A stretch of DNA of 64,000 nucleotides from Dyella sp. OK004 (GTDB lineage: Bacteria > Pseudomonadota > Gammaproteobacteria > Xanthomonadales > Rhodanobacteraceae): contig NZ_FOZI01000003.1 of assembly GCF_900114495.1 (NCBI RefSeq), positions 310,001-374,000 on the forward strand, in the 5' to 3' direction. The notes under the pieces were generated by a model, which worked only from the letters and a program-made list of their open reading frames with translations, did not search any database and had not been told where the DNA came from. Numbering within the stretch: the first letter of the stretch is position 1; every line of letters begins with the position of its first letter. Made by a program: the position numbers and the translations under genes. Positions 1 through 64,000 of the stretch are shown in pieces.

Positions 1-105
1 TTCCTCGGCGGAGCTGAGGATGCGTTCCTTGGTCGAATGTGGCGCGCTGTGCAAGTGGGCGGTCCCCGGGTGGCTCGAACAGGAGTCAAACGATCGTTTG
101 AGCAT
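1..105 (-). CDS. TetR/AcrR-family transcriptional regulator, N-terminal fragment cut by the window edge
   Basis: Reading leftwards from an ATG at 105-103 gives an open frame to the window edge. Its last visible residues, STKERILSSAEE, are the classic opening of a TetR-family DNA-binding domain (helix 1 of the HTH). The ligand-binding part lies outside the window, so target and inducer cannot be told. The start is uncertain. The ATG at 105 has no clear Shine-Dalgarno and would add about 20 unusual residues, while a TTG at 54 would begin closer to the conserved region. Two copies of a palindrome, at 86-101 and 127-140, sit at and upstream of the start, as expected for an autoregulated TetR repressor. 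Family call from sequence pattern; regulation inferred. Confidence 0.7.
   Translation of the reverse strand, partial: MLKRSFDSCSSHPGTAHLHSAPHSTKERILSSAEE
86..101. promoter_or_regulatory. TetR-type palindromic operator, copy 1
   Basis: TCAAACGATCGTTTGA is a perfect 16-bp palindrome. It overlaps the presumed start region of the divergent TetR gene. A second copy sharing the 14-mer TCAAACGATCGTTT begins 41 bp away, about four helical turns, which suggests two dimers on one DNA face. Protein binding is inferred. Confidence 0.6.
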
Positions 106-126
106 ACGTGGGAGGAATCCCAAAGG

Positions 127-140
127 TCAAACGATCGTTT
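127..140. promoter_or_regulatory. TetR-type palindromic operator, copy 2
   Basis: TCAAACGATCGTTT repeats 14 bp of the palindrome at 86-101, with a central 12-bp perfect palindrome AAACGATCGTTT at 129-140. It lies between the TetR gene and ndk, so it could control the TetR gene alone or also affect ndk transcription. Confidence 0.55.
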
Positions 141-291
141 ACAACGCCCTGAGAGCCCGGCTTGCGTATCAGTTAGAATCTGTCAGACTTTCGTGAGCTA
201 AATCCGCGATTCTTTGCTGGATTTGGCCTAATTTGCTGGCTTGTTGCCAGGCCGCCCACTCAAATACCAGTTTTCCCGGAGCAGACATCAC

Positions 292-717
292 ATGGCGCTG
301 GAGCGCACCCTTTCCATCATCAAGCCCGACGCTGTTGCCAAGAACGTGATCGGCGAAATCTATGCTCGTTTCGAAAAGGCCGGCCTCAAGATTGTCGCCG
401 CCAAAATGAAGCAGTTGTCGCGCAAGGAAGCCGAGGGCTTCTACGCTGTGCATCGCGAGCGTCCGTTCTTCAACGCGCTGGTCGAGTTCATGATTTCTGG
501 TCCGGTGATGATCCAGGCGCTGGAAGGCGAGAACGCTGTACTCAAGCATCGCGATCTGATGGGTGCTACCAATCCGAAGGAAGCCGCGCCGGGCACCATC
601 CGCGCCGACTTTGCTGATTCCATCGATGCGAACGCTGTGCACGGTTCCGACGCTGCCGAAACGGCTGCGGTCGAGATCGCGTACTTCTTCGCCGCGACGG
701 AAGTTCTTTCACGGTAA
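292..717 (+). CDS. ndk: nucleoside diphosphate kinase
   Basis: Makes (d)NTPs from NDPs by transferring the gamma phosphate of ATP through a phosphohistidine; cytosolic, a key step in balancing nucleotide pools. The 141-residue length is exactly typical of bacterial Ndk. The start ATG at 292 gives the family N-terminus [15 protein letters not shown], so the longer open frame from 241 is rejected. The active-site His117 sits in the signature NAVHGSD at residues 114-120. It is the first gene of a + strand run of housekeeping genes. Two hairpins separate it from rlmN, so some transcripts may end after ndk. Confidence 0.97.
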
Positions 718-719
718 TT

Positions 720-743
720 TTTGCGCTCATCCGTGAGCGCAAA
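720..743. terminator. hairpin after ndk, possible weak terminator or attenuator
   Basis: A perfect 10-bp stem (TTTGCGCTCA at 720-729, TGAGCGCAAA at 734-743) with a TCCG loop follows the ndk stop. No T-run follows on the + strand. A second GC-rich hairpin (GCGGCCAT at 753-760, ATGGCCGC at 763-770) follows just before rlmN. Termination strength is doubtful. Confidence 0.4.
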
Positions 744-785
744 GATCACAAAGCGGCCATCCATGGCCGCACTGTTTAGAAGATC

Positions 786-1919
786 ATGAACCAGGCCACA
801 TCCACTTCAACTGAGAAGGTCAACCTGCTCGATTTCGATCGCCAGGGTCTGCGTGATTTCTTTACGCAGATCGGCGAGAAGCCTTATCGCGCCGAGCAGG
901 TGATGAAGTGGATCTACCATCACCTGGAAGACAACTTCGAAAACATGACGGACGTAGGCAAGGCGCTTCGGGCAAAGCTCGAAGCGTCCTGCTATATCGC
1001 TCCACCGAAAACAATGTTCGACAAGGCCGCGGCCGACGGCACGCACAAGTGGCTGCTCGGCATGGATGGCGGCAACGCTGTCGAAGCGGTGTACATCCCC
1101 GAGCCAACCCGCGGCACGCTGTGCGTGTCCTCGCAGGTGGGATGTGGCCTGAACTGCCAGTTCTGCTCCACCGCGACGCAGGGCTTCAACCGCAATCTGT
1201 CCACGGCCGAAGTGATCGGCCAGATGTGGGTGGCGGCCAAATATCTCGGCAACGTCACGCATCAAAATCGCCGCATCACCAACGTGGTGATGATGGGTAT
1301 GGGCGAGCCGCTGCTGAACTTCGACAACGTCACCAAGGCGATGAGCCTGATGCGCGACGACCTGGGCTTCGGCCTGGCTGCCAAGCGCGTCACGCTGTCC
1401 ACCGCCGGCCTGGTGCCGATGATCGACAAGCTGTCGGAAACCATCGATGTATCGCTCGCGGTGTCGCTGCACGCAGCGAACGACGAGCTGCGCACCGAAC
1501 TGGTGCCGCTCAACAAGCGTTACCCGATTGCCGAACTCATGGCCTCCTGCCAGCGTTGGCTGGCACGCAAGCCGCGCACGTCGATCACTTTCGAATACAC
1601 CTTGATGAAGGGCGTCAACGACCAGCCCGAGCATGCCCGTCAGCTGATCAAGCTGATGCGTCGCATGCCCAACTGCAAGGTCAATCTGATTCCCTTCAAC
1701 CCATTCCCCGGCACGCGCTTCGAGCGCTCCGACGCCGACACCATTCGCGCTTTCCAGACCCAGCTGCTCAACGCAAGCGTGTTGACCATGTTGCGCCGCA
1801 CCCGCGGCGACGACATTGATGCGGCCTGCGGCCAGTTGAAGGGGCAGGTGCTGGATCGCACGCGTCGCCAGGCCGAATTTCGCAAACGTCTGGACGAAGG
1901 TGCGAGTCATGCGGCTTGA
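786..1919 (+). CDS. rlmN: dual-specificity rRNA/tRNA adenine-C2 methyltransferase RlmN
   Basis: Radical-SAM enzyme that methylates C2 of A2503 in 23S rRNA and of A37 in several tRNAs. The 377-residue length is normal. The [4Fe-4S]-binding CX3CX2C motif is Cys120, Cys124 and Cys127 in CGLNCQFC. The two cysteines used in the ping-pong methyl transfer correspond to Cys113 (TLCVSSQ) and Cys348 (DAACGQL). The GMGEP motif near residue 171 helps bind SAM. Its 3' end overlaps the start of pilF by 11 bp, so the two are translationally close, in the usual gammaproteobacterial order. Confidence 0.97.
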
Positions 1920-2688
1920 ACGGATGCTATTGGCGGGCTTTCTTGCCGCATCGTTGGCTGCATGTACGACCACGGGTGGTACGGACAACCCGTTGCCACG
2001 CGCCAGCAAGAGCGATACCGCTCTTGAGGGAGCCCGCGTGCACACCGAGCTGGCGCAGACCTATATGCAGAACGGCGATCTGCAGGGCGCGCTGACCAAG
2101 CTCAATAAAGCGCTGCAGTTCGACCCTAACTATGCCCCGGCGCATACCGTGATCGCGGTGCTGTACGAGCGCATCAACAATCTGCCGGAAGCCGAGCAGC
2201 ACTATCGCAAGGCGGTTGCCCTGGAGCCCTCCAAAGGCGACGCCAACAACAATCTCGGCGCCTTCCTGTGCAAAACGGGCAGGGCGAGCGAAGCGGCGGC
2301 GTACTTCCAGAAGGCGGTGGCCGATCCGTTCTATCAGACCCCGGCACTGGCCTGGACCAATGCCGGGCGCTGTCTGCTCGGTAATGGCGACAATGCGGGT
2401 GCCGAGGATGATTTCCGCAAGGCGCTCACAATCGATCCGCAAAACATGGACGCGCTGTATCAGCTCGCCAATGTGTTGTATCTGCAGAACGATGCCTTCC
2501 GTGCGCGCGCTTTCATCCAGCGCTATGACGCTCTGGGGCAGCCCTCTCCTGCCGGGCTCAAGCTCGGCCACGACATTGAATCCCGTCTGGGCAACAAGGA
2601 TGCTGCCCTCACCTATAGCAGGCGATTGCAAAGCCAGTTCCCGGACTCGGATCAGGCCCGCGCCATCGACTCATCCGCAAGCCAATGA
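1909..2688 (+). CDS. pilF: type IV pilus biogenesis lipoprotein PilF (pilotin)
   Basis: Outer-membrane lipoprotein that helps place and assemble the PilQ secretin of type IV pili. It has a lipoprotein signal with lipobox LAAC (lipidated Cys19), followed by about six tetratricopeptide repeats over residues 42-240. The start ATG at 1909 is chosen because GAAGG at about 1896-1900 gives a well-spaced ribosome site; the in-frame GTG at 1900 would lie on that site. It overlaps the end of rlmN by 11 bp and the start of rodZ by 4 bp (ATGA). The name rests on TPR lipoprotein architecture plus conserved position between rlmN and rodZ. Confidence 0.9.
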
Positions 2689-3686
2689 CATCCAAGCAGT
2701 CACAACCTACCGGCCACGATGCCGGAGAAATTGATCTGTTCGATGCGAGCGCCGCAAGCGCAGGTAACGTAACCTCGTTACCGGAGAATTTTGGTGCGCG
2801 TCTGCGCGCCGCGCGCGAGGCACGTGGCCTGGACATCGAGAGTTGCGGCCAGGCGCTGCGTCTTCCGGTGCGCGTGCTGCGCCAGCTCGAGAGCGGCGAC
2901 TATGCAGGCATCGACTACCAGGTTTACCTGGCCGGTTACCTCGCCAAGTACGGTCGCCATGTTGGTGTCGACGAAGCGGCGATCCAGGCCGAGGTGGGGC
3001 ACCTCAAGCCCTCGCAGCCGACCCTGGTTGCCACCGGCGGCATCTCGCACTCACGCTATCTGCTCGAGCGCTACGCACGCGCCGCGACCTATGTGGTGCT
3101 GACCGCTGCCATCGTGGTGCCGACCATCTGGTTGGGCGTGCGCGGCACGCTGGATCGCGATGTGAGCCACCTGGCCCCGCTGGATGCCGCGCCCGTGGCT
3201 CAGACCGAAACGGCTCCGGCCGTCGCCGGTAGTACGGGTGCGACCGCCCAGGCGCTGGCCGCCAATCCGTCGGCGCCGCCAGCCAAGCCAACCGTGTCCA
3301 CCGCCGATCAGGATCAGCAGCCGCTGCTGGCGTCGATGGCGCCGTTCCCGTCGCTGGGTAACAGCGACAACGCGCCGCCAAAGGACAACACCAAGCCGGA
3401 GTCGATCGGCGAAGGTGCGCACACCCTAGTGCTTAGCCTGCCCAGCGCCAGCTGGGTCGAAGTGACGACGCAGGACGGTTCCCGACTCGAATACGGCCTG
3501 CTTCAGGCTGGTATCAGCAAGACCTACCGCAGCGACAAGCCGCTGGTGGTGCGCATTGGCAATGCCGCTGGGGCGCAAGTCATGCTGGACGGCCAGCCGA
3601 TCGCTCTCGACGGCTTCCGCCGAGCCAACGTGGCGCATTTCAAGGTGGAATTGCGCGACGGCAAGGCCACGCCGGCTGGCGTGTGA
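2685..3686 (+). CDS. rodZ: cytoskeleton/cell-shape protein RodZ
   Basis: Inner-membrane protein that links the MreB cytoskeleton to cell-wall synthesis. It has an N-terminal Cro/Xre-like helix-turn-helix at residues 36-100 that serves as an MreB-binding domain, one transmembrane helix at about 132-152, an Ala/Pro-rich periplasmic linker, and a C-terminal beta domain (DUF4115) at about 247-325. The single-span HTH-TM-periplasmic layout and the place after pilF are diagnostic. The start overlaps the pilF stop (ATGA). In many gammaproteobacteria ispG and hisS follow; here a hairpin follows and then yfgM. Confidence 0.92.
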   Translation: MTSKQSQPTGHDAGEIDLFDASAASAGNVTSLPENFGARLRAAREARGLDIESCGQALRLPVRVLRQLESGDYAGIDYQVYLAGYLAKYGRHVGVDEAAIQAEVGHLKPSQPTLVATGGISHSRYLLERYARAATYVVLTAAIVVPTIWLGVRGTLDRDVSHLAPLDAAPVAQTETAPAVAGSTGATAQALAANPSAPPAKPTVSTADQDQQPLLASMAPFPSLGNSDNAPPKDNTKPESIGEGAHTLVLSLPSASWVEVTTQDGSRLEYGLLQAGISKTYRSDKPLVVRIGNAAGAQVMLDGQPIALDGFRRANVAHFKVELRDGKATPAGV

Positions 3687-3691
3687 TTCCC

Positions 3692-3715
3692 GCAGCCAGC
3701 CCTCAGGCTGGCTGC
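3692..3715. terminator. hairpin after rodZ
   Basis: Perfect 10-bp stem (GCAGCCAGCC at 3692-3701, GGCTGGCTGC at 3706-3715) with a CTCA loop, 5 bp after the rodZ stop. No strong T-tract follows, so termination may be partial. A second hairpin, GCCCGCA (3737-3743) with TGCGGGC (3751-3757), lies further on. Confidence 0.5.
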
Positions 3716-3836
3716 AATCGGTTATGCTTGTCCTTTGCCCGCATCTAGTGTGCGGGCGAGCGGGCTTGCCCCATATTTGCGACGGAACGGCCGGGTCGAA
3801 CCTCGGCGAGCATCGTTCCCCCTGAAGGGTAATTGC

Positions 3837-4487
3837 ATGGCATTTGAAGCGTACGACGACTACGAACAAAGTGAACGCGTACAGAAATGGCTGCGCCAGA
3901 ATGGCCTGTCCATCGTCGTCGGCGTTGCGATCGGCCTGGTCGGCATCTTTGGCTGGCAGCAGTGGAACCAGCATAAGGCCAACCATCAGGGCGACGCTTC
4001 GCAGCTTTACCTGCAGATCCAGAATGCCGCGGCTAGTGGCAAGACGGATACCGCCGAAGCGCTGACCGAAGCGCTGCTCAAAGATTACGCCGACACGCCG
4101 TACGCCGTGTTCGCCGCCGGTGACCGCGCAGTGCGTCAGGTCAACGACAAGCAGTTGGACAAGGCGCTGGTGTCGCTGAACTGGGCCGAGAGCCACGCCT
4201 CCGCGAGTGAGCTGAAGTCGCTCGTGCAGCTGCGCATTGCGCAGGTGCAGCTGGCGCAGGACAAGGCTGCCGAAGCCATCGCAACACTCGATCGCATGGG
4301 TCCCAAGAGTTATGTGGGGCTTAGCCAGGAACTACGCGGCGACGCACAGGTCAAGCTTGGTCACCCGGATGACGCGCGCAAGGCCTATGAGGCCGCCAAG
4401 GCCGCACTGGGCGAGGGTGCGCCGCAAAGCGGCGCCTTGCAGTTGAAACTCGACAATCTGGCCGTGGCCGGGAAGCAGGGTGCATGA
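3837..4487 (+). CDS. yfgM: YfgM-family SecYEG-associated TPR membrane protein
   Basis: Ancillary subunit of the Sec translocon that in E. coli works with PpiD at the periplasmic exit of SecYEG. The 216-residue protein has a short cytosolic N-terminus (MAFEAYDDYEQSERVQ), one transmembrane helix at about 24-41, and a helical TPR-like periplasmic domain (TPR_21 type). The ATG at 3837 is chosen because GAAGGG at 3824-3829 precedes it and it gives the conserved N-terminus. The longer upstream frame would run through the two hairpins. Its last 4 bp overlap the bamB start, indicating coupled translation. Confidence 0.9.
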   Translation: MAFEAYDDYEQSERVQKWLRQNGLSIVVGVAIGLVGIFGWQQWNQHKANHQGDASQLYLQIQNAAASGKTDTAEALTEALLKDYADTPYAVFAAGDRAVRQVNDKQLDKALVSLNWAESHASASELKSLVQLRIAQVQLAQDKAAEAIATLDRMGPKSYVGLSQELRGDAQVKLGHPDDARKAYEAAKAALGEGAPQSGALQLKLDNLAVAGKQGA

Positions 4488-5710
4488 AAGCTGGGTTTAT
4501 GAAGCGTGGAATGATGAAGCGGGCCATGTTGCTCGCGCTGACGTCGGTAGTTGCACTGGCCGGCTGCCATTCGTTCAAGAAAGAAAACGTCCAGCCGCCG
4601 ACGCCGCTCGACAAGAATTTCAAGCCCACCGCGCAGGTCAGCCGCCTGTGGACCAACAGCGTTGGTGACGGTGCCGGTGAAAGTGGTGTGCGTTTGCGTC
4701 CGGCCTTCGCCGACGGCGTGATCTACGCCGCCAGCACGGACGGCAAGATCGCCGCGATGGACGCCACCAGCGGCAAGACCCTGTGGTCCAAGAGTTCCAG
4801 CACCAAGGGCTGGTTCGGCTGGGGCGACAAGAAGCGTAAAGACGCCTTCTATGCAGGCGGTCCGGTCGCGTCCGGTGACCTGTTGGTGATCGGCACGCTC
4901 GATGGCCACGTCTACGGCATCAACGCGAAGGACGGTTCGCCCCGTTGGGAAGCGACCGTCAGTTCGGAAGTGCTGTCTTCGCCGGCCATCGTCAACAACC
5001 TTGTGGTCGCGCGTACGGCCGATGGCCGCCTGTACGGCCTCGACAGCACCACCGGCGAGCGTCGCTGGGCCTACGACCAGGGCAGCGTGCCTCTGCTCAG
5101 CCTGCGTGGCAATGGCCCGCTGCTGGTCGCCAATGGCGTGATTTTCTTCGGCAGCGACAACGGCAAGCTGGTCGCGCTGCGTCTGGACAACGGCGAGAAG
5201 CTGTGGGAACAAAATCTCGCGAGCGGTGAAGGCCGCACCGAGATCGATCGCCTGAACGACGCCGACGGCGGCATCCTGCTCGACGGCAGCACGCTGTACG
5301 GCGCTGCCTACCACGGCTCGCTTGCCGCGGTGGATGGTCCCAGCGGCCGTCCGTTGTGGGCGCGTCCGTTCTCCACCTTCACCTCGCTGGACATCAGCGG
5401 CAACGCGGTCTTTGGCGTCAATGACCAGTCCCAGGTCTGGGCCTTTGACAAGAGCGGCGGTGCCGACATGTGGAAGAGCGATGCGCTGAAGTACCGCTGG
5501 CTCACTGGCCCGGCGGTACAGAGCAACTACATCGTGGTCGCCGACATGGAAGGCTACGTGCACTGGCTGCAGGGCAGCGACGGCGCCATTGCGGCGCGTG
5601 AGCGCCTGTCCAAGAAGGCGATCCGCGCCCAGCCGTTGGTGGTTGGCGACACTGTGTATGTCGAAGACGTGAAGGGCCGTATCGGCGCCTATCGTCTCGG
5701 CACGCACTGA
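4484..5710 (+). CDS. bamB: outer-membrane protein assembly factor BamB
   Basis: Lipoprotein of the BAM complex that supports insertion of beta-barrel proteins into the outer membrane. It has a signal peptide with lipobox LAGC (lipidated Cys28), followed by an eight-bladed PQQ-type beta-propeller; blade repeats are visible as DGxxYAxxxxxGxxxW-like segments across residues 70-400. The first ATG (4484) overlaps the yfgM stop; other ATGs at codons 6, 10, 11 and 15 make the exact start uncertain without affecting the lipobox. Gene order yfgM-bamB-der supports the call. Confidence 0.95.
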   Translation: MKAGFMKRGMMKRAMLLALTSVVALAGCHSFKKENVQPPTPLDKNFKPTAQVSRLWTNSVGDGAGESGVRLRPAFADGVIYAASTDGKIAAMDATSGKTLWSKSSSTKGWFGWGDKKRKDAFYAGGPVASGDLLVIGTLDGHVYGINAKDGSPRWEATVSSEVLSSPAIVNNLVVARTADGRLYGLDSTTGERRWAYDQGSVPLLSLRGNGPLLVANGVIFFGSDNGKLVALRLDNGEKLWEQNLASGEGRTEIDRLNDADGGILLDGSTLYGAAYHGSLAAVDGPSGRPLWARPFSTFTSLDISGNAVFGVNDQSQVWAFDKSGGADMWKSDALKYRWLTGPAVQSNYIVVADMEGYVHWLQGSDGAIAARERLSKKAIRAQPLVVGDTVYVEDVKGRIGAYRLGTH

Positions 5711-5732
5711 TCGCAAGGAATTATGAGCTGTC

Positions 5733-7133
5733 ATGCTGCCCGTCGTCGCTCTGGTCGGTCGCCCCAACGTCGGTAAATCGACCCTGTTCAACGCGCTGAC
5801 GCGCAGCCGTGACGCCCTGGTGGCTGACATGCCGGGCGTCACTCGCGACCGCCACTACGGCGTATGCCGTACTGGCACACAACCGTTTGTGGTGGTCGAC
5901 ACCGGAGGTCTCTCCGGTGTCGATAACGGCCTGGATGCGCTCACCGCGCAACAGGTGCGTTTTGCCATCGAAGAGGCCCAGGTGCTGGTGTTCGTGGTCG
6001 ATGCGCGTGATGGCCTGCTGCCGCAGGACCGCGCCATCCTTGACGAGCTGCGCCGCAGCGGCAAGCCGATCATCGCCGCGGTCAACAAAACCGACGGCCT
6101 CGATGAGCAGAACGCGCTTGCCGAGTTCTCGGCTTTCGGCCTCGCTTCCACCTTGCCTCTGTCTGCTGCACACAACCGTGGCACTGAGGAGCTGATTGCG
6201 GCGGTATTGCCCCTATTGCCGGAAGACGCTCACGAAGAGTTGTCGCCGGAAGAGGCTGGCAGCATTCGCGTAGCCATCGTCGGCCGCCCGAACGCAGGCA
6301 AGTCCACGCTGATCAATCGCCTGCTGGGTGAAGACCGTTTGATCGTGTCCGAGGTCGCCGGCACCACTCGCGATCCCATCCGCGTTCCGCTGGAACGCGA
6401 TGGCAAGCGCTACACCCTGATCGACACCGCTGGCGTACGCCGCAAGGCGCGCGTCGAAGAAGCGGTCGAGAAATTCAGCGTCATCAAGACGCTGCAGTCG
6501 ATGGCTGCGGCCCAGGTGGTCGTGGTAATGATCGATGCCCGCGAGAACCTCGCCGACCAGGATCTGACCCTGATTGGCCACGCCGTGGAAGAGGGTCGTG
6601 CGCTGGTCATCGCCGTCAATAAATGGGACGGCATGGATGCATACCAGCGCGAGCAATGCCAGCGCGCACTCGAGCGTCGACTGCAGTTCGTCGACTGGGC
6701 CAAGAATGTTTTCATTTCGGCGTTGCACGGTTCCGGCCTGCGCGAACTGATGCGCGCTGTAGTGCGCGCGCATGCGGCAGCCACCAAGGAACTGAGCTCG
6801 TCCGAGCTGACCAAGACGCTGGAACGCGCCTACGAGGGCTACCAGCCCCCGCTGGTGCGCGGCCATGCGCCCAAGCTTCGCTTCGCCCATCCTGGTGGCA
6901 GCAATCCGCCGACCATCGTGATCCACGGTAGCCGCACCAAGCACATCGCACCGGCTTATCGGCGCTATCTGGAAAACTTCTTCCGCAAGCGCTTCCGTCT
7001 CGAAGGCACGCCCGTCCGCATCGATTTCCGCGATGGCGAGAACCCGTACGCCGGCAAGAAGAACGTGCTGACCGAAGGCCAGCTGCGCAAGCGCCAGCGC
7101 ATGGTCCGCGAGATGAAGAAGCGCAAGCGCTGA
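5733..7133 (+). CDS. der: ribosome biogenesis GTPase Der (EngA)
   Basis: Essential double GTPase needed for 50S subunit maturation. Two tandem G domains are visible. Domain 1 has a P-loop GRPNVGKS at 9-16 and NKTD at 118-121. Domain 2 has GRPNAGKS at 184-191, DTAG at 231-234 and NKWD at 296-299. A C-terminal KH-like RNA-binding domain ends in a basic tail (KKRKR). The 466-residue length is normal. It starts 22 bp after bamB and probably shares its transcript. Confidence 0.97.
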   Translation: MLPVVALVGRPNVGKSTLFNALTRSRDALVADMPGVTRDRHYGVCRTGTQPFVVVDTGGLSGVDNGLDALTAQQVRFAIEEAQVLVFVVDARDGLLPQDRAILDELRRSGKPIIAAVNKTDGLDEQNALAEFSAFGLASTLPLSAAHNRGTEELIAAVLPLLPEDAHEELSPEEAGSIRVAIVGRPNAGKSTLINRLLGEDRLIVSEVAGTTRDPIRVPLERDGKRYTLIDTAGVRRKARVEEAVEKFSVIKTLQSMAAAQVVVVMIDARENLADQDLTLIGHAVEEGRALVIAVNKWDGMDAYQREQCQRALERRLQFVDWAKNVFISALHGSGLRELMRAVVRAHAAATKELSSSELTKTLERAYEGYQPPLVRGHAPKLRFAHPGGSNPPTIVIHGSRTKHIAPAYRRYLENFFRKRFRLEGTPVRIDFRDGENPYAGKKNVLTEGQLRKRQRMVREMKKRKR

Positions 7134-7189
7134 TTCGCCGTTTCCGGCTGAGCCGGGCGTCCTGTCCCGGATCGTCCTAAACTCGCGCC

Positions 7190-8353
7190 ATGACTGAGTC
7201 ATTCAATCGCGAAAGCTGGCTCGCCGAGCTACGCCAGCGGGTGCCCGAGATCTCTCCGGTCGACGCTTTGAGCCGTCAGGCACAAGGTGCGTTGCTGATC
7301 GATGTGCGCGAAGACCACGAGCGCGCCGAAGGCACGCCGGCCGGTGCGCTGGGTTTGTCGCGCGGCTTCCTGGAGTTGCGCATTGAACAGGTCGAGGCGG
7401 ATCGCGATCGCGCCATCCTGGCGCTGTGTGGCAGCGGTCAGCGTTCGTTGTTTGCTGCCGAGGCCCTGCAGCGCTTGGGCTACCGTCGGGTGGTTTCCGT
7501 TGCCGGAGGCTTCAACCGGTGGAAGGCCGAGGGCTTGCCGATAAGCACGGGCGCGTTGGATGCCGATGCCGCCGAGCGCTACTCGCGCCAGCTGCGCCTG
7601 CCCCAAGTAGGCGAGGCAGGGCAGGCGAAACTCGGCGCGGCGAAGATCGCCCTGCTTGGCGCCGGCGGCCTGGGTGCGCCAGCTGCGCTCTATCTCGCGG
7701 CAGCAGGCATCGGCCAACTCACTTTGATCGATGACGATCGGGTCGAGCGCTCCAACCTGCATCGCCAAGTAATCCATGCCGATGCCCGGGTAGGCATGGC
7801 CAAGACCGAATCCGCGCGTCTGACTCTGGCTGCTCTGAATCCGCGTGTTCGTATCGAAACACGAGAAGAACGCCTGCGCGCCGACAACGTTGAATATCTG
7901 CTGTCAGGGCACGACCTGGTGATCGATGGTGCCGACAACTTTCCCGCCCGCTATCTGGTTGCCGCCGCCACACAGCGTCTTGGGCTGCCCATGGTGTACG
8001 GCGCTGTAGAGCGCTTCACCGGCCAGGTCAGCGTATTCGACCCGCGCCGCGCCGATTCGCCGTGTTATCGCTGCCTGTTCCCCGAGCCGCCCTCGGCCGC
8101 TGAAGCACCGAACTGCAGCGAAGCCGGTGTGCTGGGTGTATTGCCAGGCCTGGTCGGCCTGCTGCAGGCGACGGAGGCCTTGAAGCTCATCCTTGATCTG
8201 GGTGCGCCTCTGGTTGGTCGCTTGCTACATGTCGACGCGCTGAGCATGCGCTTCCGCGAAGCCCGCCTGCCGCGCGATCCCGAGTGCCCTGGCTGCGGGC
8301 ACTCGGTGGCTTTTACGGGTTACGAGGATATCGCTCAGCTCTGCGCAACCTGA
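7190..8353 (+). CDS. moeB: rhodanese-ThiF/MoeB fusion, probable molybdopterin-synthase adenylyltransferase
   Basis: Probably adenylates and helps sulfurate the C-terminus of a small sulfur carrier such as MoaD (molybdenum cofactor) or ThiS. An N-terminal rhodanese domain (about 20-120) has the loop Cys80-GSGQR, so Cys80 can carry a persulfide. A ThiF/E1-like domain (about 128-385) has GAGGLG at 157-162, the ATP-binding DDDRVERSNLHRQ stretch, a catalytic-type Cys309 (CSEAG), and zinc ligands Cys292/Cys295 and Cys366/Cys369. Eukaryotic MOCS3 carries the same two domains in the opposite order. No Shine-Dalgarno is obvious, and a TAAACT -10-like box at 7178-7183 would start the mRNA at or near the ATG. 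MoaD versus ThiS as partner cannot be decided. Confidence 0.85.
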   Translation: MTESFNRESWLAELRQRVPEISPVDALSRQAQGALLIDVREDHERAEGTPAGALGLSRGFLELRIEQVEADRDRAILALCGSGQRSLFAAEALQRLGYRRVVSVAGGFNRWKAEGLPISTGALDADAAERYSRQLRLPQVGEAGQAKLGAAKIALLGAGGLGAPAALYLAAAGIGQLTLIDDDRVERSNLHRQVIHADARVGMAKTESARLTLAALNPRVRIETREERLRADNVEYLLSGHDLVIDGADNFPARYLVAAATQRLGLPMVYGAVERFTGQVSVFDPRRADSPCYRCLFPEPPSAAEAPNCSEAGVLGVLPGLVGLLQATEALKLILDLGAPLVGRLLHVDALSMRFREARLPRDPECPGCGHSVAFTGYEDIAQLCAT

Positions 8354-8919
8354 CCGAGGTCGGAGGGGATCAGCGCATAGACCGCCGCGTCCACCGGTGT
8401 GTTGCCTATCACCAGCCGATGGCGAGCCACGCTCTCATAGCTTGCGCCTGCTTTTTCCGCGCAGCGGCGACTCGCAAGATTCTGCTCCGCACAGACGATT
8501 TCGACCCGCACCAGGCCCAGCGTTTCGAAGCCGAAGCGCGCGACGATGGGCACTGCGCGGGCCGCAATGCCTTTGCCTTGCCGCGTGCTGCGCACCCAGT
8601 AGCCGAGATTGGCACTGCGGTGCTGCCGGTCAAACTGATTGAGACCCATGCCTCCGACCACAGCGTGGCTTTCGGTGTCGAATAGCGCAAAGGCAAACAG
8701 CTCACCCTGCTGCCAGCCGGCCTGGGCCAACGCGATCCACGCTTCGCTTTCCTCACGCCGATAGCCGGAGTGACACCAGGGCAGCCAACGTCCTACGCTT
8801 TCCACCGATTCGCTGGCCGCCTCAAACAGCGCATCGGCGTCGCCGGGCTGCCAGGGACGCAGCACCACGGGGGTGTCGGGGAGAGGGAAGGAGGGCCAGT
8901 GATTTTCTTCGCCGGACAT
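8335..8919 (-). CDS. GNAT-family N-acetyltransferase, RimJ/RimL-like
   Basis: A 194-residue acetyltransferase of the RimJ/RimL type, likely to acetylate a protein N-terminus or a small amine using acetyl-CoA. The family pattern is clear: VVLRPWQPGDADALFEA at the N-terminus, ANLGYWVRSTRQGKGIAARA as the acetyl-CoA pyrophosphate-binding region (GKGIA), then LVRVEIVCAEQNLASRRCAEKAG. The start ATG at 8919 (MSGEEN) is preferred; the upstream in-frame ATG at 8964 would run across the folD promoter. It is convergent with the moeB-like gene, with a 19-bp overlap of 3' ends, and divergent from folD. Substrate unknown. Confidence 0.82.
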   Translation of the reverse strand: MSGEENHWPSFPLPDTPVVLRPWQPGDADALFEAASESVESVGRWLPWCHSGYRREESEAWIALAQAGWQQGELFAFALFDTESHAVVGGMGLNQFDRQHRSANLGYWVRSTRQGKGIAARAVPIVARFGFETLGLVRVEIVCAEQNLASRRCAEKAGASYESVARHRLVIGNTPVDAAVYALIPSDLGQVAQS

Positions 8920-8929
8920 GCGATGTCGT

Positions 8930-8958
8930 TTGTGTGCGTATGGACGAGCCCGGATAAT
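8930..8958 (+). promoter_or_regulatory. sigma70-type promoter for folD
   Basis: -35 box TTGTGT at 8930-8935, 17-bp spacer, -10 box GATAAT at 8953-8958. This predicts transcription start near 8965 and a 5' leader of about 20 nt to the folD ATG at 8985. Confidence 0.55.
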
Positions 8959-8984
8959 AGGCATCTTTGCAGGCAGGCACGATC

Positions 8985-9854
8985 ATGAGCGCGCGGATCA
9001 TCGACGGCAAACGCATCGCCAAAGAGCTGTTGGACCGTATCGGCCGGCGTGTCGCCGAGCGCAAAGCACAGGGGTTGTCCGAGCCGGGTCTGGCGGTGGT
9101 GCTGGTGGGCAGCGATCCGGCGTCCGCCGTCTACGTGCGCAAGAAGCACGAAGCCTGCCAGCAGGTCGGTTTCCGCTCCTTCGGGTATGACTTGCCGGCG
9201 ACCACTGGCCAGGAAGAACTGTTCGCGCTGATCGACCGCCTCAACGCCGATCCCGAGATCCACGGCATCCTGGTGCAGTCGCCGCTGCCGGAACATATCG
9301 ACGAAGACGCCCTGGTCGACCGCATCGATCCGGCCAAGGACGTTGACGGTTTCCAGGCCGTGAATATCGGCCGCCTGGCCTTGCGCCGTTTCGGCCTGCG
9401 TCCGTGCACGCCGCGCGGCGTGATGACCTTGCTCGGCCATACCGACCGACCGGTGCGCGGCCAGCACGCGGTGGTGGTGGGCGTGTCCAATCACGTCGGC
9501 CGGCCGCTGCTGCTGGAGCTGCTGATCGCCGGTTGCACCACCACCTGCTGCCATCGTTTTACGCGCGATCTGGAAAGCCATATCCGCCAGGCTGACATCG
9601 TCATCGTGGCGGTGGGCAAGCCGGGCCTGATCAAGGGCGAGTGGATCAAACCAGGGGCCGTGGTGATCGATGTCGGCATCAACCGCCTGGACGATGGCCG
9701 GCTGGTCGGCGATGTTGAATTCGAGCCTGCGGCGAAGCGCGCCAGCTGGATCACGCCGGTACCCGGCGGTGTCGGCCCGATGACGGTGGCCACGTTGCTG
9801 GAGAACACGCTGGAAGCCGCGGAGTCTCGCGGCATCACGCACAAGGTCGCCTAA
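8985..9854 (+). CDS. folD: bifunctional methylenetetrahydrofolate dehydrogenase/cyclohydrolase
   Basis: Interconverts 5,10-methylene-THF, methenyl-THF and 10-formyl-THF with NADP(H); supplies one-carbon units for purines and formyl-Met. The start ATG at 8985 (MSARIIDGK) gives 289 residues, the family norm. Tyr50 and catalytic Lys54 sit in YVRKK, and the C-terminal signature [10 protein letters not shown] is intact. The nucleotide-binding loop reads GVSNHVGRP rather than the commoner GxSxIVGxP, a mild variation. It sits beside guaB and guaA, consistent with purine metabolism, but guaB has its own promoter. Confidence 0.96.
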
Positions 9855-11417
<1,563 letters not shown>

Positions 11418-11426
11418 GTGATCCCC

Positions 11427-11456
11427 AGCGCCGGCCCCATGGCCGGCGCTTTGTTT
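11427..11456 (+). terminator. intrinsic terminator after guaB
   Basis: Perfect 10-bp GC-rich stem (AGCGCCGGCC at 11427-11436, GGCCGGCGCT at 11441-11450) with a CCAT loop, followed by TTGTTT. A second hairpin at 11461-11485 (11-bp stem with one G-T pair) follows. Confidence 0.85.
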
Positions 11457-11541
11457 CCATCCGCCGGCGCCTACGGTGCCGGCGGAGCGTTTTCAGAACA
11501 CAGGCGCAGGGCAGGGCACTGCCGCGCATCGGAGCCGGACC

Positions 11542-13122
11542 GTGACCGACATCCATAGCGACAAAATCCTCATCCTCGATTTCGGCGCGCAGTACACCCA
11601 GCTGATCGCCCGGCGCATCCGCGAGATCGGCGTGTACTGCGAGATCTGGGCCTGGGATCACGATCCGGCCGAGATCGCCGCGTTCGGCGCCAAGGGCATC
11701 ATCCTGTCTGGCGGTCCCGAATCCACCACGCTGCCGGGTGCGCCCACGGCGCCGCAGCAGGTGTTCGATTCCGGCCTGCCGATCCTTGGCATCTGCTATG
11801 GCATGCAGACCCTGGCCGCGCAGCTGGGCGGCGCCACCGAGGCGGCCGATGCACGCGAGTTCGGCCATGCCGAAGTGGACATCGCCACGTCCAGCCGACT
11901 CTTCAGCGGACTGAGCGACCACAACACCTGCCACCGCCTGGATGTATGGATGAGCCACGGCGACCACGTCGCCAAGGCGCCGCCCGGCTTCGTGATCACC
12001 GGCACCACCGACCGCATCCCGGTCGCGGTGATGGAGAACGAGGACAAGCGCTGGTACGGCGTGCAGTTCCATCCCGAAGTGACCCATACCAAGCAGGGCA
12101 ATGCGCTGCTCAAGCGCTTCGTCACCGAGATCTGCGGCTGCCAGACGCTGTGGACGGCCGCGCACATCATCGAAGACCAGATGGCGCGCGTGCGCGCCCA
12201 GGTCGGCGATGACCATGTGCTGCTGGGTCTGTCCGGCGGCGTGGATTCCTCCGTGGTCGCCGCACTGCTGCACCAGGCCATCGGCAAGCAGCTCACCTGC
12301 GTTTTTGTCGACACTGGCCTACTGCGCTGGAAGGAGGGCGACCAGGTGATGGCCACCATGGCCGAGCACATGGGCGTGAAGGTGATCCGCGTGAATGCCG
12401 CGGAGCGCTACTTCAAGGCGCTGGAAGGCGTGGCTGACCCGGAAGCCAAGCGCAAGATCATCGGCCGCCTGTTCGTGGAGATCTTCGACGAAGAGTCGGC
12501 CAAAGTCACCGCCGCCGGCGACGGCCACGTGAAGTGGCTGGCCCAGGGCACCATCTACCCCGACGTGATCGAATCGGCCGGCAGCAAGACCGGCAAGGCC
12601 CACGTCATCAAGAGCCACCATAACGTCGGCGGCCTGCCGGAGCACATGAAGCTCAAGCTGGTCGAGCCGCTGCGCGAGCTGTTCAAGGACGAGGTGCGCC
12701 GCATCGGCGTCGAACTTGGCCTGCCGCGCGAGATGGTCTACCGCCATCCGTTCCCGGGCCCCGGCCTGGGCGTGCGCATCCTGGGCGAGGTGAAGCCCGA
12801 GTACGCTGAACTGTTGGCCCGCGCCGACGCCATCTTCATCGAAGAGCTGCGCAGCTGGGATCTGTACGACAAGACCAGTCAGGCCTTTGCCGTCTTCCTG
12901 CCGGTGAAGTCCGTTGGCGTAGTGGGCGATGCCCGCGCCTACGAATGGGTGATCGCCCTACGCGCGGTGGAAACCATCGACTTCATGACCGCGCATTGGG
13001 CGCACCTGCCATACGATTTCCTTGGCAAGGTATCGAATCGCATTATCAATGAGTTACGCGGTGTTTCTCGTGTCGTTTATGACATAAGCGGCAAGCCGCC
13101 GGCTACTATCGAGTGGGAATGA
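11542..13122 (+). CDS. guaA: GMP synthase (glutamine-hydrolysing)
   Basis: Converts XMP to GMP using ATP and glutamine-derived ammonia. The GTG at 11542 is chosen: GGAG at 11531-11534 is well spaced and the N-terminus (M)[19 protein letters not shown] matches the family, giving 526 residues. The class I glutamine amidotransferase domain has nucleophile Cys85 (GICYG) with His177 and Glu179 (FHPEV). The ATP-pyrophosphatase loop SGGVDS is at 231-236, and the C-terminal dimer domain ends in PPATIEWE. It lies after guaB in the usual order. Confidence 0.97.
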
Positions 13123-13193
13123 GGCTGGGTTTGGCTTTGGCTACTTCTTGAGCCAAGGCGAGCTGCGCTACTTTTCTCATGAATGTCATGTAA

Positions 13194-13694
<501 letters not shown>

Positions 13695-13704
13695 GGCTGC
13701 GCGC

Positions 13705-14601
13705 TCAACGATCCCAGTAGCGCTCCAGCCCCCAGAGCTGTTCCAGCGATGATGCTGCCTTGGCGGTGGAATCAGTCGCCGTGCGCTTCGCCCAGCGTCG
13801 GAACGCCTTGAGCTCTTCATGTCCCTTGGCTTCCGGCAACCATTCGCGGCAGAGCGCGCGACCGGTCATGCGGTCATGCGCCTCGCCAAGGTGGGTCTGC
13901 AGCTCGGCCAGCTGATCCAGCCAATGACGCGTGGCATGGCGGGGGAATAGCGGCTGGAACAGTTCCATGGTGTAGCGCAGTTTCTTGGTAGTGGTACGCA
14001 CGCGATGCAGGTGTTTGCGTCCATCTTCCAATCGTTCCGCGCGCTTATGCAGCTGATGGAGGCGGGCTTCGATCAACCCGGCGCCGAGCTGGCGTAGCGC
14101 CTGGTCCGTCATGGGGGCGCGAGCTTCGCGCCAATCGCGGAATGCACGCAGGGATGGCGCGAGCGGCGTATGCCGCAGGCCATCGACCGCCCGTTGATGC
14201 AGCTCGGCGCGGCGCGTCTCCAGGGCCTGCTGCCAGGCATCATCGAAACGTCCCTGGGCGATAAAGGCGGGCAGCGTTTCGTCGAGCAGAATGTCGATAT
14301 CGCGGGCTTGGCCCGTTGCGTTGCGAAAGACTTTGAGTTGTTCGATCAACGCCTGCGGTTCGTCGCCGCCGAGCGCCTGCGCCACGCGGTCGAGCGTGGC
14401 GGTGATGCGGCGCAGTCCAACGCGCCACGCATGCAACGATTTGGGCCGGTAGTGCCGCAGCAGTTCGGTGCGGGCAGTTTCCGCCTTGTCCAGATAGCTC
14501 TCGTACGTATGGCACAGCGCCCCGAAAGCCTCGCCGGAAGGCGCCCGTCTTTTGGGCGGAACCGGGTGCGTGGCGGACTGGTCTTGCGGGGTCGGGTGCA
14601 T
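13705..14601 (-). CDS. CHAD domain protein
   Basis: A 298-residue all-helical protein of the CHAD family, a conserved histidine, alpha-helical domain that binds inorganic polyphosphate. Visible features are LHAWRVGLRRI (about 55-65), FRNATGQARDIDIL (about 92-105), HLHRVRTTTKKLRYTMELF (about 197-215) and LQTHLGEAHD (about 235-244), together supplying the characteristic His/Arg/Lys-lined groove. No catalytic domain such as a CYTH triphosphatase is attached. It is convergent with tadA (10 bp apart) and stands alone on its strand. Polyphosphate binding is inferred from the family. Confidence 0.85.
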   Translation of the reverse strand: MHPTPQDQSATHPVPPKRRAPSGEAFGALCHTYESYLDKAETARTELLRHYRPKSLHAWRVGLRRITATLDRVAQALGGDEPQALIEQLKVFRNATGQARDIDILLDETLPAFIAQGRFDDAWQQALETRRAELHQRAVDGLRHTPLAPSLRAFRDWREARAPMTDQALRQLGAGLIEARLHQLHKRAERLEDGRKHLHRVRTTTKKLRYTMELFQPLFPRHATRHWLDQLAELQTHLGEAHDRMTGRALCREWLPEAKGHEELKAFRRWAKRTATDSTAKAASSLEQLWGLERYWDR

Positions 14602-14772
14602 AAGTTCGACTCAGACAGCTGCGGGTGGGCGTGGCTGCGGCTTCCACGCCGCTAGCTTTAACCGAAGCGCTCCCTGCGCTTCTTGATGCAGATCAGGACG
14701 AACAATGACCGGCGCAGTCGCCTGAGCCGGGCCATCTACTTTGCTACAAAAAAACCGAGTCCGCGAGCCACC

Positions 14773-15636
14773 TCAGCCCAGCAGGGCCAAGGCCTCGGCC
14801 ACGGGTTGCTCGATTTTCAGGCTGAACAGGCCGTCCGCCCGGGTCCGCCCCCGGTTAACGGCGGCGATCGGCTTGCCCGCCTTGGCCGCCGCGTTTACGA
14901 AACGGAAGCCGGAAAACACCATCAGCGACGAGCCAGCCACCAGCACCGCATCCGCCGCCGCCAGGCTACGTGTGGCCGCCTCCACCCGCTCGCGCGGCAC
15001 GCCTTCGCCGAAAAACACTACGTCCGGCTTGAGGATGCCGCCGCATACCGGGCAGGGCGGGATAACGAACAGGGAAAAGTCGTGCCCGTCCAGGTCGGCA
15101 TCGCCGTCCGGTGCATCGGTTGCTTCCAGCGCGGCCCAGGCCGGGTTGCGATGCTCCAGTTCCCGCTGGAAATCCTGGCGTGGCATCAGCCGCCCGCAAT
15201 CCATGCAACGCACCTGATCCAGCCGGCCGTGCAGATCGATCACGTGCTGGCTGCCCGCCGCCTGATGCAGGCGATCCACGTTCTGCGTCAGCAGCACCTC
15301 CACGCGCCCGGCCGCTTCGAGCTTCGCCAACGCAAGATGCGCTGCATTGGGCCGGGCGAGCGAAAAACGCCGCCAGCCGACCAGACTGCGCGCCCAGTAG
15401 CGCTGCCGTGTGCGTAATTCACCCATGAAAGCCTGGAAGGTCACCGGTTGCGGACGCTTCCAGCCGCCGTCTTTATCGCGATAGTCGGGAATGCCCGAAT
15501 CCGTACTGACCCCAGCACCCGTCAGCACAAACAGTCGGCGATGACTTTCGATGAAGTCGTGCAGTCGTTGCCGGTCCTGCTCTAGCGCAGTGGCATCGAC
15601 TAAGCCGGCGGATGAAGACATCGCATCGGTATCCAT
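14773..15636 (-). CDS. Sir2-family NAD-dependent protein deacylase (SIRT4-like)
   Basis: NAD-dependent protein deacylase or lipoamidase. Sirtuin motifs are complete: GAGVSTDSGIPDYR at 40-53, TQNVDRLH at 117-124, catalytic His136 in DLHG, and zinc ligands Cys144, Cys147, Cys195 and Cys198. The sequence DVVFFGE (205-211) and the TQNVDRLHQAAGS stretch resemble the SIRT4-like class II group rather than CobB, which favours lipoyl or other acyl removal. The gene starts 9 bp after the HAD hydrolase stop on the same strand, so the two form an operon. Confidence 0.88.
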   Translation of the reverse strand: MDTDAMSSSAGLVDATALEQDRQRLHDFIESHRRLFVLTGAGVSTDSGIPDYRDKDGGWKRPQPVTFQAFMGELRTRQRYWARSLVGWRRFSLARPNAAHLALAKLEAAGRVEVLLTQNVDRLHQAAGSQHVIDLHGRLDQVRCMDCGRLMPRQDFQRELEHRNPAWAALEATDAPDGDADLDGHDFSLFVIPPCPVCGGILKPDVVFFGEGVPRERVEAATRSLAAADAVLVAGSSLMVFSGFRFVNAAAKAGKPIAAVNRGRTRADGLFSLKIEQPVAEALALLG

Positions 15637-15645
15637 CAGCGCACC

Positions 15646-16362
15646 TCAGGCCGCGGCCCGCGGGCCCAGTTCGCCCACGGCCGCCGCGATGCCATCAGCG
15701 CCTTGCACCTGCACTACGCGCGGCGAGGTAGCCGCGAAATCGGTATCCGCCTCGTGCGCCCAGGTCACGTGGTAAGGCATGTACACGCCCCAGCCACCCA
15801 GCGTCACGACCGGCGCGATATCCGAACGCAGCGAGTTGCCGACCATCGCGAAGCGCTCCGCTCCCATGCCGAACTCGCCCAGCACACGGCGATAAGCGCG
15901 CTCGTCTTTCTCCGACACGATCTCGATGCGATGGAACAGATCGGCCAAACCGGAGCTCTCCACTTTCTGTTCCTGATGGAACAGGTCACCCTTGGTGATC
16001 AACACGATCTTGTATCGCGCCGCCACCGCCTCGACCGCTTCGCGGATACCCGGCAGCAACGTCACCGGATGCGACATCACATGCTTGCCGATGCCGATAA
16101 TGCGATGCAGGTCGGCGGCGCTGATGCGCGAGCCGGTGATCTCGATCGCCGCTTCCAGCAACGACAGGGTCATGCCCTTGGCGCCGTAACCGAACAGCTT
16201 GATATTGCGCCGCTCGGTGGCCAGCAGGCGATCGTGCAGGCGCAGGTTGCCCAGGTCGACATAGCGGCCCACGATCTGCTCGAACTCGGCGTGCGCTTCC
16301 TGGTAATAGCCCTCGCTGTGCCACAGCGTGTCGTCGCCGTCGAAACCCACAAGCTCAATCAC
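15646..16362 (-). CDS. HAD-superfamily hydrolase
   Basis: Phosphatase-like protein of the haloacid dehalogenase superfamily. Motif I is FDGDDTLW, supplying the nucleophile and acid/base aspartates; motif II LITKGD, motif III lysine (SEKDERAY) and motif IV VGNSLRSDI are all in place, with a helical cap between I and II. The GTG at 16362 is preferred because GGGAAG lies about 8 nt upstream; a TTG at 16395 gives 11 more residues. It is the first gene of a two-gene operon with the sirtuin and divergent from an MFS gene. Substrate not evident. Confidence 0.82.
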   Translation of the reverse strand: MIELVGFDGDDTLWHSEGYYQEAHAEFEQIVGRYVDLGNLRLHDRLLATERRNIKLFGYGAKGMTLSLLEAAIEITGSRISAADLHRIIGIGKHVMSHPVTLLPGIREAVEAVAARYKIVLITKGDLFHQEQKVESSGLADLFHRIEIVSEKDERAYRRVLGEFGMGAERFAMVGNSLRSDIAPVVTLGGWGVYMPYHVTWAHEADTDFAATSPRVVQVQGADGIAAAVGELGPRAAA

Positions 16363-16434
16363 GTCAAAACTTCCCGTCAGTTCGTTCAAAACCAACGCAA
16401 ACGATAACGCAGGAACCGCTGTGGCAATACGGTC

Positions 16435-16464
16435 ATGACGCGCTGCAGCATCCGCGTTTACAAT
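16435..16464 (+). promoter_or_regulatory. possible promoter of the MFS gene
   Basis: ATGACG (16435-16440), 18-bp spacer, TACAAT (16459-16464), 41 bp upstream of the MFS ATG. It is a moderate match to sigma70 consensus in the divergent intergenic region. Confidence 0.4.
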
Positions 16465-16505
16465 AGGCGGGTGCGCCGCTGCCGCACGCCATCTCCGATG
16501 TACTC

Positions 16506-17711
16506 ATGACCCAGGTTGCTTCCGCTGAGTCGACCCGCGACCAGCGCTCCCGCGTGATGGTGCCCATCCTCAGCACCGTCGCCTTCACTTTTGTCACCTA
16601 TCTGACCATCGGCCTCTCGCTGGCCGTGCTGCCGGGCTTCGTGCACAACCAGCTCGGCTACGGCGCGATGCTGGCCGGTCTCGCCATCAGCGTGCAGTAC
16701 GTGGCGACGCTGATCAGCCGTCCGCACGCCGGCCGCATGGCCGACACCCTCGGCCCGAAACGCACCGTGCTGACCGGTCTGATCATGTGTGCCGTCAGCG
16801 GCGTGTTTCTGTTGCTGGGCGCGTTCGCCGCGGGGCATGCCGTGCTCAGCCTCACCCTTATCCTGCTCGGCCGCCTCGCACTTGGTTGCGCAGAAAGCTG
16901 CGTGGGCACCGGCTCCATTGCCTGGGGCATGGGGCAGGTGGGCCATCAGCACACGGCCCGCGTGATCTCCTGGAACGGCGTCGCCACCTACGGCGCACTC
17001 GCCGCTGGCGCACCGCTTGGCATGTGGTTGGAAGGCCTGTTCGGCTTTGTCGCGATCGGTGCGACGACATTTGCGCTGATGGTCATTGCCATTCCACTGG
17101 CACGCCGGAAGCGCGCCACGGCTGTCGCAGCAGGAGAGCGTGCGCCATTTCTGCATGTCGCCGCGCGCGTGGTGCCTTATGGCATGGGGCTCGCACTGGG
17201 TTCCGTCGGCTTCGGCTGCATCGCGACCTTCATCACTTTGTTCTATGCCGCGCATCAATGGCGAGGCGCGGCGCTGACCCTGAGTGTGTTCGGCGTGATG
17301 TTCACCTGCGTGCGTTTCGTCTTCAGCCGCACCATCAATTGGTGGGGCGGTTATTACGTGGCGATGGTGTCGTTCGCCTGCGAGGCGGTGGGCCTGCTGA
17401 TCCTGTGGCAAGCCAGCGGCGCCATCATGGCGACCGTCGGCGCCGCCATCGCCGGTCTGGGTTTTTCGCTGGTATTCCCCGCGCTCGGCGTCGAGGCCGT
17501 CAATCGCGTTCCGGCGCACAGTCGCGGCTCCGCATTGGGTGTGTACTCGGTCTTCCTCGATGTGGCGATGGCGATCACCGGCCCGGTGGGCGGCTGGATC
17601 GCCAGCGGCATGGGCTTCGGTGTCGTCTATGCCTTGGCTGCTGTAGCGGCGATGCTCGCCGTGGTACTCACCTTGCTGCTGCGCCTGCGCACGGGGCCCG
17701 GGTTCGCGTAG
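16506..17711 (+). CDS. MFS transporter, YhhS/arabinose-efflux type
   Basis: Inner-membrane major facilitator with about twelve hydrophobic helices over 401 residues. The family motif A is visible in the loop after helix 2 (GRMADTLGPKRT), and helix 5 has a GxxxGPxxG-like pattern (GALAAGAPLGMW). Proton-driven efflux of a small metabolite or drug is the usual role of this group; the substrate cannot be read. Its last 85 bp overlap the 3' end of the convergent AraC gene. Confidence 0.83.
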   Translation: MTQVASAESTRDQRSRVMVPILSTVAFTFVTYLTIGLSLAVLPGFVHNQLGYGAMLAGLAISVQYVATLISRPHAGRMADTLGPKRTVLTGLIMCAVSGVFLLLGAFAAGHAVLSLTLILLGRLALGCAESCVGTGSIAWGMGQVGHQHTARVISWNGVATYGALAAGAPLGMWLEGLFGFVAIGATTFALMVIAIPLARRKRATAVAAGERAPFLHVAARVVPYGMGLALGSVGFGCIATFITLFYAAHQWRGAALTLSVFGVMFTCVRFVFSRTINWWGGYYVAMVSFACEAVGLLILWQASGAIMATVGAAIAGLGFSLVFPALGVEAVNRVPAHSRGSALGVYSVFLDVAMAITGPVGGWIASGMGFGVVYALAAVAAMLAVVLTLLLRLRTGPGFA

Positions 17712-18556
17712 CGCGCACGTCCGATGCGGCGATAGTCCTTCGGCGTCATGCCGAAATGGCGATGGAACAGCTCGCCAAAATGCGAGGCCGTGGCAAAGCC
17801 CAGCTTGTCGGCGATGGTCGCGATGGGCTGGTCGGTTTCCAGCAAGCGCCGGCTGGCGAGATGCAACCGGTGCGTGCGCACGTAATCGCTCCAGTTCATG
17901 CCGACCTGTTGCTTGAAGCGCCGGCTGAAATACGCCGGCGACAGCGCGCACAAAATAGCCGCCTGTTCCGCACTGGGAGCATCAGCAGGATGACGACGCA
18001 GGCGCTCGATGGCGGGTCGCAGGCGCTGCAATCCGGCAGCATCGGTGGCCAGCTTTTCGCCGCGGTTGATCGGCGCGCGTACCGCCGCACGCAACAGGGC
18101 TTCGGTCAGCGGCAGGGCAAGCGGATCGGCGGCATCGAGTCCGGCGAGCCAGTCCGCGATCTGCCTTAGGCGCCGATAGAGCGCATGATCCGGCCGGGCA
18201 CAGAAGGGCTGCTTGAGCCGCTCCATACCGGGAGCGCGCGCCAGCGCATCTCCAACCGTCGCCTCGATCTGCACCAGCACCCAGTCGCGCGGCCCCGGTG
18301 CCAGCGCAAAATCGTGGTGCTGCATCGAAGGTACGAAGGCGATGCTGTGCGGGATTAGCGCATAACGCTGGTCATCGGCGACGAAAGCGCCGCCCACCTG
18401 GCCAAACAGCACCAGCTCATAGACATCATGGAAGTGCAGGAACGAATCGCTGGCACCCGCCTCCTGTCCCTGCCGGATTCGTTCGGCGCGCACCGGTGCG
18501 CCCGGGCGTAGTTCCACCGGTTCGCAGATCGGGCGTTCGAGATGGGGCAGGGCCAT
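17627..18556 (-). CDS. AraC-family transcriptional regulator
   Basis: A 309-residue regulator with an N-terminal cupin-like sensor (HFHDVYELVLFGQVGG at about 41-56) and a C-terminal double helix-turn-helix of AraC type (about 190-285), ending in the family signature ATASHFGELFHRHFGMTPKDYRR. It begins 16 bp after the GH13 stop on the same strand, so it is the third gene of a PhyH-GH13-AraC operon and may control it. Its 3' end overlaps the convergent MFS gene by 85 bp; both frames look fully intact. Confidence 0.88.
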   Translation of the reverse strand: MALPHLERPICEPVELRPGAPVRAERIRQGQEAGASDSFLHFHDVYELVLFGQVGGAFVADDQRYALIPHSIAFVPSMQHHDFALAPGPRDWVLVQIEATVGDALARAPGMERLKQPFCARPDHALYRRLRQIADWLAGLDAADPLALPLTEALLRAAVRAPINRGEKLATDAAGLQRLRPAIERLRRHPADAPSAEQAAILCALSPAYFSRRFKQQVGMNWSDYVRTHRLHLASRRLLETDQPIATIADKLGFATASHFGELFHRHFGMTPKDYRRIGRARYANPGPVRRRSSKVSTTASIAATAAKA

Positions 18557-18572
18557 CGCTCGTGTTTACCTG

Positions 18573-20144
18573 TCAGCGCGTTCCCAGCACGCGCACCTGC
18601 ATAGGATGCAACATCTCGTCGGCTGGATGCGCTGAGCCGCTATGCAGCAGATCGCTCCATGCGATGCCGGTAATCGCCGGGGGCAATGCCGGCTTTGCAT
18701 CCGTGCGACCCAGGTTCACCAATAACAGCGTTTTCCGCGAACCTTGTTCGCGCAGCAGGCAGAGCACGTCCGATCGGTCGTCGCAGAGGAGGCGCTGATC
18801 GCCCTCGCGCAGTTCGGGTCGCGCTTGCCGCAACGCCAGCAACTGGCGATACCAACGATAGAGTGAGTCGGGCCTGGCCAGTTCTTCTTCCAGCGACACG
18901 CCGTCGTGCGAGCGGCTGAAGCGCTGGGTCCACCACGGCTGCTCGCCCTGATACCAGATAGCAGAACCGGTAGCCATCAGATCGGCCTTCCAGCGGAACG
19001 CTTCGCGCGACGGAATCTGGATGCCATCGGACAACGGGATGTTCTTGAACGCCCGCCCGCGCATGCCCAGCTCCTGGCCGTAGTAGATCAGCGGCGTGCC
19101 CTTCAGCAGCAGAGCGATCGCGGCACCGGCTCGCGCCCGGGCCGGGTCGTCGCCAACCGCAGACATAAAGCGGTCGACGTCGTGGTTCTCCAGAAAGATC
19201 AGCTGCTCCTTGCCAGCCGGCGTGATCGCCGCGGTGTCACGCACCGCTTTGATGATGGCCTGTTTGTCGAGCTGTATCAGTGCACCGCGCAACGGAAAGG
19301 CGAACACCATGTCCGCATGGCCGCGCACCAGCCAGTCCTGGCCGAAGCCCCAGTCGGATTGCTCGGCAATGATGCGCAGCGCCGGCCGCCGCGCTTTCAG
19401 CGCCTGGAACATCGGCGTCCAGAAGTCCGCGAACAGATGCGTGTTCAGTCCCTTGTTATCCAAGTCGTCCATCATGTGGTCGATGCGGAAGCCGTCCACG
19501 CCATCCGCGCCGCTGCCGTCGCCATGCGGATCGGCCCAGAACAACAGCAGTTCCTGGAAGTACTGTTTCACCGCCGGTTGCTTGAGATCGACCATGGCGA
19601 TGCCGTAATCGCGGCCGTCGTAGGCCGCCCACTTGGGCTTGTCCATAAACGGCTCGACGACACGGTGCGAGGGATCGCGCCACAACAGATAACTGGCGTA
19701 GCGGCTCTTTGGCTGACCGATCGATTCGCGCCACCAGGGATGGCCTTCCGCTACGTACTGGAACTCCTCATCGCGATAGACCTTCAGGCCACGCGTATGG
19801 GCGGCCCGCACGAAGGCGAAGTAGTCATCCATGCTGCCGTAGGCCGGATCGATGGCCTTGAATTCAGTGGCGAAGTAATTGTGGTAATACGGCGAGGGCT
19901 GCAGCGGCGTCAGCAGGATTGAGGTGACACCAAGCTGCTTGAGGTAATCGAGCTTGCTAGTTAGGCCCTTGAGGTCGCCGACGCGGTCGCCGTTGCTGTC
20001 GTAAAAGCTGCGCTCAAAGATTTGGTAGAACACCTCATCGGGCGCGCGGGCGCGCGGTGGACCATCAGAGGCATGCGCGTAACCAGCCGCTACAACGAGC
20101 AGAAACAGCAGGCGCCGCACTGTCGATAAGCATGCTGTGTTCAC
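18573..20144 (-). CDS. secreted GH13 alpha-amylase-family glycosidase with unusual region I
   Basis: Exported GH13 enzyme, likely acting on alpha-glucans or an alpha-glucoside in the periplasm or outside. The GTG at 20144 overlaps the PhyH stop (GTGA) and is preceded by GGGAG; it yields 523 residues with a signal peptide ending near YAHA. The catalytic aspartate is Asp222 (DGFRIDHM), the acid is Glu261 (IIAEQSD), and the transition-state aspartate is Asp322 (FLENHD). The usual region I DxxxNH is altered: the stretch reads RDEEFQYV, keeping Asp but with Gln-Tyr in place of Asn-His. It could be a hydrolase or transglycosylase of an atypical subfamily. Confidence 0.82.
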   Translation of the reverse strand: MNTACLSTVRRLLFLLVVAAGYAHASDGPPRARAPDEVFYQIFERSFYDSNGDRVGDLKGLTSKLDYLKQLGVTSILLTPLQPSPYYHNYFATEFKAIDPAYGSMDDYFAFVRAAHTRGLKVYRDEEFQYVAEGHPWWRESIGQPKSRYASYLLWRDPSHRVVEPFMDKPKWAAYDGRDYGIAMVDLKQPAVKQYFQELLLFWADPHGDGSGADGVDGFRIDHMMDDLDNKGLNTHLFADFWTPMFQALKARRPALRIIAEQSDWGFGQDWLVRGHADMVFAFPLRGALIQLDKQAIIKAVRDTAAITPAGKEQLIFLENHDVDRFMSAVGDDPARARAGAAIALLLKGTPLIYYGQELGMRGRAFKNIPLSDGIQIPSREAFRWKADLMATGSAIWYQGEQPWWTQRFSRSHDGVSLEEELARPDSLYRWYRQLLALRQARPELREGDQRLLCDDRSDVLCLLREQGSRKTLLLVNLGRTDAKPALPPAITGIAWSDLLHSGSAHPADEMLHPMQVRVLGTR

Positions 20145-20956
20145 GCGTAGCTCCCCCCGAATAGCAGGGGATTCCACGGCGTATCGATGACTGTGCCGAC
20201 AGCGACGTCGGGGCACCAGCGCGCCCAGTCAGCCTGTTGCATGGCATTGCTCGGCGCCTTCAAGATCATATCGGCATCCATATAGATCACCGTCATCACT
20301 GAGCGCGCCTGATCGGAGCGATTGGGCCCAGCACGGTGAAACGTCCAGCCCAGATGGAAACTCACTTCGCCAAGTTCGAACGGCTCGTCGATCACGCGAA
20401 AGCCCTGCGCCTCCATATGCGCAGTGATGGCACGCTCGCTCTCATCGGAAATGCCCAGGTCGCGCCCGAACTCCACCGCCTGACTGCCCGCGAAGAACAC
20501 CAGCGGCCCCATCTCCTGCGGCACTGCCTGCAACGGCACCCACGCGGTGATCGTGCGGTCGGTCGCCACCGGCCAGTAATACTGGTCCGCATGCGTCGGC
20601 GTGATGCCGCCGCCGGGTTCCTTGTAGAGCGACTGGTCGTGATACAGGCGCACGCCGTCGACTTGCAGCAGCGCAGCAGCAAGTCCTGCAAGGCGTTGAC
20701 CGAACACGAACTCGCGAACTCGCGCGCTTTCCTCCCACAGGTTCATCACCTGCAGAAAAGCGCGGTCATAAGTCGAGCGCTGCTCCAGCGGCAGCGTCTG
20801 CGTATTCAGCGCGATGGTGAGCCGCGTGATCTCTTCGCCGTAGTGGCGCAGCTCGTCGGCATTGAACACATCCTTGAGCTTGATAAAGCCATCACGGCGA
20901 AACTCGGCGAGCTGCCGTTCGGAAAGCGGGTAGGGGCGGTCGATATCGATCGTCAT
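20141..20956 (-). CDS. phytanoyl-CoA dioxygenase (PhyH)-family Fe(II)/2-oxoglutarate oxygenase
   Basis: Probable non-haem iron, 2-oxoglutarate-dependent hydroxylase. The iron ligands read His122 and Asp124 in THADQYYW and His207 in TFHRAGPN, with Arg218 placed to bind 2-oxoglutarate. The ATG at 20956 (MTIDIDRPYPLSERQ) gives 271 residues and matches the usual PhyH opening in which the chain soon reaches FRRDGFIKL; upstream in-frame ATGs would add a basic non-conserved stretch. It overlaps the GH13 start by 4 bp, so the two are co-translated. Substrate unknown. Confidence 0.83.
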   Translation of the reverse strand: MTIDIDRPYPLSERQLAEFRRDGFIKLKDVFNADELRHYGEEITRLTIALNTQTLPLEQRSTYDRAFLQVMNLWEESARVREFVFGQRLAGLAAALLQVDGVRLYHDQSLYKEPGGGITPTHADQYYWPVATDRTITAWVPLQAVPQEMGPLVFFAGSQAVEFGRDLGISDESERAITAHMEAQGFRVIDEPFELGEVSFHLGWTFHRAGPNRSDQARSVMTVIYMDADMILKAPSNAMQQADWARWCPDVAVGTVIDTPWNPLLFGGSYA

Positions 20957-21089
20957 GCCGGGTCTCTGCGGTTTCCGGCGCAGGGATGCGCGTAGCCGCA
21001 TCGTAGGCGCTGGTCGCAGGCGGCACATCGGTGCTGCTTGTCGTAAGCGGTGGCAGGACTATCGGATTCATGACCTTAACGTTGGACAG

Positions 21090-22088
21090 TCAGGGAGCCC
21101 GAATTGCCTTGGAGAAGTCCGCCCCCGGCGGGCTGTTTCTCGCTTTGTCGGTAATCCGCGCGCGCTGGCGAAGCTGTTCGATCGGGATACTCTGATCCAC
21201 CGCGCCGACCTTGTGCAGGTACTCCGGCAGGTAGCCAGTCATCAGCAGGCGGGTGTCCCAGGGCAGGCCCGGATCGATTTTCTTGGCCATGCTGTAGACC
21301 AGCGTGGTGCAGTTCGACGTGATGGTGTTGTAGAACTTTGGGGTATCGACCAGTTCGTCCGCCGTCTGAACATAGGAAAGGAACAGGGCGCGCATCGTGG
21401 GCTTGTCCATGCGCAGCGGGTAGAGGTAGTCGTCTTCGTCGCGGACATTGGTGCGGACCCGGATGATGTCGCTTTCGTCAGCCGCGACCAGGATCGTCTC
21501 GAACTGCCGGAAGAACCCGCCGATCGACGAGAACTGCTCGCCGCGCTTCTTGCGGATCTCCACCGAGAAAACCACATGGCGGCCGTCGTCGAAGCCGAAG
21601 GACATCATCGCGTGCGCGATGGCCGGGCTGCCCCAGTACGACAGCACGGCGTCCGCTGACACCAGATGATCCAGATCATAGCTGCGGGTTTCCCAATGGA
21701 CGTCGTAGTCGTCGTCGGTGCGCCAGTGGAAGTTGCGCACGTTAGTGAGCGTGACCAGGCTGCCGGTCACCTGGCCGGACAGCAGATGGGACACGTCGTC
21801 AGCCCAGAGGCGGTCATTGGACGGCGTAAGCGTCGCCCACCAACCCAGCAGCGCCACATACATCAGGGCGTAGATGCCGATCGGCAGCCAGCTGTGCCGC
21901 ATCACCGCGAACACGATCAGCGCGATCACGGCGAGCGACCACAGCACGCTACCCGTTGCATGCATGGCAGCTCCCCCCGGCAAGCGATACCAGAGGGCCA
22001 GGGCGCCCCATGCACCGGAGACAAAGGTGACGAGTCCCAGCAGTGCGATCAATGCGATCCGGCCGAGCTGCCGGTATTTCTTGGTCAT
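21090..22088 (-). CDS. DUF4105 / Lnb N-terminal periplasmic domain membrane protein
   Basis: A 332-residue inner-membrane protein with three predicted helices near 11-33, 47-64 and 68-85, followed by a periplasmic DUF4105-type domain. That family has an NlpC/P60-like fold; Cys260 in TSNCTTLVY and His159 in IAHAMMSF fit a possible Cys-His pair. The ATG at 22088 (MTKKYRQLGRI) is chosen over one 18 bp upstream. The gene stands alone, 133 bp before the PhyH gene on the same strand. Hydrolase activity is inferred only from the family. Confidence 0.75.
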   Translation of the reverse strand: MTKKYRQLGRIALIALLGLVTFVSGAWGALALWYRLPGGAAMHATGSVLWSLAVIALIVFAVMRHSWLPIGIYALMYVALLGWWATLTPSNDRLWADDVSHLLSGQVTGSLVTLTNVRNFHWRTDDDYDVHWETRSYDLDHLVSADAVLSYWGSPAIAHAMMSFGFDDGRHVVFSVEIRKKRGEQFSSIGGFFRQFETILVAADESDIIRVRTNVRDEDDYLYPLRMDKPTMRALFLSYVQTADELVDTPKFYNTITSNCTTLVYSMAKKIDPGLPWDTRLLMTGYLPEYLHKVGAVDQSIPIEQLRQRARITDKARNSPPGADFSKAIRAP

Positions 22089-22160
22089 CAGGTTTCCGCC
22101 GGGCATCCATTCAAGGGTCCAAGCCTGCAGCTTTAGCCACTCGATGACAACGCATCGTCA

Positions 22161-22306
22161 CTGCTCCCTCCCCTGCTCGCGACGCGAAGCTAGTCCCGTG
22201 GGACAGGGGAGGGTTGGGGAGGGGTAAGTACTTGAGGAAGCGTTTCGGGAAGGGTTTTCGCAAGAGCTCACCCTCCCGACCTCCCCCTGCTTGCAGGGGG
22301 AGGGGA
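22161..22306. repeat. REP-like bipartite palindromic element, copy A
   Basis: Two GC-rich hairpins joined by a conserved linker. The first has arms CCCTCCCCTG and CAGGGGAGGG separated by an inserted stretch (about 22175-22203). The second is CTCCCCCTGC (22281-22290) with GCAGGGGGAG (22293-22302). The linker (GTAAGTACTTGAGGAAGCG...) matches the reverse complement of the copy at 32501-32623, so this copy lies in the opposite orientation. It fills the space between the DUF4105 and hydrolase genes. Confidence 0.8.
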
Positions 22307-22373
22307 GCACCGCTCAACTTCCCTCCATCGCTACAATCGCAGCCTCGACTCCCCACAGTGGACCGCTCGCACG

Positions 22374-24335
22374 ATGAATCACGGAAAGTGCGTCTGGATC
22401 GTGCGATGCGTCCTGATGGTGGCGCTGATATGCCTTAACGCCTGCGCCATGGTGGGGGTCAGCCGCATCAAGCTGCACGAGTCAGTCAATGAGCGGCGCG
22501 GCGATGTGATCGGTACCGGCCGGTTGAGCGATCGCAGTGTGCAATCGCTCAACGTGGTGGCGCTGACCGCCGATGACTGCGAGCGTACGTTCGACACCTG
22601 TGTGGAGACGGTGCAGCACTCGCCGGGGCTTACCGACGAACAGCGGCTATCGGCGCTTTCCGAACTCTGGCTGGCGCGGGCGATCCGCAGCGACCGGGCG
22701 AAGACCGACGCGGAGATGAGCGACCAGGCGCTCGATGCCTTCTTGCAGGCCGGGCGCTATGCCTATGCCTACCTGTTCTATACCAAGCGCCAGCCTTCCG
22801 AACGCGCCTTCGAGCTGCGTCAGGTACAGGTGATCGGCTTCTACAATTTTTCGGTGCAGCGAGCGGTGACGCGTTTCTTCCAGGAACTGCCGCGCCTGGA
22901 CAAGCATTGGACGCAGACGCAGCTGGCCGGCTGGACCGTCATGCGGCCCGAGGTCGACCCGCAGTCGGCTGAAAGTACCGCTGAACCGGTGGAGCTGCTT
23001 TCCGCCTTCACGCTGCGTTTCAACGGCTTGCGCAATGTCTATCGGCGCGACGGCTTCGGCTCGGAATTCGTCGCCGTTGCCCCGCCGGACAAGCCCGATA
23101 ACGACGTGCCATGGCGCGAACCCGATTACGCGTCGATGACCGGCGCCCTGTTGTTCGACGGCACCACCTTGAACGACGTGCTCGCTACGCGTCAGGTCCG
23201 CGTGCTGGTCAGAGATCCGTATCGCGACGACTCGGTTACCGTCGCCGGCCGCGAAGTGCCGCTGGCGGCCAACTTCACCGCGGCTTACGGCGTATGGCTG
23301 GCCCGCTCGGGCTTTGCCAGCCAGTCGATCCGCTCCTTGCTGGGCAGGGAAGGCGGCATCAAGACACCGCGTGTGTTCCTGATGCAGCCCTACGACCCCA
23401 AGCGCATGACCGTGATCATGCTGCACGGTCTGGCGAGCAGCCCCGAAGCGTGGATCAATGTGTCGAACGAAGTGATGGGCGACGCCGAGCTGCGCCGCAA
23501 CTATCAGGTGTGGGAAATCTATTACCCCACCAACGCGCCCATCGCGGTCAACCTCGCCAATATCCGCAAGGCACTGGACGCCACGTTTCGCCACTTCGAT
23601 CCCAGCGGCCAGGCCCGTGCATCGAACAACGTCGTCCTGATCGGCCACAGCATGGGCGGCGTCATCGCGCGCCTGCTGGTGTCGTCCAGTGGCGATCAAT
23701 TGTGGAGCGTGATTCCGACCCGCGCGGATCTGTCGCCGGCCAAGAAAGCGCGGCTGCGCGAACGCCTGTCCCCGTATCTGCAGTTCACGCCGATGCCGCA
23801 GGTCACCCGGGCCGTGTTTCTCGCCTCGCCGCAGCGGGGCACACCTTACGCGCAACACACGCTGGCGCGCTGGTTTGGCAACCTGATCCGGCTGCCGGCC
23901 AATGTCCTCAAGGAGGTCGCCAGCATTTCCGACCTGATCAAGAACGACTCGGAAAGCAGCACGCCGATGCGTATCCCCAACAGCATCGACAATCTGAGTG
24001 ACAAAGATCCCTTTATCGTGGCCGCCGCCAACCTGCCGATGTCACCCGCCGTGCGCTACCACACCATCGTTGGCGTCTACACACCGCCGGGACCGCTGAT
24101 CGATAGCAGCGACGGCGTGGTGCCTTATCGCAGCGCGCATCTGGACGGCGCCGAGTCCGAACTCGCCATTCCGTCATGGCATAGCGTGCAGGAAACGCCA
24201 GCCGCCATTCTGGAGCTGCGGCGGATTCTGCGAGTGCATGTGGCGGCTCACGCCGCCTCGGTGTCGCGGTCTAACGAGAAGAGCTATTCGCGGGACGTTG
24301 CAGCAACAGCAAATAGCTGGCTGCCGACCAACTGA
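22374..24335 (+). CDS. alpha/beta-hydrolase lipoprotein
   Basis: A 653-residue putative lipoprotein with a signal ending in lipobox LNAC (Cys24). Residues about 30-330 are a variable N-terminal region; the C-terminal half is an alpha/beta-hydrolase with the oxyanion-side HGLASSPEAW (351-360) and the nucleophile elbow GHSMGG (424-429, Ser426). A late Asp in SSDGVVPYRS and a His in PSWHSVQETP complete a likely triad, which suggests an envelope lipase or esterase. It starts 285 bp from the divergent DUF4105 gene, after REP copy A, and its last 65 bp overlap the convergent glycosidase. Confidence 0.8.
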   Translation: MNHGKCVWIVRCVLMVALICLNACAMVGVSRIKLHESVNERRGDVIGTGRLSDRSVQSLNVVALTADDCERTFDTCVETVQHSPGLTDEQRLSALSELWLARAIRSDRAKTDAEMSDQALDAFLQAGRYAYAYLFYTKRQPSERAFELRQVQVIGFYNFSVQRAVTRFFQELPRLDKHWTQTQLAGWTVMRPEVDPQSAESTAEPVELLSAFTLRFNGLRNVYRRDGFGSEFVAVAPPDKPDNDVPWREPDYASMTGALLFDGTTLNDVLATRQVRVLVRDPYRDDSVTVAGREVPLAANFTAAYGVWLARSGFASQSIRSLLGREGGIKTPRVFLMQPYDPKRMTVIMLHGLASSPEAWINVSNEVMGDAELRRNYQVWEIYYPTNAPIAVNLANIRKALDATFRHFDPSGQARASNNVVLIGHSMGGVIARLLVSSSGDQLWSVIPTRADLSPAKKARLRERLSPYLQFTPMPQVTRAVFLASPQRGTPYAQHTLARWFGNLIRLPANVLKEVASISDLIKNDSESSTPMRIPNSIDNLSDKDPFIVAAANLPMSPAVRYHTIVGVYTPPGPLIDSSDGVVPYRSAHLDGAESELAIPSWHSVQETPAAILELRRILRVHVAAHAASVSRSNEKSYSRDVAATANSWLPTN

Positions 24336-26289
24336 AATTGCGCGATTGGTAGCCGTTGCCCGTCAGTGGGTCATAGTTTTCATAGAACGGCGCTTGCTGC
24401 GTCAGCCCATTGGCCTGACGCACCAGGCGGCGGGCCATGTCATCGGCCTGCCGGTCATGGCCATAACGCCTTAGCGCCTCGACACCGAAATAAGCCTGAT
24501 CGAGCCATACCGGACCGCGCCAATAGCCTTTGATCGGCGCGAACTTCGAGTCGTCGGCGGCAAGGGTAGGGAACGGCATGAGCGTCGCGAATTTCTTCGG
24601 ATCGAGCATTACCCGGATCACCGATTCCGCCTGGTCGGGACTCGCCACGCCGGCCCACAGCGGCGCCCAGCCTTCCGAACCCAACACCCGCACGCGCTCG
24701 TCCTTGCCCAGTTTGGCGTCGAAGAAGTAGCCCAGTTCCTTGTCGAACATCCGCGTCTGGATTGGTGACTTCATCGCCGCGGCTTCGGCCAGCCAGCGTT
24801 GCTGATCCTGCGTCTTGCCGAGGATGGCGGCGACCTCGGCCAGGTCGAGTTTTTCACGATAGAGATACGCGTTGAGATCAACCGACTCCTGATCCATCGA
24901 CCAGGCACCTTCGCCATTCTTGAGCATGCGGGTGGCGTCGAAGCGGACCGCATTGTCCATGCCGCTTTCCCACGCCGCGGCGATCTTGGTGCCATCGGTC
25001 GAGCCAAACTCGGCCAGGCCGTTGCGATCGTGATCGCGCGCCGTGAACCACCACCGGTGATAACGCACCAGCTTGTCGTACAGGTCCGCCAGAAAGGCCT
25101 TGTCGCCATCGGCGCGATAGAGCTCCAGCGACGCCCATACCGCCAGTGGCGGCTTACTATCCCGCCAATTGTTGTTCGCTTTATCCAGATAGACACAGTC
25201 CGGAACCATGCCGTCGGCGCCCTGGTAGTCGAACATCGCGAGTATCTGCTCGCGTGCGAGCGTAGGCACAAAATGCGCCAGCGCCGCCGCATGCTTCCAC
25301 GAATCCCAGGCCCAGAAACCGTTGAAATCGGGATTGGAGTAGGAGGGGATCACGCCGTCGTGGTGTATGTCGCCACGCGCCGCGCGCCAGTTGCCCAGCA
25401 AGGTCATCATGGCTTTGACGGCAACCCGGCGTGCGACGTCATCGGGCAGACCAGGGAGGTGGCTCGATGCTGCAGACTTCAGATAGCCGGCCCAGCGCTC
25501 GCGATTCTTGGTCCAAGCGGTGGCGTAGTCGACCGGTGGTGGCATCTCCGCGCGCGCGTCGTAGATCAACGTCTGCTCGACAAAGACCGTGGCGGTCTGA
25601 TGCGGCTTCAGATGCAGCGCTTGGTCCAGCGCGATCCGGTAATTCGTTCCCGACAGCGTGACCTGTTGCGCCGATGCGCCATCCGTGTGGAGCCGTGTAG
25701 CGAGTTTCGAGTTCGAATGGGCGAAGGTCTGCGTCACCGTATCGCCGTCCCGTCCGAACGCCGGATGGTCGGGCGATATTGCACGCCCAAGCACGGCGAG
25801 CTTCACGTCTTGCGCCTTTGCCGCGGTCAGCTCCACGCGCACCAGTGCGTGCCAGGAGTCGGCAAAGAACAAGGTCTGACGTACGGTCAGGTCCGTGCCG
25901 GAGAAAACGCGAACCAGATAACCCGGTGCCGCATGGCTTTCGGTCGGGACCAGGCTCATATCCTGCGGGCTCGCGACATTCTTTAGTGCCAGGGCGGCAA
26001 AGCGTGCGCCGACCCACTGGCCCTCAGCCAAGCTGTGCGCGAAGGGGCCGGAAAAACCTGTTTCCCGATCGTCGGCTAGTGGCAGGCTGTAGCCGTGCCA
26101 AGCGCCCGCGTCGAAAAAGATATTGAAGCTGCGATCCGTCGGCGTCTGCGGCGCACCATGCAGATCGAGCAGATCAACATAGGCAGCACTGGCCCCATCC
26201 ACGGCTGACTCGGCGCGGACGTCCTCGCCGTGAACACTGAAGCCAATGCAGGCCACAGCCGCGATCAACAATTTGACGGATGGATGCAT
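24271..26289 (-). CDS. secreted GH63/YgjK-like glucosidase
   Basis: Exported (alpha/alpha)6-barrel glycosidase resembling E. coli YgjK of family GH63. A signal peptide follows the ATG at 26289 (MHPSVKLLIAAVACIGF), giving 672 residues. Diagnostic stretches are GFWAWDSWKHAAALAHF, AAWESGMDNAVRFD and PVWLDQAYFGVEALRRYG, and near the C-terminus FYENYDPLTG, whose Glu637 fits the catalytic base. It probably releases glucose from an alpha-linked oligosaccharide in the periplasm. It is divergent from a TonB-dependent receptor across a palindrome-rich control region, suggesting joint sugar uptake and cleavage. Confidence 0.85.
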   Translation of the reverse strand: MHPSVKLLIAAVACIGFSVHGEDVRAESAVDGASAAYVDLLDLHGAPQTPTDRSFNIFFDAGAWHGYSLPLADDRETGFSGPFAHSLAEGQWVGARFAALALKNVASPQDMSLVPTESHAAPGYLVRVFSGTDLTVRQTLFFADSWHALVRVELTAAKAQDVKLAVLGRAISPDHPAFGRDGDTVTQTFAHSNSKLATRLHTDGASAQQVTLSGTNYRIALDQALHLKPHQTATVFVEQTLIYDARAEMPPPVDYATAWTKNRERWAGYLKSAASSHLPGLPDDVARRVAVKAMMTLLGNWRAARGDIHHDGVIPSYSNPDFNGFWAWDSWKHAAALAHFVPTLAREQILAMFDYQGADGMVPDCVYLDKANNNWRDSKPPLAVWASLELYRADGDKAFLADLYDKLVRYHRWWFTARDHDRNGLAEFGSTDGTKIAAAWESGMDNAVRFDATRMLKNGEGAWSMDQESVDLNAYLYREKLDLAEVAAILGKTQDQQRWLAEAAAMKSPIQTRMFDKELGYFFDAKLGKDERVRVLGSEGWAPLWAGVASPDQAESVIRVMLDPKKFATLMPFPTLAADDSKFAPIKGYWRGPVWLDQAYFGVEALRRYGHDRQADDMARRLVRQANGLTQQAPFYENYDPLTGNGYQSRNFSWSAASYLLLLQRPANSSSR

Positions 26290-26483
26290 GGCGTGTCGTT
26301 CCCTGGCGCGGTGGCGTGTTGCTGTCGGACAGATAGATGAATGGCGGATGGTACGCACAACGCCGGCGTCACGGTTACTTGATTCGTGAGACGCATGTCA
26401 CTTGCTTTTGGGGCGGCGGTTATGGCGTGAGCCGCTCGTGTTGCGGTCAAGTGCGTCAAACATGGCGCACATGCACAAATCAT

Positions 26484-26495
26484 TTAGACGTCTAA
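26484..26495. promoter_or_regulatory. LacI-type palindromic operator candidate
   Basis: TTAGACGTCTAA is a perfect 12-bp palindrome with a central CG step, the hallmark of LacI-family operators. It lies between the divergent glycosidase and receptor genes, 27 bp upstream of the receptor's -35 box. The binding protein is not in the window. Confidence 0.5.
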
Positions 26496-26517
26496 GTGTC
26501 CGTTGGTTTCCTAGGAA

Positions 26518-26532
26518 ATGGTTGACAACCAT
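26518..26532. promoter_or_regulatory. 15-bp palindrome centred on the receptor -35 box
   Basis: ATGGTTGACAACCAT is a perfect odd-centred palindrome that contains the -35 hexamer TTGACA. Its right half, AACCATG (26527-26533), also pairs with CATGGTT (26545-26551) at the -10 region. A protein bound here would block the promoter. Confidence 0.5.
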
Positions 26533-26550
26533 GTGACACCGTTGCATGGT
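26522..26550 (+). promoter_or_regulatory. promoter of the TonB-dependent receptor gene
   Basis: A perfect -35 TTGACA (26522-26527), 17-bp spacer and weak -10 CATGGT (26545-26550) predict transcription start near 26557 and a 5' leader of about 186 nt. The weak -10 suggests need for activation or relief of repression. Confidence 0.5.
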
Positions 26551-26558
26551 TCCCGCTG

Positions 26559-26588
26559 AGCCCGAATCGGATGCATCCTATTCGGGCT
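26559..26588 (+). promoter_or_regulatory. leader hairpin of the receptor mRNA, possible attenuator
   Basis: AGCCCGAAT (26559-26567) pairs with ATTCGGGCT (26580-26588) around an inner GGAT/ATCC stem and is followed by TTATT. A second CGGGCT followed by a T-run (26621-26631) could pair with the same 5' arm. Two exclusive terminator-like folds at the very start of the transcript suggest attenuation. Confidence 0.45.
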
Positions 26589-26742
26589 TTATTGGGGACA
26601 TGATTTAGATCGATTCAGTCCGGGCTTTTTTGGATGGTCGTGACCTCTTGGCGCGCTATTTCCTTCAGCGTGCCGCATGCCAGTGCGCGGATGCCGGCAT
26701 GGTCGTTTCGTCCTGAGCCCAACGCCAACGATGGGGATGAGC

Positions 26743-29700
26743 ATGATGACGATGTTGCAATCGCTGCTGCATAAGCGCGCTTCGGGTATGCGCACTCCAG
26801 CCCAGCGTGTTCTGGTTTTGGCCTTGGTCGTGGGCTTGGGTGCATCGGGCGGCGTTTTCGCCCAGGCGACCACAGGAACGCTCTTCGGTCAGGTCACCGC
26901 CAGCGGCGGCGAAACGGTGCTGATCGAAAGCGCCAGCGGCTTCAAGCGCGAAGTGCCGATCGATGCCCGCGGACGCTATGTCGCCTCACAGTTGCCGCTG
27001 GGCACGTATACGGTGTCGCTGCGGCGGGATGGCAAAACGGTCGAGACACGTAGCGACATCGCCTTGCACGTCGGCGCGGGTACCGACGTTTCATTTGTCA
27101 GTGCGGCGGGAGCAGGGCAGGCCGTATCCAACCTCGGTTCGGTCAACGTCGTCGCCAACGCGCTGCCGGCGATCGACGTCACCAGCGTGGACTCGCGCAC
27201 GGTGATCACGGCGGAACAGCTGGCGAAGCTTCCTCTCGGGCGTTCCGCCGAAGCCATTGCCATGCTGGCACCAGGCGTCCTCAGAAACAGCGCCAATTTC
27301 ACCACCGCCACCGGCAAGCCGCTGGTCAGTTTCGGCGGCTCGGCCGCTACCGAGAACGCTTACTACATCAATGGATTCAATACGACCGATCCGCTCAATG
27401 GACATGGCGGCATCACGCTTCCTTATGGCGCGATCGATCAGCAGGAGGTGTACACCGGCGGCTACAGCGCGCAGTACGGCCGCTCGGACGGCGGCGTCAT
27501 CAACCAGGTCGGCAAGCGCGGCAACAACAGCTGGCACTATGGCGCCCAGATCCTGTGGGAGCCGTCCTTCGCCCGCAGCGACTACACCGATGTGCATTAC
27601 GCCAATGGCATACCGGCGTCGCCGGTAGCCGGCAATCTCTACGATCCCAAGAGCAAGAACAAGCTCTGGACGACCACGGCCAGCGCTTACGTTGGCGGCC
27701 CGCTGATCAAGGACAAGCTGTTCTTCTTTATCGCGGGTGAGTTCGAGCGCCAGGACGGTACCAACGTCAATGCCGTCGACAACAGCAAGCCTTATCAAAC
27801 CTATCGCTACGACAGCCCACGCTGGTACGGCAAGCTGGACTGGAATATCAACGACAGCAACATCCTCGAACTCACCGGCGCATCGGATAAGCGCCATGGC
27901 AATGGTTCGATCTCCAAGTACGACTACACCACGCTAAAGCAGGGCGCTTTCATCAATACCGATGACAACACCAAGGTAGGTGGCGATCTCTATGTCGCCA
28001 AGTACACCGGCTATATCACCGACAACCTCACGGTGAGCGCGATGTACGGTGAGATGAAGACCACCGACTACGACGTGCCGGGCAGTTACGACAGCAGCCT
28101 CACCTACGTCAGTGGCATCACCAACCAGAACCCCGCGTTGAACGGTGGCGTGGCACGCGGCAACAACCAGACGATCCAGACGCTCTACGACCCCGCCCGC
28201 AGCAATAAAACCACCAACACCCGCCTGGACATCAGTTACCACCTGGGCGATCACATGATCAGCGTCGGTATCGACAACCAGCGGTCCGAGGCGCTCAACC
28301 AGGGCAACAAGAATTCCGGCCCGGGCTACGTCTGGGCCTACGGGCACACCAATACCCCCAATGCGCCGCTCGTGTCCGGCCTCGGCGTACCCGCGCCGGC
28401 CAATTTCCCGAACGGGCAGGATGGCTACTATGTGCAAAAGAACATATCCAACAACGCGGTGAGCGTGCGCTCGATGCAGCGCGCGCAATATGTCGAAGAC
28501 AAATGGCAGGTCAGCGACCGATGGCTGCTGTCGCTCGGCCTGCGCAACGACCAATTCACCGACTACAACCCGGGCGGCCAGGCGTTCATTTCGCAAACCA
28601 AGCCGCAATGGGCGCCGCGTCTCGGCTTCAGCTGGGACGTCAACGGCGATTCGAGTTTCAAGATCTACGGTAATGCCGGCCGCTACTACCTGAGCATGCC
28701 GCTCAACCCGGCGACCGGCGCCGCCGCAGGTTACGTCAGCACGCAGCAGTACTACACCTACGGCGGTATCGCTGCTGATGGCACGCCGACCGGCCTCACC
28801 GTGATGTCCAACCCGGTCTCGGCGAACAACTCCTTCGGTATATCGCCCGACCCGCGCACGGTGACGGCAAAAAACCTGAAGGCCGAGGACCAGGATGAAT
28901 TTATCCTCGGCTTCACCAAGACCGCCGGCCCCAACTGGACCTACGGCGCCAAGCTGACCCAGCGCATCCTGCGCAACGCCATCGATGATTTCTGCGACGT
29001 CAACCGGGTCCTCGACAAGGCGCAGTCGCTCGGCTATCAGATCGGCTCCAGCAATAGCTGCTATCTGATCAATCCCGGCCGCGCGAATATCTTCAATCTC
29101 GTAACCACCAACGGCAGCCTGGTTAGCGTACCGATGAGCGATGCCGAGCTTGGCTTCAACGGATTGAAGCGCCGCTACTACAGCCTGGAAACTTTCCTTG
29201 AGCATCCGTTCGACGGCACCTGGTACGGCAAGATCGACTACGTGTTCTCACGCAGCTACGGCAACACCGAAGGGCAGGTGCGGTCGGATCTTCTGCAAGG
29301 TGGCGCGTCCGCCAGCGAGGACTGGGATAACTACGCGATCATGGAACATACCAACGGGCCGCAGAACAACGACCACACCCACGTGGTGAAACTGTTCGGC
29401 TACTACCAGATCAATCAGGAGTGGCAGGTATCCGGCAACCTCAGCGTGCAATCCGGGAACCCGCGCATCTGCCTGGGCTATTACGGCCCCGACCACACCG
29501 ACCCGGTTGGCTATGGCAACGCCTACCACTTCTGCAACGGCCAACCGTCGCCGCCCGGCAGCCACGGCCGTTTGCCCTGGCTGCACCAGTTGGATCTTGG
29601 CGTGACCTATCGCCCGATGTTCGCCGCCAAGCGACTCGCCATCAGTGCCAACGTCTTCAATGTGTTCAACGAACAGCGACCGACCTTTCTGCAGCCGAAC

Positions 29701-29799
29701 TCGGAGCAGGCGCCGTATTCGCCCAATCCATTGTTTGGCACGGCGCTGTATCGCGAGGCGCCACGCTACGTTCGGTTGAGCGTCAGCTACGACTACTAG
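26743..29799 (+). CDS. TonB-dependent outer-membrane receptor with carboxypeptidase-regulatory-like N-domain (Oar type)
   Basis: Outer-membrane receptor of about 1018 residues. After a signal peptide (cut near GVFAQ) it has a small CarboxypepD_reg-like beta-sandwich (TGTLFGQVTASGGETVLIES...), a plug domain (LGSVNVVANALP... YYINGFNTTDPLNG... YSAQYGRSDGGVINQV) and a large barrel ending in YVRLSVSYDY. It lacks an STN signalling domain of its own. Several ATGs lie close together (26731-26752); 26743 is favoured because GGGGA precedes it by about 5 nt. It is divergent from a YgjK-like glycosidase, so a carbohydrate ligand is plausible, but it also lies 130 bp before a signalling trio with an STN protein. 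Both links are inference. Confidence 0.85.
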   Translation: MMTMLQSLLHKRASGMRTPAQRVLVLALVVGLGASGGVFAQATTGTLFGQVTASGGETVLIESASGFKREVPIDARGRYVASQLPLGTYTVSLRRDGKTVETRSDIALHVGAGTDVSFVSAAGAGQAVSNLGSVNVVANALPAIDVTSVDSRTVITAEQLAKLPLGRSAEAIAMLAPGVLRNSANFTTATGKPLVSFGGSAATENAYYINGFNTTDPLNGHGGITLPYGAIDQQEVYTGGYSAQYGRSDGGVINQVGKRGNNSWHYGAQILWEPSFARSDYTDVHYANGIPASPVAGNLYDPKSKNKLWTTTASAYVGGPLIKDKLFFFIAGEFERQDGTNVNAVDNSKPYQTYRYDSPRWYGKLDWNINDSNILELTGASDKRHGNGSISKYDYTTLKQGAFINTDDNTKVGGDLYVAKYTGYITDNLTVSAMYGEMKTTDYDVPGSYDSSLTYVSGITNQNPALNGGVARGNNQTIQTLYDPARSNKTTNTRLDISYHLGDHMISVGIDNQRSEALNQGNKNSGPGYVWAYGHTNTPNAPLVSGLGVPAPANFPNGQDGYYVQKNISNNAVSVRSMQRAQYVEDKWQVSDRWLLSLGLRNDQFTDYNPGGQAFISQTKPQWAPRLGFSWDVNGDSSFKIYGNAGRYYLSMPLNPATGAAAGYVSTQQYYTYGGIAADGTPTGLTVMSNPVSANNSFGISPDPRTVTAKNLKAEDQDEFILGFTKTAGPNWTYGAKLTQRILRNAIDDFCDVNRVLDKAQSLGYQIGSSNSCYLINPGRANIFNLVTTNGSLVSVPMSDAELGFNGLKRRYYSLETFLEHPFDGTWYGKIDYVFSRSYGNTEGQVRSDLLQGGASASEDWDNYAIMEHTNGPQNNDHTHVVKLFGYYQINQEWQVSGNLSVQSGNPRICLGYYGPDHTDPVGYGNAYHFCNGQPSPPGSHGRLPWLHQLDLGVTYRPMFAAKRLAISANVFNVFNEQRPTFLQPNSEQAPYSPNPLFGTALYREAPRYVRLSVSYDY

Positions 29800-29839
29800 G
29801 CCAGTCACCGAGACAACAACCACCCCACGGTTACCTAAC

Positions 29840-29853
29840 TGACATATGACATA
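29840..29853. promoter_or_regulatory. tandem TGACATA heptamers upstream of the STN protein gene
   Basis: TGACATA occurs twice back to back (29840-29846, 29847-29853) in the 130-bp gap before the signalling trio. Read on the other strand this is TATGTCA twice, reminiscent of half of a Pho box, but with a 7-bp rather than 11-bp period. Confidence 0.3.
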
Positions 29854-29929
29854 GTTACGATCCCGACGGATGTGTGAGGGGTTGTGCTTGGCATAAGGCC
29901 TTTCCGGTCCGGGCAATCAGGAAACGGTC

Positions 29930-30673
29930 ATGTCGCGCGCCAAGTGGGTCTTAGCCGCAGGGTGTTTGCTTTCGGGGGGAACTGGCTATGCCATGGGTTT
30001 GCCACCGTCGTTGGATGACGTCCCCGTTCGCAGTGACGCGCGTCAGCGCCTTCATTTCGATATCGGCCCGCAGCCGTTGAGTGGCGCCGTGCGTGCGTTC
30101 AGCGACGTAACGGGCCAGGCTTTGCTGGTCGATCAGACCTTGCTTGCGGGCCGGGAGTCCCCGGGCGTGAGCGGTGACTTCACTGCCGGAGAGGCGCTTG
30201 ATCGCCTACTCGCTGGCACCGGGCTGGTCCAGCATTACTCCGCCGACCAGGCCTTCACCCTGATGCCCGCCGATGGCGCCGCGCCGACGGGAGCGGTGCG
30301 CGACAGCGAACCTCACAGTGATCGCCAAGAAGGCGATGCTCCGCCCGATCCGGTCGCCGAAGCCTACGGCGCGACGCTGCAATCGACCGTCGAAACGATG
30401 TTGTGCCGCTCCGAAACCACACGGCTAGGCACATACCGGCTGGTCATGCAGTTGTGGATCGGCACGGCCGGCGCGGTCGAACGGATGCGCCTGATCAGCA
30501 GCAGCGGTTCCGCCGAGCGCGACGCCGCGATCAAGGCCGCGATGATGCGCCTGCGGCTGGAACCGCCACCGCTGGCGATGGTGCAGCCCGTGACCATCCT
30601 TTTGTTGCCCGGCCCCGCGTCGCGACTGCCGGGTTGCGCCAGTCGCGCATCCACGCGCGACAAGGCGGCTTGA
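29930..30673 (+). CDS. VreA-like periplasmic signalling protein: STN domain fused to a TonB C-terminal domain
   Basis: A 247-residue exported protein with a signal peptide (about 1-21). Its STN domain (about 40-95: LHFDIGPQPLSGAVRAFSDVTGQALL... GEALDRLLAGTGL) is the module with which TonB-dependent transducers contact an anti-sigma factor. The C-terminal region (about 145-228) matches TonB C-terminal domains, and its LWIxxxGxxxRxxL pattern also appears in the TonB at 37156-37830. There is no barrel. This architecture and the position before an ECF sigma and FecR-like gene match VreA of the P. aeruginosa PUMA3 system. The stop overlaps the sigma-factor start (TGATG). Confidence 0.8.
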   Translation: MSRAKWVLAAGCLLSGGTGYAMGLPPSLDDVPVRSDARQRLHFDIGPQPLSGAVRAFSDVTGQALLVDQTLLAGRESPGVSGDFTAGEALDRLLAGTGLVQHYSADQAFTLMPADGAAPTGAVRDSEPHSDRQEGDAPPDPVAEAYGATLQSTVETMLCRSETTRLGTYRLVMQLWIGTAGAVERMRLISSSGSAERDAAIKAAMMRLRLEPPPLAMVQPVTILLLPGPASRLPGCASRASTRDKAA

Positions 30674-31218
30674 TGACGGCGTCGTCGATGTCGTTGCTGG
30701 CGTTATTCATGGAGCGGCAGACCGAGCTGCGCAAGCGTCTGCGCCGGCGCCTGGGCTCCGATGAGCTGGTCAACGATGTGCTGCAGGAAACCTATCTGCG
30801 CGTCGAGCGCATGCCCGACGGCACGGTTGCGCAGAGCAATCCGGGCGGCTACCTGTTCCGCATGGCGCTCAATGTGGCGGCGGACCAGCGCCAGGCCGAG
30901 GCCCGTTACCTCACCGGGGAGGAAGTCGAGGAGCTGCTGCATTTCGCCGACGATGCACTCGATCCGGCCAGGATCGTGCACGCGCGCCTCGAAGTGGCGG
31001 CGCTCGAACAGGCGATGCAGGAGCTGACCCCGCGCCAGCGCGCGATCTTGATCGCCTCCCGGGTCGAGGATGTCCCGCAACAGGACATCGCCGACCGTTT
31101 CCGCATTTCCGTGCGTATGGTTGGCAAGGAACTCAAGCGCGCACTCGAACATTGTGGCGCACGTCTCGATCGCCGGGTGGTGCAGCGGTTCGGTCCCGGG
31201 GCCGGAAAAGAGTCTTGA
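30673..31218 (+). CDS. ECF sigma factor (FecI/VreI-like)
   Basis: A 181-residue extracytoplasmic-function sigma factor. Region 2 spans about 20-80 (RRRLGSDELVNDVLQETYLRV) and region 4 about 110-162 (LTPRQRAILIASRVEDVPQQDIADRFRISVRMVGKELKRAL). The ATG at 30673 overlaps the upstream stop, and its own stop overlaps the next gene, so the three are translationally coupled. By family logic it is held inactive by the FecR-like protein until the STN protein signals. Likely targets are the secretion genes downstream; this is inference from context. Confidence 0.88.
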   Translation: MTASSMSLLALFMERQTELRKRLRRRLGSDELVNDVLQETYLRVERMPDGTVAQSNPGGYLFRMALNVAADQRQAEARYLTGEEVEELLHFADDALDPARIVHARLEVAALEQAMQELTPRQRAILIASRVEDVPQQDIADRFRISVRMVGKELKRALEHCGARLDRRVVQRFGPGAGKES

Positions 31219-32207
31219 TGAGTATGCAGACCCTTGATGCCATCACCGGCCACGGCTCGGCGCTTCACCGCGAGGCGCGCGACTGGTTGTTGCGGCTCAC
31301 CTCCGGCCGCGCCACCCCGGCCGACGCGCAAGCGTTCCGCCATTGGTGCAGCCAGAGCGCGGCCCACGCACGGGCGTTCGCTGAGACCCGCTTGCTATGG
31401 GACAACCTGGGCACGGCCGCGCGTGCGATATCGCAACGCGAGCAGGTCAAGACCGATGCGTTGCAGCGCGATCCGCGCCGCATGAGCCGCCGCGCCTTCC
31501 TTGGCGGTGCCGTGGCCGCCTCGGCCGCGTTCCTGTTGCTGCGTCCGCCCATGCGCCTGTGGCCGGATGTCGGCGACATGATGGCCGACTTCCGCACCGC
31601 GACCGGCGAGCAGCGCCAGGTGCAGGTGACGCCGGGTGTGGTGGTCGAGATGAACACGCAGACGGCGATCAACGTGAAGTACGCCGAGGGTCGCCCGGTA
31701 GGCATCGAACTGCTCACTGGCGAGATCCAGCTGCAGACACTCGACGGTGCTAGCGAGCCCTTCACCATCTACGCCTCGAAAGGTAGGGTCAACGCGTTGT
31801 CCGGATCGCAGTGCAATGTGCGCTGCCTGGATGACAATGTCGAAGTCACCGGACTCAACGGCACCGTGCGCCTGGAATACCAGGGGCGTACCGAATCGAT
31901 CAGCACCGCGCAACGCGCGCTTTACGGCCAGCGCGGTATGGCCGCACCGGCACCGGCCGATATCGACACGGCGATGGCGTGGCGGCGTCGCGTGCTGGTG
32001 TTTGATAACCAGCCGCTGTCTTCGGTGGTGGTGGAGATTAACCGTTACCGGCCGGGCAAGCTCATCCTCACCAACGATGCGCTGGGTGCGCGCAAGGTCC
32101 ATGCGCGCTTCACGCTGAACCAGCTCGCCGATGCGGCTACGCTGATTCACGACGCCTTCGGCGCTCATGTCACTACCTTGCCGGGTGGCATCGTGCTGCT
32201 GAGCTGA
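31218..32207 (+). CDS. FecR/VreR-like anti-sigma factor (sigma regulator)
   Basis: Inner-membrane anti-sigma factor of 329 residues. A cytosolic DUF4880 domain (about 16-62, with the conserved WLLRLTSGRATPADAQAFRHWC) should bind the sigma factor. A single membrane segment lies at about 93-109, and a periplasmic FecR domain (about 124-220) and C-terminal STN-like region (about 255-329) follow. Arg-Arg precedes the membrane helix (SRRAFLGG), a Tat-like feature. The start ATG at 31218 shares an A with the sigma-factor stop. It is followed by a large palindromic repeat region before the TpsB gene. Confidence 0.85.
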   Translation: MSMQTLDAITGHGSALHREARDWLLRLTSGRATPADAQAFRHWCSQSAAHARAFAETRLLWDNLGTAARAISQREQVKTDALQRDPRRMSRRAFLGGAVAASAAFLLLRPPMRLWPDVGDMMADFRTATGEQRQVQVTPGVVVEMNTQTAINVKYAEGRPVGIELLTGEIQLQTLDGASEPFTIYASKGRVNALSGSQCNVRCLDDNVEVTGLNGTVRLEYQGRTESISTAQRALYGQRGMAAPAPADIDTAMAWRRRVLVFDNQPLSSVVVEINRYRPGKLILTNDALGARKVHARFTLNQLADAATLIHDAFGAHVTTLPGGIVLLS

Positions 32208-32270
32208 GGTCGGTTTTTCGGCTTGATTGATGCCGAAGATCACCTGCGCGACTTGTGTTTGCGACAATTG

Positions 32271-32797
32271 TTGCGTTATCGGGACCTGGCCGCTTATGCA
32301 GCGGGCATTCCGCCTCGCTGCCGCGAGCCGGGTCACTTTCTCTTTGTTGGCCCAAAGAGAAAGTAACCAAAGAGAAATGGCCTGAAAGCAGGCGGTGGGC
32401 TTTGTAGCTGCGCTTTTTCCAGTGTCAGACGTTTGGAAGGATTCTCTTCCTGCCCTCTCCTCTGGATCTGATTAGCGTCGTGTCAGAGCGACGCGTGTTT
32501 TTCTCCTTCCCCTGCTCGCAGGGGGAGGCCGGGAGGGGGTAAGCCCTTGAGAAAACCTTTCCCGATACGCTTTCTCAAGTACTCACCCCTCCCCAACCCT
32601 CCCCTGCGAGCAGGGGAGGGAGCAAGAGCAAACCCGACGCCTGACACTGGAAAAGGCGTGGCTACAAAGCACGCCGTGCTCTTTAGACCATTTCTCTTTG
32701 GTCACTTTCTCTTTGGGTCAGCAAAGAGAAAGTGACTCGGGCGCCGGCAGGCGTCCGAAATGCCCGCTGCATAAGCGGCCAGGCCGCGATAACGCAA
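32271..32797. repeat. nested inverted repeat of about 527 bp
   Basis: The outer arms match as inverted copies: 32271-32380 and the reverse complement of 32688-32797 align without gaps over 110 bp, roughly 85% by eye, beginning TTGCGTTATC on both sides. Inner segments also pair (CTTTGTAGC... and TTTTCCAGTGTCAG on each side), and the core is REP copy B. Each arm contains a strong local hairpin, for example GGTCACTTTCTCTTTG at 32331-32346 with its complement at 32353-32368. No coding gene is credible inside it. It separates the FecR-like gene from the TpsB gene. Confidence 0.85.
32501..32623. repeat. REP-like bipartite palindromic element, copy B
   Basis: Hairpin 1 has CCCCTGC (32509-32515) and GCAGGGG (32518-32524). 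Hairpin 2 has an 11-bp stem CCCTCCCCTGC (32597-32607) and GCAGGGGAGGG (32610-32620). Between them CTTGAGAAA (32546-32554) pairs with TTTCTCAAG (32571-32579). It forms the core of the 527-bp inverted repeat and matches copies A, C and D. Confidence 0.8.
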
Positions 32798-32843
32798 CGG
32801 TGGTCGCTCCTGCGCTTCGCATCCACTTCACCTGACTGAATTC

Positions 32844-32861
32844 ATGACGGTTCGATGTCAG
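32844..32861 (-). promoter_or_regulatory. Pho-box-like direct repeat upstream of the TpsB gene
   Basis: On the minus strand the sequence CTGACATCGAACCGTCAT has two heptamers 11 bp apart. CTGACAT and CCGTCAT each match 6 of 7 bases of the PhoB heptamer CTGTCAT. The 4-nt spacer is CGAA. Orientation is opposite to the TpsB gene, 395 bp upstream of its start. PhoB binding is inference. Confidence 0.45.
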
Positions 32862-32894
32862 GGGCCCCGGAAAACATCCTGAAACACAGGCTGA

Positions 32895-32911
32895 CATGAA
32901 ATTTTCGTGAC
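32895..32911. promoter_or_regulatory. 17-bp motif shared by TpsB and TpsA upstream regions
   Basis: CATGAAATTTTCGTGAC here matches CATGAAGTTTTAGTGAC at 40951-40967 and 41148-41164 (15 of 17 identical). It may be a common regulatory site for the two-partner pair. Confidence 0.4.
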
Positions 32912-33255
32912 TCGGTTCAGTCCCTCGCGCGGCATGCCGTCTAACTCGGCATGGATGTGATCCACGGGCTGGGATGCCCACTCTCATTCTTGGCGTTTGC
33001 CTGGCGACATCGGGCGGGCGCGATCTTGGAACGGAGAGCGGCCGCCGGCGTGCGGTCCTCGGGGGATGGTGGTCGCGTGATAGATCATGGTGTGGTTTGG
33101 CCGTCCAGATGGCCGGCGGGCAAGGGTATGCGCGACACGGCGATGGCCTTGGATCGGACATGTGTCTGTCGCGGTTTGGTTATCCGGCGCGCTATAGCTT
33201 TGGCGTCCATATGGGAAGGGATGGCCAGCGGGTGTGTCGTGAGCGGGGCGCACGC

Positions 33256-34860
33256 ATGAGCGCATGGATGGCGCGCAACGCGGCTCGGCGGCCGCTGGCA
33301 TGGCTGATCGCGATGGCGCTGGCATGGCCAGCGCCTGGTCACGCGCAGCAGGCCGGCGCCACCCCGAGCGAGGCGCCCGCGCGTTTCGATGTCAACGAGT
33401 ACCTGGTCCGCGGCAATACCTTGCTCGAAGCGGTGGATATCGAGCAGGCGGTGGAACCGTTCCTCGGCCCTGGCCGTAGCCTGGACGACGTGCACGCCGC
33501 TCGCGATGCCGTGCAAAAGATCTACCAGGCCAAGGGCTATCAATCGGTGGTGGTGGAAGTGCCGCCGCAGCAGGTGAAGGCCGGCGTGCTGTTGTTGCAG
33601 GTGACCGAGAACAGCGTCGGCCGCGTGCGCGTGGAAGGTGCCAAATACCACTCGCCACAGGCGATCCGTGATGCGGTGCCGGCGCTGGCCGAAGGCGCGG
33701 TGCCCAACTTCACCAAGGCGCAGGAGCAGCTCACGGCGATCAACCGCCAGCCGGGCCAGCAGGTGGTGCCGTTGCTGAAGCCAGGCACCTTGCCGCAGAC
33801 CATGGATGTGACCCTCAAGGTCGACGACACCTATCCGCTGCACGGCAGTCTGGAAGTCAACAACGACCACAGTGCGGATACGCCCGTGCTGCGCACCATC
33901 GGCAACGTCCGCTACGACAACCTGTGGCAACGCGGGCACGCGATCTCGGCCACCTATATCGTCGCGCCGCAGGATCGCAACGCCGCCGAGGTCTACGCGC
34001 TTTCCTATCTGGCGCCGGTGGGCGACGGCTGGAGCCTGTTGGGCTCGGGCTACAAGTCCAACAGCAACGCCAACACACTGGGCGGCACCACGGTGCTGGG
34101 CAAGGGCAACGCCGTCAGCCTGCAGGCCACGCGGTTGTTGCCGACGCTGGGCACCTATAGCCAGTCGCTGTCGTTCGGCGTGAGCCGCAAGCATTTCGAC
34201 CAGAACATCAGCATCGGCAGCCAGACCTCCAAAGTGCCGATCACTTACTTTCCGGCCGCCGTTACTTACAACGGGCAGCGGATAGGGGAGAAGTCGTCGA
34301 CTGGGTTCACGCTGGCCGGCAATTTCGGTTGGCGCGGCATGGGCAGTGACCGCAACGCATTCGACAACCAGCGCTTCAATGCACGCCAGAACTTTGCGTA
34401 TCTGCGCGCCGACTTCAACTACACGCGCGTGTTCAAGGGCGATTACTCATTGGCCTTCCGCGCCAGTGGCCAGCTCGCCGACTCGCCGCTGATCTCCAGC
34501 GAGCAGTTCGCGGCGGGCGGCGCCAGCAGCGTGCGTGGCTATCTGTCGGCGGAAGACACCGGCGACAACGGCGCCATCGGTTCGGTGGAGCTGCGCAGTC
34601 CCTCCATCGCGTCATGGGTCGGCGACGCGGTCAATGACTGGCGCTTTCATTTCTTCATCGACGGCTCGCGCGTGCTGCTGATCGATCCGCTACCGGACCA
34701 GCGCGGCCGCTTCACCTTGCTCAGCACGGGCGTGGGCACACGCTTCGTGTTGTTCCGCTACCTCAATGGCGAGCTCGAGTACGCCTATCCACTCAAGGAC
34801 GGCGCGCGCACCAAGGCGCACGACGGCCGCCTGCTTTTCAACGTGAAGGCCAGCCTGTGA
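33256..34860 (+). CDS. two-partner secretion outer-membrane transporter (TpsB, ShlB/FhaC/PdtB-like)
   Basis: Outer-membrane Omp85-superfamily transporter that exports a TpsA partner, almost surely the giant exoprotein at 41294-54400. The ATG at 33256 gives 534 residues with a signal peptide ending GHA-QQ. Two POTRA domains follow (about 44-118 and 121-190, the first reading YLVRGNTLLEAVDIEQAVEPFLGPG), then a 16-strand barrel. The conserved loop-6 motif VRGY is at 426-429. The longer frame from 32974 lacks a signal peptide at its start and is rejected. It begins an operon-like run with exbB, exbD, tonB and three exported proteins. Confidence 0.9.
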   Translation: MSAWMARNAARRPLAWLIAMALAWPAPGHAQQAGATPSEAPARFDVNEYLVRGNTLLEAVDIEQAVEPFLGPGRSLDDVHAARDAVQKIYQAKGYQSVVVEVPPQQVKAGVLLLQVTENSVGRVRVEGAKYHSPQAIRDAVPALAEGAVPNFTKAQEQLTAINRQPGQQVVPLLKPGTLPQTMDVTLKVDDTYPLHGSLEVNNDHSADTPVLRTIGNVRYDNLWQRGHAISATYIVAPQDRNAAEVYALSYLAPVGDGWSLLGSGYKSNSNANTLGGTTVLGKGNAVSLQATRLLPTLGTYSQSLSFGVSRKHFDQNISIGSQTSKVPITYFPAAVTYNGQRIGEKSSTGFTLAGNFGWRGMGSDRNAFDNQRFNARQNFAYLRADFNYTRVFKGDYSLAFRASGQLADSPLISSEQFAAGGASSVRGYLSAEDTGDNGAIGSVELRSPSIASWVGDAVNDWRFHFFIDGSRVLLIDPLPDQRGRFTLLSTGVGTRFVLFRYLNGELEYAYPLKDGARTKAHDGRLLFNVKASL

Positions 34861-34906
34861 GCAGGCCAACAGCCATCACCAACGAATTCTGCCGCATAGG
34901 GGTGCT

Positions 34907-36718
34907 ATGACAATGCGTTACCTGATACTCGCGTGTTTGCTATGCCTGTCGTGGCTGGCGCGCCCCGCCATGGCGGCGGATGCCTCGTGGTGGAACGACG
35001 ACTGGTCCTTCCGCAAAGCCATCACGCTGGATACCAGCCCCAAGGGTGCCGGCATCGCGCAGGCGCCGGGTCGCGTGCCGCTGCTGATCCGCCTGCATCC
35101 CGGCAACTTCCAGTTCGACGGTGTGGCCAAGAGCGGTGCGGATATCCGTTTTATCGCAGCCGACGGCAAGACGCCGCTCAACTATGAAGTGGAAAGCTTC
35201 GACCCGGTGATGGGCGTCGGCCAGATCTGGCTGGACACCACCGACATGCCGGCCAACGGCCAGCAGACTGTGTGGATGTATTACGGCAACACCAAGGCGC
35301 CGCCGCAGAGCAGCGGTGCGGCGACTTTCGATGCCGACTACACCCTGGTCTATCACTTTGATGATGCCGCCGGTGCATCGCCGAAGGACGCCACGGCGTA
35401 CGGCAACAACGCGACCAAGGGCCAGCTGCGCCCGGTGGATGGCGGCATCGTCGGCAAGGCCGCGCGCTTCGACGGCAGCTCGACGCTGACGCTGCCGGCC
35501 GCGGCTTCGCTGAACCTCACGGCGGGCGGCAATTTCAGCTTCAGCGCCTGGATCAAAGTGGACGCATTGCCCACCGCGCCGACCGCACTGTATGCGCGTC
35601 GCCAGGATGGCAAAGGTGTGCTGATCGGTCTGGCCAACGGCGCGCCGTTTGTCGAGATCGACGGCGAGCAGGCGCAGCGCAGCGCAGCGGGCGAGCCGAT
35701 CAAGGCTGGCCAATGGACGTATCTGGCGGTCACCGCCGACAGCAGCAAGACCGTGCTTTACGTCAACGGCCAGCCCTATGCGACCTTGGCAGCCACCGTG
35801 CCGGCATTGACCGATGCCGCGACGGTAGGCGGCGAAGCACCGGCTGCCGACGGGCAGGGCGCGGCGCTTGCCAATTTCATCGGCGACATGGATGAGCTGC
35901 GTATCTCCCGCGTGGCGCGCCCGGCCACCGTGCTGGCGGTCGATGCGCTGTCGCAAGGCGCGGAATCCAAGCTGGTGCAGTACGGCGAAGACGAAAAGAA
36001 ATCTGGCTTCGGTTTCGGCTACTTCGGCATCATTGTCAAATCGGTCACGGCCGATGCCTGGGTGGTGATCGGCATCTTGCTAGTGATGGCGCTGATCTCC
36101 TGGGTGGTGATGTGGAACAAGGCGCGCTACGTCGGCGCGGTCAGTTCGGCCAACGAGCGTTTCCTGGACCGCTTCCGTGATCTCGGCAGCAACCTGCTCG
36201 GTCTCGCCGAAGAATCGCCGGCCACCAAGGTCGAGCTGGCCGATTCCTCGCTCTACCGTTTGTACGAAACAGGCAAGAAGGAAGTGTGGCGTCGCCGTAA
36301 CAAGGACGGCCACGTGGTCATCGCGTCCGAGTCGATCGAAGCGATCCGTGCGGTGATGGATTCCACCCTGGTGCGCGAGAACCAGAAGCTCTCGCGCTCG
36401 ATGGTGATGCTGACCATCGCTATCTCCGGCGGCCCGTTCCTGGGCCTGCTCGGCACCGTGGTCGGCGTGATGATCACCTTCGCCGCCATCGCCGCGGCCG
36501 GCGACGTCAATGTCAACGCGATCGCACCCGGCATTGCCGCTGCGCTGCTCGCCACTGTGGCCGGTCTGGTCGTCGCCATCCCGGCGCTGTTTGGCTACAA
36601 CTATCTGCTGACGCGCAACAAAGCGGTCACCGCGAACATGCAGGTGTTCGTGGATGAGTTCGTCACGCGTCTGGCCGAACTGCACCGGGAGGCCGACCTC
36701 AGCACGGTCGGCCCATAA
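34907..36718 (+). CDS. exbB: ExbB-family proton channel with DUF2341 and LamG-like periplasmic extension
   Basis: A 603-residue fusion. After a signal peptide (1-23) come a DUF2341 domain (about 28-135, WWNDDWSFRKAITLD) and a concanavalin/LamG-like jelly roll (about 145-345, YHFDDAAG... FSFSAWIKVD... MDELRISRVAR). The membrane part follows: helix 1 at 384-402, a cytosolic loop, then helices at about 506-530 and 544-566 of MotA/TolQ/ExbB type (GGPFLGLLGTVVGVMITF). It should form the proton channel with the ExbD encoded 12 bp downstream and power TonB. The periplasmic sugar-binding-like head is not found in ordinary ExbB; its partner is unknown. Confidence 0.88.
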   Translation: MTMRYLILACLLCLSWLARPAMAADASWWNDDWSFRKAITLDTSPKGAGIAQAPGRVPLLIRLHPGNFQFDGVAKSGADIRFIAADGKTPLNYEVESFDPVMGVGQIWLDTTDMPANGQQTVWMYYGNTKAPPQSSGAATFDADYTLVYHFDDAAGASPKDATAYGNNATKGQLRPVDGGIVGKAARFDGSSTLTLPAAASLNLTAGGNFSFSAWIKVDALPTAPTALYARRQDGKGVLIGLANGAPFVEIDGEQAQRSAAGEPIKAGQWTYLAVTADSSKTVLYVNGQPYATLAATVPALTDAATVGGEAPAADGQGAALANFIGDMDELRISRVARPATVLAVDALSQGAESKLVQYGEDEKKSGFGFGYFGIIVKSVTADAWVVIGILLVMALISWVVMWNKARYVGAVSSANERFLDRFRDLGSNLLGLAEESPATKVELADSSLYRLYETGKKEVWRRRNKDGHVVIASESIEAIRAVMDSTLVRENQKLSRSMVMLTIAISGGPFLGLLGTVVGVMITFAAIAAAGDVNVNAIAPGIAAALLATVAGLVVAIPALFGYNYLLTRNKAVTANMQVFVDEFVTRLAELHREADLSTVGP

Positions 36719-36730
36719 GGGGGCGCGGCC

Positions 36731-37138
36731 ATGCAAGTCCAAGACGACGACAAGCCCTACGACGACATCAACATCACGCCGATGCTGGATCTGGCGTATG
36801 TGCTGCTGGTGATCTTCATCATCATGACCACCGCCTCGGTGCAGGGGGTGAAGGTGAACCTGCCCAAGGCCAGCGCGTCGGTGAGCCTGGCCAAGCCGCA
36901 GACCAAGGCGATCACCGTGTCGGAAAGCGGGCAGATCTTCCTGGATGCGTTTCCGGTCACGCTCGGTGAGCTGGAAGCACGACTGCGCACGCAGAAGGCG
37001 GTGACGCCCGACTTCCCGATCATCGTGAAAGGCGACGCCGGCGTGCAGTACCAGAAGGTGGTCGACATTCTCGATCTGCTGCGCCGGCTCGATCTGTCGC
37101 AGGTCGGCCTGGTCACCGGCAAGCAGCCGGGCGGCTGA
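36731..37138 (+). CDS. exbD: ExbD-family energy-transducing protein
   Basis: A 135-residue protein with a short cytosolic N-terminus, one transmembrane helix (about 18-34) containing the conserved proton-carrying Asp20 in ITPMLDLAYVLLVIF, and a periplasmic domain. It pairs with the ExbB-like protein just upstream to form the motor that drives TonB. Spacing of 12 bp upstream and 17 bp downstream indicates one operon. The family signature around Asp20 is unambiguous. Confidence 0.93.
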   Translation: MQVQDDDKPYDDINITPMLDLAYVLLVIFIIMTTASVQGVKVNLPKASASVSLAKPQTKAITVSESGQIFLDAFPVTLGELEARLRTQKAVTPDFPIIVKGDAGVQYQKVVDILDLLRRLDLSQVGLVTGKQPGG

Positions 37139-37155
37139 CGGTGCGGAGACCTGCC

Positions 37156-37830
37156 ATGACGACATCCGGGCAGACCGGGAGCGGGTGGCGGCGATGGCGC
37201 GGACGCCTGATGCTGGCCGTCGCGATCCTCGCCGTACTCGCGCTGGTGTGGAAACTCGCCAGCCATCAGGTGGGCGTGCGCCGCGAGGCGCCGCGCATCG
37301 CCACCATCACACCCTTGCCGCCGCCACCGCCACCGCCGAAGGAAAAGCCGCCGGAGCCAAAGAAGGTCGAAGAAGAAAAGCAGGTGCTGCCCAAGCCCAA
37401 CGAACCGGCCAAACCGGTCGAGGCGCCGAAGCAGGCGCCGGATGTGGCGAAGCAGGTGAGCATCAATGGCCCGGCGCAGGCTGGCAACGACTCCTTCAAC
37501 ATCGGTGCGGGCGACGGCGGCGGCATGGTCGGCAGCGGTGGTGGCAACGACGTCGGCGGTTCGTCGTACGAGCAATACCTCGGCTACGCCTTGCAGCAGG
37601 CAATCCAGCGCGACGAGCGCACGCGGCGCCTGTCCTTCGACGTCAAAGCCAATCTGTGGATCGACGCCAGCGGGCGCATCACGCGCGTCGAACTGGCCGC
37701 TCCCAGCGGCGTGGAAAGCACCGACAAAGCGCTGGTTGAAGTGCTGCAAGGGCTGAGCATCGACAGCGCGCCACCGCCCAGCATGCGCATGCCTGTACGC
37801 GCCGCCATCCGGGGGCGCCGTCCGTCATGA
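37156..37830 (+). CDS. tonB: TonB-like energy transducer
   Basis: A 224-residue periplasm-spanning protein with a short cytosolic N-terminus and a membrane helix at 19-34. A Pro/Lys/Glu-rich rod (about 52-99, PPPPPPPPKEKPPEPKK) and a Gly-rich linker follow, then a C-terminal TonB-type domain (about 137-224, LWIDASGRITRVELAAPSG). The ATG at 37156 has GGAG 7 nt upstream; the GTG at 37141 is too early. Being encoded with ExbB and ExbD, it forms a dedicated motor. The client could be the receptor at 26743, the porin-like protein, or the TpsB transporter. Its C-terminal domain resembles that of the VreA-like protein. Confidence 0.88.
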   Translation: MTTSGQTGSGWRRWRGRLMLAVAILAVLALVWKLASHQVGVRREAPRIATITPLPPPPPPPKEKPPEPKKVEEEKQVLPKPNEPAKPVEAPKQAPDVAKQVSINGPAQAGNDSFNIGAGDGGGMVGSGGGNDVGGSSYEQYLGYALQQAIQRDERTRRLSFDVKANLWIDASGRITRVELAAPSGVESTDKALVEVLQGLSIDSAPPPSMRMPVRAAIRGRRPS

Positions 37831-37922
37831 CCCCTTTCCATTCAACACCACATTCCGCGTTGGCTCGGTTGCGCACTGGGTGCGCTCCTACCCGACGGCA
37901 CCGCACACTTTTGGAGAACATC

Positions 37923-39680
37923 ATGAAGTCCACCTACGTCATCCGCTCGCACCGCCAGCCGCGACGGCGCGCGCTGTGTCTGGCTGTCAGCCTGCTGCTG
38001 GCCGGTGCCGGCAGCGTGGCGATGGCCCAGGACGCGGCGCCTTCACCCAATGCCACCATCAACCTGATCCGCCTGATGGTGAAGAAGGGGCTTATTACGC
38101 AAGGCGACGCGGATGGGCTGATCGCCGAAGCGAATGCCGAAGCTGTGCAGGCACGCAAGGCGTCGACCGCAGTGGCTGCCGCTGCCGTCGATGGCGCACA
38201 ACCCGGCGACGTGCGCGTGCCCTATGTGCCGCAGAGCGTGCGCAACGAGATCCGCGATCAGGTCAAGCAGGAAGTGATCGCGCAGGCGCGCACCGAACAT
38301 TGGGCGCAGCCGGACGCGTTGCCGGAATGGCTCGACCGCATCAGCTGGTCCGGTGATCTGCGCGTGCGCGACGAGTCGCGCTACTTCAGCCGCAGCAACT
38401 CGCCGTACTTCATCGACTACGCGGCACTGAACCGCAACGGTCCGTTCGACATCAACAAGATCACTCAGGGCGTCAATCCGCCGATCCTCAATACGCAGCA
38501 GAACCACACCAACACGCTCTCGCTGCAGGCGCATATCGGCATGTCGGTGAAGCTCGGCGACACCATCACCGCCGGCATCCGCATCGGCTCGGGTAACGAT
38601 AACAATCCCGTGTCCACCACACAGGCGCTGGGCGGCGGCCTGGTCAAGAAGAACCTGTGGCTGGATCGCGCATGGGTGCAGTGGAAGCCGGTGGCGTGGG
38701 GCGCGCTCACTGCAGGCCGCATGGCCAATCCGTTCTTTGTCACCGACCTGATCTATTCGCCGGAACTCAATTTCGACGGCATCGCCGGCCATGCCGAATT
38801 GCCGCTGGCCGACGGCCTCAACGGCTTCGCCACCGCCGGCCTGTTCCCGATCCAGTACACCGGCAACGACACGCCCTCGCAGGGCTTCGGCTACCAGAAG
38901 AACCGCGACAGCCAGCGCTGGCTCTCCGCCGCGCAGCTGGGTGCGAGCTGGAAGTTCGACGAAGACATGCAATGGACCGCCGCGCTGGCCTATTACTATT
39001 ACGACAGCATGCGCGGCCAGCTGTCGCAGCCGTGCGCGTTGTATACCGGCATCAACTTCTGCAGTACCGACGATACCGCGCCGACCTTCATGCAGAAGGG
39101 CAACAGCGTGTTCCTGCTGCGCAATATCGTGCCCGATCCGTCCTCGCCGGGTAATTACGCGCAGCCGCAGTTCGTCGGCCTTGCCTACGACTACCACCTG
39201 CTCAACCTGACCAACCAGTTCGACTTCAAGATCGGCGAAACGCCGGTGCGTTTGCAGGCTGATTACGTGCGCAATATGTCGTATCACGCACGCGATGCGT
39301 TCAAGCGCTATCCCAACGGCCTGGGCCAGCCGGTCAACAACTACGAGAACGGCGATTCGCCGACCACCACTGGCCCGTACAAGAGCGGTCCGGTCGGCTG
39401 GCTGGCACGCGGCATCCTGGGTAATCCGAACCCGATGAAGGCCAACGACTGGAATGTCACCTTCGGCTACAAGTACCTGCAGCCGGACGCGGTGCTGGAC
39501 GGCCTGACCGATCCGAACTTCCACCTCGGCGGCACCAACGCCAAGGGCTTCATCATCAGTGCGGATTACGGCATCGCCCAGCGCACCTGGCTGTCGGCGC
39601 GCTACTTCAACGCCAAGCAGGTATTCGGGCCGCCGCTGTCCATCGACGTGCTGCAGCTCGAAATCAACAGCAAGTTTTAG
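37923..39680 (+). CDS. putative outer-membrane porin-like protein
   Basis: A 585-residue exported protein with a signal peptide cut after AMA (residue 35) and a helical, probably coiled-coil segment at about 45-140 (NLIRLMVKKGLITQGDADGLIAEANAEAVQA). A beta-rich barrel region follows (SWSGDLRVRDESRYF...) ending in LQLEINSKF, with the terminal Phe typical of barrels. It resembles the Porin_5 putative-porin family. The ATG at 37923 follows GGAGAAC; the earlier frame start at 37827 overlaps tonB and is unlikely. It lies within the Exb/TonB run, so it may be an energised or co-regulated outer-membrane channel. Role not established. Confidence 0.8.
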   Translation: MKSTYVIRSHRQPRRRALCLAVSLLLAGAGSVAMAQDAAPSPNATINLIRLMVKKGLITQGDADGLIAEANAEAVQARKASTAVAAAAVDGAQPGDVRVPYVPQSVRNEIRDQVKQEVIAQARTEHWAQPDALPEWLDRISWSGDLRVRDESRYFSRSNSPYFIDYAALNRNGPFDINKITQGVNPPILNTQQNHTNTLSLQAHIGMSVKLGDTITAGIRIGSGNDNNPVSTTQALGGGLVKKNLWLDRAWVQWKPVAWGALTAGRMANPFFVTDLIYSPELNFDGIAGHAELPLADGLNGFATAGLFPIQYTGNDTPSQGFGYQKNRDSQRWLSAAQLGASWKFDEDMQWTAALAYYYYDSMRGQLSQPCALYTGINFCSTDDTAPTFMQKGNSVFLLRNIVPDPSSPGNYAQPQFVGLAYDYHLLNLTNQFDFKIGETPVRLQADYVRNMSYHARDAFKRYPNGLGQPVNNYENGDSPTTTGPYKSGPVGWLARGILGNPNPMKANDWNVTFGYKYLQPDAVLDGLTDPNFHLGGTNAKGFIISADYGIAQRTWLSARYFNAKQVFGPPLSIDVLQLEINSKF

Positions 39681-39690
39681 GAGCCTGCTT

Positions 39691-40317
39691 ATGAAGCGCA
39701 TGCTTGGCATGGCCGTCGTACTCGGAATGGGATTCTCGACGGGATCGGCACAGGCACAAAGCCTGGAGGAACAACTGCGTACCCAGCTACGCGAAGCACG
39801 CGGCCAGCTGCAGGATCTGCAGAGCGAGCAGGTGGCGTGGAACGCGCAGAAGCAGGGCATACAGGGCGAACGCGATCAGGCGCGCAAAGAACTCGCGCAG
39901 GCACAGGCGGAGTTGAGCAAGTTGCGCGCTTCTACGGCCGGTGGCGGCTCCGAGCTTGCCACCGAGCGCGGCTCACGTCAGCGGGCCGAGGAAGCGTTGC
40001 AACAGGCACAACGCTCGGGCACCGAAGCCGCGGCGAAACTACAGACGCAGCAGGCGCGCGAAAGCACGCTCAGCACCGAACTGGCCCATGCCACCAACGA
40101 GCTGAACACCTGCGGTTCGCGCAACCAGCAGTTGTACAAAGTGGGCCAGGAAATCCTGGACGCCTACGCGCATATGGACATGGGCACGGTGCTGTCCGCG
40201 CGGCAACCGTTTGCCGCAGCCGCCAGGGTCAAGCTGGAGAACGCGGCGCAAGGCTATGGCGACCGGCTCTACGAACAGCGTTATGCGCCCGCCGCAGCCA
40301 AGGGCAAGCAACCATGA
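39691..40317 (+). CDS. exported coiled-coil protein of unknown function
   Basis: A 208-residue protein with a signal peptide (about 1-22, ending SAQAQ) and a long Gln/Glu/Ala-rich coiled coil over about 23-140 (EEQLRTQLREARGQLQDLQSEQVAWNAQKQG...). A short C-terminal domain carries a single mature Cys (NELNTCGSRNQQL). AGGAG 8 nt before the ATG at 39691 fixes the start. It begins 10 bp after the porin-like gene and overlaps the next gene by 4 bp, so it is part of the Exb/TonB operon. It could be a periplasmic scaffold for the secretion machinery; no named family is recognised. Confidence 0.7.
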   Translation: MKRMLGMAVVLGMGFSTGSAQAQSLEEQLRTQLREARGQLQDLQSEQVAWNAQKQGIQGERDQARKELAQAQAELSKLRASTAGGGSELATERGSRQRAEEALQQAQRSGTEAAAKLQTQQARESTLSTELAHATNELNTCGSRNQQLYKVGQEILDAYAHMDMGTVLSARQPFAAAARVKLENAAQGYGDRLYEQRYAPAAAKGKQP

Positions 40318-40721
40318 GCGGCATCGCCACGGCGCACTCCGTCACGCATAGCGTGCGGATGCCGTGGCGATGGCTGATGGTGCTGGGTATCGGCGCGCTG
40401 CCGCTGACCGATGCAGTCGCTGGCGAGCCGCCAGCTTCCGCGCCGCCGAGTTGCGTTGAAGTAAGCATCAACCAGCGCTCGGTGCTTGCCTTCGATTGCC
40501 TTAGCCGCGCGCTCGCTCCGAACGCCGCGGCAAATCCGATGGCGCGAGCGCCGGTGATGGATGCGGTCGCACTTGAACCCTCCAACCGGCAGGTCGGCCA
40601 ATACAACTTTTCCGCGCTGAGTCACCGCATGGGTTCCAACCTTGGCAAGTCGGTGCTACCGCAGCGGCCACCACCGACGTATCCCTCGGTGCCTTTGCTG
40701 CATCCACCCGGCGGGCATTGA
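40314..40721 (+). CDS. small exported protein of unknown function
   Basis: A 135-residue predicted protein starting at the ATGA overlap with the upstream coiled-coil gene. It has a hydrophobic signal segment (about 16-37, MPWRWLMVLGIGALPLTDAVAG) followed by a Pro/Ala-rich chain with two cysteines (Cys47 and Cys62). No family is recognised. It is the last gene of the TpsB-Exb-TonB run and is followed by tandem REP-like elements and the giant TpsA gene. The overlap and signal peptide support it as real. Confidence 0.6.
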   Translation: MSGIATAHSVTHSVRMPWRWLMVLGIGALPLTDAVAGEPPASAPPSCVEVSINQRSVLAFDCLSRALAPNAAANPMARAPVMDAVALEPSNRQVGQYNFSALSHRMGSNLGKSVLPQRPPPTYPSVPLLHPPGGH

Positions 40722-40740
40722 GGAGAGCGTGCGATCGGAC

Positions 40741-40758
40741 ATGACGATTCGATGTCAC
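40741..40758 (-). promoter_or_regulatory. Pho-box-like direct repeat upstream of the TpsA gene
   Basis: On the minus strand GTGACATCGAATCGTCAT carries two heptamers 11 bp apart (GTGACAT and TCGTCAT, each 5 of 7 to CTGTCAT). It differs at only two positions from the motif at 32844-32861. It lies about 540 bp upstream of the TpsA start. Confidence 0.4.
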
Positions 40759-40782
40759 TCCGTGACACAGCAATGCACTTAC

Positions 40783-40896
40783 TCCTTCCCCTGCTTGCAG
40801 GGGGAGGCCGGGAGGGGGTAAGCCCTTGAGACACCGTTACACGCTGAAGGGCTTGACCCCACCCCAACCCTCTCCTGCTGCACGCAGGGGAGGGGG
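40783..40896. repeat. REP-like bipartite palindromic element, copy C
   Basis: Hairpin 1 is CCCCTGC (40788-40794) with GCAGGGG (40797-40803); hairpin 2 lies at about 40870-40895 (CTCCTGC with GCAGGGG). It has the same orientation as copy B. Together with a 3' flank it is repeated in tandem about 200 bp downstream as copy D. Confidence 0.8.
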
Positions 40897-40950
40897 CGCG
40901 TAGTTACGAGTTTCTATCTCTCCTCTCCATACAGGAGAGCGAACAAGTTG

Positions 40951-40967
40951 CATGAAGTTTTAGTGAC
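40951..40967. promoter_or_regulatory. 17-bp TPS-associated motif, TpsA upstream copy 1
   Basis: CATGAAGTTTTAGTGAC; part of a 38-bp segment (40936-40973) that recurs exactly at 41133-41170. It matches 15 of 17 bases of the motif upstream of TpsB. Confidence 0.4.
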
Positions 40968-40983
40968 AACAGTGATGCTTCTG

Positions 40984-41094
40984 CTCCTCCCCCTGCATGC
41001 AGGGGGAGGCTGGGAGGGGGTAGGCCCTTGAGACACCGTTACATGCTGAAGGGCTTGACCCCAACCCTCCCCTGCTGCACGCAGGGGAGGGGGC
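40984..41094. repeat. REP-like bipartite palindromic element, copy D
   Basis: Hairpin 1 is a perfect 24-bp palindrome at 40986-41009 centred on GCATGC. Hairpin 2 has an 11-bp stem, CCCTCCCCTGC (41065-41075) and GCAGGGGAGGG (41081-41091). It is a tandem direct copy of element C with a period of 197-202 bp. Confidence 0.8.
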
Positions 41095-41147
41095 ACGTCG
41101 TTGCAGGCTTTTGTTCTTTCTCTTCACCCAAGAGAGCGAACAAGTTG

Positions 41148-41164
41148 CATGAAGTTTTAGTGAC
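41148..41164. promoter_or_regulatory. 17-bp TPS-associated motif, TpsA upstream copy 2
   Basis: CATGAAGTTTTAGTGAC, identical to 40951-40967 and 130 bp upstream of the TpsA start codon. Confidence 0.4.
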
Positions 41165-41293
41165 AACAGTTCAGTCGCGTCGCGAAACGGATGTCTTTAC
41201 TTCCGAGAAGCTGCGCCTTTGCAACAGCGATCCGCATGCCTGAATGCCCTGCGGATCGCGCGTTTCACAACAAATGAAAGAGATGAGGGTCTC

Positions 41294-44200
41294 GTGATCA
41301 AGCCGCTCAAGTCCGTCGACGTAGTCAAGGCATCACCGCGTGGCGCACTGGGGCGCAGGCCGCTGGCCCAATGGATCGCCGCGGCCCTGGCGATGGGCGC
41401 AGCCATGCAGGTTCACGCAGGCAATCCGCCACTGAGCCAAGCCTGGCTGGCCGGCCAGCGCGGCCAGGTCGGCGCGCCGGCTACCGGTAACGTCACCACA
41501 CCGGTACCGACCGGGCTTGCGGCGCAGACCTCGGGACAGTTGCTGCAGCAGCGCGTGGTGCAGCAATCCATTGCCAATCTCAACAACGCTGCGCAAGCCG
41601 TAGCGGCACAGCTGAGTGCCCAGCAGGCGGCACAGCAAGCGGCACAGCAACTGAGCTCGCCGGTGCCGGACGGACTCGCCGCCGGCGGACTGCAAGTCGC
41701 CGCCAGTCTCGCCAGTAATCCCTTGCTGTGGCAGAACGCCAACGCGCCAGTGCAAACCGCCGCCGCGGGCAAGACCACCGTCGAGGTGAAGCAGACCGCC
41801 GCCAAGGCGATCATGACCTGGGACAGCTTCAACGTCGGCCGCAACACCACGCTGTACTTCAACCAGAGTGGTGGCAATCAATCCAGTGGCGCCAACGACT
41901 GGATCGCGCTCAACCGCATCCAGGATCCGTCCGGCGTACCCAGCCAGATCCTTGGCCAGATCAAGGCCGAGGGTTCGATCTACCTGCTCAATCGCAACGG
42001 CATTCTGTTTGGCGCAGGTAGCCAGGTGAATACGCGTTCGTTGCTCGCGAGTTCGTTGAACTTGTTTAACGGGGACGTGGCGACGAGCAATACGCGCTTT
42101 CTCAATGGGGGCATCGCAGACAAGAATTCGACTTCCTCACTCTTGATGGATGGGGTCTTCACCGATGGACGCAACCACGATGTCGTGATCGAGAAGGGCG
42201 CGAACATCACCACCGGCAAGCAGGGTTTCGCGCTGGTGGCCGCGCCGCACGTGTCCAATGCGGGCGTCATCGTGACCGACGACGGGCAGGCGATCCTGGC
42301 TGGCGGTACAGCGTTCTACAACCCGGCCGGTGCCGATGGCGGCGCCACTTTGCAGATCGCCGGCTCGTACGATGGCCAGGGCATCAACGGCTTCATGGGC
42401 AGTGTCGTCAACACGGGTCTGATCCAGGCCCGCCGCGGCGGCGTGCACATGGTTGGCCACGACGTGACACAGGCCGGCGTGGCGCTGGCGTCAACCAGCG
42501 TGGCCTATCCAGGCAGCATCGAGCTCAATGCACGCGATCAGGCGGCCGGCAACGGGAGCAGCTTGAACTTCACCCGCGGTGGCACGCTGGTGCTGGCCCC
42601 GGGTTCGGTAACCGCGGTGCTGCCGGAGAAGGACGGTACTACCACCTCATCGAGCGCCGCGGCCAATGCCGCGTTCAAGGGCAGCGCGCTGTCGCTGGAC
42701 GGCGCCACGGTCAGTTTGCAATCCGGTTCGTTGTTGGAGGCGCCGGGTGCCGCTGTGGCCATCGCGGCCCATGCGTACGCGCTAGACACTTCCCCGACCG
42801 CCGGACGCGTCTATGTGGACAGTGGCGCGATCATCGACGTATCCGGTCTTGCCGACGTCGTGCTGCCGATGTCGGCGCTGCTGGTCAACGTATCGCGCAT
42901 CGGCCAGAACGAGCTGGCCAATTCACCGTTGCTGCGCGACGGTTTTCTCTACCGCCAGAAAGACGTTGCGGTCGACAGTACGCAGAGCGGCACGCGTGCG
43001 GATGGCCTGGGCTGGGTGGGTAGCCCCATCCTCAATGTGGCCGGCTACGTGGACAACGTGCCGCGCACCGTCGAGCAGCTGATAACCAAGGGCGGCAACT
43101 TGTCGCTGTACGGCAGCGAGGTGATCCTGCGCTCCGGCTCGCAGGTCAACCTCAATGGCGGTTTCCTTTCGTACCAGCCCGGCTGGGTGGAAACGCCCAA
43201 TCTGCTCGGCGCCAACGGCCGCGTGTACGACATCGCGGCGGCCGACCCCGACATGACCTACGTCGGCTTCGCCGGCCAGTTCACCATGGACCATCCGCGC
43301 TGGGGCATCAGTCAGACCTTCAACGACAAGCTGCTTGGCGGCACTCGCCGATGGGATCCCGGTTTTGTCACGGGCGGCGATGCCGGCAAGCTTGCAGTAC
43401 AGGCCTCGAAGGCACTGGTACTGGACGCCGACATGACCGCGCAGGCCTTCGCTGGTCGCAACCAAGTGGGGCAGGGCAAGCAGCCTTCTGGCGGCAATTT
43501 TGAATTCGATCTGCCGTCGGCATTGGCGACTGATGTGCGCTTCACCTACACGCCGGGCATCCTGCTGCAGCAATCCGCCCTGATGCTGGACAAGCTGGTG
43601 CCGGGCTTCAACGCGGACACGACCTGGGACACCGTCATCGCCGCCCAGCCGGCAGACACCGGCCACGACGCTGACCTACGCTGGTGGCTGCCAATCTCGA
43701 CCGGCATGCTGAGCGATGGCGGCTTCGCGACGGTGAAACTCTCCACGGGTGACAGCAGCTCGCAGATCCTGCAGCAGGCCGGCAGCACACTCGAGCTGCG
43801 GCCGGGCGGCAGTGTGGACATCAGTGCCAACCGCATCACCGTGCTCGGCGACATTCGTGCGCCGGCCGGTTCGATCAGCATCGCCTCAACCGGTCCGGGT
43901 GTGCAGACGCCATCCATGCAGGCGGCGGACGGCAGCCTGCTGCGTCCCGACATCACCATTGGCAAAGGGGCCACGCTGAGCACGCGCGGCTTATGGGTGA
44001 ACGACAGCGGACTGACCGCCGACCAGCGCGTGGGTGACCGCTATATCAACGGCGGCAGCATCAGTCTTTCCACGAACATCGCCAATAGCGCCGGCAACAA
44101 GGACCTCACCGGTTCAGTGCTGCTGGAAGCAGGCAGTACGCTGGATGTCTCCAGCGGTGGCTACGTGGGGGGCGATGCGCAGGTACAGAAGAAAAACGGC

Positions 44201-47200
44201 GTGCCCACTGGCCGCGGTGGTGACGTCAGCCTTGTTACCTACGGCAACGCGAACGCTCTGCTCCCTCAGCCTGCCCAACTCGATGGTGGCGAACTGCGTC
44301 TGGACGGCACGCTGCTCGGCTATGGCTTTGGCGGTGGCGGCACGCTGTCGCTGCAGGCGAACTACATCCAGATCGGTGGCGATCGCGCGGCCATGCCGAT
44401 GGCCAATGGCCTGTACCTTGATCCGGCTTTCTTCTCGGGCCAGGGTTTCGATCAGTACAAGCTCACCGCCATCACGGACGGCATCGTCGCGCCGGGCACG
44501 CAGGTGCGCGTCACGCGCAACAACTTCCTGCCGGACTACCAGGCCTTGCTGATTGCGCCGACCGGCAGCGATCTCTATGCGAAGGACGTCACGCACCCGA
44601 ACGGCGTGTACGCCACCGTGGGTGCGCTTGATGCCTATCATCGCTACGTGACGCGCAACAGCAGCGCCGGTACGGGTTTCTCGCTCAGCGCCGGTCAGTA
44701 CCTGGACTGGTTGGTCAATCCCCAGGATCCTTCGAAAGGCGCACCGCAGTATGTGGGTGTCAGCGGTTCGGTGCTGGTCGGCAATGGCGCTGGGATCGAC
44801 GTGGATGCAGGCGGCAACCTGGCTTTGGCCGGCACGCAGGCCACGACCGTGCTGGGCACACTGACCGCGCATGGCGGTGGCATCGACGTTTCCACCAAAC
44901 AGTTGACGCGTGCGTCTGGCCTGCCGCAGATGACGCAGCGCGTATGGCTGAGTGAGTCCGCCCTGCTGGATGCTTCCGGCATCGCGCTGACCGATCCCTG
45001 GGCGGCTCCTGTTGCCGGTCCGGATGGCACACCACATGTGCCGCGCACAGGCGTGGTGCTGGACGGCGGCAATGTCTCGTTGAAGGGAAGTGGTGGGTAC
45101 GTCGTCGCGCAACAGGGCAGCCGCATCGATGTTTCGGGTACGGCGGATCGCTTTGAGTTGCCGATCAGGGATCCCTCCGGCCTGGGCAACACCACGCGCT
45201 ATCTCGGTACGCCGGTATGGAGCGACGCAGGCAACGTCACGCTGGGTGCCGCGGCGGGTCTCTACTTCGACGGGCAATTGCAGGCGACCGGCGGCGCGGC
45301 AGCGGCTGAAGGAGGCACGCTTACTCTGCTCGGTCTCGGCCGAAGACCCGGACAGCTGACCGCGCCACGAGCAAGCGGTGTACTGATCCAACAGTCGGGT
45401 CTGCTGGTGCCGCAAGATGCGCAGCCTGATAGCGGAGTGGAAACCGGAACGCCGTCCGGCGTAGTGCATTTCGCCGCGGACCGCCTCAAAGGTTCGGGCA
45501 TCGACACGCTGGTGATCGGTCCCGATCCATCCCAGGCTGGCTCGCTCGATCTGGCCACCGCCGTGCCGCTGGGTTTCGCCGGTGACGTGAACCTTTCGCT
45601 GGGGCGCGCCTTCATCGCCAATACGCCGGCGATCCAGGTGCTGCCAGCTGGAGCCACGACGCTACTCTCCACGGCGAACGGCTACGCCAGCGGCAACGGT
45701 CAGGTCAGCATCAAGGCACCTTATGTGAGCCTCACCGGCGGCGTGGTGCAGACTGCGGCGCCCGTGGCCATGGCCGGCGATGGCAAGCTTTCGCTGGACG
45801 CGAACTTCATCGACATCGGCGGCTGGCTGAATCTGCAAAGCTGGGGTGAAGCGGATTTTGAGTCCGCAGGCGACATCCGTTTCCAGGCGCCCCCATTGCT
45901 CGCCTATGCCAACGGCAAGCCGCGCCCAGGCCTGTTGTTCAGTACCGGCAACCTGAGTTTCAAGGCGGCCCAGCTCTACCCGGCCACGGACTATCGCTTT
46001 GCCATCGTGGCCAATGGCTCGGGCCTGAAGGACGCGAGCGGCAACGCGATCGAGACCACGCTGATCATTCTGCCCAATGGGAGCAGCCAAACGCCGCTGT
46101 CAGCGGGCGGCACACTGCTGCTCAGCGCAAACCACATCGAACAGCAGGGCACGCTGCGCGCGCCGTCCGGCAATCTGATCATTGGCGTGACCGATGCGGC
46201 CGCGCAGGCAACGGCGTTAGGCGCCGATCCCAAGCTGTTCCCGCTCACTGCCACGCAATCGGTACATCTGGCGCCGGGCAGCCTGACTTCAGTCTCGTTG
46301 GATGGTGTCACCGTACCCTACGGCAGCACCATCGACGGCGTGCAGTGGCGTTACAGCGCCGACCCTTTCAACGACGCGCCGGACCTCACCGCGCCACCAT
46401 CGAAGCAGATCTCCCTCAACGGCGCCGACCTTGCGCTCGATGCAGGCGCCGGCATTGACCTTTCCGGTGGCGGTCACCTGCAGGCGGCCGAATGGGTTGC
46501 TGGTACCGGCGGCACGCGCGACGTGCTGGCGCAATACAGCACCACCTATCAGAACAGCACCGCCGGCACCCAGATACCGCAATACGCCGACGGCCGCGCG
46601 ATCTACGCGATCCTGCCGGGCTACAGCGCGCCGGTGGCGGCATCCGACGCGGCCTTCGCCAAGCAGGGCGGCGCAGGCCCGGCAGTGGGCCAGTCGGTGT
46701 ATCTGTCCGGTGCACCCGGTCTCCCGGCGGGCTACTACACGCTGCTGCCGGCGCGTTACGCGACGCTGCCTGGCGCTTTCCGCGTGGTACAGGACACTAG
46801 CGCCAGGGATAGCGTGCTAGGCAGCAACGCGGTGCAGCCGGACGGCACACTGGCGGTCAGCGGCTATTTCGCCGACGCGCTGAGCGGCGCGCACGACGCG
46901 CGCAACACCACCTTCCTGGCGCAGTCGGGCAAGGTGTGGCAGCAGTACTCGCAATATCGCCTCAGCGACGCGGACACGTTCTTCACCAGTCTCGCGAACA
47001 AGGCCGGTAAGGTCGCGCCGGCGGTGGCTGCCGACGCTGGCCGCCTGACGCTCGCTGCTACCCGTACGCTCGATCTCGGCACTTCGCTCACGGCGGCGCC
47101 AGCCAAGGGCGGCCGTGGCTCGCAGGTAGACATCGCGGCGCAGGCCATCCAGGTTGTCGGCGCCGATACGAGTGCAGGCGATGGCTACCTCACGCTCTCG

Positions 47201-50200
47201 GCTGATGGCCTGAGCACGCTGGGCGCGGGCAGCCTGCTGCTTGGTGGCTCGCGCCAGACTGGCGACGATGGCGATCACGTCACCACCATGGCGGATAGCG
47301 TGGTGCTGTCCAACGACGCTGCGCATCCGCTGCAGGGCGCGGAAATCCTGCTCGTCGCCAATGGGGGCACCAGAGTCGGCGCGCAGGGCGTGTTGCTCGA
47401 ATCCGGCAGCGTGCTCAAGGCAACCGGGCAAGGCAGCGGGGCGAGCAGCGTGCCACTGGTGTTCGGCGCCGTCGCGGGCACCGACGCCAACGGCCAGTCG
47501 ACCGCCGCAGTCAGCGGCGACGGCGCGCTGCTGCGCGTATCGCAGAACGGCGCGGCGGGCATCGTGCGCAACAATATCTCCGCCAACCCCGGTGGTGCGC
47601 TGACGATTGGGGCAGGTGCACGCATCGACGGCGGCGCGGCACTTACGCTCGATGCCACCGGCAGCACGTCGGTCGACGCTTCCGCCGCCTTGTCGGCGCA
47701 GGCCATCGACGCCAACAGCAACCGCATCACTTTCCTCGGGGACGGCGCCACCGTACCGGCCGGCGCGAACGGTTTTGTGATCGGCCGCGACACGCTGGAT
47801 CTGCTGCGCGGCGCGCAGAGCGTCACGCTGCGCAGCCGCGGCGACATGAACTTCCTCGGCGATGTGCGCATCGACTTGGCGCACGACCTGAATCTCAGCG
47901 CCGGCACTTTTGCCAGCGACGGCGGCACGGTGGACATTGAAGCCGGCAAGCTCGGCCTCTCCAACGACCTGGGCGCGGCGAACGGTACGTTCGTTGCCGG
48001 CACGGGCCAATTCACAGCGCGCGCGAATGAGGTGGACTTCGGCGCTGGCAACATCGGCCTACGTGGCTTCGGCGGCTTCTCGGCTACCGCGACGCAGGGC
48101 ATGCAAGGGCAGGGCACAGGACGCTTTGACTTCGGCAGCCTGGACGTCAACCTCACCTCACCGTGGCTGCTCGCCGGCGCTGGTGCGGATACGCAACTGA
48201 TCACCACCGGCGCACTGCGCGTCGGCGGTACGGCCGGCGCGATCTCGGGTGAACCCATGGGCGGCGCGCTGAGCCTGAGTGGCGGCAACGTGTCGATCGG
48301 CACCACCATCGCCGCGCCTGCGGGCAAGCTCGACGTGCACGCCACCAGCGGTGATCTGGCCGTGACCGATAGCGCGCTACTGACCGTTGGCGGCGTCAAC
48401 AAGACTTTCTTCGACACCACCACCTATGCGGCGGGCGGTGCGCTCAAGCTGATTGCCGACCACGGCGGCATCAGCCTCGGGCAGGGCGCTACGCTCGATT
48501 TCTCGGGCGCGGCGGGCGGCGGCGATGCCGGCAGCCTAGATGCCGAGGCAGGTGCGTCGCTCTCGCTGGCTGGCACCTTGCGTGGGCAGGCCAAGGACGG
48601 TTACCGCGGCGGCTACCTCACCCTGGGCAGCGGTACGGCGATGGATCTGGACGCGACCGCACAGCAAGCGGCCGCTGCTGGCGCCACTGGCTTGTTCCAG
48701 CTCACCACCGGAACGGGTGATCTGCATCTGTCGGCCGGCAACACGCTGCGCGCGCAGAAGGTCTATCTCAGCGCAGCCGGCGGCACGGTGGCGATAGACG
48801 GCACCGTCGATGCATCGGCCAATTCAGGTAGCCGCATCGAGCTGTACGGCGAACGCGGCGTCGATGTGGAGGGCAGCCTGATCGCCACCAGTGCCATCGC
48901 CGCGCAGCGCGGCGGTGATGTGGTGATCGGTACGGGCGGCACCGGCGATGGCACGTTCAACGCCAACTATGGCTACCAGAACGTGCAGTACGCCGACTCC
49001 GGCTATATCCATCTCGGACCGCAGGCGCGCATCGACGTGTCCGGCGGTTCGTCCGACGCGTTCTCGGGCGGTTCGGTAAGCCTGCGCGCGCCGCTGCTGG
49101 CTAATGACGACGTGCGCATCGCGGTGGACGGCGGCGGCGCGGCCATCAAGGGCGCGCGCGTGGTGACGCTGGAGCCGTATGCGCGGTGGAGCACGCAGGG
49201 CGGTTCGAGCGATCCGTCCAAGCGTTTCGACGGCCTAATCGATCCGGCCGGCTGGTACGCCACGAATGCCAACGGCGGTACGCCGATCATGGTTGCGGGC
49301 ACGTGGACCGACGCCAGCGGCAAGATCCTGCCGACGCCGGCCGACGCTACGCAGTTGAAGCAATACCTGCAGAACAACTATTTCATCCCGAAGCAGGTCA
49401 ACACCGACCACGCCGGTTTCTACGGCTATATCGACGGCGACGCGAGCAAGGGTCCGGGCACGCTGATGCGCTACGTGGAGCAGCCGGGCTACGTGTTCGG
49501 TAACCGCTACGCGAGCATCGCCAATCTGCAACTGCGGCCGGGCATCGAGCTGGTCAATCCGGCGAACGGCACGCGCGGTGGTGACATCGCGGTGCTCACC
49601 AACTGGAACCTCGGCGCAGGTATCACGCAGCCTGACGGCAGCATTGCGCTGGCCTATCGCTACCAGGGCCTTGCGCCCATGTTGACCGTGCGCGCGGCGG
49701 GCAACCTGGATCTCCAGGCCAGTATCACCGACGGTTTCTACCAGCAGAACAATGGCGCGACCCTGGCCAATCCGCCGGCACCACCTCCGCCGCCAGTGTC
49801 CGACAATGGCTATGCCGACGCACTGGCCGGGTACAACGTCTCGCAGCAATTCCTTGACGCGAAGGGTTTGTGGAACGGCACCATCAAGTTGCGCGATGGT
49901 TCGGCCGCGCTGGGTTACACGCCCGGCGGCGGCACCGTCAGCATCGCCAGCGATCCGTATTACCAGGCATTGCAGGCACCGTTGATGGGACAATCGAGCG
50001 ACTATTACGCCAATTACAAGGCCTACATTGGCGAAGTGGGTGACGGTACGCAGGCAAACACCTGGGTGTATGCGTACAACAACGTCGGAGGCCCGACGGC
50101 TAAAGGCTTTCTGGTCTACAAGCCCAGCACCCTGACGCAGATCAACCCTGTGGACTATCCGGTCTATCAGGACTATGTCACTGCATATCAGACTTGGTTG

Positions 50201-53200
50201 AAGTCCAACTTCGCCACCAATCCAGTCGCCAAGCGCATTACTACGCCCCCGCCGTTGCTGCTGCCGCTGGATAGCGACTATACGAAGTACACGGCGGACT
50301 ACGCGACCTACATTTCTGGCCACAATAACTATTTCACCTATGTCTTGACCAAAGTTGCCAACCAGATCTTCGGCACCCAGTTGTTCTATGCGCCGTTCGC
50401 ACCCAAGGCCAATCCGACCGACCCGCTCTACGCGAAGGCTTTGGCGGATTATCAGAAATCGCAGCAATTCCTTGACGCGAAAGGTTTGTGGAACGGCACC
50501 ATCAAGTTGCGCGACGGTTCGGCCGCGCTGGGCTACACGCCCGGCGGCGGCACCATCAGTATCGCCAGCGATCCGTATTACCAGGCGCTACAGGCACCGT
50601 TGACGGGACAGTCGAGCGACTACTACACCAACTACGAGGCCTACATCGGCGAAGTGGGTGACGGTACGCAGTCGAACACCTGGGTGTATGCGTACAACAA
50701 CGTCGGAGGCCCGACGGCTAAAGGCTTTCTGGTCTACAAGCCCAGCACCCTGACGCAGATCAACCCTGCGGACTATCCGGTCTATCAAGACTATGTCACT
50801 GCGTATCAGACTTGGTTGAAGTCCAACTTCGCCGCCAATCCGGTCGCCAAGCGCATCACTACGCCGCCGCCGCTGTTGCTACCTCTGGACAGTGATTACG
50901 CCAAGTACACCGGGAACTATGCGGTCTACATCACCGGCCATAACAACTACTTCAAGTATGTCGCCAACAGTGTCGCCAACCAGATTTTCGGCAGCCAGTT
51001 GTTCTATGCGCCGTTCACCCCGAAGTCCGACGTAGCTAGGCCTTCGGGCGGCACTGCCGTGCCGGTACCCGCAAGCGCCGCGAACAACAGCCCGTCCAAC
51101 ATGCCTTCGCTGGGCAGTCCCGTCTCGCTGGCCTCAGCGACCTTGCTTGGTGGTTCCAGCACTTCCTATCGGTTGGTGGCGGGCGCGCAGGTCGACGCTG
51201 TCGATCCGTTAGGTACGGTGGCCGGCGCTGGCGATGTGAATCTGGACAATCACTTTGCCGTAGTTGATACGCTCACACCCAACACCACGACCGGGCAACA
51301 GAGCAAGACCAACGGCAAAGCCGTGCTGCTGCCCGCGGTGGTGCGCACCGGCAGTGGCTCGATTGATATTGTCAGCGGTGGCAATGTGAACTGGCTGGAT
51401 GTAGCCGCGCCGACGGCCGTCTATACGGCCGGAACGCCGGCCCAGGGCAGCGCGACGGATACGAACGTGTCGGTGATCCGGTCGAACTGGATCAGCGAGC
51501 TTGCCAACACGCCGTACATGCTGAACACCGGTCAGGTAAATCCGGAGCATGGCGGAGACTTGATGCTCAGCGCGCGTGGCGACATCAATGCCATCCAGCA
51601 GGTGATCGACGCGGACGGCTCGGCTACCAAGGCCGCCGGCACTGACATCTCGCAGTACTGGTGGCCGTGGATGCAGACCGCCAACGCGGCGGACGGCTCG
51701 GCCTCGTCGATCAATTTCGCCAACTTCGGCCAGGGCGTGATGAGTGCCGGCGGCAATGTGGCGGTGAGCGCGGGTGGCGACATCCGCCAGCTCTCGGTCT
51801 CGCTGCCGACCACTTGGAAAGCGAACGCGGACGGCCAGAGCGTAACCACCTACGGCGGCGGCAATCTCGACGTACGTGCCGGCGGCGATATCCTTAGTGG
51901 TACCTATTTCGTTGCCAAGGGCAAAGGCAAGGTCGAGGCCGGCGGTGCGATCGGTGCGGATTTCCGCTACACGGCGCCGACCACCGATCCGAACTATGCC
52001 GGCCAGTCCACGCTGGTTTCCGCCCTGTTCGCGTTGCAGGATGCGCAGCTCGATGTACGGGCGCGCGCCGGCGCCGATATCGGCGGTGTCTACAATCCGT
52101 CGTATCTGTTTGTTGATCAGCGCAGCGGTTCCCCGGGCACGTCGATCTTGCCGGCCACCCATGGCGACGCGCAGAGCTACAGCGCCGCCTCTTCGTTTGG
52201 AGCGGAAGCCGTCGGTGGGAATGTGGTCTTCGACAGCCTGCGCTTGCCGGGTGCGTTGTTCGATTATGGGAGCAGCCAGACGATCAACAATCCCGGCGCC
52301 ATCCTGCCGACCACGCTGAGTCTGGCGGCGCCTTCGGGCAGCGTGGACATCCGCGGCGCCGGTGCGTTGTATCCCTCGGCGCAGGGCAACCTCACCGTGC
52401 TGGCCGACCAGAACGTTCTGTTGAGCCAGCAGGTGTCCACCATGCAGGATGGCTCGGGTGCCAGCAGCACCTATGGCCTCGGTCTGATCGATGCCCCAGA
52501 CAGCCTGCTGCCCTCGCCATTGCATCCGCGGGGCGACGAGTCGGTGGAGTCGAGCTTAGGCTGGCTCTGGTTGCGGGGTTATCTGGACAGCACCGAGGTG
52601 GCTGGGACCCTAGCTCATGCCAAGACGCCGCTGCACGCGGACGATCCGGCGCCGGTGCGCATGTATGCGCTGCACGGGGATATCGTCGACGGCATCCCGT
52701 CGCCTGCCGGATTCCAGTACCGCTCGCTGCAGTTGACGCCCTCGAAGCCCGCGCTGGTTCGGGCCGGCCGCGATATCGTCAACCTATCCCTGCTCGGGCA
52801 GCAGACTCATGACGCAGATGTCACGCTGGTATCCGCTGGTCGCGACATTTACGACCTGCCGATCAACAAGACTTTCCTGCCGAGTGGATCGACGGACCTC
52901 GGCAGCTACCAGCTCGCCGCGGCCTTGCTGCTCGGCGGTCCGGGCAGTTTCCTGATCGAGGCAGGCCGCAACATCGGTCCGCTAACCAGCCAGAGCGAGA
53001 CCGTCGCCACCGCGATCGTGCAGAAAACCGAGAACACGGGCATCGATGCGGTCGGCAATCGGTTCAACCCCTATCTGCCCCACGCAAGCGCGGACATCAA
53101 TCTGCTGTACGGGATCAGTCCGGGCGTGGCTACCGCCGATTTCATGGCGCACTACGTGGACGTCGCGGCCACGGGTGTCGACAGCCAGATGCCTGAACTC

Positions 53201-54400
53201 GTGGACTTCATGGAACGTCGCGTCGCTGGGCGCGTGGTGGATACGGGCTACGCGCAGGACAAGATCACGGTCCAGCTGACACCGCAGGAAGCGCGTCGCC
53301 TGTTCAATCAGGAGCCAGACTACGTACAACGGCAGTTCGTATCGAAGGCGCTGTTCACCATCCTCGCCAAGGTGGGCGCGGACTACAACGACAAGAGCAG
53401 CCCGTACTTCAGTCAGTACGCACGCGGCTATGCGGCGATCGACACGCTGTTCCCGGCCGGCTTCGGCTACACCGCCAATGGTTTGGGCCAGGGTGGCTTG
53501 AATGGTGCGCAGACCACGGTCGACACCGGCGATCTGGATCTCCGCGGCACCACCATCCAGACCCAACAGGGCGGTGACGTCACCGTGCTCGGGCCCGGCG
53601 GTCAGGCGTTGCTGGGCAGCGCGTCGGCACCTCCGGTCATCACCGACAGCCAGGGCAACGTGAAGGCAGGCCCCAACACCATGGGTGTGCTGACGCTGGA
53701 GCAGGGCGCCATCCGCATGTTCACCGACCGCAGCGTGCTGCTGGCGCAGAGCCGCGTGTTCACCGAACAGGGCGGCGACCTGGTGCTATGGAGTTCCAAC
53801 GGCGACATCAATGCGGGCCAGGGCGCCAAGACCACGGCGGAGATCCCGCCGCCGAACTACCTGTGCACGATCGACGCGTGGTGTCGCCTCGACGCACGCG
53901 GGCAGGTCAGCGGCGCGGGCATCGCCACGCTGCAGACTGTTTCGGGCGCGCCGGAGGGCAGCGTGTATCTGATCGCGCCGCGCGGCACGGTGGATGCAGG
54001 CGATGCCGGCATCCGTGTCTCGGGCAACCTGATTGTGGCCGCGGCGCGGGTAGCCAACGCCGACAACATCCAGGTGCAGGGCGAAAAGATCGGCGTGCCG
54101 GTGGCGCAATCGGTCAATGTGGGAGCGCTGAACGCGGCGAGCGCCGCGGCTAGCGCGGTAACCAAGGCGGCCGAGGATATGGCGCGGCAGCAGCAGGACG
54201 ACGCGCGCAGCAAGCTGCCCTCGGTCATCTCGGTGCAGGTGCTAGGTTTCGGCGATGGCAGCGCCAGTCTCAACAATGGCATGGGGGCGCCGCGGCGCTA
54301 CGACCCGAGCAGTCCGGTGCAGGTACTGGGCAGCGGCGTGCTGAGTGCGCGGGCTAAACAGCAGCTCACGGCGGAAGAGCGCAAGCAGCTGGCGGAATAA
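41294..54400 (+). CDS. giant two-partner secretion exoprotein (TpsA, filamentous-haemagglutinin/PdtA-like)
   Basis: A secreted or surface-held beta-helical protein of about 4368 residues. The GTG at 41294 follows GAGGG and gives an extended basic N-region and signal peptide (RRPLAQWIAAALAMGAAMQVHA). A Gln/Ala-rich stretch precedes the TPS secretion domain (about 170-290), recognisable from FNQSGGNQSSGANDWIALNRI and LLNRNGILFG, a variant of the NPNGI motif. The remainder is Gly/Ser/Asp-rich with repeated LxxxGxxxxxxA strands. A 206-residue unit is duplicated at 49841-51026. The only cysteines I see in the mature chain form CX5C at residues 4191 and 4197. The last 170 residues resemble the DUF3739-type tail. 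Partner: the TpsB at 33256. Roles in adhesion are family-based inference. Confidence 0.9.
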   Translation: MIKPLKSVDVVKASPRGALGRRPLAQWIAAALAMGAAMQVHAGNPPLSQAWLAGQRGQVGAPATGNVTTPVPTGLAAQTSGQLLQQRVVQQSIANLNNAAQAVAAQLSAQQAAQQAAQQLSSPVPDGLAAGGLQVAASLASNPLLWQNANAPVQTAAAGKTTVEVKQTAAKAIMTWDSFNVGRNTTLYFNQSGGNQSSGANDWIALNRIQDPSGVPSQILGQIKAEGSIYLLNRNGILFGAGSQVNTRSLLASSLNLFNGDVATSNTRFLNGGIADKNSTSSLLMDGVFTDGRNHDVVIEKGANITTGKQGFALVAAPHVSNAGVIVTDDGQAILAGGTAFYNPAGADGGATLQIAGSYDGQGINGFMGSVVNTGLIQARRGGVHMVGHDVTQAGVALASTSVAYPGSIELNARDQAAGNGSSLNFTRGGTLVLAPGSVTAVLPEKDGTTTSSSAAANAAFKGSALSLDGATVSLQSGSLLEAPGAAVAIAAHAYALDTSPTAGRVYVDSGAIIDVSGLADVVLPMSALLVNVSRIGQNELANSPLLRDGFLYRQKDVAVDSTQSGTRADGLGWVGSPILNVAGYVDNVPRTVEQLITKGGNLSLYGSEVILRSGSQVNLNGGFLSYQPGWVETPNLLGANGRVYDIAAADPDMTYVGFAGQFTMDHPRWGISQTFNDKLLGGTRRWDPGFVTGGDAGKLAVQASKALVLDADMTAQAFAGRNQVGQGKQPSGGNFEFDLPSALATDVRFTYTPGILLQQSALMLDKLVPGFNADTTWDTVIAAQPADTGHDADLRWWLPISTGMLSDGGFATVKLSTGDSSSQILQQAGSTLELRPGGSVDISANRITVLGDIRAPAGSISIASTGPGVQTPSMQAADGSLLRPDITIGKGATLSTRGLWVNDSGLTADQRVGDRYINGGSISLSTNIANSAGNKDLTGSVLLEAGSTLDVSSGGYVGGDAQVQKKNGVPTGRGGDVSLVTYGNANALLPQPAQLDGGELRLDGTLLGYGFGGGGTLSLQANYIQIGGDRAAMPMANGLYLDPAFFSGQGFDQYKLTAITDGIVAPGTQVRVTRNNFLPDYQALLIAPTGSDLYAKDVTHPNGVYATVGALDAYHRYVTRNSSAGTGFSLSAGQYLDWLVNPQDPSKGAPQYVGVSGSVLVGNGAGIDVDAGGNLALAGTQATTVLGTLTAHGGGIDVSTKQLTRASGLPQMTQRVWLSESALLDASGIALTDPWAAPVAGPDGTPHVPRTGVVLDGGNVSLKGSGGYVVAQQGSRIDVSGTADRFELPIRDPSGLGNTTRYLGTPVWSDAGNVTLGAAAGLYFDGQLQATGGAAAAEGGTLTLLGLGRRPGQLTAPRASGVLIQQSGLLVPQDAQPDSGVETGTPSGVVHFAADRLKGSGIDTLVIGPDPSQAGSLDLATAVPLGFAGDVNLSLGRAFIANTPAIQVLPAGATTLLSTANGYASGNGQVSIKAPYVSLTGGVVQTAAPVAMAGDGKLSLDANFIDIGGWLNLQSWGEADFESAGDIRFQAPPLLAYANGKPRPGLLFSTGNLSFKAAQLYPATDYRFAIVANGSGLKDASGNAIETTLIILPNGSSQTPLSAGGTLLLSANHIEQQGTLRAPSGNLIIGVTDAAAQATALGADPKLFPLTATQSVHLAPGSLTSVSLDGVTVPYGSTIDGVQWRYSADPFNDAPDLTAPPSKQISLNGADLALDAGAGIDLSGGGHLQAAEWVAGTGGTRDVLAQYSTTYQNSTAGTQIPQYADGRAIYAILPGYSAPVAASDAAFAKQGGAGPAVGQSVYLSGAPGLPAGYYTLLPARYATLPGAFRVVQDTSARDSVLGSNAVQPDGTLAVSGYFADALSGAHDARNTTFLAQSGKVWQQYSQYRLSDADTFFTSLANKAGKVAPAVAADAGRLTLAATRTLDLGTSLTAAPAKGGRGSQVDIAAQAIQVVGADTSAGDGYLTLSADGLSTLGAGSLLLGGSRQTGDDGDHVTTMADSVVLSNDAAHPLQGAEILLVANGGTRVGAQGVLLESGSVLKATGQGSGASSVPLVFGAVAGTDANGQSTAAVSGDGALLRVSQNGAAGIVRNNISANPGGALTIGAGARIDGGAALTLDATGSTSVDASAALSAQAIDANSNRITFLGDGATVPAGANGFVIGRDTLDLLRGAQSVTLRSRGDMNFLGDVRIDLAHDLNLSAGTFASDGGTVDIEAGKLGLSNDLGAANGTFVAGTGQFTARANEVDFGAGNIGLRGFGGFSATATQGMQGQGTGRFDFGSLDVNLTSPWLLAGAGADTQLITTGALRVGGTAGAISGEPMGGALSLSGGNVSIGTTIAAPAGKLDVHATSGDLAVTDSALLTVGGVNKTFFDTTTYAAGGALKLIADHGGISLGQGATLDFSGAAGGGDAGSLDAEAGASLSLAGTLRGQAKDGYRGGYLTLGSGTAMDLDATAQQAAAAGATGLFQLTTGTGDLHLSAGNTLRAQKVYLSAAGGTVAIDGTVDASANSGSRIELYGERGVDVEGSLIATSAIAAQRGGDVVIGTGGTGDGTFNANYGYQNVQYADSGYIHLGPQARIDVSGGSSDAFSGGSVSLRAPLLANDDVRIAVDGGGAAIKGARVVTLEPYARWSTQGGSSDPSKRFDGLIDPAGWYATNANGGTPIMVAGTWTDASGKILPTPADATQLKQYLQNNYFIPKQVNTDHAGFYGYIDGDASKGPGTLMRYVEQPGYVFGNRYASIANLQLRPGIELVNPANGTRGGDIAVLTNWNLGAGITQPDGSIALAYRYQGLAPMLTVRAAGNLDLQASITDGFYQQNNGATLANPPAPPPPPVSDNGYADALAGYNVSQQFLDAKGLWNGTIKLRDGSAALGYTPGGGTVSIASDPYYQALQAPLMGQSSDYYANYKAYIGEVGDGTQANTWVYAYNNVGGPTAKGFLVYKPSTLTQINPVDYPVYQDYVTAYQTWLKSNFATNPVAKRITTPPPLLLPLDSDYTKYTADYATYISGHNNYFTYVLTKVANQIFGTQLFYAPFAPKANPTDPLYAKALADYQKSQQFLDAKGLWNGTIKLRDGSAALGYTPGGGTISIASDPYYQALQAPLTGQSSDYYTNYEAYIGEVGDGTQSNTWVYAYNNVGGPTAKGFLVYKPSTLTQINPADYPVYQDYVTAYQTWLKSNFAANPVAKRITTPPPLLLPLDSDYAKYTGNYAVYITGHNNYFKYVANSVANQIFGSQLFYAPFTPKSDVARPSGGTAVPVPASAANNSPSNMPSLGSPVSLASATLLGGSSTSYRLVAGAQVDAVDPLGTVAGAGDVNLDNHFAVVDTLTPNTTTGQQSKTNGKAVLLPAVVRTGSGSIDIVSGGNVNWLDVAAPTAVYTAGTPAQGSATDTNVSVIRSNWISELANTPYMLNTGQVNPEHGGDLMLSARGDINAIQQVIDADGSATKAAGTDISQYWWPWMQTANAADGSASSINFANFGQGVMSAGGNVAVSAGGDIRQLSVSLPTTWKANADGQSVTTYGGGNLDVRAGGDILSGTYFVAKGKGKVEAGGAIGADFRYTAPTTDPNYAGQSTLVSALFALQDAQLDVRARAGADIGGVYNPSYLFVDQRSGSPGTSILPATHGDAQSYSAASSFGAEAVGGNVVFDSLRLPGALFDYGSSQTINNPGAILPTTLSLAAPSGSVDIRGAGALYPSAQGNLTVLADQNVLLSQQVSTMQDGSGASSTYGLGLIDAPDSLLPSPLHPRGDESVESSLGWLWLRGYLDSTEVAGTLAHAKTPLHADDPAPVRMYALHGDIVDGIPSPAGFQYRSLQLTPSKPALVRAGRDIVNLSLLGQQTHDADVTLVSAGRDIYDLPINKTFLPSGSTDLGSYQLAAALLLGGPGSFLIEAGRNIGPLTSQSETVATAIVQKTENTGIDAVGNRFNPYLPHASADINLLYGISPGVATADFMAHYVDVAATGVDSQMPELVDFMERRVAGRVVDTGYAQDKITVQLTPQEARRLFNQEPDYVQRQFVSKALFTILAKVGADYNDKSSPYFSQYARGYAAIDTLFPAGFGYTANGLGQGGLNGAQTTVDTGDLDLRGTTIQTQQGGDVTVLGPGGQALLGSASAPPVITDSQGNVKAGPNTMGVLTLEQGAIRMFTDRSVLLAQSRVFTEQGGDLVLWSSNGDINAGQGAKTTAEIPPPNYLCTIDAWCRLDARGQVSGAGIATLQTVSGAPEGSVYLIAPRGTVDAGDAGIRVSGNLIVAAARVANADNIQVQGEKIGVPVAQSVNVGALNAASAAASAVTKAAEDMARQQQDDARSKLPSVISVQVLGFGDGSASLNNGMGAPRRYDPSSPVQVLGSGVLSARAKQQLTAEERKQLAE
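49841..50458 (+). repeat. 618-bp in-frame tandem duplication in TpsA, unit 1
   Basis: Encodes SQQFLDAKGLWNGTIKLRD... through the ...KANPTDPLYAKALADYQK linker. It is nearly identical to unit 2 over most of its length, and the two diverge mainly toward the 3' end. The period is exactly 618 bp (206 codons). The Tyr/Asn/Pro-rich content differs from the surrounding beta-helix repeats. Confidence 0.9.
50459..51026 (+). repeat. 618-bp in-frame tandem duplication in TpsA, unit 2
   Basis: Second copy of the unit, starting again at SQQFLDAKGLWNG and ending near YAPFTPKS. Differences from unit 1 are few in the first 130 codons (for example Val to Ile, Met to Thr) and more frequent afterwards, as expected for an ageing duplication. 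Confidence 0.9.
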
Positions 54401-54424
54401 ATCGATATCGCCATCGATAATCGG

Positions 54425-54907
54425 GTGTTTCCATTATGGAAACGCCCTTGGTGGGATTTTATCCGGCGAATACGGATAATCCATCCGGCAGGGAGTGCAA
54501 TAGCGGTGCAGCAGCCTGGTCGAGGCAAGGCGTTCGCGTTATCCGAGGCGTTGCGTCAATTACTGGATGCGCGTCAGGATAAAATGGCCGATCGGTTGAT
54601 TGATCAATGCAGCAACGAGCTGGTTCGGCAAATCAGCGAATCCCCCATAGCGTCACTCAATGTGCGCCTTTCCTATCTATTGAAGACGCGTCTGCGGCGG
54701 CGTACGACGCAGGGTGAGCGTGGTCTGCACAGCGCCGCGCCGTTACTGGTGAGCGTGTTCAATTTGTGGTGCCGCGAGGGGCGGCGGGCGTCTGTACGAA
54801 GTGTTTTGCGCGAACTTGGCGGTGCCGATCTGCGCGCACTGCGCGAGGAGCGCGAGCTGGATCCCGAAGTGGTGTCGATGCTGCGCGAATTCGATTTGTG
54901 TGCTTGA
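54425..54907 (+). CDS. small helical protein of unknown function downstream of TpsA
   Basis: A 160-residue mostly helical, Arg-rich protein with no signal peptide (KAFALSEALRQLLDARQDKMADRLIDQCSNELVRQ..., then LRELGGADLRALREERELDPEVVSMLREFDLCA). The frame opens at a GTG at 54425; a second GTG at 54506, with GGGAG upstream, would give 133 residues and may be the true start. It sits 25 bp after TpsA. In P. aeruginosa the small gene phdA follows pdtA in the same position, but I see no motif proving homology. Function unknown. Confidence 0.55.
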   Translation: MFPLWKRPWWDFIRRIRIIHPAGSAIAVQQPGRGKAFALSEALRQLLDARQDKMADRLIDQCSNELVRQISESPIASLNVRLSYLLKTRLRRRTTQGERGLHSAAPLLVSVFNLWCREGRRASVRSVLRELGGADLRALREERELDPEVVSMLREFDLCA

Positions 54908-55101
54908 TCACACTTTCTCGTATGCGCGACGTGATGATTATGTCTATTAAGTCTTCGGGTGTGTCATTTGGATTATTTGGAAAATTAAAGTCATCGATAG
55001 GACATTTTCAATTACATATGTTTTTAATCGGTGTGTCACTCCGAGTCTGTAAAAAATCGCAGGCCTCCACTCCGGAGGTAATCTCAAAGTAGGGGTATGT
55101 C

Positions 55102-56385
55102 ATGATCTTCGGGTTCAATGGAAATACCCGCATGAACAAGCTTGCGGGCGCCCTCGTATTGGCCATCGTTGCCTCCTCGGCTCACGCCGCCATCCAGGTG
55201 GGCGGTGGTGCCACCCTACCGGCCGTCGGCTACGTCGGTACTGTGACGCATCGCCTGAATGCATCTCCGGATGCCAACTCCTTGCTTGGTGCCTACAAGA
55301 GCGTGACGGGCACGCCGGCGTCCTACTGCCAGACCGGCAGCGGCGCGGGCAAGAACGTTCTGGCTGGCGTGACCAGCGTGCAGGGCCAGTGCGCGGACAG
55401 CCCGTCGCCGACCGATTTCGGTGCGGCCAACGCGTTGGTGAACCGCACCACCCTGACCCAGCCGAACTTCGCCGGCTCGGATTCGCCGCTGTCGACGACT
55501 GACTACACCAACTACACCGGCCATCGTGGCACCAGCCGTCCGCTGCAGTTCCCGGCGGTAGCCGGCGGCATCGCTATCGTGTATCGCAACGACAATCTGT
55601 CGACCCAGCTGAGCCTGACTTCGGCGCAGGTGTGCAGCATCTTCAACGGCACCACCACCAAGTGGAGCCAGCTGGGCGTTGCGGCACCAGTGGCCGGCGA
55701 CACCATCAAAGTGGTCTATCGTGCCGACGGTAGCGGCACGAGCTTCGGTTTCAGCAACTTCCTGTCGGCCAACTGCTCTGGCACGCCGGCCGCGCACTTC
55801 AAGACGGACCAGGCCTTCTCCAGCGCAGTCTCGCTGTACAGCTTGCCGGGCGCGTCCTGGAACGGTCAGAGTGGCAACGCCAATGTCGTGAACACCATCG
55901 TAAATAGCGCTGACGATGGCTACATCGGCTATGCCGAAGCCGCCAACGCGCTGGCCGTGGCCGGCAATATCGCGCTCGTCAACGGCAAGGACCCAGCCGC
56001 CGACCTCGGCGATGCGACGACGCACAAGGTGACCATCAACAGCGCCGACGTGGTCTACAACAATGCCATCACTGGCGTGGATGCAAACACCGGTCGTCCG
56101 ACCTTCGGTCCGATCTCCGGTGCGCCGACCACCAGCTGCATCGCTCTGGTGAAGCCGAATGCCTATGCCACGCCGGCTGCGGGCTATCCGATTGTTGCCG
56201 TGTCCTACCTGCTGGGCAGCAGCGAAGGCAACGGAGCAGATGCGGCTAACGTGCGCAAGCTGCTGGGTGCTCCGTACAACAGTTCAATCGTCTCCGCTAC
56301 TGGCACCATCGGTGCCGGTACTGGTCTGGCGTTCCTCACCGCTCCGATCACGCAGACCCAGATCGACGGCTGCGTCATCAACTGA
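55102..56385 (+). CDS. PstS/LapA-like exported phosphate-binding or alkaline-phosphatase protein
   Basis: A 427-residue exported protein of the PstS-like periplasmic-binding fold. The signal peptide ends at SSAHA, then AIQVGGGATLP, GSGAGKNVL, DFGAANALV, AGSDSPLS, FPAVAGGIAIVYR, LTSAQVCSIFNGTTTKWSQLG and VVYRADGSGTSFGFSNFL follow, the classic phosphate-binding loops. AGGGG at 55091-55095 supports the ATG at 55102 over 55132. It carries several cysteines and no lipobox. With pseudopilin genes next to it, it could be a type II-secreted low-molecular-weight phosphatase like P. aeruginosa LapA, or a DING-type protein. Binding versus phosphatase activity cannot be told from sequence. Confidence 0.82.
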   Translation: MIFGFNGNTRMNKLAGALVLAIVASSAHAAIQVGGGATLPAVGYVGTVTHRLNASPDANSLLGAYKSVTGTPASYCQTGSGAGKNVLAGVTSVQGQCADSPSPTDFGAANALVNRTTLTQPNFAGSDSPLSTTDYTNYTGHRGTSRPLQFPAVAGGIAIVYRNDNLSTQLSLTSAQVCSIFNGTTTKWSQLGVAAPVAGDTIKVVYRADGSGTSFGFSNFLSANCSGTPAAHFKTDQAFSSAVSLYSLPGASWNGQSGNANVVNTIVNSADDGYIGYAEAANALAVAGNIALVNGKDPAADLGDATTHKVTINSADVVYNNAITGVDANTGRPTFGPISGAPTTSCIALVKPNAYATPAAGYPIVAVSYLLGSSEGNGADAANVRKLLGAPYNSSIVSATGTIGAGTGLAFLTAPITQTQIDGCVIN

Positions 56386-56414
56386 TCGAAGATGGTTCCA
56401 CTTGCCGTGGAACG

Positions 56415-56445
56415 CGCAGGAGAGGCTTGCCTCTCCTGCGTTTTT
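56415..56445 (+). terminator. intrinsic terminator after the PstS/LapA-like gene
   Basis: Perfect 11-bp stem (CGCAGGAGAGG at 56415-56425, CCTCTCCTGCG at 56430-56440), CTTG loop, followed by TTTTT. It separates the exoprotein gene from the pseudopilin operon. Confidence 0.88.
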
Positions 56446-56484
56446 GCGCGTTTGGCTGTCATGAAGGCGGAATAGGTTGGGGAG

Positions 56485-56961
56485 ATGAAGCGGAAACTGG
56501 GAATAGGTAACGGGGAACGGGAAACGGCTCTACGGCGGCGCACGTCCACCCGTTCTCTGTTCGCTGTTCCTCGTTCCTCCGCTCGCGGCTTCAGCCTGCT
56601 TGAAGTCATCGCCGCCATCCTGCTGCTCGCCATTGCCGTTGGCGCGCTGATGCGCGTGGCCAGCGCCTCGCTCAATCTCGCCGACAAACTTGGGCAGACG
56701 ACGCGGGCGGACATGCTGGCGCAAGGCAAGCTCGACGCGTTGGGCATCGCCGAGCCGCTGACCCTTGGCGAGCGCGAAGGCGTGTTCGATCGCGATTTCC
56801 GTTGGCACCTGCGCGTGGCGCCATGGCAGGGCGACGACTTGCCGCCGGACAGCACCTTGACGCTGTACCGCGTGGAGTTGTATGTGCTGTGGGGCGATGC
56901 GCGGCGGCCGCGGGAATTGAAGTACGTGACATTGCGGACCGTAAAAAAGGCGACGCCATGA
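56485..56961 (+). CDS. gspI: type II secretion minor pseudopilin GspI
   Basis: A 158-residue type IV-pilin-like protein. The prepilin peptidase site is ARG-FSLLEVIAAILLLAIAVGALM, cleaved after Gly35, with the conserved Glu at position 5 of the mature chain. The T2SSI-like body follows. The leader of 35 residues is unusually long; it is encoded by a heptad-repeat stretch (56499-56578) and no alternative ATG, GTG or TTG exists before the cleavage site. It overlaps gspJ by 4 bp. Order I-J-K supports the assignment over GspH. Confidence 0.82.
   Translation: MKRKLGIGNGERETALRRRTSTRSLFAVPRSSARGFSLLEVIAAILLLAIAVGALMRVASASLNLADKLGQTTRADMLAQGKLDALGIAEPLTLGEREGVFDRDFRWHLRVAPWQGDDLPPDSTLTLYRVELYVLWGDARRPRELKYVTLRTVKKATP
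56499..56578. repeat. GGGAAYR-type heptad repeats forming an inverted repeat inside the gspI leader
   Basis: The left arm (about 56499-56527) reads as successive GGGAATA / GGTAACG / GGGAACG units. The right arm (about 56549-56578) is the complementary CGTTCTC / TGTTCGC / TGTTCCT series. The arms can pair. This low-complexity DNA is translated as the long GspI leader, which suggests insertion or expansion of an intergenic repeat into the gene's 5' end. Confidence 0.55.
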
Positions 56962-57638
56962 CAGGCCGTCTTCCCGCTCGAGGTTTCACTCTGCTCGAAG
57001 TGCTCAGCGCCTTGGCCTTGCTCAGCATGCTCCTGCTCGGCGTTTTCTACGCCATCCAGACCGCGACGCGCTCGGTGAACTCGGGGTCAGCCGCGCTGGA
57101 ACGCAACGATCAGGCGAGGTCGTTGCAACAGTTTCTGCGCCGCGATCTGTTGCAGGCGCGTGCGTTGCCTTGGAAGCTGGACCCGAAAGGGAATGGCGTG
57201 GTGTTCGAGGGTGGGCCACGGAACATGCATTTCGTCGCGCCGCTGCCGGGCTATCTCGATCGGGCGGGTCCTCAGCTGCAGGCACTGGCATTGGTGGACG
57301 ACGGCAAGGGCAAGCTGAAGCTGCAACTGGGCAGCGCGCCGCTTGCACCAGGTGGAGCGGGCGTGGGGTTCGAGCCCGAGGTACTTGTCGCGGGAGTGAG
57401 CGGTGGACGCTTCCGCTATTACGGCCGGGAGCGTGAAGGCATGGATGCGCAATGGCGCGACCAGTGGAACATCGCCGGGCGCATGCCCGAGCTGGTGACC
57501 GTCGAGCTGGAGCGCGAAAAGCCGGACCGCGACAAAACCACGGCGTGGCTATGGCTGCAGGCACCGATCCGCCAGAATCCTTATGCGATCAACGTGGGCG
57601 CGCTGGCGAGGGCCTTGCCGGACGGGTCGAAACCATGA
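56958..57638 (+). CDS. gspJ: type II secretion minor pseudopilin GspJ
   Basis: A 226-residue pseudopilin that begins at the ATGA overlap with gspI. The short leader MTGRLPARG is cut before FTLLEVLSALALLSMLLLGVFYAIQ, with Glu at mature position 5. The larger soluble domain (RNDQARSLQQFLRRDLLQARALPWK...) is typical of T2SSJ. GspI, J and K form the tip complex of the pseudopilus that pushes substrates through the secretin. It overlaps gspK by 4 bp. Confidence 0.87.
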   Translation: MTGRLPARGFTLLEVLSALALLSMLLLGVFYAIQTATRSVNSGSAALERNDQARSLQQFLRRDLLQARALPWKLDPKGNGVVFEGGPRNMHFVAPLPGYLDRAGPQLQALALVDDGKGKLKLQLGSAPLAPGGAGVGFEPEVLVAGVSGGRFRYYGREREGMDAQWRDQWNIAGRMPELVTVELEREKPDRDKTTAWLWLQAPIRQNPYAINVGALARALPDGSKP

Positions 57639-58543
57639 GTGGCATGAAAGCATCGCGGTCGTGCGCGGGCTGCCGCCGTGAACGCGGCATCGCGCTATTG
57701 GTGGTGCTATGGGCCTGCACGCTGCTGGCGGTCCTGCTCGGCGGTTTCGCCACCCTGGCGCGCACCGAATCCATCCAGACCCGCTATCTCTCCAGTCGCG
57801 TGCAGTTGCGTTACCTCGCCGAGGCCGGCGCGATGCGCGCGCTGGCCGAATGCGTCAGCAGGAGCGGTGGACGCTGGGTCGGCGACGGTCGTCCATACAG
57901 CTTCCATATCGAGAATCACGACATCGACATTCGCATCCAGGACGAGCTTGGCAAGGTGGACATCAATGCCGCCGATCCGCGCTTGCTGCAGCGCTTGTTC
58001 ATGGCAGCGGGCCAGGATGAAGCGTCGGCCACGCGGCTGGCGGCGAACATCCAGGAAACGCGCGACGCCGGTGCGAAGCTTTTCCGCGAAGAAGGAACGA
58101 AGCGTTACGCAGCGGCCGGGCTGGAAGTCGGGCCGCGCTATCGCGAGTTCGACATGCCCGAGCAATTACAGACGGTGCTGGGTATGACGCCGGCTCTGTA
58201 TCGCAAGCTTGCGCCCGCGATCACTGTATGGTCGCGTCGCGCGGAGCCGACGCCAGCGCTGGCTCCACCGCTGGTGCTGGCGAGTATGCCCCAGATGGAT
58301 ATGGCCAAAGCGGAGCGCTACGTGGCACAACGCGCACTGCTGTCCACACGTACGCCGCCGCCGACATTGCCGAACGGACAGGCGGCCGGTGCATGGCGTG
58401 GCGGACAGGTGAGGACAGTCGTCGCGTCGGCGGTTGATGGGCAGGGGACGAAGGCGAGAGTGATCGTCACGTTCCGGTTGACGGCGCTGCGGGATGGGCT
58501 GGGATACAGCGTTTTACGATGGCAGGAAGACGGGGCGGAGTAG
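57635..58543 (+). CDS. gspK: type II secretion minor pseudopilin GspK
   Basis: A 302-residue pseudopilin starting at an ATGA overlap. The leader ends RERG before IALLVVLWACTLLAVLLGGFA. The normal Glu5 is absent, a known trait of GspK, which caps the pseudopilus. A large helical insertion includes a helix-hairpin-helix-like stretch (LGKVDINAADPRLLQRLF). No other T2SS core genes (gspC-H, L, M) follow, since the next gene is on the opposite strand. Confidence 0.87.
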   Translation: MSGMKASRSCAGCRRERGIALLVVLWACTLLAVLLGGFATLARTESIQTRYLSSRVQLRYLAEAGAMRALAECVSRSGGRWVGDGRPYSFHIENHDIDIRIQDELGKVDINAADPRLLQRLFMAAGQDEASATRLAANIQETRDAGAKLFREEGTKRYAAAGLEVGPRYREFDMPEQLQTVLGMTPALYRKLAPAITVWSRRAEPTPALAPPLVLASMPQMDMAKAERYVAQRALLSTRTPPPTLPNGQAAGAWRGGQVRTVVASAVDGQGTKARVIVTFRLTALRDGLGYSVLRWQEDGAE

Positions 58544-58584
58544 TCGATCGTCTTCAGTGATCGTGTGAAGGCGACCGGCTCACG

Positions 58585-59499
58585 TCACTCTCCATAGGCT
58601 GAAGTGCTCGGCTCCGCGAGCACCAACACTGCGGGTGACCAACTGTAGTCGAACAGCTTCTCGGTACTGAGCACGGCGTAGCCAGCACGCCGCAGTTCTT
58701 CGCCCCACGCACTGATGGGTTGCTCCCAATTGGAAGGTTTGGTGGTCTGTCGCACCTGACCCAGCAGCATGGGCGCAAGGAAGCCGCCTGCGATAAGTGG
58801 CGCGTCGTCACCATAGCCACGAAGGGCGCGTTCATAGCGCTGGGCCAGCGAGCTGAAATACGCCTCGGTGCCATACGCCAGCGGCGGCACGTCGAACTCG
58901 ATCAAGGCCAGTCGGCGGATGTGCGGACGCAGGCGCCGCAGGGTGTGCTCCCGCTCCGCCGGCGGCAAGTTCTGCAGCGAAAAACTGGCCTGTGCCAAAT
59001 CCCATTGCATGGCTGGTTCAAGCGCATCGCAGAACGCCTGCGCCGTCATCGGCCACGTTCGTATGCGGTCGTGCTGCAGCAGTGCGGAGGAAGTCAGCTG
59101 TTTGGTGGCGTGCGAGAGCAAGGCAGGTGATGGCTCCACCAGGTCCAGGCGCCCGGGGATGTTGCCGCTTTGAGCGAGCGCCGGTATCAAGGCCATGCCA
59201 TCACCGCAGCCCACGTCGAGCAGGGTGTTCACGGCGAATGAGTCGTAGAGATGCGCGAGCGCGGCGCTCACCGCCGCATAGAGCGGCACGTTGTCGCCGC
59301 CGCGTATGAAGGCCTCGAACGCGGCGGGTTGATCGTAGACGGTGCTGCGCGCTCCCTCGACGAGCAGATCCGCAAGGGCGCGCGCCAGTAGAGAGCCTTG
59401 TCCTGCCGTGGCTTCCAACAACTTTTGCGCATGTCCCGTATTGCCTTGAGCGATGGCAACGAGGCTTGCTGCGAGTTCTTTGGAGGTGGCCTCATTCAA
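58585..59499 (-). CDS. class I SAM-dependent methyltransferase
   Basis: A 304-residue protein with the Rossmann-type SAM-binding motif I LLDVGCGDG (93-101), the acidic end of strand 2 (RLDLVEPS) and a post-motif ASFSLQNLP region. An N-terminal helical domain (1-85) precedes the fold. The ATG at 59499 overlaps the LysR stop (ATGA), so it is probably translated from the LysR transcript. Substrate not recognised. It is convergent with gspK across 41 bp. Confidence 0.8.
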   Translation of the reverse strand: MNEATSKELAASLVAIAQGNTGHAQKLLEATAGQGSLLARALADLLVEGARSTVYDQPAAFEAFIRGGDNVPLYAAVSAALAHLYDSFAVNTLLDVGCGDGMALIPALAQSGNIPGRLDLVEPSPALLSHATKQLTSSALLQHDRIRTWPMTAQAFCDALEPAMQWDLAQASFSLQNLPPAEREHTLRRLRPHIRRLALIEFDVPPLAYGTEAYFSSLAQRYERALRGYGDDAPLIAGGFLAPMLLGQVRQTTKPSNWEQPISAWGEELRRAGYAVLSTEKLFDYSWSPAVLVLAEPSTSAYGE

Positions 59500-60386
59500 T
59501 GGAGTATCTCTCCGGTTCGTCCCAGCCGCTCACGCAGAAATTCGATAAAGCGCTGCGTTTTTGCCGGTAGCAGTCGGGTTTCCGTCAGTGCATAAACAGG
59601 TGTGGGTTTGCCGTGCCAGTGGCTGAGCACTCGGGTCAGTCGCCCAGCAGCCAGATCATCCGTGACGACTTCTTCCGGCACCAGAATGATGCCCGAGTCG
59701 AGTGCCGCCATGCGGCGTATCAAGCCGACGCTATTGAGTGTAAAGCGGCTGCTGGTTGCGACCTGGATCGACTCTTTTCCCCGGTACAACGTCCACGAAC
59801 TGGCCTTGAGGATGTTCAGGCATTCTTGCCGCTCAAGGTCGGCGGGTTCTTTCGGTTCGCCCGATCGCTCAAGGTAGCGTGGCGACGCGTAAAGGCGGGG
59901 CACGAGAGACGCCAGCGGGCGCGCGATCAGTTGCGAGCTCGCTGGCTCGCCCATGCGAATCGCTATATCGAAAGGTTCGCTGACCAGATCGACCTGCCGT
60001 GGTGTGAGGTCAAGATCGAAAGTGATGCCGGGATATCGCTCCGCGAATTCGGCGATCAATGGCGCCATGTAGATGATCGCGAAATCCACGGGCAGCGATG
60101 CACGCAACACGCCGCTGGGTTGCGCGAGCATCTCGCCTAATTGCTCGTGCGCCAGTCGGGCTTCATCAACGATGCGCTTGCAGCGCTCGAAATAGATCTG
60201 ACCTGCCTCGGTCAGTTCGACCTTGCGCGTCGTACGGTGCAGCAGGCGCAGGCCGATGGCTTTTTCCAGCGCGCTGATGCGTCGCGAGAGCGTGGAGTTC
60301 GGAACGCCGGTGGCCTCGGAGGCGCCACGAAAGCCCTTGGCTTTGACGACCTCGACGAACAAGGCCATATCGTTCAGGAGTTCCAT
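59496..60386 (-). CDS. LysR-family transcriptional regulator
   Basis: A 296-residue regulator with an N-terminal winged HTH (about 1-60, ALFVEVVKAKGFRGASEATGVPNSTLSRRISALEKAIGLRLLHRTTR) and a periplasmic-binding-like effector domain, most like the PA0477/CrgA-type LTTRs. It is divergent from the alkene reductase gene, and an inverted repeat with the T-N11-A LysR pattern lies 16 bp upstream of its start. It likely represses itself and controls the reductase. Electrophile sensing is a common theme for such pairs but is inference here. Confidence 0.9.
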   Translation of the reverse strand: MELLNDMALFVEVVKAKGFRGASEATGVPNSTLSRRISALEKAIGLRLLHRTTRKVELTEAGQIYFERCKRIVDEARLAHEQLGEMLAQPSGVLRASLPVDFAIIYMAPLIAEFAERYPGITFDLDLTPRQVDLVSEPFDIAIRMGEPASSQLIARPLASLVPRLYASPRYLERSGEPKEPADLERQECLNILKASSWTLYRGKESIQVATSSRFTLNSVGLIRRMAALDSGIILVPEEVVTDDLAAGRLTRVLSHWHGKPTPVYALTETRLLPAKTQRFIEFLRERLGRTGEILH

Positions 60387-60401
60387 CGCATTGCTCCATT
60401 A

Positions 60402-60420
60402 GTGGATCAATGTTATCCAC
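60402..60420. promoter_or_regulatory. LysR-type operator
   Basis: GTGGAT (60402-60407) and ATCCAC (60415-60420) form a perfect interrupted dyad with a 7-nt centre and the T-N11-A geometry of LysR sites. It lies in the divergent gap between the LysR and Old Yellow Enzyme genes. Confidence 0.6.
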
Positions 60421-60540
60421 AATACCGTCTTTATCCCACCCATGGTGTGGGCCCATGATTTCCTCGTCCGGATGTTGAGCAGAGCGCGGTCTCATGACCG
60501 CACACCGGCTCCCACAACACATCACTTCGAGGATTTCGCC

Positions 60541-61614
60541 ATGAATCAGTTATTCACCCCCGTTCGTGTCGGCCGCTATACCCTGCAAAACCGCCTGGCC
60601 ATGGCGCCGATGACCCGCAGCCGCGCCGAGTTCGATGGCACGCCGGGAGCGCTGGCCGGCGAGTACTACGCGCAGCGTGCCGACGTCGGCCTGATTGTTA
60701 CCGAAGGCACGCAGCCGTCGGACGATGGGCAGGGTTACCTCACCACGCCAGGCATCTACACCGACGCGCACGTCGCGGGGTGGCGCGAAGTCATCTCGGC
60801 GGTGCATGCCAAGGGCGGCCGTGTCTTCATCCAGCTGATGCATGCCGGGCGCATGTCGCATCCCGACAACACACCGCATCATCGCCAGGGTGTCGCGCCT
60901 TCCGCGATCGCACCGGGTGCGCCGATGTTTACGGTGAAAGGCATGCAGGACATTCCCGTGCCGCGCGCCCTGACCACCGACGAAGTACGTCAGACCATCG
61001 CTGACTTTCGCCATGCGGCGCGCCGCGCCATCGAGGCCGGCGCCGACGGTGTAGAGATTCACGGCGCCAACGCCTACCTGGTTCATCAGTTCTTCGCCCC
61101 GAGCGCCAATGTCCGCACCGATGCCTACGGCGGGTCGATCGAGAATCGTGCACGTTTCGCTATCGAAGTGGCTACCGCCATTGCCGACGAGATCGGTGCG
61201 GACAGAACGGCTATCCGTCTGTCGCCGGGTATGACCCTGTGGGGTATCGACGAAGGCGCGGAAGGGCCGGATCTCTATCGCTATCTGGTCGCCGAGCTCG
61301 ACAAGCTAGGTCTCGCTTATCTGCACATCGCGCATCAGGGCAACGAGGCGCTGCTTGCCGATATCCGCAAGCACTGGAAGCAGACGTTGATCCTCAATCG
61401 CGCAGGTCGTCCGCGTGAGCAGATTGGGGCAGACGTAACTTCGGGGCTGGCGGATCTGGAAGCTTACGGTCAGCTGATTCTGGCCAATCCGGATTTCGTC
61501 GCCAGGCTCAAGGCGAATGCGCCGATGAATCAAGCGGACCGCACCACGTTCTTCGGCGGCACGGCGCGGGGGTATGTCGACTATCCCGCGCTGAGCGAGG
61601 CTGTGATGGCTTGA
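60541..61614 (+). CDS. Old Yellow Enzyme-family alkene reductase (NemA-like)
   Basis: FMN-dependent NADPH oxidoreductase that reduces activated C=C bonds or nitro-esters; 357 residues, cytosolic. The ATG at 60541 follows GAGGA and gives the family N-terminus LFTPVRVGRYTLQNRLAMAPMTR (FMN-contacting Thr25). Substrate-binding His174 and Asn177 sit in EIHGANAYLVHQF, followed by the FAPSANVRTDAYGGSIENRARF signature. It is divergent from the LysR gene that probably regulates it. Close to NemA/XenA-type enzymes; exact substrate unknown. Confidence 0.92.
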   Translation: MNQLFTPVRVGRYTLQNRLAMAPMTRSRAEFDGTPGALAGEYYAQRADVGLIVTEGTQPSDDGQGYLTTPGIYTDAHVAGWREVISAVHAKGGRVFIQLMHAGRMSHPDNTPHHRQGVAPSAIAPGAPMFTVKGMQDIPVPRALTTDEVRQTIADFRHAARRAIEAGADGVEIHGANAYLVHQFFAPSANVRTDAYGGSIENRARFAIEVATAIADEIGADRTAIRLSPGMTLWGIDEGAEGPDLYRYLVAELDKLGLAYLHIAHQGNEALLADIRKHWKQTLILNRAGRPREQIGADVTSGLADLEAYGQLILANPDFVARLKANAPMNQADRTTFFGGTARGYVDYPALSEAVMA

Positions 61615-61714
61615 GGAAGATCGGAGGCCTTGCTCCAGCGCATCAACTGCGAAAAAAAACGTAAGTGCCATCGGTGAATATCGCAACACGTGCTTAGTCG
61701 AAGATGCCCGCGGG

Positions 61715-61741
61715 CTAGGGCTTCCATCATGGAAGCCCTAG
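61715..61741. promoter_or_regulatory. 27-bp perfect palindrome upstream of the arabinofuranosidase gene
   Basis: CTAGGGCTTCCAT (61715-61727) and ATGGAAGCCCTAG (61729-61741) are perfect inverted copies around a single C. There is no T-run downstream. It ends 33 bp before the GH51 start, so it may be a repressor site, an mRNA hairpin in the leader, or a terminator for the reductase gene. Confidence 0.55.
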
Positions 61742-61774
61742 GAGCATTCAGGACAAAGCTAAGGGCGGCAAGCG

Positions 61775-63352
61775 ATGAAGATCAGTAGCTGGATGGCGGT
61801 GCACAGTCTGTCTTTTTGTCTGTTGCTTGCGTGGGAAGGAACCTGCGTGGGGCAGACGGCGAAAGCCATCGATGCGCAAATCATCGTGCATGCGGATCGA
61901 CCGGGTGCGGTGATCCAGCGCGAGATCTATGGGCAATTCGCCGAACAGCTGGGTCATGGCATCGACCAGGGCATATGGGTGGGTGAGGCGTCAGCCATCC
62001 CCAACATCAAGGGCTATCGCAAAGATGTGGTGGATGCGCTTAAAGCCATCCACGTACCTGTCATCCGCTGGCCGGGCGGTTGCTTTGCCGACGAGTATCA
62101 CTGGCGCGATGGCGTCGGGCCGCGCCAGCAACGGCCGGTTCGCCGGAATCTGTCCTGGGGTGGCGAAGAGATCAACGCCTTCGGCACGCATGAGTTTATG
62201 GATTTCGCCGAGCTGATCGGCGCTGAGACTTACATTGGCGTCAACGTCGGTGGCGGTACGCCGCGCGAGATGAGTGACTGGTTGGAATATCTGACGGCGG
62301 ACGGCCAATCGAGTATTGCTCGCGAACGCCGCGCCAATGGCCGGGATAAGCCGTGGAAAGTCAGCTATCTCGGCATCGGCAATGAGGCCTGGGGTTGCGG
62401 CGGTCATATGCGGCCCGCGTATTACGCCGACCTTTATCGCCAGTTCGCCACGTTTGTGCATCCCTCGGGCAGTGAGCCTTCGCCGATTGTCAGGGTCGCC
62501 AGCGGCGCCAGTGGCGATGACTTCGCATGGACCGAGGGCGTGATGTCGGCGGCTGCGGAACTGATCGATGCCTATGGCGTGCATTACTACACGCTGCCCA
62601 TGAATGACTGGAATAAGAAAGGCTCTGCCACCGACTTTGGCGAGGCCGAGTGGATCGCGACGCTGCACGGCGCGTTGCGCATGGATGAGTTGTTGACTAT
62701 GCACAGCGCGATCATGGACAAATACGACCCCAAGAAGCGAGTCGCACTAGTAGTCGATGAGTGGGGCACCTGGTACGACCCGCAACCCGGCGTCGCGGCA
62801 CCCGCGCTCTATCAGCAGAACAGCTTGCGCGACGCGCTCACCGCAGCGATGACGCTAAACATCTTCCATGCCCATGCCGACCGTGTGCGCATGGCCAACA
62901 TCGCGCAAATGGTGAACGTGCTGCAGGCCATGATCCTCACCGACCAGAAGCGCATGGTGCTGACCCCGACCTATCACGTGTTCGACATGTATCAGGTCTT
63001 TCAGGGTGCCACTTCGCTGCCGGTGGAAGTGCGCTCGCCGGATTACATATTCGGCAACGTGCATGTGCCTGGCGTGCAAGCAAGTGCAGGACGCGACGCG
63101 GCCGGCATCGTACATGTCGGTCTGGTTAACCCTAGTCCCGACAAAACGATTCGACTCCATCTCCGCTTGTCTGGCTCGCAGGCCAAAAGCATCAAGGGGC
63201 GCATACTCACGGCGCCCGCAATAACCTCGATCAACACCTTCGAGCATCCGGATGTGGTGAAACCCGCGCCGCTTGCAGGAGCGTCTTCGAAGGACGGCGA
63301 ATGGATGCTGCGGCTGCCGCCACGATCGGTAGTGGTGCTTGATATGCGTTGA
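61775..63352 (+). CDS. secreted GH51 alpha-L-arabinofuranosidase
   Basis: Exported enzyme that removes terminal alpha-L-arabinofuranosyl groups from plant arabinan or arabinoxylan. It has 525 residues and a signal peptide (about 1-26, MAVHSLSFCLLLAWEGTCVGQ). Clan A retaining catalytic residues are visible: acid/base Glu204 in LGIGNEAWG and nucleophile Glu329 in VVDEWGTWYD. Supporting residues are RWPGGCFADEYHW (98-110) and HYYT at 270-273, and a C-terminal beta domain follows. AAGGGCGG upstream of 61775 supports the start. Monocistronic in view, with a palindrome just upstream. Confidence 0.92.
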   Translation: MKISSWMAVHSLSFCLLLAWEGTCVGQTAKAIDAQIIVHADRPGAVIQREIYGQFAEQLGHGIDQGIWVGEASAIPNIKGYRKDVVDALKAIHVPVIRWPGGCFADEYHWRDGVGPRQQRPVRRNLSWGGEEINAFGTHEFMDFAELIGAETYIGVNVGGGTPREMSDWLEYLTADGQSSIARERRANGRDKPWKVSYLGIGNEAWGCGGHMRPAYYADLYRQFATFVHPSGSEPSPIVRVASGASGDDFAWTEGVMSAAAELIDAYGVHYYTLPMNDWNKKGSATDFGEAEWIATLHGALRMDELLTMHSAIMDKYDPKKRVALVVDEWGTWYDPQPGVAAPALYQQNSLRDALTAAMTLNIFHAHADRVRMANIAQMVNVLQAMILTDQKRMVLTPTYHVFDMYQVFQGATSLPVEVRSPDYIFGNVHVPGVQASAGRDAAGIVHVGLVNPSPDKTIRLHLRLSGSQAKSIKGRILTAPAITSINTFEHPDVVKPAPLAGASSKDGEWMLRLPPRSVVVLDMR

Positions 63353-63506
63353 CGGCAGTCGCCATTCGCATCTTGCCGAATCACCGGCACATACCGGCGA
63401 GCGGCTATGCGGACGCGTCCGTCCCGCAGCTCGATGCATCGTCACCGGTGCAATTGCGGCGGCGCTTCTGAGTTCTTTGCAGGACTCGGAAGCACCGCCG
63501 CCCGGT

Positions 63507-64000
63507 TCACAGCGTGAAATCAGCCTGCACCGGAAAGTGATCGGACGGATAGCGCCCATCCTTCGATGTGGTGATCGTGCGAATGGCGTTGGCCTGCACG
63601 CCGCGATAAAGAATCCAGTCGATCTGCACGGTCGGTTTGCCAGTGAAGTCGTGGAAGGTTTTCGCGGGGCCTTCGCGCTTCGGCGCGGTGTCCCACGCAT
63701 CCTTCAAGGAGGCAGTGAGCGCGGTATGCGCTTCGCTGCGCGGCTCGGTGTTGAAATCGCCGGTGAAGATCACTGGGACATTGGGTGGCAGCTTGGCGAT
63801 CCACGCGGCGATCTCACGCGCACCGCGTGACCGGGCATCTTCATCCTGGTCGCGATAAGGGAAGTGGGTGTCGAGCAGGTAGAAACGCTTGTGGTCGGGC
63901 AGGTGCTCGAACAGTGCCCAGTTGACCATGCGTGGGAAGACATTGCCCCAGGTGATGCTGGCGACTTTGTCCGGCGTATCGGAAAGCCAGAAGTCGCCTG
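63507..64000 (-). CDS. endonuclease/exonuclease/phosphatase-family protein, 5' end beyond the window
   Basis: The C-terminal part of an EEP-fold metallophosphoesterase. Visible motifs are the GDFWLSDTPD stretch close to the window edge, DTHFPYRDQDEDARSRGAREI, the metal-binding TGDFNTEPRSEA, IDWILYRG and the catalytic SDHFPVQADF near the end. The frame stays open to position 64000, so the start and any signal peptide lie outside. Members of this group cleave DNA, sphingolipid or phosphoinositide phosphodiesters; the substrate is not clear. It converges with the GH51 gene across 154 bp in which I see no other feature. Confidence 0.85.
   Translation of the reverse strand, partial: GDFWLSDTPDKVASITWGNVFPRMVNWALFEHLPDHKRFYLLDTHFPYRDQDEDARSRGAREIAAWIAKLPPNVPVIFTGDFNTEPRSEAHTALTASLKDAWDTAPKREGPAKTFHDFTGKPTVQIDWILYRGVQANAIRTITTSKDGRYPSDHFPVQADFTL

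Follow-up and report, generated by a model that had tools for sequence, protein, structure and literature searches.

Positions 29,930-58,543 of the window (the whole 64,000-nucleotide stretch that was analysed) are one conserved locus of a Dyella-like soil bacterium. The conserved gene set has the look of a switch that turns on a giant secreted surface protein under phosphate shortage. We consider it probable that the locus is a PUMA3/Pdt-type unit, combining cell-surface signalling with two-partner secretion (TPS), and that it works by the full mechanism proposed below. Every gene that a sequence-only reading had listed at the locus is present. A conserved gene between tpsA and the PstS-like gene (54425-54907) was absent from that list. 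The features are as follows.

29930-30673, + strand: VreA-like periplasmic protein, STN and TonB-type C-terminal domain (Pfam STN; bilobal model)
30673-31218, + strand: VreI-like ECF sigma factor (Sigma70 r2/r4)
31218-32207, + strand: VreR-like FecR-type anti-sigma factor (DUF4880 and FecR; reciprocal best hit)
32844-32861, - strand: PhoB-box-like site before tpsB, CTGACATCGAACCGTCAT (matrix scan, 14.8 bits)
32895-32911, + strand: conserved element 5' of the tpsB promoter-like pair
32915-32942, + strand: promoter-like pair GTTCAGT-N17-GTCT of the tpsB operon (exact genome match; 30/30 loci)
33256-34860, + strand: TpsB outer-membrane transporter (POTRA_2 and ShlB)
34907-36718, + strand: ExbB with DUF2341 and laminin-G extension (Pfam)
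36731-37138, + strand: ExbD (Pfam)
37156-37830, + strand: TonB (TonB_2; TIGR01352 at cut-off)
37827-39680, + strand: Porin_5 outer-membrane protein (Pfam, 9e-170)
39694-40317, + strand: exported coiled-coil protein with conserved C-terminal part (no Pfam match over cut-off)
40314-40721, + strand: sm2, small exported two-cysteine protein (own family)
40741-40758, - strand: PhoB-box-like site before tpsA, GTGACATCGAATCGTCAT (9.2 bits)
41148-41164, + strand: conserved element 5' of the tpsA promoter-like pair (further copy at 40951-40967)
41169-41196, + strand: promoter-like pair GTTCAGT-N17-GTCT of tpsA (exact genome match)
41294-54400, + strand: TpsA exoprotein, 4368 residues (PF05860 TPS domain; DUF3739)
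54425-54907, + strand: small helical protein without family match (adjoins tpsA in 30/30 loci)
55102-56385, + strand: PstS/DING-type exported binding protein (PBP_like_2)
56415-56445, + strand: terminator-like hairpin followed by a T run (11-bp stem, -21.7 kcal/mol)
56485-56961, + strand: GspI-type minor pseudopilin (gspI models below cut-off)
56964-57638, + strand: GspJ-type minor pseudopilin (gspJ models below cut-off)
57635-58543, + strand: GspK-type minor pseudopilin (T2SSK_1st over cut-off; NF037980 below)

Export of the 39694-40317 and 40314-40721 products is predicted from their sequence. The 160-residue product of 54425-54907 has no Pfam or NCBIfam match and no PDB fold match at E <= 0.001. 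Its gene lies next to tpsA, after or before it, in all 30 loci. Two of the compared rows contain one stop in this gene.

The locus is related to a known Pseudomonas system in rearranged form, with a dedicated inner-membrane motor and a borrowed type II tip. The P. aeruginosa PUMA3 region is described as vreAIR-hxc-lapA-pdtA-phdA-pdtB-exbB2-exbD2-tonB4-PA0696-PA0701 (PMC2729926, PMC4971064, PMC7035377). Like the window locus, it has a small STN/TonB-like receptor, an ECF sigma factor and a FecR anti-sigma factor, as well as the pdtB-exbB2-exbD2-tonB4-porin-PA0697 order, the likeness being drawn through the published gene order. A pho box just 5' of the sigma promoter may also be common to both (PMC2729926, PMC4971064, PMC7035377). 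Unlike PUMA3, the window locus has no Hxc set and carries Xps-derived gspIJK instead, and its tpsA sits after the tpsB operon. The PUMA3-type assignment made in the sequence-only reading is supported by the synteny, by the reciprocal best match between the VreR-like protein and a P. fluorescens protein and by the presence of the same cassette in Pseudomonas and Burkholderia.

The signalling trio can be assigned as VreA-VreI-VreR-like. The VreR-like protein shares 48% identity with its reciprocal best hit in one P. fluorescens genome (not P. aeruginosa), which marks the anti-sigma factor as a putative orthologue of VreR. The VreA-like protein has a Pfam STN match, and its TonB_C half is detected by TIGR01352 only below threshold. 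The AlphaFold model is bilobal and Foldseek matches it to the signalling domains of PupR/PupB, FpvA and FecA. The second lobe resembles the TolA-III, HasB and TonB C-terminal domains with high Foldseek probability and E values of about 0.02 or worse. The protein would thus be a small receptor without beta barrel, composed of STN and a TonB/TolA-like C-terminal domain, the latter by fold match at E about 0.02. The TPS, ExbBD and PA0696-type porin genes are linked at the locus, as in PUMA3. A point against the mechanism favoured below is that VreA has been reported to be dispensable for sigma activation in P. aeruginosa (PMC4971064, PMC7035377).

The lectin-fused ExbB was found in 30 of 147 sampled genomes of the family (Rhodanobacteraceae), all of which keep the order tpsB-exbB-exbD-tonB-porin-coiled coil-tpsA. 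Because the same order recurs in 29 other genomes, the gene set is more than a chance assembly. The VreI-like sigma factor is present in 29 of the 30 fetched loci; the remaining stretch, G028, begins inside vreR. Of the 76 named loci long enough to hold it, 75 have the six-gene cassette running from tpsB to the coiled coil, from Rhodanobacteraceae through Burkholderia, Pseudomonas and Caulobacter. Dyella japonica DSM 16301 (L176) is among the carriers of the locus. The coiled-coil protein was found in 75/80 named loci and the sm2 family in 59/82 searched sequences. The adjacent TonB-dependent receptor, previously counted as a member, drops out of the locus (0/29), as does an upstream glycoside hydrolase: neither has a match in the fetched stretches of the 29 relatives. 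The literature search, within the portions of text that it covered, returned no description of such a locus in Rhodanobacteraceae and none of powered TPS.

TpsB, with its POTRA_2 and ShlB barrel domains, and TpsA, with its N-terminal PF05860 TPS secretion domain, resemble the type Vb pairs of the FhaC/FhaB class. A likely GTG start at 41294 gives TpsA 4368 residues, with a Cys content of 0.1% and a C-terminal DUF3739. In contrast to the FhaC/FhaB class, the window locus carries its own ExbB-ExbD-TonB motor genes. The DUF2341 and laminin-G architecture of ExbB is also present in four tested examples, from Pseudomonas, Caulobacter, Burkholderia and Luteibacter, and DUF2341 is named among the N-terminal appendages of such motors (PMC12505986). 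The tpsB gene is located immediately 5' of exbB in 80/80 named loci. In the phylum sample, tpsB lies directly 5' of the fused exbB in 10 of 13 evaluable genomes, and tpsA takes that position in 2 further ones. In the last genome, G412, fused exbB-exbD-tonB is present, but the 13 kb fetched contain no tps gene.

The TonB complex may instead serve the Porin_5 protein or another outer-membrane importer, possibly to take up material captured by TpsA or the PstS-like protein, and be only co-regulated with an unpowered TPS pair. We hold this to be possible, if rather less likely than an action on TpsA. Since Porin_5 belongs to the cassette in 75/76 loci with room, the linkage of the motor to the porin is about as tight as its linkage to tpsB. 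In G412 the motor occurs away from any tps gene in the fetched stretch, and type V secretion can proceed in vitro without external energy (PMC5422565). However, the gene directly 5' of exbB is a tps gene and not the porin, tpsB or tpsA being in that place in 12 of the 13 phylum genomes, and L224 keeps tpsB-exbB-exbD-tonB with porin and coil undetected.

Promoter-like pairs delimit the candidate regulon. GTTCAGT-N17-GTC[TC] precedes tpsB in 30/30 and tpsA in 19/30 family loci; the 1.18 Mb of locus sequence scanned contains no further match. In the 4.96-Mb window genome, GTTCAGT-N17-GTCT has two exact copies, exactly those of tpsB and tpsA. A search of 30 whole genomes with a longer pattern gave 27 matches, every one inside the locus. 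Named loci outside the family, among them ten from Pseudomonas (L230-L239), did not show the pair 5' of tpsB, with the exception of one unlike match in L228. No such pair precedes the PstS-like gene or gspIJK, in the window genome or in the family loci. PhoB-box-like sites, scored with a matrix built from E. coli sites, occur in 19/29 vreA, 15/30 tpsB and 10/30 tpsA upstreams versus 3/132 controls; enrichment is weak before the PstS-like gene (5/29) and gspIJK (1/16). Within the window, tested against mononucleotide shuffles, the predicted site before tpsB is good (p 0.02 vs 60 shuffles), while those before tpsA (p 0.08; weak alone) and vreA (p 0.07) are weak. No sigma-70 promoter was found between 54300 and 58750. 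The hairpin at 56415, absent from the consensus-scan listing, separates the PstS-like gene from gspIJK and suggests that gspIJK is its own transcription unit. The earlier idea of a single circuit covering the whole set thus finds support for the tps genes, which look like one circuit, with promoter-like pairs before tpsB and tpsA only and PhoB-box-like sites enriched before vreA, tpsB and tpsA; for the PstS-like gene and gspIJK it is not supported.

The PstS-like protein matches PBP_like_2, and TIGR00975 below threshold. Its best PDB sequence match is the DING protein 3w9v. The Pfam and PDB matches place it in the PstS/DING binding-protein family, and the "phosphatase" of the sequence-only reading appears to be a name only. 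In P. fluorescens SBW25, the Psp/DING protein is encoded beside a 4083-residue haemagglutinin and the hxc genes and is secreted mainly by Hxc (PMC2225411). The window likewise has a PstS-like exported protein by a giant haemagglutinin and type II genes, with only I, J and K against eleven hxc genes in SBW25 (PMC2225411). The PstS-like gene and gspIJK could be independent neighbours of the vre/tps unit, linked to it by common phosphate control at most, the circuit then being limited to vreAIR and the genes behind the two promoters. This is unlikely on balance, with real points in its favour: the missing promoter-like pairs, the hairpin, the low PhoB-box counts and the presence of gspIJK in only 17/30 loci. 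On the other side, the PstS-like gene is kept in 29/30 family loci, and PstS/DING-like, tps and type II genes are co-located both in SBW25 (PMC2225411) and in Burkholderia cepacia (L361), the type II genes being more distant ones in both.

The window GspIJK can be assigned as Xps-derived and not Hxc. GspK is 43% identical (213 bits) to the GspK of the genome's own Xps system, against 24% (24 bits) to the one GspK-like protein that the P. fluorescens genome yielded. The latter, encoded about 25 kb from the vreR of that genome, was taken to be Hxc. The gsp genes are thus probably no hxc remnant, a rejection made on GspK only and against that one Pseudomonas protein. With respect to Xps, the window I, J and K are a divergent second lineage. 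The absence of a complete hxc set was confirmed: among the scanned genes, only I, J and K are at the locus, and none of E, F, G, H, L, M, N and D was found there. Ten + strand ORFs between 786 and 13122, scanned for gsp genes, are housekeeping genes.

In eleven of the 28 family loci that no contig end truncates, the stretch of about 8-12 kb following tpsA lacks gspIJK, so that gspIJK is optional. Ten of these have no detected gsp gene and G132 has gspD only. Fifteen genomes with gspIJK but no motor at the locus each have exactly one close GspF, elsewhere. Dyella marensis (L171, matching G068) is a strain of the tip-only kind. A GspI-J-K tip combined with one type II motor elsewhere is perhaps a swappable tip. 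The described tip has four members, H-I-J-K (PMC6211770), from which the window locus differs in the absence of gspH. In G123 (single contig), the gspE-H stretch of the locus aligns with the Xps copy of that genome over 3782 bp at 98.0% identity, up to the start of gspI. In G064, identity between the locus I, J and K and the Xps proteins of that genome is 41-50%. The J tree splits orphan from Xps sequences on one branch (99/96), and FastTree on joined I-J-K alignments groups all 17 orphans (0.996). A single origin of all orphan K was rejected because two changes are required on the K tree, where four Luteibacter K group with Luteibacter Xps on a branch 2.85 long. G020_xps and G021_loc, rows that are short or long-branched, were retained in that tree.

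That the orphan gspIJK are functionless and decaying, left over from a second type II system since lost, is improbable. The internal stop in the G123 locus gspF match does indicate that motor copies can decay at the locus. However, I, J and K of four genus members have no stops and dN/dS values of 0.11-0.28, and four genus groups (g1, g3, g11 and g21) retain gspIJK although motor genes are missing. A contact-dependent-inhibition locus, suggested by a giant TpsA together with TpsB, can practically be dismissed: TpsA ends in DUF3739 and Pfam finds no other domain there, its last 1133 residues are 51-83% identical across 11 compared relatives and not swapped, and the gene behind tpsA has no Pfam family.

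For the PUMA3/Pdt-type unit that we favour, we propose the following mechanism. Phosphate starvation, acting via PhoB on the predicted boxes, would raise vreA-vreI-vreR. Together with the VreA-like protein in the periplasm, VreR, of FecR type, would gate the sigma factor, which, going by the sequence motifs, would read two promoters only, those of tpsB-exbB-exbD-tonB-porin-coil-sm2 and of tpsA. As expected for its family, TpsB would export the 4368-residue TpsA. Because the gene order is near-invariant, ExbB-ExbD-TonB, with its lectin-like ExbB extension, most likely acts on TpsA secretion or on outer-membrane assembly of TpsA or the porin. The PstS/DING-like protein is most likely type II-exported, by the single Xps machine fitted with the locus GspI-J-K.

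A bolder version is rather doubtful: a proton-powered TPS in which the TonB motor drives or releases TpsA, a plug-in GspI-J-K tip retargeting Xps to the PstS-like cargo, and sm2 as the missing signal or assembly factor. The driving force of two-partner secretion is a standing question; on the accepted view, type V secretion uses no energy source, and it can work in vitro without external energy (PMC5422565). In almost every examined genome with the fused ExbB, a TonB motor adjoins TPS genes. If true, a powered TPS would run against the rule of unpowered type V secretion, and the additional GspI-J-K, produced along with the phosphate circuit, would redirect the single housekeeping Xps machine. 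Nature offers a graded series of second motor with tip, tip with secretin and tip alone, which amounts to an experiment on the site of type II specificity.

The locus at 29930-58543 of the window, in a genome of 4.96 Mb, is well supported as a member of the PUMA3/Pdt kind. Pfam and NCBIfam confirmed each gene that the sequence-only reading had listed.

29930-32207, VreA-like STN protein, ECF sigma factor and FecR-type anti-sigma factor
33256-34860, TpsB
34907-36718, ExbB carrying additional DUF2341 and laminin-G domains
ending at 37138, ExbD; then TonB and a Porin_5 protein
39694-40317 and 40314-40721, two small exported proteins, the first a coiled-coil protein
41294-54400, TpsA with TPS domain and DUF3739
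55102-56385, PstS/DING-type protein
56485-58543, GspI, GspJ and GspK

That reading had called the locus PUMA3-like. The anti-sigma protein of the window and a protein of one P. fluorescens genome are indeed reciprocal best hits (48%; 241 versus 96 bits against the next hit in one direction, 239 versus 68 in the other). The P. aeruginosa region, compared by published description, carries vreA-vreI-vreR, hxc, lapA, pdtA, phdA, pdtB, exbB2, exbD2, tonB4, PA0697 and the putative porin PA0696 (PMC2729926, PMC4971064, PMC7035377). The vre trio and the tps, exbB-exbD-tonB and porin genes are shared, whereas hxc genes stand there and Xps-like gspIJK here. Homologous regions with TPS, ExbBD and PA0696 homologues are described in P. 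fluorescens, P. entomophila, B. vietnamiensis, R. palustris and Janthinobacterium (PMC2729926).

The VreA-like protein is predicted to be bilobal. In structural model matches, its first half resembles the signalling domains of PupR/PupB, FpvA and FecA (best E 1.9e-07) and its second half the C-terminal domains of HasB, TolA-III and TonB, with high probability but E values of at least about 0.02. For ExbB and ExbD (34907-37138), TolQ/TolR models outscore ExbB/ExbD models, all below cut-off, so the motor may stand between these two known classes. The second small exported protein (40314-40721) belongs to no Pfam family and has a conserved cysteine pair and a PSNr-G-fN...RmG-n-GkSv-PQRP core. Its family accompanies the locus in 59 of 82 searched sequences, with homologues in the named loci L161-L228; in Dyella the gene lies before tpsA, in Luteibacter and P. 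fluorescens next to vreA in divergent orientation. A conserved gene missing from the earlier list (54425-54907) sits after tpsA. Its product, modelled as all-helical, matches no family and no fold in the PDB; the gene lies on one flank of tpsA or the other in 30/30 family loci.

Full-length fused ExbB was found in 30 of 147 sampled Rhodanobacteraceae genomes (E below 1e-240), the next best match in any genome being 1e-28. Over the 30-40 kb or so compared for each, all 30 loci show tpsB-exbB-exbD-tonB-porin-coil-tpsA in a single order on a single strand (coil, the coiled-coil protein gene), with vre genes at most 10 kb upstream of tpsB. The vre genes are inverted in G066, G124 and G092, and the stretch fetched for G028 includes vreR as sole vre gene. 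In 29/30 loci tpsA is followed by the PstS-like gene, which was not detected in G013; gspIJK follow in 17/30. For exbB, coil and vreI, three relatives in the genus (G053, G068, G081) are much closer to one another than to the window (exbB pN 0.03-0.06 versus 0.14-0.15); in the PstS-like gene and gspIJK, the window and these three are all roughly equidistant (0.06-0.17). This uneven divergence suggests recombination within the locus.

With one genome scanned per species, at least 479 relatives were confirmed. Among the best 80 of these, the closest are Dyella species (Rhodanobacteraceae), and the genera include Dyella, Luteibacter, Rhodanobacter, Burkholderia, Paraburkholderia, Trinickia, Cupriavidus, Caulobacter, Pseudomonas and others. 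In these 80 loci tpsB always stands immediately before exbB, and exbD, tonB, porin and coil follow in 75 of the 76 with sufficient sequence; porin and coil were not detected in the exception, L224. Within the 20 kb examined, 41/80 have a tpsA piece and 50/80 vreR. The fused ExbB domains were found in 4/4 distant examples tested. An even phylum sample contained fused ExbB in 14/398 genomes, one of them cut by a contig end; in the 13 evaluated, the preceding gene is tpsB in ten and tpsA in two, and G412 has neither within the 13 kb compared. This gene order suggests that TonB may power TpsA secretion. Two points argue against such a role: type V translocation is described in a review as using no hydrolysable energy or gradient (PMC5422565), and the porin is linked to the motor almost as tightly as tpsB (75/76 versus 80/80 of these best loci).

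A by-eye comparison of the regions before tpsB and tpsA revealed an element common to both, then the promoter-like pair GTTCAGT-N17-GTC[TC] (32915-32942 and 41169-41196). It precedes tpsB in 30/30 family loci and tpsA in 19/30, and nothing else matches it in the 1.18 Mb of locus DNA searched; since the motif was derived from this set before being counted across the relatives, the loci are not independent tests. Before tpsA it occurs in 0/11 Luteibacter/Pinirhizobacter-type loci; beyond the family, the regions before tpsB gave nothing except one dissimilar match in L228. Across the window genome there are exactly two copies of GTTCAGT-N17-GTCT, before tpsB and tpsA. One mismatch brings 29 more matches versus 44 for a reversed control pattern at the same tolerance, which leaves the exact form alone as informative. 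The longer TGAC-N4-GTTCAGT-N17-GTCT, with at most one mismatch, gave 27 matches in 22/30 genomes, all at the locus, versus 2 for the control; the eight other genomes have three bases, not four, after TGAC. The region before tpsA (40767-41170) contains a duplication of a roughly 200-bp unit with GC-rich stem-loops; each copy carries the upstream promoter element (40951, 41148), and the pair follows the second copy only. Between vreR and tpsB (32261-32807) lies an inverted repeat of 126 bp (83%), which encloses another of 62 bp. The promoter-like pairs fit tpsB and tpsA into the single circuit proposed earlier; gspIJK lack the pair and stand behind a terminator-like hairpin, so that it is synteny that suggests their membership.

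PhoB-box-like sites were scanned in the 400 bases before each gene (p <= 0.05, shuffles preserving base composition only), using a matrix derived from seven E. coli sites. With this matrix, sites precede vreA in 19/29 loci, tpsB in 15/30, tpsA in 10/30, the PstS-like gene in 5/29, porin in 2/30, exbB in 1/30, gspI in 1/16 and gspK in 0/17; controls gave 3/132 for random windows and 5/6 for pst operon promoters (positive control). By the same matrix, the window has a good site before tpsB (14.8 bits, p 0.02) and borderline ones before vreA (p 0.07) and tpsA (p 0.08).

Elsewhere the genome has one Xps-type cluster (L123), with E, F, G, H, I, J, K, L/M-like, N-like and D genes named from order and similarity. 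The window GspK is 43% identical (213 bits) to the GspK of that cluster, versus 24% (24 bits) for the single GspK-like protein compared from a single P. fluorescens genome. On this GspK comparison gspIJK appear to be Xps-derived, not Hxc-derived. Behind the PstS-like gene, G123 and G064 carry gspEFGH-IJK-L, and G000, G053, G068, G081, G002, G028 and G021 carry IJK alone. Eight Luteibacter-type genomes have IJK and a gspD match at the locus, gspD lying upstream of vreA in all eight and a second gspD behind IJK in three; G132 has gspD without IJK. Ten loci showed no gsp gene within 10-11 kb after tpsA, and G133 and G062 stop at a contig end within a gspE-like gene.

When the 30 genomes were searched for GspF, each of the 15 that have IJK without a motor at the locus proved to have exactly one close match (77-100% identity), lying outside the locus, whereas G123 and G064 have two each; weaker matches (29-34%) are regarded as pilus homologues. 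In G123 (single contig), 3782 bp of the locus, from gspE to gspH, match the genome's Xps copy at 98.0% identity, and the match stops where gspI begins. For this stretch in the draft G064 the identity is 91-95%; between species, Xps copies share 79-89%. Motor and body genes have thus been exchanged or recently copied, with I, J and K remaining a separate lineage. The locus gspF copy of G123 (G123:C1:184534-185742) has an internal TAG, and the second copy in that genome has none. The orphan I, J and K genes show dN/dS of 0.11-0.28 and no stops in four genus members.

The minor-pseudopilin tip (H-I-J-K) is described as critical for substrate recognition (PMC6211770). In P. fluorescens SBW25, the DING protein Psp, encoded beside a 4083-residue haemagglutinin and hxc, is reported to be secreted mainly by Hxc (PMC2225411); as here, a PstS/DING-type protein neighbours a giant exoprotein and type II genes. 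The orphan tip could retarget the Xps machine to the PstS-like protein. Two features of the locus are unusual and testable within the PUMA3/Pdt kind: a TonB motor linked to two-partner secretion, and a type II tip lacking its own motor.
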